Shown here piece by piece: positions 1-64,000 of a stretch of 64,000 bases of DNA. The first letter of the stretch is position 1; each line of letters starts with the position of its first letter. The position numbers were made by a program, and so were the translations under genes. The notes beneath the pieces are model-generated. The model had not been told where the DNA came from, did no database searches, and was given only the letters and a program-made list of their open reading frames with translations. The DNA is taken from the NCBI GenBank assembly GCA_030272155.1, contig CP126199.1:3398501-3462500 (forward strand), given 5' to 3'. The DNA comes from Tetradesmus obliquus. Lineage: Eukaryota; Chlorophyta; Chlorophyceae; Sphaeropleales; Scenedesmaceae.

Positions 1-277
1 TGTTCAGGGATGTGCTTCGCATTCCCCGTTTGCCTGCTGGAGGTTTCAGGTTCCTACTTCAGGTTAGAGAGGTGCATTACAGCGTTGCAAGCCGCGTCGT
101 GCGGCTGTATTCGTGGTATAACTTGCAAACAGGGACGATGCACGGGCCTGCGATTGACCACCGGCGGTCCTTCTCTGTAGCCGTTCCTGGTATCTGTAGC
201 TAGCATCCCGCACTGTTCTATAGCGAGCAGTTCGTTCACGGTCGCTGAACATACCTGCTGCATGGTCATCCCTTCCT

Positions 278-296
278 GTGCTGCTCACCCATGCTA

Positions 297-328
<32 letters not shown>

Positions 329-1423
329 ACGGTTGTGTTTCATTGTTCTGGACGGATGTGCTTTTGCAGTGAGCATGAACTAGACCTCAACAACAGTGCA
401 GCTATCAGCAGCGGCAGCCCCGCCTGCAGCACTCCGGGTCTGCAATTTACCCATCAGAAGTTGAACATGCTGCAGCAGCACCTTGCCTGTTCAAGTTGCA
501 ACAGCGCAGAGTGTGATGGCGACAGCATGCTGCTGCCCAGCTGCTGCAGCTGGCAGTCAGACCTTTGGCCGGTGCACCTGGCATGCAGCATGCCTGCAGT
601 GAGCCCAAGTGGGCCCCAGGCCACTTGCCTGGCAGCCAGCAGCCAGCAGCTGCACAAAAGCTTTGCACAGAACCAGCAGCAGCAGCAGCAGCAGCCAGGC
701 AACAACCTGCTTGCAGAGATTGTTCAAGGCTCCTTGATGATGCAGACCAAGCTCAGCATCTCCCCAGCAGGCCAGGCACAACTTTCAGAAATGGGTGACC
801 TCTTGCACAGTATCCAGTGGCCAGCAGAGAAGCAACAGCTGGAGCAACACATCGGATGTGGCTGCTCCCTGCCGGCTGCGCCTGGCTATGGCAGCCGCAG
901 CAGCAACCTACTGCAGCTGGCAGGCACTGACGGCAGCGCCGCGGGCGCTGATGCTGCAGCCAGGGTAGGCTACTGGCTCAGCAGCAGCCACTGCTGGGAG
1001 AGCAGCAGCCTGTCTGTATCAGGCCCTGCTGCTGCCAAGCACGCGGCTGCGCCGCTGCCGCCCTGGGATGCAGCAGCGCTGTGGCGCCATCAAGGCCAGC
1101 CTGCAGTGGCAGGGTCTCCTGCAAGTGCGCAGCGCCTCCCTGGTGCCTGCCCCTGCACCCCACGGCGCCTGGAGCTGGCCCCCTGCTCTGATGACATAAA
1201 CTTTCAGATGCAGGAGTGGCTGGATGACATGGAGGAAAGGGCTGCCACAGCAGGCGCAGGCGCGGCTTGCGGGCTCACGTATGGCGGCATGCCTACTGTC
1301 ACCGCACCAGAGTTTGCAGCAGCCACGAGTGCAGGTGCTGCTGCAGCGTCTGCACAATCGCTGCCAGATCTGCCGGCACCTGCCTTTGCGATTCTTGGCT
1401 TGATTCAAGGTGATGGTGTATAG
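278..1423 (+). CDS. Low-complexity hypothetical protein, possibly the last exon of a gene starting upstream
   Basis: A continuous open frame of 381 codons ends at TAG 1421-1423. I recognise no domain. The composition is Gln-, Ser-, Ala- and Cys-rich with a short poly-Gln run (about residue 135). The section around residues 140-180 (for example NLLAEIVQG) looks more like ordinary protein, and an acidic stretch near residue 310 (MQEWLDDMEER) could be a short helix. The first codons read through a CTG array, giving a run of Cys, so the true start is probably not the first Met. The frame may be a 3' exon whose acceptor lies in or after that array. The length of the frame in a window with few long open frames is the main support. 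Function unknown. Confidence 0.4.
299..330 (+). repeat. CTG trinucleotide array
   Basis: About ten uninterrupted CTG units on the + strand at the start of the low-complexity ORF. By the strand pattern seen in the other genes here (sense CTG in introns, sense CAG in exons), this suggests that the true exon begins after the array. Confidence 0.9.
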
Positions 1424-4400
1424 GCTGTGATGTTGACGCAGTTCCTTGCTGTGTGTTGAAACAGTTTTGCACGCTTTGAAGCAACATTAGCTGGGCTGTG
1501 GAGGAGGGAACCACGCTAGGAGGTGGCTGCATTGTGCGTTCTGCTGTGGAGCAACAGTGTGGGCTACACATGAGTGCAGCAGCGTTGTTCTGAGGATGCT
1601 CATGTGGAATTCGTGCTTTCGATGCTGGGCAAGGCACTACAACATTGCTTAATTTGTTGGTCGTTGCCAAAGGGCGCGTTGCTGTGCCCACAGCAAACTA
1701 CCAACATCAGCAGATTTAAGGGAGCTGATCAACAGCAGATGTTACGTGCTGTCTTGATCAGTCAACCTTAGCTGCAGAACCCTGGAAACCCTACTCTCAC
1801 AGCCACGGATTGGGCTCTGGGGTTGTTGAACGCAACGGAGCATTGCGGCACCATGTGGGCATGTGATGCACGACGAGAAAGAAGAAAGTTGCATCACCGG
1901 GGTGTGTGTACATGGTCTCTTTGCGGTTGCAGTGCTTGCGTGGTCTGCTGGCGGTTGCCAGTTAGTGCTGCTGCGCGAGCGATGCGTGGCAACTGCCGCT
2001 GGCTGGAGCCAGCTTGTGCAGTTTACTGCTGCCCTGCTTCATGCTACTGCATCGACTGGTGCTTGTCGCAAAGTGAGGTGTGTGTTGTCGACTGGCAAGT
2101 GTGCGCGGTTGCTGAGACTGCGCCCCTGCTGCACACCCGCAAGGTGTTGTGCTGTGCTGCCTCCCTAACCTGGCGCACGCAACAGCACCCCCCCGCTACT
2201 TCTGCGGCGGGTGCCTGCATGCTACTGCTCTTCTTGTTCTTTCTTGCTTGTCTTAGATGACATCAAGTTTCAGATACTGTGACGGACGGGTCTGTGACGG
2301 TTGCTGCGTAAAGTTGTTTTGCTCACGGTCTCAGAAGCATACATGGTCCACAGAACCCATGGTTTTGCATGCTGAGTGATAGGGACACAAGCCGCAAGCA
2401 GCAAACTTGCAAAAGCAGCGGGTGTCAACTTGTGCTGTTGTGGTCCACGGTGTCAGTGGGCATGTTGCTGTTTTGTGCAGTACAAGGCAGAACACCCTAT
2501 GTATGCTTAGTACAATTACGCACTCTGCAGACATGAGCAGTCCAAATGATTGGGGCTTGCTTGTGGTGCAAAACACCTTATCGTTGGGCTTTCAGTACTG
2601 CAACAAGGCTGGGCAAGTGCTTGCATGTGTACCTTCTGGGTGGCACCTCTCAGCAGGTATAGCTGGAGCACTTTCTTGGCGTAGGGGATTGCAGTGTAGG
2701 GTTTGCGGCGCTCGGTATACACGATACGGTTGTGCCTGGCGGTTGATAGTTGCAGTAGCTGTTGGCTGTTCTTTTGTGCCTTGCACGCGTCTGATGATGC
2801 CACCAGCAGCTGTGCGCTGCTGCTCGTGCTGCGCTGTGCATGGCTGGATGTGTGGTTGCATCAGCTTGGGTGAGACGGCTGCAAACAGTCGCACCACATC
2901 AGCGCCGCTTGTATGTGGATTGCAGCGACACATTTGGAGCAGCAGCATGCATACTGGCGTGCTGCTGTGTCAAAGCAAAGCGCAGCTGCCATTACTACTG
3001 TGCAGGCTGCTGGGTATACTGTTTTTTTTTGGTGAGTGTCACAACAGACCGGCCTGGATAACGCAGGCCATAGCAGTATGCACACAGGGGTTCGCTTCTG
3101 GTGTTTGGGCAGGCACCGCTCTACAGTGCTGCTGCAATGCAGGCGTATCCTGACTACCTGTCAATGGCTTGCCCCGCGCAGCATGCAGCACATACTTCTG
3201 GGACCGCTGCTTGCTGAACCACAGTCACGTGCTTTGAAGGTGCGGAGGCGGGACAATGTGCTGCACCACGGGCTCATGTGTGTGTGTGTGTGAGAGTGTG
3301 TGTCAATGCACGCTGCACTCCTGCTGTGGAAACCTCTGGGTGCACGAGGCAGTAGGTGCTGGAGGCGCAGCAGAGAGGCCTGGGGCTCTTTGATGCTAAT
3401 CCAGTGTGCCCCTTGCAAAGGCTTGTTTGTTCTAAAGCAAAACTGTCTACTGCAGACGCGCACCCCAAGCAGCAGGGCAGCAATGCCCTGCAATGCTTTG
3501 GCATGTGACGTCAACATGCATTGTGTTGGGTATGTTACTGCGTTGCGAGGTACACGCTTGTGTCGCCGCACGTGGTCGACTTCATCAAACATCGTGAATA
3601 GGTATTAACTGCGGCCTCGCGTTACGGAGGGGTGCTCAACTGCGGCCGTGAGGCTGGCTGCATGCAGCTTGTGAAGCTGCCGCTGCTTTGCCATCCCTGG
3701 CGCTGCGATTGCCGGCAAGATACCTGCTGTCATGTGATATTTGTTGCTCGCCTGACCTTCTGGTACACTGCACTGCGTGTGCGTGAGTGGGTTGTGCCAC
3801 GCTGCACACGCACGCATCTCATGGTGGTGTGTTGCCTGAGTCTCCAACTTGTTTGCTGCATTGCTACGCCGCGCTGCGTGCACACAACATCAGCGCCTGC
3901 AGCAGGTTCGCCACCAAGCAATCTTCTGTATACCACAGCTGAACGTGGCTGGACGCATGTGTTGTCTACAACACAGTCTGGACCATGTCAAGCAGCAATG
4001 CTTGGCGGGTGTCCTGCTGTGTGCTGCGATTTCAACTGCATCATCATCTGCACTATTACAACACCGCCTAGCAGTTTGATGGGGTTGACAAAGTCAGGAT
4101 GCAGTGTGCAGCACTACCAGAACACGCTGCAAGCACTGCCTGCTCATAAACTCGTGTGCAAGGTGTCAGGGGCTGCCCACAGACGGCAGCCTCATGGTAC
4201 CCAGCACCTCTCTTTCATCTCCAGTTTCCTGCGCACAATCGGCTGCCAGTGTGCACGATTTGAGGTCGGCTGAAAGCAGCACACGCGCTGCAGGAAGATG
4301 TTGCAGTTGCAATCTCATCCCATATCTTGTGGAACACAACGTTGAGGCGGCCAGTGGTTGTGCACCATGAGGCAGGCGTGTTGATGATTAGTGAAGTCAC

Positions 4401-4940
4401 TGTGTGGGTGGTTGTAGGTGACTCTATCAGTCGCACCGGTCACCAGACCACTGCGTAGGCCCCTGCCTTGTGCTTCTTGTGCGTGAGGTGCCTGCTGCAA
4501 CCCTGCAGCCGCATCACTGTTGTGCATTTTGGATGGACGACACTCTTTGTTGCTAGCTTCACTGTTGTAGCTTTGGCTGCGCATGTTGGGCAGCCATCTT
4601 GGCTGCTGAGGTGCGGTTGTGTGTCGACTACGCTGCGTTGTTTGGGGCTGTTGCGCTTGATTGAGGCGTGTTGTTGGCATGTGCAACCACGCAAATAGGG
4701 AGTCAACTATTCGGCGCCTTTTTCTCTGTTCCTGCCTGCAGTTTGACCTTGCTGGGCTTCTATCACACTGCTGTTCTTCTGCCTCTTTTGCATACAGGCC
4801 TGATGCACGCACCTGCGGCATGACGCTGTGCACGTTATACAGTGTTACGGCATCCGCTTTACACAACAGATGTTGAATTGCTGCATCTTGTGACGGCCGT
4901 GCGCACTGCTGATCGCATTTTGTGGCTGTTCTCTGTCCGC

Positions 4941-5036
4941 ATTGTGCATGATAGGCACTGGCTGGCTGATATCTTCCCGCGTTGTGCATGATAGGCACTG
5001 GCTGGCTGTTATCTTTTCGCGTTGTGCATGATAGGC
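4941..5036. repeat. Tandem repeat, 40-bp unit, about 2.4 copies
   Basis: The string TTGTGCATGATAGGC recurs at 4942, 4982 and 5022 with exact 40-bp spacing. The first two units differ at only a few positions, and the third is partial and diverges after about 16 bases. No gene overlaps it. Confidence 0.9.
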
Positions 5037-6023
5037 TTTGGCCAGGGAGTGCCTTTGGCGGCCGCGCAGCGGCCAGGTGTCGGTGCAGATGCCCTTGTGT
5101 AGCATCACTGCTAGCAACCTTCGTCTGTCGGGAAATGCATGTCTTGGAGGTGCCAGGAATGGGGCGGTCCTGCTGGACGCTTCCATGGTGCCTGACACAG
5201 TCAGCACTGCTGAGATCCTGCCATTGTGACCTTTGTTTCTGTGGGGACAACTTACCAGGGCAGACTGTTGCAACAGCATGACTGGTGCCGCGGCGATTAC
5301 CACCGGAGCTGTTACTACAGCACGCATCACTGCTGGCGGCATGCATTTGTGTCTGCAAGCATACGACCTTGCTTGCTCAGCTTGCGAGATGCCTGCGCTG
5401 GACATGCTTGGCGTCATTACACACACTGATACCACCTGGACACGTTGCCCTTTCGCCAGGCTTTCACCGCATATTGCTGCTGCTGCTCAGACTCAGCTCA
5501 ACCATCCCACTTGAGTTCTGAACTTGATGTGCACGTTGCAGCTGTTGCGTATATCACCTTGCGCACTTCTGTCAGGTGCATGCCAGCTTTTGAGCTGCTC
5601 CTCTGCCTTCTCCATGCTACTGGGAAGCACGGCATGCATTTACAATTGTGGACAATGTGCAGTTCTAAACATATTTACTTTGCTGGGTCGTGCTGCTGCA
5701 TGTGTTGTGTGGATGTCACCTGTACCAGCCACTGGCGCTCTGCATCCCGCAGTGGGTTCATCCAGCTACTTGCCTCTGTTTCAAACTGCTTTCGCTTTTC
5801 TTGTCTAGCTATGCAGGCAGTTTCCTTGTTAGCTATGCTGTGCTGTGCATGAATCTCTTTTCCGCGCATGCAGCGCTAGGCGTCTGCTGGTCACAAGCAT
5901 CAGCCCACCAGCACATGCCACACTGTGCTAGCCGCACAGGAGACTTCAGCCGGGCTGTCATTGTACCGCAACACTTTGTGGGTTCTGGCGCATGTTGTGG
6001 CTGCAGCATCGCGTGCTACACAT

Positions 6024-6090
6024 GGCAAGATTGCTGCCTGGCACCGCTTGTGTGCAGGCAAGATTGCTGCCTGGCACCGCGTGTGTGCAG
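6024..6090. repeat. Tandem duplication, 33-bp unit
   Basis: Two adjacent copies, starting at 6024 and 6057, share GGCAAGATTGCTGCCTGGCA and differ by one base near the end. They lie in the gene-poor region. Confidence 0.85.
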
Positions 6091-8638
6091 GCGCCTGTGC
6101 CCAAGACAGCTTGCTGTGCGAGTATCACAGCCCCAGCCATGCACACTGCGACCTGTGTCCAGGTTTGAAGCCTACCAGGTGCCTGCAAGCACAGCCGTCC
6201 ATTGGGATTGTTCTTCATGTTTTTTTGCTGTGTGTGCCGGGTTGTGCAGCTTTGTGCTTGGTTTTGGCTACAGCTACATGTACGCTGCCATTACATTATG
6301 CCTCGGCTGCGGGGATGCTTGGGTCAGCTCCCCGCAGCTCCTGGACTGCTGGCCTACGATTTGTGGACGCCGCGTTTTACTTGCATGCATGTGGCTTGGG
6401 TGATCCAATCAGGCTGCTTTGTGTGTGCTGCTCTTGCCTCGGTGCTATGATTGGCAGTTGTGTGGCGGTGTGCTGGCGCAGAACCCGGCGTGGGCTGGCT
6501 GGCATGAACCATCCCGCATGGAGGTGGAACAAAGAGAGCCTGCAGGCTGCAATGACAGCCGTGTTTGGCGCTGCATCTCATAACTCTTGCAGCTTCGGTA
6601 CGGATGGGTGGGGTGGGGTGTCAGCGGGCTTGGCATGGCATACTGCAATGCATGCCTTGACCATTCGATGTGTGCAAGGATGGGTGCTGCCTGCAGGCAG
6701 GGCACTACTGCGGCCACCCTGCTTGCAATAATATTGTGTCACCAATTGATGTGCAGCATGTATGTAAGGTGCTTCGCACACCGGGTGATGCCTTATGTGG
6801 GTGGGGTGGGCAGCATTCGCTGGTGACTTGGTTGCGCAAGCATGCGTGGGGCGATCTGTTCGCGTTAACCATCAACCACGCAGTGCACCCATCATCAAAT
6901 CACCAATCAATGCACTGTGCTGCAAGCACTTGCTGCAGCACTTGTCTGTGCTTCTGGCCGCCTGTGTCGTCGTTTCCTTACACACGTCACATGCTACTAG
7001 ATGCTCGGTTTGTATCATCCAGCGCTGAAGTTGCTGCAGCAGCAGCTTCAGACTATCAATGGGGTTACACACCTGCCACCAGGTTGTGCATGTCGACTGC
7101 TGAATTGGCTGCAGCTGCTGATCATCTTGGTGCAATTTCGGAGCCTCACAACGAGCCCCCTCTTCTTTTCTGTTTGAAAAGGGCGCGTGCCACTCTGCGG
7201 CCGGCCCAAGGTGATGTTTCCTTGGCAAGTGGTAACACGATGATGTCCGTGTATAAAGGGTTACAACGTGCATGCAGGTCATACATTACAAGCGCATGCA
7301 ACATAATGCGTACTCACATAGCAAGAAGGGGCCATCCGTGACACAATCGTCCGCACGGCAGCCTTCACAGCAGTGCCACATGCAGGCTTGGCTAGAAGAG
7401 CTGAATTCAGCCTTTCTCGAAAAGCAAGCAGCGGCCACACACTCTAACTGTGCCACCTGTCAATGCACTGGCACACTTGCAGCCAGCCAACACCCTTGTG
7501 TACACTCCTGCTGCTGCCGCAGCTGCGGCCACGTAGCATTGTGTATTGGCTTGGCAGCAGCAGCAATCACTTTGCATGCTTTCTCAGCCACAGCCTACAC
7601 TTGCAGCTGCAATCAAGTACTGTACACCTGCTGAAGGCTCAGGCAACAAAAGACACCGCCTCAAACGTCTGCTGGCGGCTGGCTGGTGTCGCCGTGACAG
7701 TACCCCGCATGCTGACCACCATCCGAATATCCACAACGACCTCGACACGTGCTGTTTGTACTACGAAGTAGTACTTCATCAACTTACAAAAGCAACCAAG
7801 TTCCGCATCCAGCACAGCTTCGGCCATGCAAGCTGCACATAGCTTGCCGCATGTCAGGCTGCGCTGCGCCACCAGCGTGCTCGCTGCAAAACTGCCGCTG
7901 AAACTCGCAAGCAGCCCCACAGTGGCAGACGCGGCTATGTCCAGCCAGCAATGCTTTTTCACAACCTTGTGCGTAAGTGTTAGGCACACCAGGCACAGCA
8001 GGCTCACAGTGCACAGTCTGCATTATAACGACACAGCGCTGTGGTGCACATGCTAGCACCAGCCATACAGCCAAAGTGCTGAAACACGCGGCCATGCAGG
8101 GACGCATGACAACCCGCAGCTGAATCAGCTTCACTGCAGATGGATGCCCAGGGTTGGAAAACTGCTTGCTGCTTGACACCGCAGCAGCCAGCGCTGTTGA
8201 AGTCAGCAGGACCCTACCAGCAGGCGGGCTAGGCGCCGTACAGCAAACATGTGTTGGCTATGTGCGCAACACTGCAGGCGGATGCAAGATCCAATACGTC
8301 ACATTATGTCAGATTAGACAACCGCAACATCACCCAGTCCTGCATGACATCAGCAGGCGCCGCGCAGCGGCTGCACATGTGTTGCATCACATCACATACT
8401 GCCGCACCAAGGCACGCAAATGCATGGCTCGGCGACGGTCAGTGCGAGCCACTTCGACACGCGCCAAGCTGGATCTGCACGCTCACTGAGATGCCAATTC
8501 TTGGGGTGGCCCCAAGGCAGCTGTGTCATCTACACCATTCAAACAACTGGTCAGCTGCTCTGCTCTTGAGTTGGCAGCCGCCGACGTGCTGGAACGCCAA
8601 AACACTGATGCACAGCTTGTCACTACTAGTGAGGCCGT

Positions 8639-8771
8639 TCAGTATCTGTGTGGCGGCCCTTTGTCAGACAGTGCCCGCAGAGCCAGAGCCAGCTCGGCCG
8701 GCTCGGAAGCAGCAAAGGCAGAGGCATCCAGGCAGGTGGAGGGCCACAGCTCATTCAGGCGCGGCAGGCCT

Positions 8772-8837
<66 letters not shown>

Positions 8838-9325
8838 GCGGCAATACAAGGTAGCAGCAGACAGGGGGGAGGGCAGCAGCGACGGCACCAGCGGCGTCAG
8901 CAGCAGCAGCAGCAGCGGTGGGGGCAGCTGGCTGCAGCTCCAACAGCCGTATTGCACACAGCAGTGATGGATGACGCGCTGGTAGTGCCGTGTTGTCTGC
9001 ACCTTCCTCGTTGCTGCGCTTGTTTGCGGCAGCATGCCCTTCCCCATGCCCTCACATGCTCATTACTGCCCGCGTGGCATGCAGCAGCTGCAGTTGTACA
9101 CCAGCAGCCAAACCAAGCACCATGTAGCGTGTGCCGCATCATCTGTTGCTGACTATAGTTTCAGCTGCCTCAACTCACTTGACTCAAGCTCCTCGAACAG
9201 CAGGCGTGGGTCTTCTTGCACCATTGCAGCAATGTCGGCACCAGGCAGGCCAGCAGTCAACACCTCCAAGCGAGGTTTGACCACATCTGTCAGGTAGCAG
9301 CACTCACAGCCCAGCAGCAGCCTGC

Positions 9326-9360
<35 letters not shown>

Positions 9361-10290
9361 TGAGTGAACTGGCAGCAGTTTTGAAGCAGCGCCGGGGGTT
9401 GGACAGCAGGCAGTGCTGAATGCAAAGCTGCTGCAATGGTGGTGCGATGTGCATAACAATGGACTGCCAGACCTGCCCTGCCAAACAGAACAGAAAATGC
9501 AAAGTTCCACAACTTGGCAGCCACCGAACTGACACATCGACCACTGCTGTCAGCTACTGCTGAATCTGGCCTGGTGCAGATGCCTCAAGGCATCCATCAT
9601 CTATGCATGTGGAGGCAGCTGTGCTGCACACAGCAGCAGCTTGGCAACAAGCAAGCTGCTCACAGCATTATGTGCTACAATCGCAGCCGCTCGCTGCAGC
9701 AGCAGCTAAGCAGCAGCCTCTCTCACCGGGGCTGCATCTCTATCATGCGCGCCACGTCACACTGCGGCAGCAGCTGCTTCAGCAGCAGCAGCCGCTGCGC
9801 TACGCTCGGCAGCGGCATGTCCACAACCTGCAGACAGTAAGGCACGGCGCAAAAAGGGCAGGCCAGCAGCACAGCCACATGACTCTGCAAGCCTCCAACA
9901 ATCCTACGACGGGCGAAGCATGTCAAGTGGTGCACAACAGCGCGTGCATAATCAAATACAAATATCCTTGTTGCCGCGTGTGCTGCACTCCTGGTCCTTT
10001 TGTAGGCGACTCTGCGGAGTGCCTGCGCTGTGTACGCCAACCCCTGATTGTGAGGCTTTGCAACGAGTGTGCGGCCTGCAGCACAGCTGCAACCAAGCAA
10101 TTGCTGCTGCTGCTGCTGCTGCTGCAGAGGCAGGCTCATGCAGGCCGGCCTTACCTCAGGATGCTTGTCAATCAGCTGTTGCACCCTGTGCTCACTCATG
10201 AACATGAGGTTGCTCAGGCTAGCCACGGTGCCTGGACACTCCGCAGCAGCAGCAGCGCCTGCACGCCCCACACTGATCACCAGCAGCAGC
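8639..10290 (-). CDS. mTERF-domain protein (exon chain partly resolved)
   Basis: Members of the mTERF family are helical-repeat nucleic-acid-binding proteins of mitochondria and plastids, acting in organelle transcription, splicing or ribosome assembly. Four minus-strand exons are supported. About 10290-10155 encodes LSNLMFMSEHRVQQLIDKHP. 9827-9727 encodes VAQRLLLLKQLLPQCDVARM. 9286-9179 encodes PRLEVLTAGLPGADIAAMVQ followed by EDPRLLFEELE. 8769-8639 encodes LPRLNELWP and ends in the alanine-rich tail LALALRALSDKGPPHRY and TGA. Each shows the family pattern of a Leu-rich helix ending in a Pro-containing motif (HPE, QPR, DPRLLF). The joins 10155/9827 and 9179/8769 are in phase. The join between 9727 and 9286 is out of phase, so at least one exon there is unplaced. 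The 5' end and any targeting peptide were not found, so the upper coordinate is approximate. Confidence 0.75.
8772..8837. repeat. CAG/CTG array in the last mTERF intron
   Basis: About 20 CAG units on the + strand, which are CTG in the sense of the minus-strand mTERF gene. The array ends directly in CTGCAG, the acceptor of the last exon (8769). It is one of the clearest cases of a CTG array standing where a polypyrimidine tract is expected. Confidence 0.9.
9326..9360. repeat. CAG/CTG array within the mTERF gene
   Basis: About eleven CAG units on the + strand (CTG in the gene's sense), in the interval between the 9727 donor and the 9286 acceptor, hence probably intronic. Confidence 0.85.
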
Positions 10291-10668
10291 AGCAGCAGCA
10301 GCAGCACCACCAGTAGGGATAGTTGCTGGCACGATACCCAGCAAAAGCGGGAGTGCATGTTGCACACCGACACTGGTCTTGGCTGCTGAACACATGTATC
10401 TTTGCAAGCGCTTCACCACATGCCACTTTGATATGTAACAATGGTCTGATTGTTGCAGGACAGCAGCAGGACAGCAGCAGGACAGCAACAGCAGCTGAAG
10501 GCAGCATGTGGCATGAACCTGCTGCTGTAATTGCTTAGCGCTCATACAGTTGGCAGCTTTCAAGTGCATTGCTGTGCCTGGAGTAGTTGCCTTATGTTGC
10601 TCGCTACCCTGTATGACAAGACCCGCTGCCTTGTGCTTTGCAGAACATGGCCAGCGATGCGCAAACAG

Positions 10669-11515
10669 CTACGATGCTGGGCTAGCAATTAACTGGTAGG
10701 GCCTCCGCGCCAGTCTGTGAGCAGTTGCTGTGCCCTGTGCGCACCTGCTGAATTGCCGGGCCGCCGGCTGCCCGCTTTTAAGCTGCAGGAACTGCCTATA
10801 AATGCTGCCAAAGTTGAAGCCACCCTGCAGGGCACACAGTCAAGCAACAAGTTTATGTGGATATAGTGTGCTCAGCTGTTTGTCTAGTGCATGGCTAGCC
10901 AGAATGCGGACATCAAAGGTTGAATGCAGGCTCATGATGAGTCGACAAAATAATGCACCAGTGCGCAAGCTGTCAGCTGCCACACGTGGTGTTGCACTAC
11001 TCTTGCAAACCTTGCGTGTGTTGGTGCAGCAGTAGTTGTTTAGGATTGTTGATGCTATGAAGTACTTGCGGTGAATCCACTGCAAGTAGTTCATAGCACC
11101 AACAATCCAACATAACTGCTGCCGCACCAACGCCTGCCCATGAAGCATCAGCACTTGCCACACCACCGACCAGCTGTGCAACAACACAACTGAACCACCT
11201 GTGCTGTCCCATGTGTTTCAGCCGCACCTTGTTGGCTCCAAATGCGTTGTCGCTGATCCAGTTGAGCACGCCAGAGATAAACCCATAGCCCTGTGACCTG
11301 CCAGCTTCCAAGTACTGCCTTGCTGCCTCCATATCCTTGCCAAAATTTTTCGGCTCCCGCATACTTGACTGGCAGGGCGGCAGCAGCTTTCGGCTGCACA
11401 CATGGTGCTGTTGGCAGTGCTGCTGGTGCAACTGCCGAGATGCTACTCTGCTGCTGCTACTGCTGCTGCTGCTAGCAGCAAGCAGCCGGGGCGGTGCCTG
11501 TCCTGCTAGATGCAT
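10669..11515 (-). CDS. Unrecognised 147-residue protein, two-exon model
   Basis: Exon 1 (11515-11228) starts at the only reasonable Met. It encodes an N-terminus rich in Ser, Arg, Ala and Gln that resembles an organelle transit peptide. From about residue 50 it becomes conserved-looking (FGKDMEAARQYLEAGR, then GFISGVLNWISDNAFG). It ends at AACAAG followed by GTGCGG in phase 0. Exon 2 begins after CCCTGCAG at 10824, also phase 0, and encodes GGFNFGSIYRQFLQLKSGQP. It reads open to TAG at 10669-10671, for 148 codons in all. A possible extra donor in exon 2 (AGCAG before GTGCGC, near 10742) would give a different C-terminus. I do not recognise the family. It faces the SET-domain gene with 478 bp between start codons. 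Its intron holds the hairpin at 11021-11130. An organelle location is inference only. Confidence 0.5.
11021..11130. repeat. Long imperfect hairpin inside an intron
   Basis: Left arm 11021-11069 and right arm 11082-11130 are both 49 bases. They are reverse complements at 42 of 49 positions with no gaps, separated by a 12-base loop. The inner 27 bases differ at only two positions. On the + strand two of the seven mismatches would be G-U pairs in RNA. It lies in the intron (10825-11227) of the 147-residue protein gene. Confidence 0.9.
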
Positions 11516-11993
11516 GGTGCTGAGCTGGTGTTTGTTGGCAGGCGAGTGATGCTCCTGCTGACTAGAGTGCTTGCTTCACATTGCATGTGCTGACCTCATA
11601 CACTGACAGCTGGGCCACCGACTCTTGGATAGCTGCGAAACGAGAACCAAAGTGCAATCAAATTACTTCAAGACTGATGAAGAAGCCCAGAGCGAAGATG
11701 TCGAGCTGGTGTGACACCAAACTTGCACTCTGGTGGTCCCCGCAACGACAACTCGTAACAAAACTACTGTTCAATGATTGCTGCAGCATCATTTTGCAGC
11801 GCTTGTGTCACGATCTAACTTTGATGTAAAGGACAGATGACAGGGGTGCTAGGGCTTTGAAAGGCACCGACAACGCTGGCGATCAATGTATAACACCTCT
11901 TTGATTACAAACCTGATAGCTTTGACTAACCAATGCGCCATCACAGCAGCTACCAGTGAACAGTAACCCAACGTCAGTAGAACCACCACTACG
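11516..11993. promoter_or_regulatory. Divergent promoter interval
   Basis: This lies between the start codons of the 147-residue protein gene (-) and the SET-domain gene (+), so both promoters and 5' leaders should be here. No TATA box or other defined element was identified. Confidence 0.45.
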
Positions 11994-13852
11994 ATGCTGC
12001 ACAAGCACCGGTTGCGTGCTGCACCAGCCAATCACGCTTTGCACCAACGTCGCCAGCAAATTCGTTTTGGCAGAGTATCCTCACGTGCTGCTGGCAGCTT
12101 CAAGCCACCTGCTGCCGCCGCTAGCCAGGATGCGTCTGCTGCCTCTGCTGCTGCGTCTGCCTACGCGGCACTCTGCGAAGGCATCCGAGCAGAGGGCGGT
12201 TTTGTGCACCCGGCGCTGCAGCAAAACCCTGCCCGTGGCGGCATTGTTGCGGTTCAAGACATCCCTCAGCTGAAAGGCAGCCTAGTGGAGCTGCCGCTAA
12301 GTATGCGGCTGACAGGCGTTGCAGCACAGGAGCTGCTGCTGGATGCAATTAATGCTGCAGGGCTGCCCACAATGTGAGCCCACAAACACACCAATAACTA
12401 ATTAATGTTTAAGAAGCTGGCACGTTTGCTTGCCTCAGCAGATTGCGCAGCTCCTCTAAAATTTTCAGATTTTTTTAAATTGCATGCCTGTTTGTCAGGT
12501 GGACCGGCTCAGCAGGGTCAGTAGCAGGCGGCAGGCATCTGCTGGCAGGCGTCATTTGCAAAGAGCAGGGCGTGAAACCACGCCCCTGTGAAAACTGCTC
12601 AGCTGCATGTATGATGTGGCACTCACGCCAATAGGCCTCATGACAAGCAGTACAACAGGGAGGCAGTTTGTGCTGCGCTTCTTTGACTGCCGCAGGGCCC
12701 TACTGGAAGAAACAGAGCAGCTGGCATTGGCAGTTGCGTGGCTCAGGAACCAGGTGGGGAGCAGCTACGGGCCTGCTGTTGCAGAAACATGTGCTGCTTA
12801 TGTGTCTGCATGACGAAGTGTGACCCTAGCAGGTGTCAGCTGTTGAAACATGCTGGTGTCACAAGTGTAGTGACAAGAATGCCAGCGAAAATTTGTAGTG
12901 ACACATTGTGATGGCAAATTGTAGTCGCAGGTTGTAGTGGGACGTTGTAGCGGCATACTACAGTGACACATAGCATCTGTGCTCAGGCAAGCAGTGTGGT
13001 GGTTCTGTGACTTTCAGTAGGGTTCAGGGCCTGGCGAGTCACTGTGACAGAGATGGAGCGGTGCTGCTGTGCTGCAGCATGACACGGTGCTGCCATTGAT
13101 GACATATCTGCATTAATTTCACTGCCAGAGGTCAGCTGTAGCAGCGGCTCAGCCTTTTGTTAACTGTTTTGGGATGGTGACGAGCAACGTGGGGCTAGCT
13201 CACCGCCTATGTGTGCTGCCTGGCGCCGCAACATGCATCTTGGCTTTTCAACAACAGGGTGCTGCATCTGACTCCAAGTGGGCAGCGTATGTTGCGTCTA
13301 TGGGTGCTGGCAACCCCTGCGGATGGGCAAAGAGCCAGCAGCAGCTGTCAGCAGACCATGCAGTGTATCTGCACACACTCGCGCTGGATGAATCCTGGTG
13401 GAGGTACTTCGTTGCTCAGGTGCGCCTGCCTGCTCAGGGTGCGTCCCAAAGCCCGCATCAGGTGCATTGGGTGCACTCCACATCACCTGCGGGCCACAGC
13501 AGCCTGCTTTGCTTGCCGGTCAGCATCCTCTAGTGTCCTGTTCTTTCTGTGCTGCCCTGGCTCTTAGGTGTTGTAATTCTGGTGTTATCATTGCTGCCAT
13601 CCACCCAACACAAAAAAATCCATCGCAGCTGACCCCTCAACGCTTGGCTAGCTACCGTCTCATGCCTCAAACATAGCCTGCTTCGTGTGTGTACCTGTGC
13701 CGCGCTGCGCGCAGGTGCAGCAGCAGATGCAGCAGCAGGCCGGCCGGCTGGCTGAGCGCTACGGGCAGGCGCTGGGGCTAAGTGCTGCTGATGTGCTGTG
13801 GGGGCTGGGGCAGGTCACGGCACGCAAGGTGCTGGTGGACGAACAGGTGCGG

Positions 13853-13917
<65 letters not shown>

Positions 13918-14818
13918 CTGCTGCTGCTGCTGCTGGGCAGCGCGCCATGAGTGTGTGTAGCATTGGGCATGAGTCGTGGCAGCAGCTCAGGACACAGTTC
14001 AGTTCCTTTGTGGGTAGCTGTGTATGGAACTGCTTTGTCCACAGGCTGCAGTTTGGTGTGCTGCTGCTGCTGCTGCTGCTGCTGCCGCAGGCCATGCTTG
14101 AGCCCTGGTCTGATATGCTGCGCCACCCCCCAGCTCACCCCGACAGCAGCAGCAGCAGCAGGTGTGAGATCCAGTGGACATACGGGCTGAGTCGTGATGC
14201 GACTACCGTCATGGGCAGGGGTGCTGGCAGGCGCGTGCCCACACGCAGCAGCAGCAACAGCACCACAGATGCAGCAGCAGCAGCAGCAGCAGCAGAGGAA
14301 GGGCCTGCGCTGCTGCTGCAGGCAGGAGAGGAGCTTTGGGCAAGCAGCAGTGGCGGCGCTGCTGGAGACTTGTTTGATGCATTCATTCAGGAGCATGGGC
14401 ACCTGGCCCCCCTGGCGTGGTACTTGCAGCATGGAGTGGTGCCTGAAGGCTTGGCAGGCGTCAACATGAGGTGAGGCGCAGTGGCTGCTGCTGCCGCTGC
14501 TGTCGCATTTGGATCTGCACCGGGAGTGCAACAACACTCAATGACCCTGGTAAAGCGCATGCAAGCGCCTTATTGATGCGCCACAGTGCAGCGGGCGTGG
14601 TCCTCACTAACCTGGGTGGGTCAAAGGAGGCCTGCAGGAAGAGCTAGTATTCTACGTTGTGCATGAGCAAGTGGGCAAAACAATATACATCGTCTGGTGT
14701 GCAGAATATTCATTGTGCTGCTTTGTCAATTTTTGCTGCCTGCAGGACTTCTGACATCTTGGACTCGTGGCGCCGCACAGTCGCCAGCCAGGCAGCCGGC
14801 AGCAGCGCTGCTAGCAGT

Positions 14819-14850
<32 letters not shown>

Positions 14851-14989
14851 CAGCAGCAGGCCAACTGTTCTGTGGGACTACCTCACGCAGCAGTACCAGC
14901 AGGACTGCTTGACAGTGCTGGCAGCCACGCCTGCAGAGCACCAGCAGCCGCTGCTGCAGTTCCTGATGCAGCCAGTGGGGCCTGACACC

Positions 14990-15021
<32 letters not shown>

Positions 15022-15139
15022 GCCGGCTTCAGCTGCTGCTGCCGGCAGCATTGTGCCTGATGTAGATCCGCTGCCCCTGATTGGCGCACTTGATGAGCTG
15101 CTGATAGCAGCGATTGATGCAGCAGAGGAGGACGAGTGA
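11994..15139 (+). CDS. LSMT-like SET-domain protein with a degenerate active site
   Basis: Six exons (11994-12373, 12603-12753, 13258-13419, 13715-13846, 14091-14470, 14746-15139) join in phase to 532 codons. Family landmarks appear in order: GGFVHPALQ and GGIVAVQDIP (start of the SET fold, about residues 70-90), LVELPLSMRLT, an ALAVAWLRNQ helix, SKWAAYVASM, SAADVLWGLGQVTARKVL (matching the family's DFLWA...SRAF segment) and PWSDMLRHP. Active members have a NHS/NHA-type motif that binds the cofactor and a later Tyr. Here the first is LRHP and the second region reads ELWASSSGG, so catalysis may be lost. The N-terminus (basic, Arg- and Ala-rich, few acidic residues) looks like a plastid transit peptide. 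Exon 2's acceptor (CTCAG before 12603) was chosen because it alone keeps the frame. A TGTAA at 15153-15157 is a likely poly(A) signal. Confidence 0.7.
13852..13935 (+). repeat. CTG array, intronic
   Basis: About 25 CTG units with two GTG interruptions, starting a few bases after the exon 4 donor of the SET-domain gene (sense CTG, intronic). A shorter sense CTG run also precedes the acceptor at 14090. Confidence 0.9.
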
Positions 15140-15861
15140 GGACGAGTGACTCTGTAAGGAATCGTGGTGCATTGTTGCGTATAAAGAAAGTTGCCGAATT
15201 GCATTCATTACAAGCATAAGCATCATGCAACATAATGTGCACTCACATGGCAAGAAGTGGTCCCCCGAAAGGCCACCGTGGCTGCTGCCCCTCAGATTAG
15301 CATGTGCAGCTCCTGCTTCTGCTCCTATGTCGTCTAGTATTACCTGCAACCATAACAACACCTGGTTGCGTATGTACAGAATCAGGCCCCTATAGGGCTA
15401 GCTAGCAGCATCGCCACGATCGGGTCACTGTAGCGCAGCCTGCAACGGCGTTGCACATGCAACTGTCATGATGGCCTGAACGCCATTTACGCGGACAACC
15501 CTGCATGGCCAACAGCTGGTCCATGGTTTGGGTTACACATGCCGGTTGGGGCACACAGAATGTTATACAGTATACTGTACAGCTTCTATCGACAACAAAC
15601 AGCGGACATCAAACAGCAGAACCAAAAGAAATCAGCCGACATGCCCGTCTGGTTCATGTACCTTTGACACGCTCAAAAGCCATCAGCTGTCAGCCATAAC
15701 CAGCTCCTGCAGCTCACACCAAACACGCAGCACACCTCCTGGCCAAGCAATGCTTGAAGGTGCGCAGCTTTGCATTTTCATGCTAGGCTGTCCATCTATA
15801 CACCATATGCAACGCACACCCCTCAGGGGCTCATGCATTCCTTCTTCAACCACAGCCGCCC
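15140..15861. other. Convergent intergenic region
   Basis: Between the 3' ends of the SET-domain gene (+) and the BAF60 gene (-). It holds TGTAA at 15153-15157 for the + gene, and TTACA at 15533-15537, which reads TGTAA for the - gene about 325 bases past its stop. No coding frame of interest was seen. Confidence 0.5.
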
Positions 15862-18800
15862 TCATCCCACAAAGCCCGCCGCGCCGTTGCGCTTGCCGAG
15901 GTACTTTGCAGCAGCCTCGTCAACCCACTTCTCGTTGAACACGTCGGTGCGCCGCTCCACCTCGGCAGGCCCGGCAAACATCTTGGGCACGCGCACCTCA
16001 CGCGCCTGCAGGACGATGCGGCAGAAGCGGCATAGAAACAGCAAAACAGGCGCTCATGAGTGCGCTGATCAGCGCAGGTGCGACAGCAGGATACATGCCA
16101 CGCAGCGCTAGTACTCTGTGCTCACGGTACGTATGTTACACCAATACAGAACAGCCCGTTTTTATTACACAACAACCCATCGACAGGCTCACTGGGCAAC
16201 AGCCAAACCCAACCGCCAAATCTCACCGCTGCTGCAATGGCTGCATTGAGCATGGCCACGGGCGCCTCGGCAAATCCCAGCAGCATGGCCCGCCGCCGGC
16301 GTGCCTCAAAGAGCTTGGCCAGCTGCGCTGCGAGCTTCTGGTCCATTGCCTCAAACTGCAGCAAGAAAGAGGAGCAAGACAGGCATAAGAGGCATATTGC
16401 TTGGCGAAGCATTGGAACAAGAGTCAGGCATGCAGTGGTGCAATGTAAGCTTCTGGTCCATCGCCTCAAACTGCAGCAGAGAAGAAGAGGAGCGCACGAG
16501 GAATAAGAAAGGCGAGTGTGCCGCGGGGCAGCAGGCTGGCCTCATGCTTCAGACTTTCAGGACCTCAGGACAGCTGACAAAACATGCTTGCAAGCATCCT
16601 TGAATGAAAGTATGTCATCTTGCTGTTGGCATTCACTAAATCCCTCTTTTTCTTTCCTACTACAAAGACACTCACCTGCTTAGCATCCAGCAGCGCGTCC
16701 AACATGGGCAGCAGCACGTCTACATTGCACCAAACGCAGACATGCTCACCACACCCATCCCTTGTCGACGAAACCGAGTCACCCACCTGCTGATCGTCCA
16801 GCAGCGCGTCCAGCATCTGCACGCAACGCAGCTGTCCGTTGGTGTACACTGGAACACCGCCTTTTCAAAACAAACCAAACCAATACACGCATACTCACCT
16901 GCTTATCATCCAGCAGCGCGTCCAGCGTGGGCAGCAGCTTCTCCTGCACCTTGAGCGGCAGCAGCACATCCACGTCAAGGCACGTCACAGCGCCAGGGCT
17001 GGGGCCCGACACGCTGCAGCAGCAGCGGCAGCAGCGCAGCAGCAACAGCAGCAGGCGGATATGCCAGGTAAGCAGGCAGACTGGTCAAGGGTGACGCGCT
17101 TAGCAGGGTGCATGTAATGACATGCACAGGCGCTGGGCCAGTTGGCGTACAACATACACCGTAGCACCAGCTGCCATGACTCAAGGCACCCATGCTGAAG
17201 GCCTTGCTCTACTACTGGCACATACTTGCGCTGCAAACTTGCAAAAATATGCCGCAGCCGCGCTCACTCGATGGTGTGCTGCACCTTGATCGGCTGCACC
17301 GGCTGCAGCAGCTTGCCCACTGCTGCAGGCAGCGCCTCGCGCACCAGCTGCTGGCAGCCCATCAGGCCAGCCAGCTTCTCATCAAGCTGCAGCACTGGCG
17401 AGCGCGCATCCTGCGGCACATTGCAGCACACAGCGATGTGAAAACGGCTTTGGAACAAGCATACGCTGCAGCACTGGCGAGCGCGCATCCTGCGGCACAT
17501 TGCAGCACACAGCGATGTGAAAACGGCTTTGGAACAAGCATACGCTGCAGCACTGGCGAGCGCGCATCCTGCAGCACATTGCAGCACACAGCGATGTCAA
17601 CACGGCTTTGGGACAAGCATACGCTGCAGCACTGGCGAGCGCACATCCTGCAACACAACAGAAAACAAGTAAGGCACACAGCATGCGGCACAAGGTGGTG
17701 TTACAACACGGCATTCGGACCAGCACATACAGCGTCAAAGGTGCAGAGCCTGCATGTCATGTGGTGTTTGTTTTGAGACAGCCTGCTGCTTGCAAAGCGG
17801 TGTGCTCCACAGATCGTCCTGTGGTGAGCACTGGAGAGCATGGGTAACACTGCACAGCTGATGCTGGCTGCGCAGTGGCCTGGCAAGGGTGCTGCAATCA
17901 GGCCAGCGGCGCACCTGAGGCTTCTGGTTGTGGATGTAGCTCCACACGCGCGCCAGCACGCTGTTCTGGGGCCCGATGCTTACGCCCAGCAGCTGTGCAG
18001 GGCCACAGCAGCAGCAGCAGCAGCAGCAGTAGAAAAGCTCAGTTGAGGACAAATAGTGCACTGTTACTGACTGCCTTCGTCACGCTGTGTTACAAACTTA
18101 AACGGCACGACACATGTATGCTGCGCTTTTATGCCCATGCTGCAGCAACCCACAGTACCTGGAACGGTAGCTGGAGCCGCACCTGGATCAGCAGCAACAT
18201 ATGCATACACAACATGCATACATGGCCTACAGTGGCCAAATAGGTTGACATGCATTGTTGTCGCTTTGTCTGTTGCCGCACCTCTGCCAGCCGCGGGTCA
18301 AGCACATATGCTTGGGGCATGAAGTCCTGCGTCAGCGTGATGTCTGCTGTTACATTGCTGCTGCCCTGCCGCTTAATCTCTAGCCGGTCCTTGTGCGCGC
18401 CCCTGCAGGTGGTGTACCAATAAGACGATGCATTAATGATTGAGAATCCATCAAGCGAGCACGCAGGGTCTAGTTCCAACCTGTGTGCACAGCTGCGTGG
18501 TGTGAAGTCCGCATAATCCCTCCGGTGCCGCCATGAAGAATAGTGAGCGCACGCCAACAGCGGCCAGAGAGCCCCGCATCACCTCTGGTGCACAGAACTG
18601 CCATCACTGTGCATTTTAGGCTGCCACACAAGATCAATGCTGATAAAAGCTGCCACAAGCTGCCGCCACAGCAGCAGCAGCACTGCCGCCGCCTCACCTG
18701 TGCATGAACTTGTCCCACTCAAACAGCCCCTGGCTGCCCGGGTACTGCTGCTGGTCCAGCTGCACGCAGATGTGCTTGAAGACGCTGCTGAAGGGCTGCG

Positions 18801-20096
18801 CCTTGCCCAGCACTGCTGCTGAGCCGGGCTGCTGCTGACCTGGCGGCGCTGGGCCCAGCTCCTTTGGCTGCGCTGAAGCCTTTAGGGAAGCAAGCAAACA
18901 GAGACAAGGTGTTATGTATACATGGGATGAAACTTGTGTACAGTATAGTGTCTTGTAGTTCGCAGCGGTGCATGATTGAGGCAGACGAGCGGCACTGGGA
19001 CAAGCTCCTTGGGTTGCGCTGAAGCCTGCACGAACAGCCACGGCAAGCCGTATGTCACTGCTCAGTCACATGCCTGCACAGGTGATTCAAACCAACCAAC
19101 AGCACATCAAGGAGATCCAGTCATGCCCAAATGCCGGCTGGCATGGTTGTATCCTGTAGCTTCTGCTACTGTATTCTGCACACCGACCTGCATGGCAGCC
19201 GTTAGGGCCGCTGGGGCACTGTCAGCCGGAGCTGGGGGATCATTCAAGTCCACCAGGCGACCCCACAGATTCAAAGTCCACTGCGGCGGCTCCTGCAAGC
19301 TGCTGCTGCTGCCGCTGCCAGGTTGCTGCCCTGCGCTGCTGCTGCTGGTACGCGGCAGCACCTGCTGCTGCTGCTGCTTGGCGGCATCCTGCGCTGCTGC
19401 TGCTGCTGCCGCTGCTGGTTGGTTGGCGTGCGTTGCGAAGATGTAGATGCGTAGGCGCTTCATCACTGGGTGATCATACGGTGCTGATGCTGCTTGGATT
19501 GCCAAGCGCTGGCGCTTGATTTGGTTGTCCAGCTCCCGCTCCTGCATCACGAGCTGATTGAACAGCGCTGACTCTGGGATCAGGGGGTAGGCCTGCGCGC
19601 AACACCCAACACAGCCGACGCACTTGCAGCTTCTGATACCAAGATGACAAGACGATGGCCAGCCACGCCTGTGCATGCAAAGCTCGCGGTCTTTTGATGA
19701 GAAGACAGCGATTGAGCTGCACTGCTACACAGCTGGCATGCTCCAAGGCAGTCCCATGATCAGGAACAGCAGCCTGCAGCCGAGATTGACATCCTCAGTA
19801 CAGCTGCTGCAGCAGCCTTGTGCCCAGCTATGTCAAGGCAGGTTTGCATGCCCTGTTTGGGCTTGTATGCTTGGCAGCGCACTCACCTTTTCAGTAGGGG
19901 CCTTTTCCTGTGCCTTCCTCTTCTTTCCTGCGAGCTTTCTTTGAATTTCTAATCCTGCTGCTGCCGCCGCTGCTGCTCTCTGTGCCTGTGCCTGCTGCTG
20001 GGCTGCGTTGGTCATAGCTGGGCGCGCAGCAAGCTGAGCTTGCGCCAGCAGTGCTGCATGTGGATGCACCATCGCCAATCCTGGTAGTCCTGACAT
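15862..20096 (-). CDS. BAF60/SWP73/SMARCD subunit of a SWI/SNF chromatin remodeller
   Basis: This is an accessory subunit of SWI/SNF complexes, nuclear, linking the remodeller to transcription factors. Exon 1 (20096-19887) starts MSGLPGLAMVHPHAALLAQ and holds a basic segment (GKKRKAQEK). Exon 2 (19592-19188) has the family hallmark YPLIPESALFNQLVMQEREL and, later, VMKRLRIYIF. Exon 3 (near 18880-18700) carries FSSVFKHICVQLDQQQYPG, exon 4 (near 18400-18285) has LEIKR and TADITLTQDFMPQAYVLD. The SWIB fold is split over an exon near 18000-17915 (SIGPQNSVLARVWSYIHNQK) and one near 17420-17264 (LDEKLAGLMGCQQL, LQPVQPIKVQHTIE). Later exons encode LPLKVQEKLLPTLDALLDD, FEAMDQKLAAQLAKLFEARR and, at the end, FNEKWVDEAAAKYLGKR before the stop. 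Three exons have decayed junction copies in adjoining introns. It diverges from the transporter gene, with 449 bp between start codons. Confidence 0.92.
16334..16500 (-). repeat. Duplicated acceptor junction (BAF60 FEAMDQKL exon)
   Basis: GCTTCTGGTCCATTGCCTCA at 16334 recurs at 16449 with one change and similar flanking purine-rich sequence, about 115 bp apart. In gene sense the lower copy is the true exon start (CTGCAG then TTTGAGGC). The upper copy lies upstream in the intron and keeps its own CAG acceptor. Confidence 0.85.
16673..16960 (-). repeat. Triplicated donor junction (BAF60 LDALLDDKQ exon)
   Basis: CACCTGCTTAGCATCCAGCA at about 16675 has relatives at about 16787 and 16898 (spacing about 112 bp), all followed by a GCGCGTCCA-type stretch. 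In gene sense each reads LDALLD(D/A)(K/Q)Q followed by a GTG(A/G)GT donor. The copy at 16898-16960 continues into the upstream exon, so it is the original; the others lie downstream in the intron. Confidence 0.85.
17386..17655 (-). repeat. 79-bp tandem repeat carrying a splice acceptor (BAF60 SWIB exon)
   Basis: GCTGCAGCACTGGCGAGCGC starts at 17386, 17465, 17544 and (one change) 17623, an exact 79-bp period; the last unit is partial. In gene sense each unit contains CGCAG or TGCAG followed by the exon start encoding DARSPVLQ. Only the unit at 17386 runs on into the SWIB exon (LDEKLAGLMG). The other three are intronic copies upstream of it. Confidence 0.95.
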
Positions 20097-20545
20097 GACT
20101 GCAGCAGTGATAGCTGATGCACAGGTGCTTTGCTGCTTGCTGCTGAACAGGTCAGGTGAAGTAGATCAGCGGGGGCTGTAACTTTGAATGCACACAGATG
20201 AAATTTGAGATATCAAACGTCCCAGTCCTCGCGCTCGTTGCCAATCAGGCCTACAACCAGCAAGCAGGACAGCACGTACACCAGCTCACACTGCTTACAT
20301 GTGGAAGCAAGCGTCGAGCGTGACTGTTGTTCTACCAAATAGACTGAAAAGTCTAAGCAATTTAGTACTGGTGATCACAAGTTCTGTTTCCGCGTGTGGG
20401 ACATTACACCTGTGTTACGGACACAGGTCTACTTATAGGGTCTGAGAGAACAGCAGCGTAGACTTTAGGGGCCTCGCGCCAACATCTAAATCATCACAGC
20501 TCTTTCAAGTGTGTTGTTCTGTTCGCCAGGGCCATTGGCAGCACA
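20097..20545. promoter_or_regulatory. Divergent promoter interval, BAF60 / transporter
   Basis: 449 bp separate the BAF60 start (20096, -) from the transporter start (20546, +). A TTATAG-like string near 20432-20439 is a weak candidate TATA element for the + gene. Nothing else was recognised. Confidence 0.45.
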
Positions 20546-22951
20546 ATGAGCAAGGCAGTTGGCAAAACTGGGGACGCCCAAAATGGCGCCCCGCTGTTTG
20601 GTAGCAATATCTTGCACCTGGCGTTCTGCGTCGTTGGAGTTGTGGGCAGCCTGCTGCTATATGGAGTGCTGCAGGTGCGACAAACGCTCGGCCTTTCCGA
20701 GAGCAGCAGCAGCACGAGCAAACAGTAACGCAGGTGCTAATACTCGGCCATCGACTCTATGCTTGCAGGAACGCATCATGACCATCCCCTATGGCGTGGG
20801 AGAAAACGCAGAGGTGTTCAAGTACAGCCTGTTCCTGGTATTCTGCAACCGCGCTGTCGCTGCCACCATTGCTGCCATTACCTTGGTGGTGAGTGTACTG
20901 CATGCCAGTAATTCATACGTCTGGGCCTTGTAGCAGTCATTACAGCAGTCATTGCAATCATTCGCACCACCTCGTGCTGCAAATGAGGCCTTCCCTTTCC
21001 CAGTTCAAGGTACTACACAGCCAGCAGCACCCACACATGCAGCATGTACATGCTGTTTCGTGTGTCGGCCCACACATGTCCAACTTTGTCCAACCTTGCT
21101 GCCCAACCTCCTGCAGATCAAGGGCAAGACAGATGAGCTGAAGCCAGTAGCCCCCATCCTCAGCTACGCCAGCGTCTCCCTCTCCAACGTGGTGGCCACC
21201 ACCTGCCAGTATGAGGCCCTGAAACACGTCACATTCGCAGTTCAAACCCTGGGCAAGTGCGCCAAGATGTTCCCGGTCATGATCTGGGGCTACTTCATCT
21301 TGAAGAAGCGCTACACCATGCGTGACCTGGCCCTGGCTGTGTGCATCACTGGCGGCTGCTTCATCTTCTTCATGACCGGCAACACAACCTCGCGCATCGC
21401 ACAGGACAAGAACAGCAGCATGTTTGGAGTCATGCTGATGATGGGCTACCTGTCTGCGGATGGCTACACCTCAACCTTCCAGCAGAAGATGTTCAAGGGC
21501 TATCAGATGACCAGCTACAACCAGGTGCTGTATGTGTCGCTGTGCTCCCTGGCACTCAGCTCCTTCGGTGAGTTGACTTTGACCAGTTGACCGGTTGAGT
21601 TGTGTGTGTAGGCTGTGTTGCAGGAGTTCCTGCAAGGCGGCGCCTGCAGCGCTGCACTGCAGGGTTGCCTCCAACATACTGTGCCACATGTCTCATGTGG
21701 CTGGGACATGCTGTGCAGTCAGTGCGGACATATGTAATGCTTGCAGGAGCAGTGCAGGTACAGCTTATTGTTATTGCACACTGCATGCAGCTGCAAGTGC
21801 CACTGTCTGCCTCACGCCTTGCTTGCTACACCTGCTTCTGAAAGGCCAGCTGTGACTCAACCTTGCTATCATTGTTGCTGATGCTTTGCAGGCCTGATTA
21901 CATCTGGCCAGCTCAGCGCTACCCTGGCCTTTGTCGCCCGCCACCCTGATGCACTGTCAGCCATGATCCTGCTGTCTTGTGCATCTAGCTGCGGTGAGCA
22001 GCAGACAGCAGCTGCAGCAGCAGACAGCAGGCGCCTGCAGCTGTTGCAAGGGCCGTGCAGGAAGCAGAGTCCATTGCAGCAGCTGCGGTCAATCAGTGGC
22101 AGAGCCTGCAGCGCAACTGCATGCTGCATTCAACCGCTCTTGGGAGCAGTTTTGGCATGAAGCAGGCACACTACAGCTGTTAGTTGCTGCACGGGAGCAG
22201 ACTGCAGGGTGTGGCAAATGTGCGTAAGCCGCAATCCTGCTTGTTGCTGACCTGCATACATGCTGCTGCACTTGCTGCCTTGTGGTGCGCCTGCAGGAAG
22301 CCTGTTCATAAGCTACACCATCAAGAGCTTCGGCGCACTCGTGTTTGCCATCATCATGACAACACGCCAGTTCCTGTCCATCCTGCTGTCCTCACTCTTC
22401 TTCGGCAGCCCGCTGACTGGAGGGCAGTGGTGAGTAGCAACTTGCAGGAAAACAGGCTGCTTGCAGGACGACATGTGGCCTTGCAGGAACGCGCCCGTTG
22501 CGCAGTATGCGATGTTTAGTTGCACTTTTTGAGTCCTGTCAGAGCTGTGCTTGGCCTGTCCCGCAAACATCTAAGGCGGCCTGCTGCTTCTAAGCATGCA
22601 TGAAAACTTTCGACAGACGCTCTTTGGGTGGTGCTGCTCAGCGCCACGACTTAACATGTCTGGCACGTCCTCAACCTGCTTACGCATGCATCTGCTGCAA
22701 CGTTGGAACTTGCCTGTTACATATGCAGGGCTGGCACTGGCGTGGTGGTTGCTGCGCTGTACTACCAGTCAGCCACAAAAGGAGACGGCCATGCAAAGGA
22801 GAAGGACGCAAAGCCAGAGCCAGCTCCAAAAAACGCGGCGGGCCGCGTTAGCTTGTCCGGCGTGGGCACAACTAACAGCACCAGCGGCGACCACGCGCGC
22901 GACGAGGAGACAGCCGCAGTACAGCCTCTGCTGGTTGGCCAGCAGCGCTGA
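20546..22951 (+). CDS. Nucleotide-sugar transporter, UTR5/SLC35B-like
   Basis: This is a multi-pass membrane antiporter of the SLC35B group, probably importing UDP-galactose/UDP-glucose (or PAPS) into the Golgi or ER lumen. Six exons (20546-20674, 20769-20888, 21117-21567, 21892-21993, 22297-22429, 22729-22951) join exactly in phase to 385 codons. Hydrophobic helices are visible throughout (LHLAFCVVGVVGSLLLYGV; LFLVFCNRAVAATIAAITLV). The family core is strong: [20 protein letters not shown], then KCAKMFPVMIWGYFILKKRY, closely matching plant UTR5's [28 protein letters not shown] region. A later segment (TIKSFGALVFAIIMTTRQFL) matches the helix near the C-terminus. The tail is hydrophilic and acidic/basic, facing the cytosol in relatives. 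Substrate is inferred from family only. Confidence 0.93.
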
Positions 22952-24693
22952 AGCCAGCAGTAGCAGCAGCAGCAGCGGGGCTTATTGTGGCAGAGGCAGC
23001 GCTGAAACAGGGCGCGGGAGCAAATGGGCTGGCTGCGGCTGCAGGAAGCAGCATATTGGCATGCGCCAGCCGGCATGCCTGCATTTATAGCTGGAGCTGG
23101 TGGTACGGACCTTGGCTGCAGCTGCTCTCTTATTGGCGCTGGCATGTATCTTAGAGTCAAGCGTGCTGTGGGCAGCTGCATTGCCTTGCTGCAAATGGTC
23201 TGCAGCAAGGCAAGCACTGCCAAGCAGCTTTGATGTAGTTTGGATGTTAGTAAACCAATGAATGGATTGTGGTTGTACCAGTGTGGTTCTGACAGGGCAG
23301 GCTTAGCAGAGCAGGCCAGACTGACTCGCCTGCTCACCGCCTTGCGACATTGGTGATTGATGACGGTGACGAACCAATATCACACAGCAGGAGTAAGGAC
23401 TGATCCTTTTGTGACTTCTGTACAACCATGGGGGCTAGTTGTCTGTGTAGCAGTTTGCAGTGCCTCAGTTTGGTATGCGCTCTGTTGAGGCTGCCGTCAT
23501 GAGTGGTCTCTTTTTGAACATGCATGTGCAAGCACCTGGCGGGATTTTGCAGCTCATCTCTGTTGAACCTCCTTGGGTTTCACCTTATGTCACAGGTTTG
23601 TATTCAGGTCACCTCGGCCGGAGTTCAGTGCAGATGGTGGGGTGTGGCCCAGTTGAGGCATGCCTGCATGCAGATGCGCAGCGGCATATGTGCGATGATG
23701 AAACTTGCCCTGTGTTCAGCATAAACGTCCTGCTGTGATTATCTGCGCTACCACATGTTGCAGTGTCCGCAATGTTGCAGAGTTTCAGCACGGAGCAGCC
23801 GTCTCTGTGACACAGGCACGGTTCATGTGCAGGTAGCAGTTGGACAGGTGGCAGTAACAACATCGTAACCGTTCAACGGAGCCCTAGGCTCGGACAGCGC
23901 TGCGAGTGCACAGAGGACTTGTAAAGGTATTTTAAGAAATAAGTATGACGACAACAGCAGCGGCAGCTGTGATCATGACGGTAATTCCTCAGCTGCTACC
24001 ATGTCAACACAGACGAGCAGCATGATGTCGCTGGCTGGCAGGCGGGGAAGCTCGCAATAAGGCCGACCAAACAAGTAACACCGGTCACCATGCAGGCGAC
24101 ACAGGTGAGCGCAACAGCAGTGCCTCTAGTTCAGATGTGCTGCTGCTGTCTCAGCGGATACCAGCATCTGCAAAGGCAACACATCATGTGCAGCATGATT
24201 CCAACCCTGTGCATCAGTGCAGCATCTATTTAACATCAGGCTTGATTTGTGAATGCTGTCACCCAGCTCATGTCACAAAGGCAGCAGTTTCAGCAGTATT
24301 GGTCGCAGCACAGGACGTGCATCAGTTTTGCTGCAAGCCTAACGAACAGAGAGACCTGTGTCGATCTGTGGGCAGTCTGCGGCAACTTTGTGCATGCTGT
24401 GCATGCAGTGCACCGTTGTTTGCAGGCTCTGTATGCCCTAGTGCTGCTGGTGTCGTGTTTGTTTCACGTAGCACTCAGGAGATTGCACAATTCAGTCAAG
24501 CCCTGCCAGGGAAGCGGGCTTGCAGTGCGCTGCTGATACTGCGTCAGCAGCCTGCTGATGCAATCAACCAGCCCGCTTCACTGATGCTGTTGTTGTGACA
24601 TGAGCCAGTACACCCCACCACTAAACACAGCGAGACTCTCAGATGGCAAAAGCATGCACTGTGCTGCTGCTGCTGCTGCTGCAGGGTGCTGAC
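22952..24693. other. Intergenic region between transporter and DnaJ genes
   Basis: About 1.7 kb that should hold the transporter's 3' UTR and the DnaJ promoter and leader. A CTG array with a CAG end (24664-24684) lies 10 bases before the DnaJ start, so the leader may itself be spliced there. No gene was seen on either strand. Confidence 0.5.
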
Positions 24694-27600
24694 ATGTCAG
24701 ACGTGACACCCCCCAGCATCGAGGATGGTGAGCGCCCAAGCGCCCCACTAGTTACTCAAAATCATAGAGTAGACTTGCATGCCCATGCACCAGCCATCCA
24801 CCTGGCTGCAGCATGATGCGGCCTGTCCCTCACAGTCAGCAGTCAGCAGTCGGCATACGTCAGCCTCGGCTTCACCCTGTCCGCCAAAGATAAAGCTTGA
24901 TTGTTATGTGCTGGGCGGACTTGACCAACCCCCAAGCTCCGGCCATGACCTGTTTGCTGCACTTGGGGTGTATGCTGCACATATTTTAGCCTGATGCATG
25001 CAGCGCTGTCATGCCTCATGCCTGCTGACAGGCACACCTGTCCGCTTGCAACACCATACCCATACACCAGAAAATAAAACAGTGAAACAACATGTGCAAC
25101 GCTGTGTGCTGCAGTGTTCTCCCTGCGGCGGCCGCGGGACATCCGTGCGGGCCTCAGCTCAGGGCTGAAGTCAGTGGGCAAGGGCGTGCTGGGAGGGGCA
25201 GTGGGGCTGCTGGCTGCGCCCATTGTGGGGGCAGCGACAGACGGCCTGCCCGGTTTTGCCAAGGGTGTGGCAGCAGGTGAGCAGATGTGCAGTGGCAAGG
25301 ACTTAAATGTACCCCACCTGCAAACCAACACCCCCATCCACCTGCCGTCAAGTCAGCAGCATGTAGAGTGCCGCTGGAGGTGCGCCGGCTGCAGCAGCAA
25401 GGGAGTGTCCTAGGTGAGGCTGTGTAACGATGGTGCAGCCAGGATGACATGGCTGGCAGCAGCACCGCATGCCTGCTAGCAACTGGCTGCATAGGTTTGA
25501 ACCTGTGTCTTCCCGTTTGTTTGTGCTGCGCAGGGGTGGCAGGTGCTGTGCTGCTGCCGGTTACTGGCGTAACTGTGGGCATGGTGCAGGTGAGCCGGCA
25601 GAGTGTGCAAGCGAAAACCACTATAAACACATACACACCTGCTTGAGCTATGCGAATAGGAAGTTGAAGGCCCATCCGCTCACGCAGCAGTTTCTTGGGG
25701 TGTAGCTCAATGCTTGGGGCTGCTGGGTTGTTGTGTCCACCACTGCGTATGTGCACCGCTGACCAGCATGGCAGAGAAACACACACAAGGACATGGAGGG
25801 ACAAACCTGAGCATTGTTTCGTGTTAAATGCGGCTGCAGGTGGCGCGTGGCGTTGCCAACCAGCCCACGGCACTGCTGGAGAGCCTCAGGGGCAAGGCAT
25901 GGGATGAGGTGAGCGGGTTAGGGTTTTGAATTGGGGTTTAAATCAAGGGTCAGCTGAAGGTTAGGTTTAGGGTTGGGATGAGGTTTGCTGCGGTGAGATG
26001 AGAGGTTTAGGGTTGGGATGAGGTTTGTTGCAGTGAGATGAGAGGAGCAAGCGCAGCTATGGCTTTGGTCCCCCCAAGCCGCTTCAAGTGTTTTGGGTGT
26101 TCACATGCTCACAGCAGGGCCATGTAGCAGTGCATCAATCCCTTGTAGACTGTGTCGACGTCAATGCTGCGCCTGCGCTGTTTCAAGCTTCACGTCTGTT
26201 TCGTTACTGCTGGCCTCGGCGCACAGCAAGTACTGCACATGCAGCACATGCAGCAAGCAGCCATTTTGATGCTATGTACACATCTTCGTTCTCACTCCCT
26301 GCAGGAGCAGCGCACTTGGGTAGAGCAGCCGCAGCATGCACTCACGCCACATGACGCAGCAGCGGCATCGTCTGCGGCCGCACACTGGCAGCGGCTGGGC
26401 CTGCCGCCACTGCAGAGCAGCAGCGCGCAGCAGCTGGATTACTATGCGCTGCTGGAGGTGCCTAGGGATGCATCGCCTGAGCAGATCAAGAGGCAGTACT
26501 ACCAGCTGGCCCGCAGGTAAGGCGCTAGGAAGACAGAGTTGCAAGCACGTGAATGCTTACCTACTGCCTGACGTAGGCATGTTTGCAACCATGGCATTGT
26601 ATGGGGCAGTACTACCAGCTGGCCCGCAGGTGAGGAGCTAGGAAGAAAGGGTTGCAAGCGCATGAGTGCTTACCCGCTGCCTGGCGTAGGCATGTTTGTA
26701 AGCACGGGATTGCATGGGGCACTACTACCAGCTGGCCCGCAGGTGCGGCGCTGGGATCCTAGCATGCTGAGCATCTTAGCATGCTGTGTATGTGCATCAT
26801 TTGTGTCTGTTCTGCAACAGCGGGGGCTGCTGTGTGAGAGTCACCGCTGAAAGCAGCGCTCGCATGCTGCACGACTGATCTGCTCAAGCTGGCACATTGG
26901 CTCTAGGATGCAACACCTGGCAGGCCAAGGGGACGCAAGGCCTCCGCTGCGCTGTATGCTGTGCTGAAGTGCATCTGGATCTTCTGAGGAGCTGTATTGC
27001 CGCGCTGCTGCGATGCCGTGCAGGCACCATCCAGACAAGAATGCAGGGGATGCAGAGGCACATGCGCGCTTTCAGCAGTTGGGCCATGCTTACCAGGTCA
27101 GCATCCTCTTGCTTCGGCTGCCTCTCTGTTGGTGGTTCATCCTGCAGTTCTGCATATGCTTGAACTGGCAGGCAGACAACTGCTATGTATTCAATGCTTG
27201 GACACGTCACGACAAACCATGTAACTACACTTCCATTGCATGTGTGCCAATGCATCCCCCCTTCGGGTGCCAGGTGCTGAGCAACCCTGCGCTGCGCAAG
27301 CGCTACGATGCTGCTGGTGCAGCAGCGCTGGCTGACGTGGACTGGCTGGAGCCCGGGGCCTTCTTCGCTGCGCTGTTTGGCAGCGAGATGTTTGAGCACC
27401 TGGTGGGAGAGCTGGCCATTGCCAGCATGGCCAGGTGAGCGCAGCCCAGTTTCTGGTTCTAAAGGCGAAAAAGGTCCAAGTCCATAAACTCATTTTTCTG
27501 TTTGAGCACCTGGTGGGGAACCTCCCAATCTCAGCATGGCCGGGTAAGCACAGAACCCAATTGGCAAGCAACCACAGCATGCTATCATTACTGCATTGAA

Positions 27601-28707
27601 TGCCACTCGACTGGTGGTAAGACTCGCACCTTCATGTTTTTTGCAGCAACACAACCAGCTGCCACGATGTCCTGCTGGGACTTTAAATCAACAGTACGTT
27701 ACGTCATACACATGGACTATTTGTGCGACTCACAACGCCCCCTGCTGCTGCTGCTGCTGCTGTTGCTGCTGCAGGACTGCTGAGGATGGCGCTGGTGACG
27801 GCCTGTCACCGGCTGCGCTGCGGGCCCTGCAGGCCAGCCGCATCCAGCGCCTTGCGGTGCTGCTGGCAGCGCTGCTGCGGCGCTACGTTGAGGGAGACGC
27901 TGAGGGCTTCCAGGTGAGCTGTAACGCATGGCAAAGTGTCACAAACATATGCATGTTGCGTTTGAGTGGCTGCAAAGCTGATGTATTGCCTGGTGCTGAC
28001 CGCAGCCATGCATGAGGACTTCCAGATGAGCCTCCCCGGGCATACAAAACACTTGCCCAGTGTTCTGCACGTGCTCTTTAGGTGGCTGCAGTGCCGGCGG
28101 TGCCTGCTGCAACCAGCAGCTATGCTAGGTCTTGCTCAACAAGTAGCTGCCAGGGCTTTGGCAAGCTGCCAGGCACATGGCATACACCACCGACACAGCT
28201 CTGCTGTCACTGCTGTGTGTTTTGGAACTGCAGCTGGCGATGCAGGCAGAGGCTGAGCGGCTGTCCGCAGCCTCGTTTGGGGTGACGCTGCTGCACTGCA
28301 TCGGGCGCGTGTACAGCAGGCAAGCTGACATCTACCTGGGAGGGCTGCTGGGTGAGCTGCTAACATGTCACAAATACAAGGCAGTGCAATATTGGTGTAA
28401 AACAAGAAGCACATAGAATCAGCCGGTGGGTTGATATAGTACCTGGGAGGGCTGCTAGGTGAGTACTCGCTTGCCACAGTGTGTCAGGAGCTGCTGCAAG
28501 GCAACCCGCAGCGCAGCAGTGCTCGTTCAAACTGTGTGTGAACGCGCTGGAACTGCGCGCAATCCAAATGTTGAGAAGAGTTTTAGGCCGCCATACAGCA
28601 GTTGACGTGCATGCGCTGAGTTCTTGTGCTGCCGTTGCTTGTGCTGACACGAATGCTGCTGGTTAGTTGACCACGTGGATACATGTGGATGCACTGACGA
28701 TGGCCGC

Positions 28708-28740
<33 letters not shown>

Positions 28741-29155
28741 ATCTCAGGCGGCACACTTGCACGGGTCAAGCTAGGCAGGGACTCTGTTAGGTGAGATGCG
28801 CACTATGCTATCATCTGTGCGCAGCAATCACAGCTGCATTGTGGATTTTATTATTACCAAGCCCTGTGATGGCATGCCTTCACCACCAAAGCAGCCAGAA
28901 GGAAAGCTCACCATGCATTAGCCCACCATGTGTTTGAAGCAGCCCTGTGTTGCCTGCTGCAGCAGTGCTGCATTTTGCAGTCTGGTTTGAGCGCATGCTG
29001 TCTTGAAGCGGTCTCTGGCACATGACCCGCTGATGCTGCTGCTGCTGCTGCTGCTGCTGTGTGTCAGGTGCCACCTACACATAGCCAACGCAGCGCTGCA
29101 AGTGATCAGCCACCAGGAAAAGGTGGCAGCGTTTGACAGGCAGTGCGAGCAGCGG

Positions 29156-29198
<43 letters not shown>

Positions 29199-30693
29199 CC
29201 CAGCAGTTGCAGCAGTTGCAGCGAGAATTGCTTGAGCAGCAGCAGCAGGTTGATGAGCAAATGGACTATCAGCTGGTACAGCAAGGCGTGCCTGAGCAGC
29301 AGCAGCAGCAGCAGCAGCAGCAGTTCCTCATGGAGCGGCTGGACATGGCAGGTGGACGGCTGGAAGCTGCTGCTGGTGACACGCATGCTGCATGTGCTGT
29401 TGCTGCTGCTGCTGCTGCTGCTGAGGCCAGCAGTGACAGTGGCAGTGATGGTGCCTCGTCAGAAGCATTGGATGCTTGGGATGCAGTCTGGTTTGGGAAC
29501 GGCAGCAGCACTGCATCAGCAACAGCAGCAGGGACGCCAGTTGCTGTGGCTAACAAGCAGCAGCACAAGCAGCAGCAGCAGCAGTGGCGTAGCAGAGGGA
29601 AGCGCCGGCATGCAGGCAGTCTGGAAAGTTGTTCTGAAAGCGAACGGGACCAGGCAAGCTGCAAGCAGAAACATCATGCAAAGCAGCAGCAGCAGCCCAT
29701 ACTGCTACAGGCTGACACAGCAGGACTGCAGACGAAAGTAAGCAGCGACGTCCCCTACTGCAGCATTGGCAGCGGCAATGACGGCGAGACTTCAGGTATC
29801 AGCACCGGCACCAGCAGCAGCGGCGGCAGTAGTGACCAGTTGTTGCCTGAGGCAAAGGCTGCTGTCAGCAGTCCACAGCCTGTAATGGGCAGTAGCTGGC
29901 AGCCGCTGCAGCACCAGCAGGCGCCAGCAGCTGCAGCAGCAGCTGCTAATGCTGCAAACAACCGCAGCTGCAGCAGCAGCAGGGAAGCCACGAGTGCGCC
30001 TGATACCACTGCGCCTCCTAGCAGCTACCATGCTGATGATACCACAGCAAGCAACCTAGCGGCTGCCGCAGCACCCACGGCTGCAGCAGCAGCAGATGCA
30101 GATGCTGCAGCTGTTGATGTACATGCAGCTGCTGCAGCTGCTGATGTTAATGCAGCTGCTGCAGCAGATGCAGATGCAAATGCAGATGCTGCTGCTAATG
30201 ATGATGGTGATGAGTTGCTGCAGCGTGCCCAGCTGGAAGATGCTGGGCTGGACCTCATGCTTGCAGCCATGTGGGCAGCCAATGCAGCAGACATCCAGGC
30301 CACACTGGGCGGGGTGTGCCGCGCTGTGCTGCATCACAGGCGCAGCAGCAGGGCAGTGCGGCGGCTGCGGGCTGCAGGGCTCAGGTGGGAGAGGCTTTAC
30401 AAGCAGCAGAAACTTGTTGAATTACAAAGTAGTACAGTATTTTCTGCCATGGCCATGTCGGCATACAGCACAGGACTACTCCCATGTTCTTTACATGCTG
30501 AAAACTTTGCAGACTCCATGTTACCAGCATGTTGCGTGGTGTGCTGCTCGATCTACAAAAGGTGGCGCAGAGAGCAGCGCTGCATGTCAGCAAGGTTTAA
30601 TCAACTGCTGCTGTTTCTGTTGTGTTCAAACTGCTGCTGCTTCTGTTGTCTGCAGGCAGCTGGGTGCTATCTTCAGCGCTGCACAGGGCCCTG

Positions 30694-30725
<32 letters not shown>

Positions 30726-30824
30726 GATGCTCAGGGCGCGAAGCAGCAGATGCAGGCTGCATATGAGGCAGTGCTGGCACGGCACATTGCTGAGCAAGAG
30801 GAGGCGGCAGACCTGCAGGAGTGA
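24694..30824 (+). CDS. DnaJ (J-domain) co-chaperone with split C-terminal X domain
   Basis: This is a J-protein that would stimulate Hsp70, of the CAJ1/At1g77020-like class with a DnaJ-X domain. Twelve exons (24694-24727, 25115-25276, 25534-25589, 25840-25908, 26305-26516, 27024-27096, 27274-27434, 27775-27913, 28234-28351, 28748-28790, 29068-30384, 30656-30824) join in phase to 850 codons. Residues 12-100 are a Gly/Ala-rich hydrophobic module (GKGVLGGAVGLLAAPIVG; AVLLPVTGVTVGMVQVARGV), possibly membrane-binding. The J domain is about 151-217 (LDYYALLEVPRDASPEQIK), with HPD at 180-182 intact across an intron. The X domain starts AALFGSEMFEHLVGELAIAS and SFGVTLLHCIGRVYSRQA, then is interrupted by about 365 residues of poly-Gln/Ser/Ala. 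It resumes at about 747 (LAAMWAANAADIQATLGGVC) and ends GLRQLGAIFSAAQ. TGTAA at 30895-30899 is a likely poly(A) signal. Confidence 0.95.
25960..26045. repeat. 40-bp tandem repeat with telomere-like TTTAGGG, intronic
   Basis: GGTTTAGGGTTGGGATGAGG occurs twice, 40 bp apart, in DnaJ intron 4. Each copy has one TTTAGGG (the common plant/green algal telomere unit), and a looser GGTTAGGG/GGGGTTTA-rich stretch precedes them (25915-25960). It is too degenerate to be an inserted telomere tract. Confidence 0.8.
26492..26745 (+). repeat. Triplicated donor junction (DnaJ J-domain exon 5)
   Basis: The exon 5 end GTACTACCAGCTGGCCCGCAG followed by GT (26517) is repeated almost exactly with donor GTGAGG near 26606-26632 and with GTGCGG near 26720-26745 (spacing 113-115 bp). 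The intervening sequence (GGAAG...GGTTGCAAGC...GCATGTTTG) is also shared. Only the first copy is contiguous with the J domain. The frame requires the AG phase offered by every copy. Confidence 0.93.
27391..27555 (+). repeat. Duplicated donor junction (DnaJ exon 7)
   Basis: TTTGAGCACCTGGTGGGAGA...CAGCATGGCCAG then GTGAGC at 27391-27440 is repeated at 27501-27550 as TTTGAGCACCTGGTGGGGAA...CAGCATGGCCGG then GTAAGC, 110 bp apart. The second copy has diverged at several places and is intronic. Confidence 0.9.
28332..28468 (+). repeat. Duplicated donor junction (DnaJ exon 9)
   Basis: ACCTGGGAGGGCTGCTGG then GTGAGC at 28334-28357 is repeated at 28442-28465 as ACCTGGGAGGGCTGCTAG then GTGAGT, 108 bp apart. 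Confidence 0.85.
29155..29198 (+). repeat. Exonic CAG array encoding poly-Gln (DnaJ)
   Basis: About 14 CAG units in exon 11 of the DnaJ gene, read in the Gln frame. Further exonic CAG runs follow near 29240, 29300-29325 and 29570. All are CAG in the sense strand, unlike the CTG arrays of the same gene's introns. Confidence 0.9.
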
Positions 30825-32283
30825 TCTGTACCCTGACATGTGTGCCTATCTGTCAATCAGCAGTGGCCACTGGGACATGACCCCGTGTCAGCTTTGTAAG
30901 TGACCTCGACTAAAACAAGCCACAGGAACAGAGAGACATACTATCTCGCATGGCATACGTTGGCATGCTGACTGCTGTCAGGATGGCTGTCTCTATTGTG
31001 TCAGTGGCAGCAGTTTGGCTGGATGAGTGCCTCCTCCTGATGCTGGAATGCGTGGGTTCGCCAGCGATGTGTGCACGTTCCGTGCTATGGCAGCAGCTGC
31101 GCTGCTGGGTTGGTAATTGCAGCATGCTTGCACGCTTGCACGCCCTACTGAGATGTAGGCTTGACCATTGTGTTGTGTGTTGTTAGATGACCCGTGTTAC
31201 CTGCGTGGCAGCAAAGCGTGATGAGTAACGCCGCCATTGGTATATTTCCAGGTAAATAAGGATCCTGGCCTTGCACCTGTGGCCTTGTGTACACGTGCCG
31301 GGCTGCGTTGGTTGCCAGCAGCCGTGTCTCGTGTGTCAGAGGCTCATGTTCATCCCCGCTTGAACGAGAATCGAGTTAGGGGCTGCGCACTCAGTGATGA
31401 TAGGCTATCATTGCTGCAGTGTCATCCTATATATTAAAAGAATAAGGTGGCCCCCTGGTGAGGACGTGCCAGGCAGCTGCAAGCCGCAGGCACCCCATCA
31501 ATGTGTGAAGTAATTTAGGACAGGTGTTTGCGGAAGCTTGAGGGCAAGTGGCTGCCCCTGTTCGGAGAAAAGGCCGCAGGGGCTTTTCAGGGGCTTTTCT
31601 TCGCAAACGGTGCGATGAAATCATAATGCCTCGGTGCTCAAACTGTTTGTTTTGAATTAACTTAATTTCATAGCGAGAGACAGCGGCAACAGAGGCCGCG
31701 TGAGGATGTCACGCAGAGTGAGAGTGGTGCAAGTGTGAGGGCGAGTCAAGGACGAACGGGGTCCCGAGAAGTTATCATGTGCTGAAGTATGATAAACACA
31801 AAGTTTTGCGTGAAGACGAGCTCGATGCCGCTCTACCGGCCAGAGACGGTCACCATCTGTTGCTGCTTTCAAATATGTTACGCACAGGAGTATGCCCGTT
31901 AAGGCTTGGGGCCGTGGCATCATGCCACGGGTTTGTGCTAGTATGACATGCATGCTCGTGTTGTGGGCATATATCTTGTGCGACATGTGTGCAGTGGGTA
32001 TGTCACGTGCATGCCATACCACCCAACTTTGTTTGTGCCACGGTTAATGGGTTCTGCAGGCATCATCCTGCCTTGACTGATTGGCTTCTTCCGACAGGAA
32101 TGCCAGGTGTCCTTCGACCTGTATGACACGTCGGCATGTACGTGTGCTGATGTTCTCTCTTTGCGGGTACAGCCTGACCACGGCAACAGCACACAGTATC
32201 AAGAAAGATGCAGGACAGTGCATGCATGCAGTGCTGTGTCTGTTCAGATTATGATGTGCATGTGCTGCAGTACTACTCCCTCT

Positions 32284-32313
32284 TACAGATGACGGTCTAG
32301 ACCGTCATCTGTA
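32284..32313. repeat. Perfect 30-bp palindrome
   Basis: Half-site TACAGATGACGGTCT is followed immediately by its exact reverse complement (centre between 32298 and 32299, core TCTAGA). There is no spacer, so it forms a loopless cruciform or hairpin on paper. Confidence 0.97.
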
Positions 32314-32335
32314 GGGCATAAGATCTTATGCCCTA
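32312..32335. repeat. Perfect 24-bp palindrome abutting the previous one
   Basis: Half-site TAGGGCATAAGA is followed immediately by its exact reverse complement (centre between 32323 and 32324, core AGATCT). It shares the two bases TA with the end of the 30-bp palindrome, so 52 bp consist entirely of two perfect inverted repeats. Confidence 0.97.
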
Positions 32336-34529
32336 GCAGGCCTCAACAGGACTGTCTGCGCAAGGGGCCGCAGTTGGTGCTGCGCAGCATGCATGCATAG
32401 CAAACGCACGTGGCACCGGTGGGGTTCACAATTGCTTGTGACATGCATGCAGTGCTGCGTGGTCATCCGAGCCATTCAGTGTGTTGGTCGGTTACAAGCT
32501 TGTAACACTGCCTCATGTCGAGCTACTATCATCACCATCACCGACGCAGCACCGACGTAGTCATAAATGACGCCACTGCCATCACCAAACATGAGCGTCA
32601 TGACATGACAACAAACATGTTGTACAGCAGAGCTGGGAGCTACGCACTGGAGAACCGCAGTGCAGTGTATATTATGAGCTCTGCTGCAGGCCCCGTTACT
32701 GCCGGGCCACTGGCATACCAGCTTGGTTTGGTACGTGCTGTCAGTGCCAAACCAGCGCGGGAGTGATACATGCTCGACATGCACAAAGATCAGTGCTTCT
32801 CATGGACGAGGAAAAGAGACAGCATCCACAAAACCCATCTCACATGTTACGCAGCGCTGAGTATGCAAGCTCAGCTCATGACAGCAGACGCCAGGCATGC
32901 AACAGGCATATGCAAGAGGAAGCAGCAAAACACTTGCGTTATGTAACTCCAAGCACTACTAGCCTGGGCATTCACCATACTCTACAAAAACAAAGAGGGA
33001 TGACGCAGCTCAATCCAAGGCATCACCGCACACCAGATCTACTGATTGCTAATCGTAAACTGGCAGGTCTAGTGCCATGTCATCAGCTGCAGTCTAAACA
33101 CTATGACCATGCCACATTGCAACATGCCAGCAATCCACCAAACGAGCTGCAACCATGCATCTGCACAGGCATGCTGCAGTCAATAAGGTTTGCACGTCAC
33201 ACAGGCGGATTGCTAAGATAGATTGCCGTTGCCATTGAACACTGCTCCAAACAAACGTGTGTCCATGCAGCACGCTAGTCAATACGCAGCAGGCCCCAGC
33301 ATTCCAGCAGAGGAACACCAGACTGTGAGCAACCACACCACGGCCCATACACTGCTGTGATTGCGCTGATAGGACGATAGCATCTGCTGCAGAGAACTGA
33401 TGTACAAGACGACATGTGCGCCATCGGCAGATGCCGGCATGCAAGTGCGTGCTACACTTGCGTGCATGCTGGACGCATAAGCAGTGTCACAGCCGTTACT
33501 GCTGCCTCGCTCCACATGCAAATGCTAGGGGGTCCAAAGCCCCGCATACACAACAGCAGTGATCAAAATAATATGCAGCAGCTACCTTGTTGCACTCTAA
33601 GCACACTGAGAACACAGCAAACCGAGTACCTGCGGGTCAACACCCGAAGAGTGTAAGCAACAAAGGGCCCTACAAACACAGTCGTATGACACGAGAACAG
33701 CCAAGCGCAGCAGCAAGCTTGAATGCCCGAGCGCAAAAGCATCAAACTGGTGCTGACGGCAGCACCACAAGCTCATGTATGCTGCGGCTGGCGGCAACAA
33801 GTGTGCCTGAACAACTAAAACCGGCACTGCACGCACACCACCCAACATGCTACATCAGAGACTGCTATCGCTGCTGCAGCTGCTGCTTCTGCCATCATCA
33901 GTAAACTGAACGCTGCTGAACAATGGCAGCTGTTCCAAGCCGCCATGGCCAGGCCCAGCTGCCCTGAGCAGCGACGCTGCCACGGTGCACACTGCTGCAC
34001 ATGAAAGATACAGCTGCACAATCAGCTGCAGATGCTTGCTCCTGCAGGATCTGCAGCTCACGTGCCACAACCAGAGCCGTACCCCGCAACCGTGTAGGGG
34101 GTACGACGCCTACAAAGACGCCGCGGCCACTGCTGCAGCTGTCAGTGTGGCAGCTGACATAGCCGTGCTGCTGCGCTGCCGCTGCAGCGCTGCTGCGATA
34201 GCTGAGCTCCGTTGGCTAGCGCCAATGCAGCTGGCAGCGCGGCTGTGGAACTGAGCGGAGTAGCGTCAATGCATCAGCATATCACACAAGCGCATCCGCT
34301 CTTTGCAGGCTTCCCCGAGTCTGCATCTGCTTTGTCTGCGGCGAAGCACTCAGCAGCGTGGCAGGCGAGCAGCAGAGAAGGAAAGCACAAAATTGGGTGT
34401 TTGCAAGGGAAATTGAAAGGGGGTCACGGCAGCTGAAGTGCTAGGCCAGGTGCATGCAAGGCAAGCACTCGTTGAAGCAAGTGCTGAGAGGATATGTAGA
34501 ACCGGCACCTAAATCATGTGCAGCAGCAG

Positions 34530-35338
34530 CTAGCACCAACACACCGGACGAAGCGCTCTGAACTGTTCCAGCATACTGCAAAGCTTCCAACATGTGGCGT
34601 CATGCAGGTGCTGCTGCAGGCACCTTACACACACGCAGCAACATGAGCAGCTGCAGGACCCACCTGCTGCTTTGCCTGCTTGGGGTGGCCGCACCAGCAC
34701 GTGCATGGTCACAATCGCCAGCGGCTCTGTGCTGCCCATAAGCTTACGGTAGTCTGCAGGACGACACAAAACGCATGCAATCATCAGTTTGTGTATGTGC
34801 AGGACTGGCGCTGGCCAGATGGTCCTGGATTGTCGATGTGCTTAACACCTTGCAACCTTTTCTTAATAGCCTGTGCACATAATGCTGTTTGCTGTGTGCA
34901 AATGGTGTTGTGCATAATCCACAGCAAAAAGGTTCCCAGCCGTGGCAACCAAGGCACGCACAACCATGCAGGCCGCAAAAGCCGCTTGCTACTGCTGGCG
35001 GGGGTCAGGCCACTGTGTCACCTTTCAACGTCTTGCCGTTGTCCAGGAACTGCCCAGAACATAGTAACCTCAGGTCTGCTGCTGACGAGGGACACTCCTT
35101 AGCCAGGGGCCCGTCTGCAAACAAAAGTGAGGGGCATCAAAGAACTGAGGCAGGTAGCTGTTGGGTGCTGCAGGTGGGCCCCGGCGTGCTTTCGCCTACC
35201 TGTAGGCCAGCGCGCGAACACCACTGATTTCACACTTTGTACCGTGTTACCATCTTCAAAGCTGAACGGCCCTATGTCTGTGCCAGAACTGTGTCTGAAC
35301 CTTATCTGCAGGTCCTCTCCGCTGCCCTCGTTGCTCAT
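34530..35338 (-). CDS. Membrane-anchored ubiquitin-fold protein (MUB), 3' end uncertain
   Basis: MUBs are plant-type ubiquitin-like proteins tethered to the plasma membrane by a lipidated C-terminus, where they dock E2 enzymes. Exon 1 (35338-35200) starts MSNEGSGEDLQIRFRHSSG and has DIGPFSFEDGNTVQSVKS, matching the family's GTDIGPFRY...TVAMLKE. Exon 2 (35114-35022) has ADLRLLCSGQFLDNGKTLK (family: VKLINAGKILENNKTL). Exon 3 (from 34753) has GSTEPLAIVTMHVLVRPP (family: GGVITMHVVVQP). All three join in phase. The frame continues past a weak GTGGGT at 34663 into a Cys cluster (SCSCSCCCVC), which fits the lipidated tail of this family. The true stop is unclear: a GTAAGG donor (34628-34623) may lead to a last short exon, and otherwise the frame runs to a stop at 34530. 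An earlier Met at 35375 is possible but adds no homology. Confidence 0.85.
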
Positions 35339-35743
35339 GCTCAAGCTATCGTGTTTTGTGAAATAGATAGCAAACAACTACAAGACAACCACCCACTGCA
35401 GTTTCGCACACAACGACGTGATCCAGGCAAGCCCGTGTTTCGCTGGTGTGGGTGCCCGGGCTAGCAGAAGAGAAGCTGAGTATGCACACATAAGCATGCC
35501 TCGTATGCTCAGCCTCGAATGCTGGTGGTAGAGTGAGCACACAGAATTAGTCAGCTACTGCTCACCACCACAGTTATAACCAGGCTTTGACATTATGTAG
35601 AAGGTCACGTGAAGCGTACAGCGTTGTAAACGTTTGGTGTGCATTTGCAATCAACTGTAGTGGGGTTGGCTCGTGCACGCGCGTTGCTGGCATGTGCCTA
35701 GTCTGTAATTCTCAGCATCCTCAGCATCATCAGCTGTACAGGC
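35339..35743. promoter_or_regulatory. Divergent promoter interval, MUB / methyltransferase
   Basis: 405 bp lie between the MUB start (-) and the methyltransferase start (+). No defined element was identified. Confidence 0.45.
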
Positions 35744-38189
35744 ATGGCCAGTACCGCTGCGGCATCTTGCAGCTATGGAGAAGCACAGCACTACGAAACC
35801 AAGCAGGACAAGGACCTGGAAACCATTCTTGAATGGTGCGCATTACAGCATGAGTCCATGCTTGCAGAGGATGTCTGCAAGCATAGCATGTCCATGGCAT
35901 ACAGTTGCAGAAAGCAACAGAAGACTTGATGCTCAAGCTTTTGTGCCAAATTTTTGTATGAAACAGTATGCAGTCCGTGCATATCGGTAAAGCTCAAGTG
36001 GCCGTTGCACAAATCAGCTGACCGGCTCAGCCAGGCTGATCATCAGCAACAGTTGTGCTCCAGCACAGTCCAGGTCAGCATTGCAGCCAAGTGCCAGCAG
36101 CCATGAACAGCCATGCGGCCCGCTGCTGTTGCAGGTATGCAGAGTATGACGTGCTGAGGCCGCTGCTGCACAAGCACCTGCAGTACTCAGACAGCATCTT
36201 GGTGCTGGGCCCAGGCACCTCAGCACTGCACGAGCAGCTGTATGAGAGGTGCGCAACATGCACTGTTTGGTTGATGAAACAAAGCAGCAGCAGAGGCTGC
36301 AGCATCACTAGCCACAGCCATGCAAACATAACAGTAACAGCGGCAGTGGCAGGAGCGCCAGGAGCTGTTGCAGTTGTGCTGCTGCTGTTCAGTGCTTAGC
36401 GGTAGGTGTGCAGCTCAGCAACACAGCAGGGCCCTGGCTTGCAGGACAGGCTGCGGCCTCACTCTTCATGCACTCCATGGATCCTTTGATGATGTTTGCA
36501 TGCAATAAGCAAACCCAAGCATGCAACGGCAGCTGGCTGCACTGGCTCCTGTGGCTGGCTCTTGCTGCCGTCATCACTGATGACGCAGCCACTGAGCTGT
36601 GTGTGCAACAGTACCACGTACAATACACGCACTGACATGTACCCGTTGCAACTGCTGCTGCAGCGGCTACCGAGGCATCACCTGCGTCGACTTCTGCAGC
36701 AAGGTGCTGCAGGGCTGGCGCAAGCGCAGCGCAGATGCGGGCCACACCAGCCTCAAGTACCAGCACGCAGACATCGTGACGGGCCTGGCCTTCGAGCACT
36801 ACCCAGTGAGTGGTTGAGTGACTGGGCAGTTGCAAGCTGTGTCTGAGCTTCTGGCCTGATTGTTGACAGTGGACAGGATGGTGATAATTATGATGAAAAG
36901 GCTAAGGCCCAACCAGCAGCAATAGCATGCAGGGTACACAGCAGCAGCAGGTGCAGTCATGCCTGCAGCATACTGCTAATGGTTGCACTGAACCCGGGGC
37001 AGCAGCCTACCAGCAGAGTCCTGCAATTGTGGAGGCAGCCACATACACCAGCAACAGGCAGGGCAGACATACTGCAATGCCTTGACAGATGCAGTTGAAT
37101 GGCATTGTTGCTGCAGTCTGTTCAAACACGCCTGCCTGTGCTTCTGCTCTGCATTGTTCCTGATGCAGTACAATGCCATCATAGACAAGGTGCGGGCAGC
37201 GTCAAAGCTGTAGCTGTACATGTCTAGTGACAGCCACAGCAGCAGCACCCAGAGCGCTGTAGCGGCTTTAATGCAACACAATCAGCAGCCAGTCTTATGG
37301 ACATTGCTGCAGCGGCTGATGTGACAGCCTGCGGCTGCTGGATGCTGCTTGTTTCGCTGTGCTGTGCTGTGCTGCCACATGTCGTCCTGAATTCAAGTGT
37401 GCTAGGATAGGGCCAAGGTCATCTTCCCGCTTTGCAAATATAGCTGGTGCTGCTGCTGCTGCTGCTGTTGTGGTACAGGGCACGCTGGACTGTGTGCTGT
37501 GCAGAGAGACAGGCGAGCAGGATGCGCAGCAGGCCCTGACAGTCATCGACAACAACCTGAAGAACCCAGGGTGAGCGCTGCTGCTGGGTACGGCTTGCGC
37601 TGACACAGGGGCTGCAGTGACACGCATTAAGGTCGTGAATTGGCGTATGCTGGGTGCGGGATGTCGATTAAAGCTGCTTTTGCGCGCTTTGACGCTGTTG
37701 CTGACAGCAAGTGTGCTGTACTCATGCTCCTTCTCCTCAGGGTTATGTGCAGTGCCCAACTTGCAAGCATGGAAAGGTTAGTGAGATCCTGCCGCTCTTG
37801 TTGCTGCTGCTGCAGGACGTTTGTCATGGTGTCACACTCGCCGCCTGATGTGCGGCTGCCGCTGCTGAAGAGAGTTGCGTGGGACAGCATACAGGTGAGC
37901 ACGCTCATGAGCTGGCATATGGGGGCAAACTGCTGCCAGTGAAGCATCAGCGTCGACACCTTGTGGGCATTACCGCACTAGTATCACATGTTCAAATAGT
38001 GCAGTACACTAGCGTGACGTGGTTTTTTGGTCTGGTACTTGCTGCTTGTTGTAGGTCAAGGTGATTGCCCCAGCTGACCTGGGCAAGGTTGCTGCTGGCG
38101 AGGCCTTGACAATGGTTCGGGAGTACTCGGCAGCGGTGCAAGTGCCAGATCATTCAGTTTATGTGTATATCTGTAAGAAGCCGTATTGA
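35744..38189 (+). CDS. METTL13/EEF1AKMT4-like SAM-dependent methyltransferase
   Basis: This is a small class I methyltransferase. Relatives methylate lysines of translation elongation factor 1A, so a cytosolic role is likely but inferred. Seven exons (35744-35835, 36135-36248, 36664-36805, 37169-37189, 37479-37570, 37816-37894, 38055-38189) join in phase to 224 codons. After SYGEAQHYETK the family core follows: EWYAEYDVLRPLLHKHL, motif I ILVLGPGTSALHEQLYE (the glycine-rich cofactor loop), the acidic strand end GYRGITCVDFCSKVL, then motif IV spread over the 21-base exon 4 (YNAIIDK) and exon 5 (GTLDCVL). The rest includes TFVMVSHSPPDVRLPLLK and a C-terminal VYVYICKKPY. The usual fold is present at near-minimal length. 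Its 3' end is only about 220 bp before the next gene's TATA box. Confidence 0.92.
37169..37189 (+). other. 21-base microexon
   Basis: Exon 4 of the methyltransferase gene: TACAATGCCATCATAGACAA plus G, between CAG and GTGCGG. It encodes YNAIIDK, the first half of a motif whose second half (GTLDC) starts the next exon. The flanking introns are 363 and 289 bases. Both junctions are phase 0. Confidence 0.85.
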
Positions 38190-38406
38190 TTTGCTGCGCG
38201 CTTGAAACGTTTCATTCCTGTTCGTTGGTTTGGTTTCACATCCGACACTATAGACAAAAGCGTGCACGCCGAGCACTGCCTCCAGTTTTCTCATGAAGCT
38301 TTCAAACGTCCTAATTGATTATATGCTGGCTCGTCGGTGCGATCGAACAGGCGGAGGAAGACATCCGAACTCTCGGCTGCGACACCCAGCAAACCCTTGT
38401 GAACGG

Positions 38407-38416
38407 TATATATATA
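38407..38416 (+). promoter_or_regulatory. TATA box of the fasciclin-like gene
   Basis: TATATATATA, 151 bases upstream of the ATG at 38567. It is the only canonical TATA box seen at a gene start in this window and suggests transcription starting near 38435-38445. Confidence 0.6.
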
Positions 38417-38566
38417 CCCTCTGTAGCCCTCGAATCTCAAGCACTTGTAAGCACTTCATTGCAAGCTCTGGGCACTTGATTGCGCAAATTTCTTTCTTGT
38501 TGCGCGCCAACCCTCCCGCCCTTCAGCTCGCCTTTCGTCCTGTCTTCAAAAAGGCACACCATCAAA

Positions 38567-39679
38567 ATGGCTTTCAGCAAGTTTGCTCTGTTTGCTGCCG
38601 TTGCCATCCTGGCAGCTGTGCCTGCTTTTGGTGAGTGGCGTTCGCACAGCAGCAGTCTGCTGTGTGCGGATGCATGCAGCTGCCATCAACAGCATGCAGG
38701 CCATGCGGAGCAGCGCATTTATAAAAAAAAAGGCTTTTTCATGTTTTGTGATGGCCTCGTAGGCATGTGGCGCAACATTTGGCATGTCGGTCGCGTGGTC
38801 ATCCTTGCGATGGAGCAGCCGAGCACGCCTGCGCAACCGATCATACCAACCAGCACACACAATCCGGCTAACAATTATTTACGTGTTTTCCTGCGTGCAG
38901 GCGCACCCACACAGTACTCCGGCTATGCCACGTGCTCTGATGCCCTGGCAGACATCCCAGGCTATACTTACGTCATCAAGATGCTGAGCAACTGCCCAGA
39001 CCTGAACGCCATGCACTCCGACCCCACCCAGCAGAAGACTTTCTTCGTGCCCAGCAATGCGGTGGGTGGCATAGCAGTCGTTTGCATGGTGGTTTAATTG
39101 AGCCAAGTGCCCTATGCTGCCAGCTCCACTGCACTGCATTCTCTGCGAAGCTTGCACTTGCAGCAGCACCATCCTGCATGACAGGCCTCAGCTGCTGTGC
39201 ACGCATTTAACCACCTGTTCCTTTTATCATCTCGGGTATGCACTACTGCTATTCACACCGCACCCGGCTGCCGCACCATGCACTCCACACGGACTAATCA
39301 AAACCCCAAACACCCTGCCCGCCCTGCCCGTCTCATCCATCCCCCAAAACACACGCAGGCCATCGAGCAGGTTGCTGCTGCCGTGGGCGTGCCCGTGGAG
39401 AAGGTGACAGGCCCCGAGCTGAAGGGCATCATGTGCCAGTTCCTGAAGAACCACATTGTGAACGGCAAGCACATGCTGGACAGCTGGACCGTGAACCAGC
39501 AGTTCACCAGCAACTACTTTGGCTCAAAGCTGTCTGTTGTGGCGGTCGGAGATGTACCTCAGGTGAAGTCAAAGCACAGCGATGTTGCTAGCATAGATAA
39601 GGTGGCAACATGCGGCCAGTCTGTGGCTTATGCCCTGAACACTGTGCTGGCTCCTTTCCCCCTGCCAAAGCTGGGTTAG
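38567..39679 (+). CDS. Secreted single-domain fasciclin (FAS1)-like protein
   Basis: Three exons (38567-38630, 38901-39061, 39359-39679) join in phase to 181 codons. Exon 1 encodes a classical signal peptide (MAFSKFALFAAVAILAAVPA) with a hydrophobic core and small residues at the cleavage site. The body resembles a FAS1 domain, an adhesion fold of walls and matrix. TYVIKMLSNCPDLNAMHSDP leads to the H1-like KTFFVPSNAAIEQVAAAVG, then ELKGIMCQFLKNHIVNGKHM (the region that holds the YH motif, here NHIVNG). The C-terminal part (LSVVAVGDVPQVKS...SIDKVATCGQSVAYALNTVL) fits the H2 region and final helix. Four cysteines suggest disulphides. The start was chosen for the signal peptide, its TATA box and an A-rich context (CAAAATGG). 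TGTAA at 39849-39853 is a likely poly(A) signal. Confidence 0.88.
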
Positions 39680-41252
39680 ATGCAGCAAGCTAAGCTGCAT
39701 TGTTGTCTGTTTGTTGCGGGCTGTTTGCACCACCGGAATATGGTGCGAGAGCATCTGCAGTCAACTGTGGGTGACAAGTAGTGCAGGCGTATGGTTTGCG
39801 TGTGTGTGGTTTTGTGTGGTAGGCAGCTGTATGTGTATTGGTCCAGTGTGTAAAGCTTGCTGGTGGTGCAAGCCTGCATGGATTGCTTCACAGGCAGGTG
39901 TATATGTTTTGTTGTTTGAATGGCTGCATAAGCCATGTGTGAACATCCCAAGGGTTGCTGTATAAGCATGCCATTTGGGAGCCCAAAAAGTTTTGATGCA
40001 CAGCACAGAAGTGTGCATGTGCACAATCCATTGTTTATGGTGTAAATGCTCTGCATCCTCCGCAAAAACCATTACTGCATGAGCACTCTGCACACGCAGC
40101 ACGGCTGCATTTCCAGTGTGCTGCTGCATGCGTGTTGACCATCAGCTATTTGTGTTTCCCACTTTTTTGCACTTGTGTTTTGGTCAGCTGTCACATTGTT
40201 CACACATGGAGTCCATGTCTTCACCGTCCATTGATTCAAAATCACAGTCAACTGCATCCTCTGGTTGCTATGAATAAGCAATGATGCACTCACTTGCTGC
40301 TGACGCTGTGAGCTGCAGTGTGCTATTTCAAGCTGCTTCATTCAACCAGCACAGCTTGGTGCTGCTGCGGCGATCCTTGCTCTGCGGCATGAGGTCAGCC
40401 TGCATGCAGGTTGCATGCCATGATTTGCGTCACGACAATCAGCCATTGTATTGAGTTGCATGGTAAACATGACTGCAGCAGGTACTTTGAGCTGTTGGTG
40501 CTACGGAGGACCCTATTGTCTTGTGCTTTGTGTGCGTACATAGTTCCACTGCAGCACAATGATGGCATGCTTGGGCTGCATTGCAGATTGTTATATGGTT
40601 ATGTTGTGCTGGGTTTTGGGTTGTTACAGCTGATGCCTGTTGATGTGCAGTGTCGGATTATCACTGGTGCTGGTGTGGACCTGGCAGCTGCAATGTAACT
40701 GACGCAACTTCAAAACCCAGCCTCACGACATCTGCATATGCAGCAGCTGCAGACAGCAGCAGCATGCGCTGTTGTCATACGACAGCTGCTGGCCCTCAGG
40801 GCATGCTGAGCCTGCCAATGTGCCTGCACGTTGCACGTAATGGCAGGCAATGTGTGCAGCAGCCTGCCAGCGGCTGGCAGGACAGGCTGGCACTTCTAGA
40901 TCACAGCTTGCGTTCTGTGAGGTCCAGACCCAGAGCGACCATTGTGCACCACTAGTAGCGTGATGCTTGAACTTCGTAAGGAGCTTGTTACACAGCAACA
41001 GCTACTGCCATTTGCCCACCGCCGCTTGCCCACCGCTGCATGCACCTTCGACAGCACATGCATGATGAGGCCATGTGGGTGCATGCACTGGGCCGACTTA
41101 GGACTTGACCCTGACCCTGACCCTGACCAACAACAGCCAAGCACCTGCAGCCCGACCTCATTTCATACTGCAGCGCGACCGCCTGGCACGATTACACTCG
41201 GCATCTGCTGTGCATGCCATGAGATCTCCTGCTGGACGCAGAGTGGCATGCA
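39680..41252. other. Convergent intergenic region
   Basis: About 1.6 kb between the fasciclin-like (+) and SETD6-like (-) genes. It contains TGTAA 39849-39853 for the + gene and TTACA 40988-40992 (TGTAA for the - gene). A four-unit CCCTGA run lies at about 41107-41130. No gene was recognised. Confidence 0.5.
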
Positions 41253-41971
41253 TCAGCCAAGCACATGTTCAATGGCATCCAGCGTCTGCTGCAGGATGCG
41301 CTGCTCGCAGATCCTCAGCTGCAGCGCTGCAGCCACGGCAGCAGCATGCTCCCCGGCGCTGCCGCCGCCCTGCTGGTTCGGCTTCTGCGCTGGCTGCTTC
41401 TGGCCCTTCTCTTGCTGCTGCTGCTGCTGCTGCTGTGCCCGCAGCTCCTGCAGGGCTTGCTCATCTGCTGCAATGCTCAGGCCCTTGCCAGGGTAGCGCA
41501 GCAGCCGCTGCTGCACCGCTGCTTGCAGCAGCTCCAGCCCCGCGCGGCCCCACCACTCCACGCAGCGCCCAACAATCTGCACGTCATCAAAATGCTCCGC
41601 CAAAGCCCTCTCTGAGACAGCTGCTGCTGCTGCTGCCTCTGCGTCTGCCACCTCAGCAGCCTCACTACCGCCTTTCTGCTGCTGCTTGCTGTCTTTCTTG
41701 GCTACCTTCTGCCTCTGTTCCTGCTGCTGCTGCTGCTGCTCCAGCTCTTCATCCTGCAGCACCTCCTGCAAGCTACCCCAAGCTTTGAGCTGCGCTGAAG
41801 TCGCTCCCAGCAGCCGCACCGCAGCAGCGACAACAGACGGCAGCCGGCCACCAGGCAGCACTGCTGGCGGCTCTGCTGAGGCCTCGCCTGCTGACTCATC
41901 CTCCTCAGTGTTGCCGTTGTCAGCAGCAGGAGATAACAGGTGGCTGCGAAACAGCACGCATTGCCGAGCAC

Positions 41972-42009
<38 letters not shown>

Positions 42010-42860
42010 GCGGCAGGGGTGTCACCGGGTCAATATCCTAAAGGATGCAGCTTCTGCAAGGAGATGAGTTCAGGTGTGCCAAATGACCATCCAGGGCAAC
42101 ATGTATGTAGACCCTCCCTTCATACTAAAAAACCCTCCACCAACGTAACCGGCTGGTGCCAGATCAAAACCATCAGTTCAGCCGGCCTCGCCCTCACCTG
42201 TGGCGCTCCAGCCATGCAACGTGCTGCTTCAGCTTGCGTGCCAGCCCCGCTGCTGCAGCCACCTCGCGCAGCAGCCAGCCCCAGCCAGGCCCCAAGTCCA
42301 CCTCATCAAAGGGATTAGCGGGCAGGCAGAAGCCGTACTTGTGCACCAGCGCCTGGTTGGACAGCTCGCCATAGCTGCAGCAGGGACAGCACCACCACAA
42401 AATAGGGATGCGACCCAGCAGCAGATTGTTGCAGAGGAGCAGATGCCGCAAATGTGCAGCAGCTGTTGGGCTATGTCAGGGAACTAGGCAGCCGCATCTT
42501 GCTGCTATAGCGTTACTGCTGCATGTGGGCTCACACACGGCCACTCCTGAGCGAACACGCAGCCATTGCACAGTGTACATGCTGCATGAGCAGCATTTGC
42601 CACTATGAAAACAGAGCCGGTCTCTGCTCGGCTGAAGATATACTGCAGCTGCTGCACTCACGTGTTGTGCACCTCGGCTCCAGCAGCCACAGGAGACGCA
42701 GCAACAATCTCCAGCCGCTTCTCAGGGAACTGCTGCTGCTGCTGCTGCTTCTGCTCTGCCTCTTCCTCTTGCTGCTGCTGCTGCTGCTGCCCTGTCTTCT
42801 GCTTTTTTGTCTTCTGCTGCTGCTGCTCCGACGCTGGCTCTGCTGCTGCCTTGCGCCGCC

Positions 42861-42913
<53 letters not shown>

Positions 42914-43944
42914 GCCGCTGTGTCCTTCGCACCATCCTCTGCATGCCCGCTGCAGCCGCAATGCGCATCATGATCGTGGTGGCCGCCACCTGCTGCTGCT
43001 GCTGCTTGGTCTGCCATGTCAGCCAGTGTTGTAGCATTGTCGCCCAGGCTGCAGATGCCTATCTCCAGGCGCAGGTTCACTCCGTCACGCACCCAGCAGC
43101 CAGCTGCAGAGAGACAAAAACAGAGCCACAAGGATTGACAGCAGCAGCAGCAGCAGCAACAGCGATGGCCTCTTGTGAGTCGGGCAGCAGCTGGAAGGTC
43201 ACTGGCAGCAGAGCTGGTGCAGCATTGAAGCTCCACCACTATGACAGTTGAGCGCATCCCGCAGGCAAAACGCCTCTGGCATGCGGCTCCGGTGTCATGC
43301 AGACTTACAAGTCTGCTGCTTTGCAGCGGCTGTGGCCCAGTCAGACCTCAGCTTGATACATTCAACAATTCCCACAACTTTCTGTTTTACGTCAGCATCC
43401 CGTTCTGCTGCAATCTGGTATTTTGATGCAAGCTCACCTGCTTTGTGCACAATGCCAGCTACTGCCGGCCCTGCTGCTGCTGCTGCTGCTGCTGTTGAAG
43501 GGATCATGGGCATGCCACCCACAGCAAAGCCATGCTGGGGGTCGTCCTCGTCATCATCTGCATCCTCGTCATCACTGTCGTCATCGCTGGCGTCATTACT
43601 GCCGTCATTACTGCCGTCATTACTGCCGTCATCACTGGCCTCATCACTGTCATCGCCATCAGCATCAGCCGCCTGATCTGACGATGCTTGCTCGTCATCT
43701 TCCTGCTCATGCTGCTGCTGCTGCTGCTGCCGTTCCATCTCCTCTGCCACCTGCACATACATGAACACCACACAGCGGCACCATTGCTGAGCCACTACAC
43801 ACATATCACCTACAGCTGTGCAAGCTCACTGTCACCACACAGCAGCGCCACTCACCAAGTGCAGCGCACAATCCAAGCCGCAGACAATTGCAGACCGGTA
43901 ACGCGAAGCTACCATTCCAGCCCTCAGATTCTTAGAGACAGCAG

Positions 43945-43993
<49 letters not shown>

Positions 43994-45075
43994 GCAGCAG
44001 GGCCGCCTCACCTGCCAGCCGTCCTCCAGCAGCACCAGTGAGGCCTTGTGGTTGAAGATGTCTGCGAGTGGCACCATGGCATCACCTGGGGCAGCAGCAG
44101 CAGCAGCAGCAGCAACATGGTGAGGTTGAAGATGTGGTGCCTTGTGGTGCCTTGCGGTTGAAGATGTCTGCCAGCAGCACCATGGCGTCACCCCGGGCGG
44201 CAGCAGCAGCAGCAGCAGCAGCCAGCAGCAGCATGGTCAGCAGCACAGTTGTTCAGGGCAGGGGGTTGAGGCATTGCCGATGGGGAGTTCCGCCAACGGT
44301 CCACAACACAACAGCGCATGCGCACACAGCAGATGCTGCTATCACCCACCGCCCTGACACAGCCGGAGCCGGAACGCACAAACACACGCAAAACACACCA
44401 ACATATACTAGCCACGGCATTGTGAAGGGTAAAAAACTGATGGCGCAAGCACCCCGCCTCCTCACCGTGCCATGCATCCACATGGAATGAGCGGCTGGCC
44501 ACCCAGCTGGCTGCGGTGCGGAAGTGGCCCAGGCTGCACAGCTCGGGGTGGGGGAAGGCCTGCGGCAGCAGACAACAACAGCAAGGCACACACTGTTGTA
44601 TCTACATATGCGTGATTGAAATGATTGTGCCGCATCGTGCAGCGTGGAAGTGGCCCAGGCTGCACAGCTCGGGGTGCGGGAAGGCCTGCAGCAGCAGCAC
44701 ATAGCAGCAAGGCATACACTGTAATAATAATGCGTATTAATACTATTGTGCCGCATCGTGTGGCTCAGCGTGGCCCAGGCTGCACAGCTCGGGGCGGGGG
44801 AAGGCATGCGGCAGCAGACAACGGCGACAAAAATATGGAGATGACGGCCCAATAATGCACTGCAGGGCTGTAGAGGGAGGTGAAGCGTTGCTGGCTGCTT
44901 CTTTACCGCTTCAGCCCCATGCATATGTGTGTTTCACTCACTGTGCCGCTTGTGGTGGTGCCGCCGCGGCTGAGACACTGGTGTACCGCGACAAGGAAGC
45001 AGTCGCGTGACATTGTCACCGTGATTTGCTGGTGCTTGCTAAGCTGCTGCTGTTACAAGCAAAAGCAAGCGCTGT

Positions 45076-45115
<40 letters not shown>

Positions 45116-46907
45116 CACCTCCTTGTGTTTGGCCATAAGGGGCAGCACATGCGCCTGGTAGTCCTCCTCCGTTTCACGCCTGCAGCAGCGGCAGCGGCAG
45201 CAGCAGCAGCAGCAGCAGTGCAGTGAAGTGCAGTGGTACAGTGGTGGAAGTGATGCTGCCTCAACAACCAGCAGCATCTGCAGCCTGCACGTTGCCTGTC
45301 CCAGTAGCCCGTCTGCTGCCACCCAGCAGTAACGAGTTTATGCACAGCTGTTGCCATGCTTTACAGTTGCAGTGCTTGTCACTGCAGGCATATTGTCAAT
45401 GCAGTTGCATGTATTAATTGACATCCTCAGCCACTCCACTGTTGTTGTGCCACCTCTGGAGGTCGTTTTCACAAGCACGCTTACACCCAATCAGCCAGCT
45501 GCGCACCCGACACCCTACTTTGCTACCCCCCCCCCCCCCCCCCCCCAACAAAAGCAGCAAACACAGCAAACCACCACGCACCTGTCATCCTCAGCCACGC
45601 CCTCCAGCGCTGTGCCTGCAAGCAGCGCCAGCTCACCCTGCACACTATCAAACCCTACACCATCAACATCAGCCCCAAACCCTGGCTCAAAACCTCAGCA
45701 GCCGCCGCACCTGTCATCCTCAGCCACGCCCTCCAGTGCTGTGCCTGCCAGCAGCGCCAGCTCCTGGGCGCTCCAGAACATGGGCAGGTACTCGCGGGCA
45801 GGCAGCGAAGCAATGTAGCCGGCCCTGCGCAGGACCAGCGGCAGCAGCAGCAGCAGCAGCAGCAGCAACGCCACGTCGCGCTGCATTAGACAGGCTTGGG
45901 ATGCCTTGCAGGCAAGGTCTAATGCGGCTGTCAGCATCATTCACTGCCTTGCAGGCAAGGCCGAGTGCGGCTCTCAGCATCACCTTGAGGCAAGGTCTAG
46001 TGCGGACTGCAGCATCATCCATTGTCATGACTACTGCCACCCTACTTCAGCGCGGACTGTCAGCGCGGACTGCAGCGCATGCACAGGAGGCACACGCCGG
46101 CTATGTACATAAATACATGCAGCAGGCAAGGGCAGCCTTGCTTGCCTCATGTATCAGGCTCGCGGTGTCACAAGGTGGTACAATGTAGCCTCCATAAACA
46201 TTGCTTTTCACGCTGCTGCTGCCACTGCTGCTGATGCTGCTGATGCTGCTAGTGCTCACCACTTGCTGCGCTGCCCCAGGCTGGCCTCGTACATGAGCGC
46301 AATGGTCAGCGCCAGCCCACCACCTAGCTTCTCAGACTCCAGGATCTGCACATTAATAACAATAACAACAATATTGTTGTGTGATGGGGCAGAGGATAAG
46401 CAGAAAGCAGAGGATCAACCAAAGCTTTGTCTATATATGTATGATGTGACACTGTCATGCTACAAGTTTGCAGGGGGTAAGCAGAGAAATATCTTTGTGG
46501 TGTGTGTTCTTGGGCATCAATACTGATGTACCCAATAGATTATGCACGGGCACAGCAAGCGCTACTCCTGCACACAATTGGCAGTGGCAATACTGCTACT
46601 AGTACAGCTCTCTTGGCAACGACTTGGAGGCCTGCAGTGCTGCCTGACACCCCTGCGCCTGCTGCTCATCTTCCTTCTCTCGCCTCACCTGCGCAAGCTG
46701 TGTGGTGCGTGGCGACAGGATTGCGGCTCGGGGTATGACGCACAGCAGCTGATTCTCCTGGATGTCAGACTCAGCAAACACACCGAGTGCCGGCCCGCTG
46801 CAGTTGCTGCAGCCGCCACGAATCTGCACCAGCGACTGGTCCCACCAGATGCCAACTGACTGTAGCCATTCGACTAGCTGCGGGAGGCTGCTGCTGCTGT
46901 CCTCCAT
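41253..46907 (-). CDS. SETD6-like protein-lysine N-methyltransferase (SET + Rubisco-LSMT substrate-binding domain)
   Basis: Exon 1 (46907-46689) encodes LPQLVEWLQSVGIWW, then GVFAESDIQENQLLCVIPR (first strands of the SET fold). Exon 2 (46345-46260) has GGGLALTIALMYEASLGQRS. An exon near 45830-45720 has YIASLPAREYLPMFWSAQEL and LLAGTALEG. Later exons give TEEDYQAHVLPLMAKHK, AFPHPELCSLGHF, VASRSFHVDAWHG and GDAMVPLADIFNHKASLVLL, which contains the cofactor-binding NHK(A). Further on, EIVAASPVAAGAEVHNTYGE and LSNQALVHKYGFCLPANPFD supply the catalytic Tyr (NTYG) and the end of the SET domain. The last exon (to stop 41253) contains a Gln-rich region and an LSMT-type helical end. Large inserts (acidic Asp/Ser repeat, poly-Gln) break the SET domain between NHK and NTYG. 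Relatives methylate nuclear proteins. Substrate unknown. Several exons have junction copies in introns. Confidence 0.9.
42864..42912 (-). repeat. Exonic CAG array (poly-Gln) in the SETD6-like gene
   Basis: About 16 CTG units on the + strand, which read CAG and poly-Gln in the gene's sense, in the insert just before EIVAASPVAAGAEVHNTYG. Shorter exonic CAG runs lie near 42725-42795. Confidence 0.85.
43588..43632 (-). repeat. 12-bp exonic repeat encoding DGSN units
   Basis: TCATTACTGCCG-type 12-mers are repeated three to four times in the SETD6-like gene, giving the tetrapeptide DGSN three times in a row inside a 50-residue Asp/Ser/Glu-rich stretch. Confidence 0.85.
44041..44220 (-). repeat. 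Duplicated acceptor junction (SETD6 NHK exon) with a decayed copy
   Basis: GTTGAAGATGTCTGC and flanks occur at about 44051 and 44157, 106 bp apart. In gene sense both follow a CTG array and CCCAG/CCCGG, and read GDAMVPLADIFNHK (lower, real) and GDAMVLLADIFNRK (upper copy). The upper copy has lost the invariant His and the AG acceptor, so it is probably a pseudo-exon upstream of the real one. Confidence 0.85.
44521..44830 (-). repeat. Triplicated acceptor junction (SETD6 AFPHPEL exon)
   Basis: TGGCCCAGGCTGCACAGCTC begins at 44525, 44651 and 44771 (spacing 126 and 120). In gene sense each has CTGC(C/T)GCAG followed by GCCTTCCCxCACCCxGAGCT. Only the lowest-coordinate copy continues into RTAASWVASRSFHVDAWHG. 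The other two lie upstream in the intron. Confidence 0.92.
45079..45114 (-). repeat. CTG/CAG array after the EEDYQAH exon
   Basis: Twelve CTG units on the + strand (CAG in gene sense) at the end of the exon encoding EEDYQAHVLPLMAKHKE. Whether they are coding (a Ser run) or just intronic depends on the donor, which I could not fix. Confidence 0.75.
45526..45546. repeat. Run of 21 cytosines
   Basis: C from 45526 to 45546 without interruption, in an intron of the SETD6-like gene (G run in the sense strand). Length is prone to sequencing error. Confidence 0.9.
45579..45775 (-). repeat. Duplicated donor junction (SETD6 GTALEGVAEDD exon)
   Basis: CACCTGTCATCCTCAGCCAC starts at 45579 and 45708 (129 bp apart) and is followed in both by a near-identical stretch ending GCCAGCTC. 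In gene sense it reads LALLAGTALEGVAEDD followed by AG and GTG. The upper copy is the true exon end; the lower copy is in the downstream intron. Confidence 0.9.
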
Positions 46908-46918
46908 GATGAGCTGGC

Positions 46919-46956
46919 ACCAGAGCTGCTGCTGCTGCCGCTGCTGCTGCTGCTGG

Positions 46957-46989
<33 letters not shown>
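46919..46989 (-). repeat. CTG/CAG array upstream of the SETD6-like start
   Basis: About 20 CTG units (a few interruptions) on the + strand, i.e. CAG in the sense of the gene, 12 to 80 bases before its start codon, probably in the 5' leader. Confidence 0.85.
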
Positions 46990-46991
<2 letters not shown>

Positions 46992-47695
46992 CTGGTTTCA
47001 AGAGTTACTTGCTATATATAATTGTCCTCAAAGGCAGGTGGTTGAACAGGCTCATGCAGCAGGCCGTGCTGCGGATTGCTCGGTCTTTCGGGTTGCGCAA
47101 GGTGCAAGCGGCTGCTACCGTGCGATGGCGTCCTGCCTTTTCGTAATTGGACCTTGATGTTTTGCTGTTAAGTATTTTGATACCGAGAACATTATAGGCA
47201 GCACCAAAAGCCGGCAACAACCCTACTCAAGGTGTAACAGGCTGTGCAGATTCACCTACGAGGCCCTTGGGCTGAGCGGGTGCCGGCCACCAGTTTGCAT
47301 GCATAGCACAGTTTGCAGCGGACTTTCCAGCAGATTTCCAAACCCGTGGCTTACCCTCTCGTCCATGCACTAGGCTGTAGCAGCTGTCACAGTGGTCAAA
47401 CCAGAGTGCTCAAGGCATTCAAGAGCACACGGTGCACGGTGCACGTGGTGGGGGTTGTGGTTAAGGTGCATTTGCAACAAACTCAAACTCATACACCCAA
47501 CTTTGCCTGTGTGAAGAGACACCGCCAACGCCGCCATGACCGCCACCCAGCCAGTGACTGGCCGTCCCATGCTCGGCATTGACTTCTGCTGCACGCTTGC
47601 TCTCAACTCCACCAACTGCATGGACTTCAGGATCCTCATGACCAGAATTGCCGGTTGCGTTTTGGACAAAACAGTTAACAGGCTCTAAACACCCT
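46990..47695. other. Interval between the SETD6-like leader and the tRNA gene
   Basis: About 700 bp that should contain the SETD6-like promoter. No open frame or element was recognised. Confidence 0.45.
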
Positions 47696-47700
47696 AAAAA
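47696..47700 (-). terminator. RNA polymerase III terminator of the tRNA gene
   Basis: AAAAA on the + strand is TTTTT in the tRNA sense, 10 bases past the mature 3' end. Confidence 0.7.
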
Positions 47701-47710
47701 TGCAAATATG

Positions 47711-47784
47711 TGCTCCCTGCCAGGATCGAACTGGCGATCTTCTCGGTGTAAGCGAGACGCCCTAAACCACTAGGCCAAGGGAGC
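47711..47784 (-). tRNA. tRNA-Val (anticodon UAC)
   Basis: The minus strand folds as a complete cloverleaf. The acceptor stem GCTCCCT pairs with AGGGAGC and A is the discriminator base. The anticodon stem TCTCG/CGAGA encloses the loop CTTACAC (anticodon TAC). The T stem GCCAG/CTGGC encloses TTCGATC. The internal promoters are intact: A box TGGCCTAGTGG, B box GTTCGATCC. There is no intron, and CCA is not encoded, as usual for a nuclear gene. It reads GTA (and by wobble other GTN) valine codons. Confidence 0.97.
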
Positions 47785-48030
47785 TGAAATCGACACAACT
47801 GTGTAAAAAATGCATATATAAAAGCCAACGGTCAGGTTTTAGGGTTTAGCGCGCGCGAAAATTTCATTTTTTGCCTCATTGAGCTCTTTCTTGACTGCGA
47901 TGTCCCCGCAGAAATCAACAAAAAAACCAATCACTCTCATCCTGTGCATTGCTGCCCATCGGCCTGCCTGTACATCCGGCACCAGCCATCAACGCTGATT
48001 CACAACTCGGCAGCACCACCACCACCAGTA
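47785..48030. other. Short spacer upstream of the tRNA gene
   Basis: This contains the 5' flank of the tRNA and the 3' UTR of the aminotransferase gene. A TTTTAGGGTTTAG string at about 47837-47849 is a telo-box-like motif (AAACCCTAAA in the tRNA's direction). Its function is unproven. Confidence 0.4.
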
Positions 48031-49251
48031 CTACCGCTTATAGACCTCCTTGCAGGCAGCCTCGAAACCATTCAAGCACGTGTCGACCTCCTCTGCTGTC
48101 ACATTCAGCGGCGGCAGGAAGCGGATGCTCTCACGCGCCCCAGCTGTCATCAGCAGCAGGTTGTGCTTGAACGCCGCCTTGGTCACAGCCTGCAGCAGCA
48201 CAAACACGCCGCAAAAGCAAACATTGAACCTCAGACAGCGCCACGCATGGAGACATAGGCAGGTGTCTCTGCAAGCCATGCACATGCAAGCCGCCCAGAA
48301 CCTGAGACAGTGCTGGCCAGGATGCAGTGCCCTGAGTAACGCGCCCTAGCATCTTTGCCAGCATGCTACAAGTTCAAACAAAACAACAGTGAAAGCGCAT
48401 GAGATTGACGCCGGGTTGACAGCACAACGTCACAGTGCCAGAGTGGCTTCTTCTTTGGTGCTTCTTTGGTGCATCTGTGGTGCATCTGACCCTCTCCAGG
48501 CCTGCTACAATCCTTCAGTTACTTCTGCTTCGCCTGACATGCAGTGCAATCAAACTCAGCAGCCTAACATTCATCCCTGCAGCCATGACTCACCATTGCA
48601 ACACCCTTCTCTGCCTTCAACCTGCTGCTGCTGCTGCCGCTGCTGCTGCTGCTGCCAAACTCAATGCCGACCATCAGGCCCCTGCCCCGCACATCAATGA
48701 TAGGATACCTGCAGCAAGCGGAAAATGCACGGGATGTCAAGCCAAAAAGCACATTCAGGGGTTTTGCGGCACGCAACAGCCGTCAGGGCAACAGGCAAGC
48801 AACGCGAGCGCATTGCACTCTTGAGAGCCATCTACTGTCCTGTGCAGTGATTATTACAGCTCAGCTGGCATGCTCAGGGCGTGAACAGAGCATGGACACT
48901 AGGTTTAATAAGATGTAACACACACAACACAGAATAAGACGGCCCTGCAACTCATGCGTGGCACATCTCGGACGCAACCATGCAGCCAGCCAAACATCCA
49001 TAGAGAAGCAGAGCAACACGTCCGTTAAGCTTCCAAACTTGCTGCACTTGCAGCCATGGTGGTGGAGGCCCCATCTTGACATGTGACTGCGCATAATGTT
49101 GCTGTGTAGTTTCATAAGGTGTGCTTCCTGCAACTCTGTACACCTAGCAGCCAGCCCCGCCTGGCTCACCTGTCAGCCAGACCCACCAGCCCCCGCATCA
49201 GCTGCACGCCGCGCTGGCTGGCGTTGCCCAGCATGCCCTCGGACTCTATGG

Positions 49252-49297
<46 letters not shown>

Positions 49298-52004
49298 GGA
49301 ACAACGGGAGTGACGGCGTGTTGGCAACAGTGCCAGTTTCACATGCTGCAACAAGGCAAAAGCAGGGCACTAGCATGAGCCGGCATGTTGCATGTTTGAA
49401 CGCATGAACTCCGCCGGCTGACTGTAAGAGGAGGATATTTACAACATAAGCTAGCACTCGAAGGAATCCGTGCAACATCAGTTGATCCAGGGCACTTGCC
49501 ATGGCTGCATGGCGTTCATTGGGAGCTAATTGAGAACAGCCGCCAAGAGCAGCCTGCACAGTGCGCTGGCCAGCGCTGTGCACCCACCTCGATTGTAGCC
49601 AGTGCTGCTGCACAAGCCACTGCATTGCCACCTGCAAGAGCAGACAACAGCAGCACGGCAGCACAGCAGTGATCCAATGGAAGCTTTTAACATCAACTGT
49701 GGAGGCCTTCTCACCATGCCCAGAAAAACACTAGGTAGCAGAAGCAGCGGGCACTGGCCAGTCTTTCAATAGCGACAAAGAGGGTGGAGTGCTGTGATGC
49801 ACAGGTGCGTGAACACACAGCAGCAATGGTGCAGGTTGCAACCAACCACTTCAGCAAGCCTGCTCGTCTGCGTGCCTGCTGCCAGCTCACCGTACGTGCC
49901 ACCCATCGTGCCTGGCTGCATGTTGTCAAAGTGGTGCTGCCTGGTCGCCACACCTGCAGCCAGCCACACACACAACAGCAGGATACCGTCACATGCAGCC
50001 TTGTTGCAGACCTGACAGCAGTGACATGCAGCACATTCGCTCAAGCAGCACTAAGCTGCCGCTGCACAGACTGAACTACCTAGCCGGCTGCACCCCGCTC
50101 TTCAGCACCTGCACGTAACACCAGTACCTGTAATCAACCAGTTAAACGCCGCTTCATCACCACACCTGCCAGCGGGTAGCCACTAGCGATGCCCTTGGCG
50201 AAGACCACCATGTCTGGCTGCATGGCGCCGCCATCAAACTGGCCGTGAGCCCACCACATGCCGCAGCGGCCAGCGCCAGACTGCACCTGCAGCAGCAGCA
50301 GCAGCATGGGGGCATAAACAGGAGGATTCAGTAGGCACCAGCAGTATGCCACCCGCCCTAACATGCAGCTTGTAAATTTCTGGGCATCGATTTTTCATTC
50401 AGCCAGGATTTTTCATTCACCATGCCTTTTACTACACCCTGCAGACACCTCCTGAACCCTACATTCCTGCATATAAAAACCCTGAACCCTGGTGCCACAC
50501 ACGCCACCTACAGCCGCACCTCATCTGCGATGAGCAGTATGCCGTGCTTATCGGCCAGCTGTCTCAGCCCCGCCATGAAAGACTGAAGCCCGCCATGAAG
50601 CCAGGGGGCGGTGTGAGGAAGCCTCCCTCGCCCACCTGGCCTCGCATACAGCATTATACCTGTCGTCACAAGTGAGCATATCCCCGGCACCTTCATATCC
50701 CCGGCAGGCACCTCCCAATACCTACAGCCCTTCGCACCTCATCTGCAATGAGCAGTATGCCGTGCTTGTCTGCCAGGGCTCTTAGACCTGCCATGAAGCA
50801 CTGGGGAGGGGTGAGGAAGCCTCCCTCGCCCACCTGGCCTCGCATACTGCATTGAACCTGTCCTCTCATAAATGAGGCAACACCTTCATCTCCCCGGCAG
50901 ACACCTCCTACTCCCTACAGCCCTACGCACCTCATCTGCAATGAGCAGTATGCCGTGCTTGTCAGCCAAGGCCCTGAATCCAGCCATGAAGCCAGGGGGC
51001 GGGGTCAGGAAGCCTCCCTCACCCACTTGCCCCGGCATACAGCTGCACACCTGTCGTCACAAAACTGCAACCCTTTCCTTTACCGTGCAGACACCCTCTG
51101 AACCCTACATCCCTGCATGCTGACGCCCTGAACCCTGGTGCCGCACCAGTCGACTAGCTGACAGTACTGTGGCCGCACCTCATCTGCGATGAGCAGTATG
51201 CCGTGCTTGTCTGCCAGCTGTCTCAGCCCCGCCATGAAGCCAGGGGGCGGGGTCAGGAAGCCTCCCTCACCCATGATGGGCTCCAGGATGATGGCAGCCA
51301 CATCGCCTGGGTGCACGTGCTGCACCAGCATCCACTCCAGCGCCTGCGGCAGCAGCAGCAGCAGCAGCAGCAGCAGCGGCGACGGCGGCGCTTGGTGGGT
51401 CTGTATAGTGGTGTCGATTGCGTAGCCAGGGTTCTCTTTGGTGTGAAAAGAATGATGCTGTCTCTCCGGTACACAACAGACCAACAAGGACCACACTTTT
51501 GGCTGGAGTTTTAGTTGACACCCCACACATCAAAGCGCACATGCAGTGCCTTGAGGCAGTTTGCCAGGCTACCACCAGCTACCTCGCTTGTCGCAACCGC
51601 GTCACACCACGTCAATCCTTTGCCCCCTCCTGCCCTCGGAAGCAGCATGCCGTACCTCCTGTGGTGCGCCGCAGCAGACGCGGTTGTCTGGCGAGTCAAA
51701 AGGCGGCATGTAGGGAGCCACATGGTAGCCGCTGTGACCCTGCAATTGCAGTGCATCGCACAGCATGGCAGGCAGCACGTGTAGCAGCAATACGGATTAC
51801 ATGCCAAGCACAGTGTCATAAAAACTGACACGTATGGCTGCCCAGCTCCAACGGCACGCATCAAAGTGCAGTAACGCTAGCTGCATGCAGCAGCAATCCT
51901 GGAGCAAAGAATGCGCCACGTACACGCTATACCGGGTGCTGTGCCATACATGCGGCGACTTTGGCACATGCACTTGGGCGCTTGCAAGCTACAGCGAATG
52001 TAAG

Positions 52005-52036
<32 letters not shown>

Positions 52037-53941
52037 ACCTTCTCCGCTTGCACCTTGCAGTGCAGGCAGTAGGGGTAGGGCGCGATGTGCACGCCCGGCA
52101 TGAAGGGGCCAAAGTGCTGCTTGTAGATGACCTTGCTGGTGGTCAGCGCCATGGCCCCGATGCTGCGGCCGTGGAAGCCGCCCTGCGGAGTGGAACGTGA
52201 CATGACACAGCATGGTGACGTTTTGCGTCGTGAATTATGGCAGCAGGGAAGTGGATGCATGTCATTTAAGCAGCCATGGTCAGCGCCATGGCTCCGATTC
52301 TGCGGCCATGGAAGCCGCCCTGTGGAAAAGCACATTGCATGAAGCGACAACATTGCAGTCTTTCTGTGGTGGTCAGAGCAGCACAGGTGAAGGGGATGCT
52401 TGCCATCAAAAGCGGCTTGCACCCAGGGGTATGAGCTGGCTGATACTCCCTCACAATGGCGTGGCAAAGCTACGAGGTACAACTCATATCAGGAGCTGAA
52501 ATCTAGCAAGATGCACCCAGCCCTCATACAGACTGCTGGACGAGCCTCTATTTGTGAGCCTGGCACAAGCTGGGCCACTCACATCGAACGCGATGATGCA
52601 CTCCCTGCCTGTCGCTGCGCGTGCGATCTTGACCGCGTTGTCGACCGCCTCGCTGCCGCTGTTGCAGTAGAAGTACTTGGTCAGCTGCTGCGGCATGATG
52701 CGCGACAGCGCCGCATCCAGCTCCAGCTGAAGGGTTGGTAGTTTCAACACACAAATGATTGTTTTTATACAGACAACAGAAGGTGGTTTGGTTGGCAGAT
52801 TGCAGACACAAGAAGATCAGCATGCATAGGGTGGCATGGGCAATGACCTGCGTGATAGCGCTGCATTCAGCTCCAGCTGGCAGTTGAAGCAGCAGTTGCT
52901 TTTGTTGCACTTTTACATATGGAGAGACAAGCAGGCTCGCAGACATGTGTGTTGTAGTACTTGCATGCAGGTGACTGCACCTGTCGCATGTGAGGTGTAA
53001 CTGCAAGCAGAAAGTTTATTCATCAATAGCCCGCTGTGTCAGCCCCACTGCTGGGTCGAGCAACTAAGCCAGCACACCAGTAGTGCCATGCGCAACTGCC
53101 ACTTGCCACTTATCAGGGGGCAGTAACAGGGCCGCACCTGCTTTGTGTGCGCCTTGAAGATGTTCTGCTGCGCGTGCACAATGTTGCCTGCCTGCTCCCG
53201 CACAGCCTCAACTACTTTGGGATGGCAGTGGCCTGTGGAGGTGGCTCCAATGCCTGCAGGGCAGCAACCATGCTTGACGTTGATTTGAGTTGCAAGAGCA
53301 GCAGCAAGGTGTGTGATTGGCACTTGGGTACAGCGGGCGTTCTAGTGCAGCGGCACATACAACACACCCAGGCCATGCGCCAAACATTGCACACCCTGCT
53401 GGGGGTCAAGTTTGCGTGAGTGTGTGTGAGGAAAGTACTGCACTGAGTGTCTGCTACTGCTACCAGTGCCTGGTATGCTAGCCTTAGCGGCTGCTGCTGC
53501 ACTAAAACAGTTCTATTGCCACCTGCAGGAACTGCTTATGCCTGCTAGTAGAGCTCGTTAAACTGCGCGGCACTGTGCTGCACAACACGGCCATGCCTGC
53601 AAGCCTGTCTGCTAATGCCCTCGAGCACGATCCTGCAAGAGCTGCGCACACAGCTGCACCTGCTGTCACCCGTGCTGAGCAACTACCGCCACGTCTGCAG
53701 CGCGCTTATGCAGCACAGCAGCCCCTGCTGATGACGCTGCTGCCACTGCTGCTGCTGCTGCCGCTGCTGCTGCCGCTGCTGCTGCTGCTGCCGCTGCTGC
53801 TGCTGCCCCCGCTGCTGGTGCTGCTGCTGCTGCTGCTGCTGCTCCTGCTGCTGCGCCAGCCGCACCTGCGGTCATGTCGAGGTACTTGTTTCCTGCAGTG
53901 TCCCAGATCCAGCTGCCCAGGCCCTTCTGCACCACTATGTC
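48031..53941 (-). CDS. Class III PLP-dependent aminotransferase, GABA-transaminase (GabT)-like; 5' exon not found
   Basis: The enzyme would transfer the amino group of 4-aminobutyrate (or a similar omega-amino acid) to a keto acid. Relatives are mitochondrial or plastidial. The exon chain starts at 53941-53866 with [20 protein letters not shown] and LDMTA, then [40 protein letters not shown] (PLP phosphate-binding region), [87 protein letters not shown] joined to [20 protein letters not shown], and [19 protein letters not shown] with the Schiff-base Lys in FAKG. It continues [43 protein letters not shown] and [18 protein letters not shown]. It ends with [19 protein letters not shown] and stop 48031. 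The Met-containing first exon and any targeting peptide must lie above 53941. Three junctions have intronic copies. Confidence 0.88.
49257..49295 (-). repeat. CTG array before an aminotransferase exon
   Basis: About 13 CAG on the + strand (CTG in gene sense) that run into CCAG, the acceptor of the [15 protein letters not shown] exon. Confidence 0.9.
50517..51250 (-). repeat. Four-copy donor junction (aminotransferase ILLIADEV exon)
   Basis: CACCTCATCTGC(G/A)ATGAGCAGTATGCCGTGCTT and following sequence start at 51177, 50928, 50734 and 50517 (spacing 249, 194 and 217). In gene sense each ends [10 protein letters not shown] before GAG-GTGCG. Only the copy at 51177 continues into GFMAGLRQL and EPIMGEGG. 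The other three lie downstream in the intron and grow less similar towards their ends. The copies also share flanking text such as GGGGCGGxGTxAGGAAGCCT. Confidence 0.95.
51349..51376 (-). repeat. CTG array before an aminotransferase exon
   Basis: Nine CAG units on the + strand, which in gene sense are CTG running into CCGCAG, the acceptor of the [14 protein letters not shown] exon. Confidence 0.9.
52133..52325 (-). repeat. Duplicated acceptor junction (aminotransferase GGFHGRS exon)
   Basis: GGTCAGCGCCATGGCCCCGA at 52141 recurs with few changes at 52279 (138 bp apart). In gene sense both read CAG then GGCGGCTTCCA(C/T)GGCCGCA. The lower copy continues into the exon, and the upper one is upstream in the intron. 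Confidence 0.92.
52690..52885 (-). repeat. Duplicated acceptor junction (aminotransferase LELDAAL exon)
   Basis: GCG(A/T)GAxAGCGCxGCATxCAGCTCCAGCTG occurs at about 52701 and 52851 (150 bp apart). In gene sense both read CAG-like then CTGGAGCTG(G/A)ATGC(G/A)GCGCT. The lower copy is the real exon start. Confidence 0.85.
53740..53856 (-). repeat. Compound CTG/CCG-type array in an aminotransferase intron
   Basis: CTG units mixed with CCGCTG and CTCCTG on the + strand (CAG/CGG in gene sense), lying just downstream of the donor at 53865 in the gene's sense. This is an exception in strand sense to the intronic CTG pattern. Confidence 0.8.
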
Positions 53942-56415
53942 CTGCAAGGCAGACAGCAAGCCAGGCAGTAGAACAAGACGGCACCAGTCGTAACTTGCAG
54001 GGATGTCATCATCATCAGGTTACCCATCATGCCATAGCATCAACGCCATTGGCCCCGCGCCCCACTGGAGCAGCAAAAGGAAGGAGCACTGCTCCTGCTT
54101 GCAGCGATGAGCCTTGTACAGCAGCGCAGCAGCAAAAGGAGCCAGCAACAAGCAACTCCGGCTCAGCCTGATGTGTAAGCCTCTGCTAGGCTGTAAGGAT
54201 TCTGCTGCTGTGACAGCTGCAATTGCAGTAAGATGTACACCATCATTTCATTTTGGCAGTGGGTTACACTGCCGCCCACCAACTGTGTCCAACGATCGAT
54301 GTCTGGGGCCGTTTCAAAGTGCTTTGCACATTGCTGATGCTCTCTGTTGTGGTATATTACGGCGTACTTAAGGGCCAAAGCACCAAGACACAATGCAGCA
54401 CAACAAGCAAACAGAAATGCCCCTGGTATGCAGCAATGCATTTGCACCGCTACAGCAGCGGTTGCACCCTCCACACCGACCTGTGCAGCTCAGCAAGGTC
54501 ACCACAGTGTTATTTGAAACAACACCTACGTTGAACTTCATCAGAGCTCCTGGAACGTGTTGGCACGCTGCCTCGAGAGCTCCTCCTGCTGCATGGGCAG
54601 CAGCTGCCACCAGCGTGGAATGCATGCTGCCTGCCTGGTGCTGTACCGTATCAATTTTTTGGCTTCGACTCCGTGTTCAACAGGGTTGCGATTGACGGTC
54701 AGCTGCCAAGTACTGCGCTTTGATCCGTATAAACACTTGTGAGCAGCCCCAAGACGTAGCAGAGCTCTCCTGCTGGCGCATCTACAAGCTGGCATACACA
54801 ATCACAAGATACTTGGTTCTTTGCAGGCTCGGTACGCCTCGATCAATGCCGAGCTTTCGTCTAGAACCGGAACTGCCAGTGAAGTGTAACAGGCAATGTT
54901 GCCTTCCTTGAGGGTTCTGGCAGTGCCCGGCCCCTTTCAGGAGTGCATGCAGGAGAACTACAAGAGGCTTCTGATCCCATCTGGGATGATACTGCAGCAC
55001 TCACGGCGGGAGCTCACAAAAACCTCTTAAAATGCTTGCTGGTTGCCTGCGGCAGGCCCGTCATCATCAGCAGTGATTACATACCACGGTACTGCTCAGC
55101 ACCATTTACACACTGCACTGCCAGGACCAGGGGCTGCACCTGTAGGCTGATTCTAGTTGGTAATAACTCTGAGAATCACACTTTCTCAACATACAGTCTG
55201 GCAAACCATGCACACCTCTACCCTGCGTCCTTGGCTTCTGAGCCTGGCTGCACTGTAACGCATAATCACCGACTCAGCCCTGCTGAGGCTTGCTCTGCTT
55301 GGACCGCAAATCTAAAACCCACCCGGGAACCAAGTTCCCCACTTGACCAGCCCACAAAGGTCTTCAATCTACCCACTGTACACACAGTAACATAGCACTA
55401 TCACTCATGGTGGGCGTAGTGCTGCTGGTGCTGCAACTGCCATCTCTGCTCTTGACCATCCATACGTACCATTCAAATTGTGCTGCTGGTGCTGCAAATG
55501 CCACCTCTGCACATACCCAGCATGGTATGTGCCTTTTGACAGCTCCAAAGCAAAGTGCAGTACAATACGGTGTGTTATGCTCGGCATCACATACGTAAAC
55601 ATAATGTCCAGACCCGTGTGTCACTGCCAGTCTTGCATGACACTAGACACAATCTACATTCAAAGTGGCAGGTAAAGTTCAGTGCAGTGTTGTGGCACCC
55701 AGCCATGACATGTTCACGGCAAGAGCATGCTAGTGGTGGAGCTAAGTACATCAAGATTCAGGCAACGAGATGCTGCCGACAACAGCATGGTATGAATCAG
55801 CGTGCATCCCAAAAACTTGCACCCGATGGCGCTGTTCAAGTCAGCAGCTTGAGTTCAGTCCGCAAAATGTATGTGCCACTGGATTTGCTGGCAGCGGAGC
55901 AAAGCAGCCCCAGCAACAACTGCAAAACGTATCCTGCTGTGCACACGTGCACGCCGCCTACCCACATGATCTTACCACGGCAGGATTTCACCTGCCAGAT
56001 CAGCATATTCTATCATGACAATGTCTTTGAGCAGCCACTCAAGCAGCCAAAGTGCCAACTGCATGCAGCGCATTCGCACCATGAGGCAGCAGCCGCTCAA
56101 TGGTGGCCCTGCGTGACTTCAGGAGGCAGAGCTAGCGTAGGTTTTGCAACTGTCGCTAATATAGAATAGCATAAGGTTGGACGCGCCAGAATGGCACATG
56201 TAAAGCTGATACCTGTTGAGTTAATGCCAAGGCGAGCAACGCCCTGCCCAGCACTGCACTGTCTTTCAGTCTGCCGTGTGAAGGAGATCATTGCCTGCCA
56301 TCTGCTGACTCAGTCCCTGTCTGACACTCACTGTCTCACCCATACACAATGTCACCTGCCGAACGCCTCTACCCTGTGACCCAACAATGCCTCTCATGCA
56401 CCGCACACCGTGCCC
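53942..56415. other. Region holding the missing 5' part of the aminotransferase gene
   Basis: About 2.5 kb between the first resolved aminotransferase exon and the end of the LRR gene. It should contain the first exon(s), promoter and leader of the aminotransferase (-) and nothing else is needed to fill it. I could not pick the first exon with confidence: several Ala/Arg-rich Met frames (for example 54801-54541, -) could be targeting peptides. Confidence 0.4.
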
Positions 56416-59400
56416 CTACTGCATTACTCCATGCTGCTGCTGCTGCTGCACCTTTTTGGGGCTCCCTGGCTTCGACCCCCCACCACTCTGCCTGTCAGGC
56501 ACCACCACATGTACATGCTGCTGCTCCCACGGCTCGCCCAGCTCGCTGCGCATGCCGCACCCCGTCAGCCGCACCAGCTTGCCGCCAGCCGCCGAGCCCT
56601 CCCGCTGCTGCTGCAGCTGCACCTCGCAGGGCTTGCTGAAGCTGTTGCCGCCCACATCCAGGCCCTTGAGCTGCCGCAGCTGCACCAGCGCTGCCGCGGC
56701 CGCGTCCGATAGGTTGGGCTGCTGGCAGCTGATGTTGAGGTGCGTGAGGCCCGGCAGCGCGTGCAGCAGCGCGATGCCGTCCGGGCCCACGTGGTTGTGT
56801 GAGATGTCAAGGTCCTGCAGCTGGCTGCAGTGGGCCACGATGGCACTGAGGCAGGCGTCCGACACGCCCACCTGGCAGTGCAGCAGCAGCAGCAGCAGCG
56901 GCAGCAGCAGCAGCAAAACAATATAATGTTTAAACGCTGCCAGACTGATGTAGGTTTGTTCGGGGCCGGCAGAATCATTGTACGTATTTATTAGCACCAA
57001 CCACGGCACCAGTTTAGTGCAGCATCTGGTGCTTCTGCACCCTGCTGGACATTACCACCACCTCAAACACACATGCAGCATGCACACAGCTGCACCAATC
57101 TGTGTCAGCGTGACGTGCATCCAGCCACACCACGCACCTGTTCTGCTTCCAGCCGCCGCAGCCTCGGCAGTGTGCTGCAGCTGCACCCACAGCCGCCCTC
57201 CTCGCCACAGCAGCCACTGCCGCTGCCGGTGCCACAGCAAGCCTCCCCAGCACATGCCAGCGGCGACCCAACACAAGCTGATTCCTCCCCTGCCGCAGCT
57301 GTGATACCGCCTATGGATGGCTCTGCTGAACCACCAGTACTGGCCGCTGCCGTGCCTTCCGCTGCGTCCCCTGCACCTCCCAATTCTGACACGCCTTTGC
57401 CTGCTGCTGCACCTGCCACTGGCGCAGGTGCTGCGAGCAGCACAACCGCATCTGCATGTCCCACCCCCGCTCCAGCTTGCATGTCCAGCGAGCTCCTCAG
57501 GCTGCAGCGAGCCGATCCGCATGCTGGTGTGTCACCACCACAGGTCACGCGGGGCGAGCTGCAGCGCGAGCTGCCAGCGCTGGCGCTGCTGCATGAGTGG
57601 CGCTGCTGCGGCTGCCTGAAGCCCGCTGGTGGCCTGCCCCTGCCGCTCCACTTCACACGCAGGCCATGCCAGCCGGCCACAGCTGCCCTGGCTGTGGATA
57701 CATCCTGTGGTGTTGCCGCTGGCAGCGCACCGTCTGTGGCGCTGCCAAAGAGCTCCTCGAGGCAGCCTGTGGTGGCACCAGGGCATGCAGCACACAGGAA
57801 GATGCAGCAGCGGTGTTAGAGACACAATTAGGGCTGGAAGATGTTTGGCACACTGTGCACCACTGCAAGCACCCTGCTCAGCCTGGATGACGGGGTGCTG
57901 TCACCTTTCAGCAACCAGACATCTCAGACAAGCATGCACATCACAAAGCAGACACAGCAACATACAACCCTGCCGTGCCATCACCCATAGGCTGGCTGTC
58001 CCACCCAATCTAACACCTATCACCTGTAGGCCCCCCTGAGATATCCAGCAGCTCCAAATTTGTGAGTCCAGCCAGCGCAGCAAATGCAGCTGGCGGGGTA
58101 GCCGGCCCCACAGCCTCCTCCAGCACCAGCTGCTGAAGCTGCTGCAGCTGCCCAACTGCCTGCACTGTCTCTGCATCACACTTGTTTTCCTGCAAGTTGA
58201 GTGACGTCAGGCTGGTCAGCTGCGCGAGCTGCGGCAGGTGGCGGATGCCGCAGTAGCTCAGCTGCAGCTGCCGCAACGCCAGCATTGCAGGCTGTTGCTG
58301 CTGCTGCTGCTGTTGCTCTGAATGCTCCTGGTCTTGCTGCTGCCTATCTTGCTGAGCTTCCTCTACCTCTGGCTGGCACTGACTGCTGCTTCCGTCTGCT
58401 GCGGCGGTTGCTTCTGCTGTGTTTGCTCCAGGCTCCTGCCGTTGCTCTGCTGTTCCCTGCTCCTTTTCCTCAGCATCTGCAGCTGCTCCGGTTGACCCTG
58501 CCCTTGATGCCATGTCGCCGCTGTCATCGCCACTGTCACCCACTGCTGCCACTGGTGCTGCTGGTGCAGCAGTGCCTGCCCACATCTGCAGCGCCTTGTT
58601 GCTGCCCTCCACATCCCCGCCAATGCCTGGATTGTCAAACAGGTCCAGGCTGCACAGCCCTCGCTGCACCAGCGGCGTCAGGCCCTGCAGGTGCTTTCCT
58701 GCAAGCCCACATGACTTGAGCTCCAGGCTCTGTAAGCTAGTCAGGCTGCTGCCTAGCTGTGCTACAAACCCTGGGGTGAGGTGAGGCACAATGTGGTTTA
58801 GTGTGAGGTGCTGCAGGGTTGTCATTTGCGCCAGCAAGTCTAGCTCGCTGCCGTCGCCGAGCCTGCAGCGGTTGAGCTGCAGCGTGGTGAGTTTGGGGAA
58901 GCACAGGGATAGCAGCGTTGACCATTCGGCTGGGTGGAGCTCTGCATGGTGGATGTGCACCTCTTGGATGCTGCTGCTGTAGCGGGCGAGCCAGGCGAGT
59001 GCGGATGTTGCCTTGCAGGACAGGCCAGAGATGTTGTGGATGGTGATGGCGCGCGAGCCGAGAGCAGCGGTGGCAGTTGCCTGCCAGCCCTTGCTGACAG
59101 CAGTTACGGTGCTGTAGAGCTCGTGGTCCGGCAGGCGGTCAAACACCAGCAGCAGGGCGTCAGCTTGCAGGAGAGTGCTGCTTGAGCAGCAGCTGCCACT
59201 GCTGGCTGCAGCTGCTGGGGCATCGCCACTGTGAGGGCTGCTAGTGTTGGCTGCAACCTGCAGCAGCAGCGTACATTGGCTTGAGCTCTTTATGCCAAGC
59301 ATGCATGCTCTGCATGTCCTGTGTTGGGCTCATGCACACAACATGGTTTGTCCTGTATACTGAAATGCTGAGCACAGCTACCCAATCCCTGAGTTAGTCA

Positions 59401-59648
59401 CTGCATATGCTAGGCTGCACTCGTGTATGCTATATGCAGATGTTCACAGACAATTCGTCTGAATAGGCTTCCCATTGCTGAGCAATGCTGCAATGACTTA
59501 CTTCTGCCTCATTCAACTGCTCCTCGCCGAAGGTGTTCACTGCCCCACAGTCACAGCCACAAAAAAGCCAACCTGTCTTCATCGTGGTATAGCTGACGTC
59601 AACTGTTATAGTAGCTTCTCGCCCGAAGCTACGCCTGTACGATACCAA
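56416..59648 (-). CDS. F-box-like leucine-rich-repeat protein
   Basis: Four exons (59648-59502, 59257-58024, 57691-57138, 56871-56416) join in phase to 796 codons. The sequence near ALLLVFDRLPDHELYSTV and TAVSKGWQATATAAL is F-box-like. In that case the protein would recruit targets to an SCF ubiquitin ligase, which is inference. Leucine-rich repeats follow: FPKLTTLQLNRCRLG, MTTLQHLTLNHIVPHL, LTSLQSLELKSCGLAGKHL, GLCSLDLFDNPGIGG. A Gln/Glu/Ala-rich insert comes next, then LRQLQLSYCGIRHLPQLAQL, LTSLTSLNLQENKCDAETV, LTNLELLDISGG. After a Ser/Gly-rich linker (exon 3), more repeats occur in exon 4 (CSQLQDLDISHNHVGPDGI, LPGLTHLNISC, LRQLKGLDVGGNSFS). Exon 1 (a GTAAGT donor) and the exon 3 acceptor (CCACAG before 57691) are chosen for phase. 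The start could be the later Met at 59582 or, less likely, 59302. Confidence 0.8.
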
Positions 59649-60839
59649 TGTGTTTGCTCACAGCAAGCAGCCACCCCATCCCCATGGCAATATTCGCGCC
59701 CAATTAGTTCGAAATGATTGAAACCAGCTGAAAATTGACATTCTGGTACTAAACAACGTGTCACCTGAAATCCCGCGTCATATCCCGCGTCCCGCCCTGG
59801 GAAACCCTACATGACTGGTTCCCCTGGTTCAGCACCGCTGAGCAGATGGTGCACGAAAGGCATTTCCCCAGAGGACGTGCTCGGTTAACGGGTAGAACAG
59901 CTCAATCAACTGTTAGAATGGTATCAACACCAGGTAGTGCCACTAGAGCAGGGCTGCAGCTGTGACCAGCCGCAGAACGACTTGCTTGGGCATCACAGAC
60001 AATCCTGTTCAGTTGTACTGGATAATATAGAGTGCCACAAACCCGACGGCAGTACGTTACCGCTAGACATGCAGTGCATCAGCAACATACAAAACGCAGA
60101 TGGAGCGTCTGGCTGGTGCACGGCACTGCAAACTCTGCTTTGCTAGCAGCAACATGCTGGCACACCAAGCGCTGGTGTCAGATCCTTACCATGAAATGCT
60201 GCGCCAAAAAACTTATGCAGATGTTGGAGGTTTGAGAAATGCTATAGAATGATAAGTTATTGATGTTGTGTGGGCACAACATGCAGCTTACTCAGCTGTT
60301 TGATGGCCCAAACTCCCTACTTGGCTATGACGCCACCTTGGCTACAGCACCGTGGATGTTGCGGACCACTGCAAGTTTGAATAACATGCAGTTACAGTTG
60401 CCCACCCCATGGGCATGGTGCCCAGCTACCTGTGCACAAGAGAGCCAGCAACTGAAGGTGCAACCCGCCTGTGGGTCACAGGTGCTGTGTGTAACAGAGC
60501 ACAACATTGTTAACACAGCACACACTATTCCTTTTCGTATACACGCCATGCGGCGCAACTGCTACATGCACAACTCATGCATTACTTCGCATCCATCAAC
60601 ACGTCATGCTGCCCAGCTGACCCCATGGAACAATCTCCCTGCTTCTTGCCCAACACAACCCTTTGTTTGGCTTGCTCACTTCCCTTTGGTCCACATGTTG
60701 ACAATGTGCCCTCAGGAAGGGGCTCATACCATCTGAGACAGTGACTGGACCCCCATGTACCTACAATAAAATCTCCTCATCAATAAAATCTCCTCATATC
60801 TATAAAGCAACACTTCATTAAACCATTTGCCTCAGGCCC
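59649..60839. other. Intergenic region between LRR and GH17 genes
   Basis: About 1.2 kb that should hold the LRR promoter and the GH17 3' UTR. A doubled CCCGCGTC (59773-59793) and a doubled AATAAAATCTCCTCAT (60765-60797) are short direct repeats. No gene was recognised. Confidence 0.5.
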
Positions 60840-61571
60840 TCACTCCGCATCAATCCCAACCACCTTGCTGCCACTGTGCGCCACCAGCCCCTTATCAATC
60901 CTCCTATCAGCACTGACCAGCCCAAAGTGCTCATCTCCCAGCACACCCTGTGACAGCACGCTGGGCTGCAGCTGCAGCGGCAGGCTGCGCGGGCCGTGCG
61001 GGTGTGCTGCCAGCAGCCCTTTGAGTGTGCGGCTTGCAGAAAGTGCCAGTGCAGCTCCCTGGCGCAGCGCGGTCTTCCAGCCTGCGTCTGCCAGCTCATG
61101 GTAGAAATAAGCGACGTTGTGCTTCTCGGCGGCCTGTGTAGTGCAGCGGCAGCAGCAGCACAGGAACTTGCCCACGCATGTGCAAACGCCACGCATGATG
61201 TGATTCGATCACACGCTGTGCCAGCTTGCATGCTAGTCAAAGACTCCTCATTGAGCAGCGCAGCGAGCGCTGTGTCAGGATTCATGTGAGTACTACATCA
61301 GAACAGCAGGGGTTGCAGGTGCCAAGGTAACACTGCACATTCACAAGATACTGCAGACACCCCTGCTCACCTGCACCCATGCCTGTGCAAAGGCAGCCGC
61401 ATGCTCCAGCCCCGACCTGCTGCTGTCCACCTCGCCGCTGCGGCTGGGCCAGCCGATCTCTGCAATGAACACAGGCTTGGCCCCGGCCTCCTCCTGCAGC
61501 TGGCGGTGCTGCTGCAGCGCCACGCCAACAGCAGAGCTGGCCCAGCTGCAGCACAGCACGGGTTAGTTTAC

Positions 61572-61607
<36 letters not shown>

Positions 61608-64000
61608 CACAAACGACTAAGCTGTGTGTTGTGCATGTTTGCGATGCTGCTGCCCTGGCTCAATCAACAAAACAACCTGTGGCTACCGCGCAGCGCATGC
61701 ACACCAACATAGAGGGCATTGCATATCATACACCAATGCAAGCAGGGGCCGCCGCACCTCTTCTTGCTGGTGTCTATGGCGCCAGTGAAGAAGGGCTGGA
61801 TGACCGCCCCCACTGCATCCACAGCAGCAACCAGCTCGGGGCTGAATGCAGCCGGCAGCTCCACAGTCAGCACTGGCACAGCAGCCAAGCGCTGGCTGCC
61901 GGCCTTCTGCGCGACATCGCGGACTACTGTCCGCACCTGCAGCGAGACAAGAACAAAAAGGGGGCACAATGCGGCATCATTTGAAGGCGGGGAGCAGCTG
62001 GCCGCTGCATGTTTGCAACCTGTTGCTGGCAGGACAGCAGTAATATAACACACACCGGCAAAACAGCATGTAGCTGAGTTGTGTGGGCAGCGCTGTGCTG
62101 TGATGCTTCATTACTTGCTGGCAGCTTTATGTGCTACAGCCTTGTCCATGTCTTTTGTTGGCGGCATGTTTATGTATCTCATCCTGGTGATGCTTCAACA
62201 CTGGCGGCATACAACAGATGAAACGACACAGCACACCATCTGTGGTCCTCTCTTTAATTTGGCTGCAATGGCTTTTGCTCAGTTTTGGAGCTATGCTATG
62301 CCGGGGCGGATGCACGCGCACCTGTGCGATGTACTGCAGCAGCTGCTGCTCGCTGACATCACCCCTGCTGACTGCCTCATTGCCCACAGCAATGCCTGCC
62401 AGGTTGGCTGAGGGATACTCTGTCAGCAGCTTGCGCAGCATGTCAATCTGTGGAAGGCCAAGCAGCGGTGGCAGCAGCAGCAGTGGCGGCATCGCAGACG
62501 GCAGTGTTTTCAGGTTGCTGCTCAGCCCCATGGAAACACCAGCTACTAGCCGTGCTTTGACACACGGATATAAGAGCGCACACGTGTTCCGAAGAACAGA
62601 TGTGTAGGCTGCACCACACAACGTGTCTGCTGCTGACGCATACCGCCCAAGGGATGCTGCTACACGTTTACAGTTGTGGTAGCAGGTTATCAAGCATTCC
62701 GCAAGTGCATTGCCTGAACCATTGCATGCACAGCATCAGGCCTCCTTAGCAACTGTCCAGCTTGATTCTCTGCCAGTTTGCTGGCGCTGGTGAAACAGAC
62801 AAGCTGGTCACAAAGTGGGCTTTGCTATTTTTATAGGCATGGATCACCTGTGCCTTGTTGGCAGCAGCATCCCTGCCGATCCACACCCCCAGCAGCCAGC
62901 TGATCTGGCTGTTGGCTGTGGTGTGGTGCAGCAGCATGCGCATGAGCTCCGGGCACTCCACGGAGTAGGTGCGCATGCGGTACGAGTACCTGCCAGCAGC
63001 AGCAGCAACAGCAGCAGCAACAGCAGCAGCAGCAGCAGCACACAATGATGAGCACGCTGATGATGTGGTGAAAGCGCACTCATACCTACCAGTACCTGCG
63101 AGCAGCAGCACGGCAAGCATGACTGCATTGGTTGATGCGGTGCAACGCACAGCACAGAAGATGATGCGCATGCTTGGCTGAGCCGATGCCCAAGGCAGGC
63201 GGCAAAAGACGTTGGCACAGCCGGCACAGTCCACAGCAACTGCTGGGGCACTTTGTATCCCCACAACCACCAGCAATACTACCAGCCAGCTGCTGTGGGG
63301 TGCGCCTCAGTTGGATGTGCGTTCCGCTGATCTCTGTGGCAGCCCCCATACATGTAGCCTACACGTAGCATTCAGAAAGCCAATGACACATGCTGTAACA
63401 GTGGCCCAGCCGCACCTGCAGAGCAGGTCAAAGTACACATACTTCGAAAAGTAACATGTCAGTGACACATGCTGTAACAGCGGCCCAGCCGCACCTGTAC
63501 AGCAGGTCCAGGTCAGCGTCCAGCTCCTCGGGTGAGGGGCAGCGGCACACCTGGCGCGCCCCGTCACACGCCTGCAGCAGCAGCAGCAACCGCAGCAGCA
63601 TATGTCAGTCAATGCCCCTGATTGCAAAGCTCTACGTCAGCAGTGACACCTAGCTAGCACAATGCTAGCTAGCCCAAACAGGCAACATGACGCAGTGCGT
63701 GCCTGCCAGTGATCCCCTGCCAAAACTGTTGACTTTGCTAACCTCACACATTGCTGCTGTATGCATTGCAGCCGAGGCAGCTCTTTTACAACTCACGTGC
63801 TCCCTCCTCCAGCCATATGTGACTCCCCACAGCGGCTTGCCAGCCCTGCCCCCAGCAAACGGGCTGCTGATGCTGCTGCTGCTTGCAGCAGTCTGCTCAC
63901 TCAGTAGAAGCTTGCGCAAGCTTTTGCTGCCCTGCTGCTGCTGCTGCTGCTGCTGTTGCTGCTGCTGTGGTGTGGTGTCCGTTGCTGCCGCTTCAGAGGA
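60840..64000 (-). CDS. GH17 beta-1,3-glucanase, Bgl2/Scw-like; 5' end outside the window
   Basis: This is a glycoside hydrolase acting on beta-1,3-glucan of walls or storage material, probably secreted. The first exon in view has poly-Gln, then GGRAGKPLWGVTYGW. Next comes CDGARQVCRCPSPEELDADL (exon end near 63497), YSYRMRTYSVECPELMRML and SWLLGVWIGRDAAANKAQVI. Another exon has LLTEYPSANLAGIAVGNEAV, with the acid/base Glu in GNEA. Further exons carry VPVLTVELPAAFSPELVAAV and AVIQPFFTGAIDTSKK. The nucleophile Glu appears in KPVFIAEIGWPSRSGEV. The last exon has NVAYFYHELADAGWKTALR and GDEHFGLVSADRRI and ends at stop 60840. Order and spacing follow the fungal Bgl2/Scw type (GVTYSPY, IRLYG.DC, GNE, ISEIGWPS). 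The signal peptide must lie beyond 64000. One donor junction has an intronic copy (63381-63520). Confidence 0.9.
61575..61605 (-). repeat. CTG array in a GH17 intron
   Basis: About ten CAG units on the + strand (CTG in gene sense), about 30 bases upstream, in the gene's direction, of the acceptor of the FIAEIGWPS exon. Confidence 0.9.
62995..63042 (-). repeat. CTG array before a GH17 exon
   Basis: CAG units with AAC breaks on the + strand (CTG/GTT in gene sense) that run into GGCAG, the acceptor of the YSYRMRTYS exon. Confidence 0.9.
63381..63520 (-). repeat. Duplicated donor junction (GH17 DADLDLLY exon)
   Basis: GTGACACATGCTGTAACAG(C/T)GGCCCAGCCGCACCTG occurs at about 63383 and 63463, 80 bp apart, both running into (T/C)A(C/G)AGCAGGTC. 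In gene sense the upper copy ends the real exon (CTGTACAG then GTGCGGC), and the lower one is in the downstream intron. Confidence 0.9.
63938..63972 (-). repeat. Exonic CAG array (poly-Gln) in the GH17 gene
   Basis: About eleven CTG/TTG units on the + strand, read as CAG/CAA in gene sense and giving about twelve Gln upstream of KPLWGVTYG. Confidence 0.8.

What the first reader, a model, noticed from the sequence alone, without database searches (positions are those of the whole stretch)
16334..63520. Recurrent tandem duplications that straddle exon-intron junctions in five genes
At about a dozen sites (BAF60: three; DnaJ: three, perhaps four; SETD6-like: three; aminotransferase: three; GH17: one) a segment containing the end of an exon, the splice site and adjoining intron is present two to four times in tandem, mostly 76-250 bp apart. 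The geometry is consistent: acceptor copies lie upstream of the real exon and donor copies lie downstream, always in the intron. Many copies keep AG/GT and could be used as alternative splice sites. Internal exon duplications with no intron were not seen. This could be the footprint of a repair process that makes roughly 100-bp tandem duplications, with selection removing those not neutralised by splicing. It also resembles the proposed route of intron gain by duplication of an AGGT-containing segment. It would mean introns here lengthen by copying exon edges.
Basis: seen in the sequence. Interest (0 to 1): 0.9.

Follow-up and report, generated by a model that had tools for sequence, protein, structure and literature searches.

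The report
Exon-edge copies inside algal introns
In this alga-like genome, introns often hold an extra copy of the neighbouring exon's last or first 50 or so letters together with its splice site, and the two copies look like two diverged versions of one gene joined out of step rather than a fresh local duplication.

Summary
In 264 kb (window plus 200 kb of contig 1) there are 40 clusters of local direct repeats (inverted control: 1). By my reading 34 of 40 straddle an exon-intron junction, extra copies in the intron; simulated random neutral duplications predict 29%. Most sites are not clean tandem repeats but A-X-A: an exon edge of about 50 bp plus a few bases of splice consensus, a 41-118 bp spacer, and the edge again. 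Even where A is 94-100% identical, alignment mostly stops near the splice site; simulated duplications that similar align over the whole period. Copy and live exon differ mainly at third codon positions (20/17/65), much as two live paralogous gene halves do (8/6/29). At acceptors both versions look like genuine intron 3' ends. I favour two diverged versions of one junction joined out of register (0.4). Rivals: old self-duplications kept alike by conversion or constraint, or repair-type duplications. The introns pre-date the copies: intron lengthening, not intron gain. Limits: ab initio gene models, no RNA data, no related genome, 40 clusters. Organism name inferred.

The parts
16333..16493 (-). 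BAF60-like gene: acceptor plus exon-start copy, A-X-A, period 115
16666..16938 (-). BAF60-like gene: exon end plus donor, three copies, periods 111-112, spacers without detectable similarity to each other
   Evidence: (D16)
17386..17657 (-). BAF60-like gene: 79-bp array, 3.4 copies, at an exon start
18843..19027 (-). BAF60-like gene: acceptor plus exon-start copy, A-X-A, period 146
26492..26756 (+). DnaJ gene: exon end plus donor, three copies, period 113 (2.3 copies of the unit)
26537..26603 (+). spacer of the DnaJ array; 67 bp with an 88% match on contig 8, with short inverted ends read by eye
27389..27553 (+). DnaJ gene: exon end plus donor, A-X-A, period 110
44038..44220 (-). SETD6-like gene: 77-bp repeat, period 106, 87% identical, seen by the repeat finder only; junction status not tested
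   Evidence: D19
44512..44822 (-). SETD6-like gene: acceptor plus exon start, three copies, period about 126 (2.4 copies)
45577..45763 (-). SETD6-like gene: exon end plus donor, A-X-A, period 129; the region matches only itself in the genome search
50425..51273 (-). aminotransferase gene: exon end plus donor, four copies, differing mostly at third codon positions
   Evidence: (D10)
52140..52326 (-). aminotransferase gene: acceptor plus exon start, A-X-A, period 137
63381..63497 (-). GH17 gene: donor region, A-X-A, period 79; here the repeat is mostly intronic

Best explanation
Each simple site is two versions of one exon-intron junction placed in tandem: exon edge and intron end of version 1, joined about 120 bp out of register to exon edge and intron end of version 2. 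The versions had diverged as two coding lineages (alleles of very different strains, parental genomes of a hybrid, or a paralogue since lost) before they were joined, so exon edges still match and the fast-changing introns no longer do. The likely act is end-joining or template switching between homologues during break repair. Splicing then uses the outermost sites, the inner edge is left in the intron, and later slippage between the two A copies makes arrays with n plus 0.3-0.4 units. Shown: tandem placement, exon-limited homology, coding-like divergence, intron-end-like sequence on both versions at acceptors. Inferred: origin from two lineages, the joining step and the later amplification.
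For: (1) Homology is exon edge plus 1-20 bases of splice consensus in most A-X-A pairs. (2) Differences by codon position in 28 pairs, one per cluster, are 20/17/65, i.e. 4.7/4.0/15.4% per site; two live AKR gene halves give 8/6/29, i.e. 4.9/3.7/17.9%. A neutral copy predicts a third-position share of at most about 0.50; observed 65 of 102 (p=0.004); synonymous 58 of 97 against at most 0.44 expected (p=0.001). (3) Intron-side flanks keep weak residual homology as a group (matched mean 15.7, n=25, control 10.5, n=280, p=3.5e-4), exon-side flanks do not (p=0.31). (4) At 10 acceptor sites the intron before the unused copy is as pyrimidine-rich (0.67) as before the live exon (0.71), mid-intron 0.51, p=1.4e-5. 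(5) Two paralogue pairs in this genome show the same contrast: exons 85-100% identical while most of their introns do not align. (6) One copy of a coding end stops at the stop codon, in the 3' flank, with 4 synonymous and 0 non-synonymous changes (c1 87358): coding conservation, not splicing, can set the edge. (7) Only alignable edges could be seen, which would explain the junction bias (inference). (8) Four window arrays at junctions have 2.3, 2.4, 2.4 and 3.4 copies, as expected from amplifying A-X-A.
Against: No second lineage has been seen; the four searched regions that hold five such spacers match only themselves. Some A pairs are identical over 37-51 bp while their introns do not align, which asks for low exon divergence between the lineages. 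Residual homology is a group effect: no single site reaches rank p<0.05 (few controls), and against shuffles 7 of 25 right and 3 of 25 left flanks do. Some loci are near-full tandem repeats (c1 62911, 136436, 122268). Four of 28 copies carry frameshifting gaps, one copy (c1 10591) has a stop of its own, and 27389 and 181131 show neutral-looking decay. At AKR 176154 the live exon carries two derived third-position changes and the copy one first-position change relative to the other half, as a neutral copy would also give. Junction bias is also present among full-length repeats, by my hand count roughly 10 of 14, which this reading does not need.
Confidence: 0.4

Rival explanations
1. Old self-duplications of about 120 bp across a junction. 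The intron halves decayed fast, while the exon-derived copy stays alike through short-tract gene conversion from the live exon (DNA or cDNA templated) or through constraint on the copy.
For: Residual spacer homology; introns diverge far faster than exons in the paralogue pairs; several pairs seem to align further once indels are allowed (101632, 22537, 54110, read by eye); nine near-full arrays show exon and intron divergence near the neutral expectation (35 of 422 exon sites, 8.3%, against 133 of 1000 intron sites, 13.3%, summed by hand rows).
Against: Conversion resets the copy but does not give synonymous-biased differences afterwards; GT/AG kept in 34 of 38 copies (several per array, at least one row mis-mapped), near what about 8% divergence predicts; copies mostly lack a usable opposite splice site (6 of 23 donor and 0 of 15 acceptor copies reach the lower quartile of real sites), so they are hardly exons.
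Confidence: 0.3
2. Repair-type partial tandem duplication with filler (patch or fill-in repair of staggered breaks) making about 120-bp insertions, with a bias towards exon edges.
For: A-X-A architecture and a narrow size range; small tandem duplications from fill-in of break ends are established in mammalian cells (PMC8355091, passages read); partially tandem duplications in rice are recalled, not read.
Against: At acceptors the filler must be a working intron 3' end, and it looks like one; filler should not retain homology to the flanking intron; random placement fails.
Confidence: 0.15
3. One reading: random ~100-bp tandem duplications genome-wide, kept only where splicing hides them.
For: Some near-full-length tandem repeats exist at junctions and a few elsewhere (for example c1 136436, 37099).
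Against: Predicts 29% at junctions and aligned length equal to the period; observed about 34 of 40, and single A-X-A pairs align over 0.2-0.6 of the period.
Confidence: 0.08
4. The copies are functional alternative splice sites or alternative exons.
For: Splice dinucleotides mostly intact; coding-like substitution pattern.
Against: The period is a multiple of 3 in only 7 of 38 hand-listed cases; the c1 100157 array has two copies with in-frame stops; frameshifts in 4 of 28; no fair opposite splice site in most.
Confidence: 0.07

Closest known systems
Intron gain by tandem genomic duplication of an AGGT-containing exon segment (review PMC3443670, passages read; potato RdRp case PMC4974935, search listing only)
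   Same: Short tandem duplication in a gene, neutralised by splicing
   Different: Here the intron existed before and the copy lies inside it; no new intron is created
Small tandem duplications from fill-in of break ends (PMC8355091, passages read)
   Same: Local tandem duplication; that paper also scores tandem duplications carrying additional mutations
   Different: Here homology mostly stops at coding edges and the spacer is not a recent copy of the flank
Direct repeats near intron borders (PMC11782384, abstract read)
   Same: Direct repeats at exon-intron borders
   Different: Those are 4-30 bp, mean 11.4, compared between the two borders of an intron; here about 50 bp at one border, with the second copy inside the intron
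Dual-specific AGGT splice sites in tandem repeats (PMC10809524, abstract read)
   Same: Repeated splice sites in tandem
   Different: There whole repeat units are spliced in variable number; here copies mostly lack a second splice site

Membership tests
Intron gain by tandem AGGT duplication | New intron spans from the first AGGT to its duplicate | tested here: not met
   In 23 of 29 rows the copy lies 153-510 bp from the far intron end; intron length minus the period 155-318 in 14 of 16 introns computed by hand (three arrays left out; other two 495 and 573), usual median 276
Introner elements | Similar inserted element at many loci | tested here: not met
   Four regions holding five spacers match only themselves in the genome; exceptions: DnaJ spacer has one 67-bp match, one c1 33252 spacer holds a ~42-bp dispersed repeat; other spacers not searched to a result
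Partially tandem duplication by repair | A-filler-A structure | tested here: met
Partially tandem duplication by repair | Filler unrelated to the flanking sequence | tested here: not met
   Weak homology as a group, p=3.5e-4; single sites unresolved
Tandem or mutually exclusive exon duplication | Copy flanked by both splice sites | tested here: not met
   6 of 23 donor copies and 0 of 15 acceptor copies have a fair opposite site
Random neutral tandem duplication | Uniform placement and full-length homology | tested here: not met
Junction between two diverged lineages | Second lineage's intron matches the spacer | not testable with these tools
   No related genome is held for this one

The most novel reading that the evidence does not exclude
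The genome is a mosaic of two diverged parental genomes or strains whose introns no longer match. Exon-edge duplications, at roughly 1 in 20 of the splice sites sampled, are fossil scars of out-of-register repair between them, visible only where coding sequence still aligns, and they are a steady source of intron growth.
Probability: 0.25. Interest if true: 0.85.

Novelty: new variant of a known kind. Interest (0 to 1): 0.6.

Why it matters
It shows a common route by which introns lengthen that is neither transposon insertion nor intron gain, and that leaves exon fragments with mostly intact splice sites inside introns, a ready source of mis-splicing and annotation errors (my own gene finder chained several copies as exons). 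If the two-lineage reading holds, exon edges become a countable record of recombination between genomes too diverged elsewhere to compare. It is directly testable with one related genome and RNA-seq.

Tried and rejected
Two attempts to train the gene finder failed (learned triplet repeats as splice sites; one search had no seed exons); the version seeded with a codon-usage prior typed from general knowledge worked. Templated insertion of the edge into mid-intron: disfavoured, because the intron before acceptor copies looks like a genuine 3' end. Spacers as mobile elements: not supported for the five spacers searched; the BAF60 search was swamped by triplet repeats and says nothing. Copies as mini-exons: not supported. 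Selection on copy splice sites: 34 of 38 intact, not clearly above neutral expectation. A fixed period as the fundamental variable: only weak support (correlation of |A| and |X| -0.34, p=0.07). Few periods divisible by 3 (7 of 38, p=0.03; periods listed by hand) noted but not leaned on. Rows dropped: one search leaves out two arrays (c1 100157 and the aminotransferase array, where both copies may be coding) and clusters with under 18 exonic bases, keeping 28 of 40; three of its 28 are flagged for a stop, two of these shared by both copies and one in the copy alone. One search uses 25 hand-chosen pairs, 5 of them from two arrays. The 34 of 40 count rests labels plus my reading of BAF60 and c1 116728; the binomial test used 33. 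The 39-44% synonymous expectation comes from a simple simulation. The null simulation scored 901 of 1500 generated cases, with assumed age range and indel rate; only 18 of its detected junction cases reached 94% identity. Literature: 8 searches listed no paper that by title or abstract start describes exon-edge copies inside introns of green algae; only open-licence PMC papers are held.
Full report
What the window is. The window is C9:3398501-3462500 of a 104.66-Mb, 17-contig genome; the window is about 56% GC and rich in CAG/CTG repeats. The identification is inferred, not tested.

Checking the observation. After masking triplet repeats, BLAST self-comparison finds 13 clusters of local direct repeats in the window, none inverted, and 27 clusters in 200 kb of contig 1 ("c1"; inverted 1). 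By gene-model labels plus BAF60 and c1 116728, 34 of 40 straddle an exon-intron junction: 11 of 13 in the window, 23 of 27 on contig 1. The others are window 4923 and 55419, c1 37099, 136436, 33881 (uncertain) and 87358 (end of a coding region). Testing each predicted junction, 15 of 304 donor edges and 17 of 299 acceptor edges have a copy in their own intron, against 0 of 1770 permuted controls, 0 of 172 mid-exon windows and 3 of 374 mid-intron windows (score 34 or more). Two sampled regions cannot prove that the whole genome is like this.

Anatomy. Most sites are A-X-A. In 20 listed pairs A is 26-77 bp, mostly the last or first part of an exon plus a few bases of splice consensus; X is 41-118 bp; A plus X averages 126 bp. 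GH17 63381 is an exception, with A mostly intronic. Some loci are arrays: four at window junctions have 2.3, 2.4, 2.4 and 3.4 units, as if A-X-A had been amplified by slippage between its As; c1 100157 holds eight copies of an acceptor and exon start, two with in-frame stops. In c1 33252 four copies of A, 97-100% identical over 37 bp, are separated by spacers that are mostly unrelated (one spacer pair, z 4.6, and one flank, z 7.0, show partial similarity). Donors and acceptors are about equally frequent (15 and 14 of 29 rows). Subtracting the total period, host introns have about the usual length (155-318 bp in 14 of 16 computed by hand, three arrays left out, the other two 495 and 573; median of all predicted introns 276), and in 23 of 29 rows 153-510 bp of intron lie beyond the copy. 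So the event adds about one period to an existing intron.

Why the simple model fails. I simulated random neutral tandem duplications of 120 +/- 13 bp on the same sequences and gene models, evolved them with exon constraint, substitutions and indels, and detected them the same way (901 scored). Expected share at junctions is 29%; aligned length has median 1.0 of the period, with 11% below 0.65; for the 18 junction cases at 94% identity or more the 5th percentile is 1.0. Observed: about 34 of 40 at junctions (p=3e-12 with 33 of 40), and single A-X-A pairs aligning over 0.2-0.6 of the period, high-identity ones included. Ages and indel rates in the simulation are assumptions.

What the copies look like. 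In 28 pairs, one per cluster, differences between live exon and copy fall 20, 17 and 65 on codon positions 1, 2 and 3, with 58 synonymous and 39 non-synonymous. A neutral copy beside a constrained exon predicts 39-44% synonymous and a third-position share of 0.44-0.50; observed 60% and 0.64 (p=0.001 and 0.004). Two live, tandemly duplicated AKR halves on contig 1 differ by 8, 6 and 29 at the three positions over five exons, almost the same per-site profile. Yet the copies are hardly working exons: 4 of 28 carry frameshifting gaps, one has a stop of its own, and the splice site needed at the other end is mostly absent (6 of 23 donor and 0 of 15 acceptor copies). Splice dinucleotides are intact in 34 of 38, not clearly more than this divergence predicts.

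Spacers. The four regions holding five A-X-A spacers match only themselves in the genome (the tool skips simple repeats). Yet on the intron side matched flanks as a group retain weak homology (p=3.5e-4), on the exon side not (p=0.31); no single site is significant there, and against shuffles 7 of 25 right and 3 of 25 left flanks are. At ten acceptor sites the sequence before the unused copy is pyrimidine-rich (0.67), like that before the live exon (0.71) and unlike mid-intron (0.51; p=1.4e-5). So both members look like genuine versions of the same intron end, highly diverged. A kinase pair in inverted orientation (L035, L036) has exons 92-100% identical in 60-bp windows, two introns at about 35-73% and one at about 68-88% with large gaps, while 1.4 kb of 3' flank is 88-100% identical, mostly 95% or more. 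AKR exons at 85-96% likewise match little beyond their splice sites (2-19 bases of intron). In these pairs introns stop aligning while exons are still very similar.

Interpretation. I favour two diverged versions of the same junction joined out of register, probably in repair between diverged homologues. Exon edges stand out because they are the only parts of the two versions that still align; the match stops at splice sites, or at a stop codon in c1 87358, because coding sequence ends there. The main rival is an old self-duplication whose exon part is kept alike by conversion or constraint. Against my reading: no second lineage has been seen; some exon edges are identical while introns do not align; full-length repeats are also concentrated at junctions by my hand count; at AKR 176154 the three-way comparison fits a neutral copy as well. 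Near-full tandem repeats such as c1 62911 and 136436 may be ordinary duplications.

Known work. Intron gain by tandem AGGT duplication is well described (PMC3443670, passages), and the Drosophila near-intron-pair paper ascribes some novel introns to tandem duplication (PMC2891723, abstract). Direct repeats of 4-30 bp at intron borders were surveyed in 2025 (PMC11782384, abstract), AGGT dual-specific sites in 2024 (PMC10809524, abstract), and small tandem duplications from fill-in repair in 2021 (PMC8355091, passages). None of what I read describes exon-edge copies inside pre-existing introns with unalignable spacers.

Noticed in passing
L035:1-3501 and L036:1-3501 (C11:4523600-4527100 and 4530700-4534200): Inverted pair of kinase genes: exons 92-100% identical, two introns hardly alignable (35-73% in 60-bp windows), 3' flank mostly 95% or more. 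Suggests very fast intron divergence or exon-limited homogenisation.
   Followed up: partly
L035:2086-2110 and 2188-2212: A 25-bp repeat of the coding end with its stop codon, one period (102 bp) downstream in the 3' flank; the alignment shows it in both paralogues, with one mismatch in L036.
   Followed up: no
L011:7358-7648 (c1 87358-87648): A 65-bp copy of a predicted coding end that stops at the stop codon, lying in the 3' flank, with four synonymous and no non-synonymous changes.
   Followed up: partly
window 26537-26603: Spacer of the DnaJ array has short inverted ends (by eye) and one 88% match on contig 8 (L002:1501-1567), perhaps a tiny mobile element.
   Followed up: partly
L013:157-1089 (c1 100157-101089): Eight copies of an acceptor with a 60-66 bp exon start coding for KPCPTCKTDIADYM; two copies carry an in-frame TAA.
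   Followed up: partly
L006:3345-3386: About 42 bp inside a spacer with five listed matches of 90-95% on other contigs.
   Followed up: no
window 25963-26045: Telomere-like AGGTTTAGGG motif in a 40-bp repeat of 2.1 copies.
   Followed up: no
window 4923-5042: 40-bp minisatellite of 2.8 copies outside predicted genes.
   Followed up: no
junction duplications, window and c1: Periods divisible by 3 are few (7 of 38 hand-listed, p=0.03), as if in-frame mis-splicing were selected against.
   Followed up: partly
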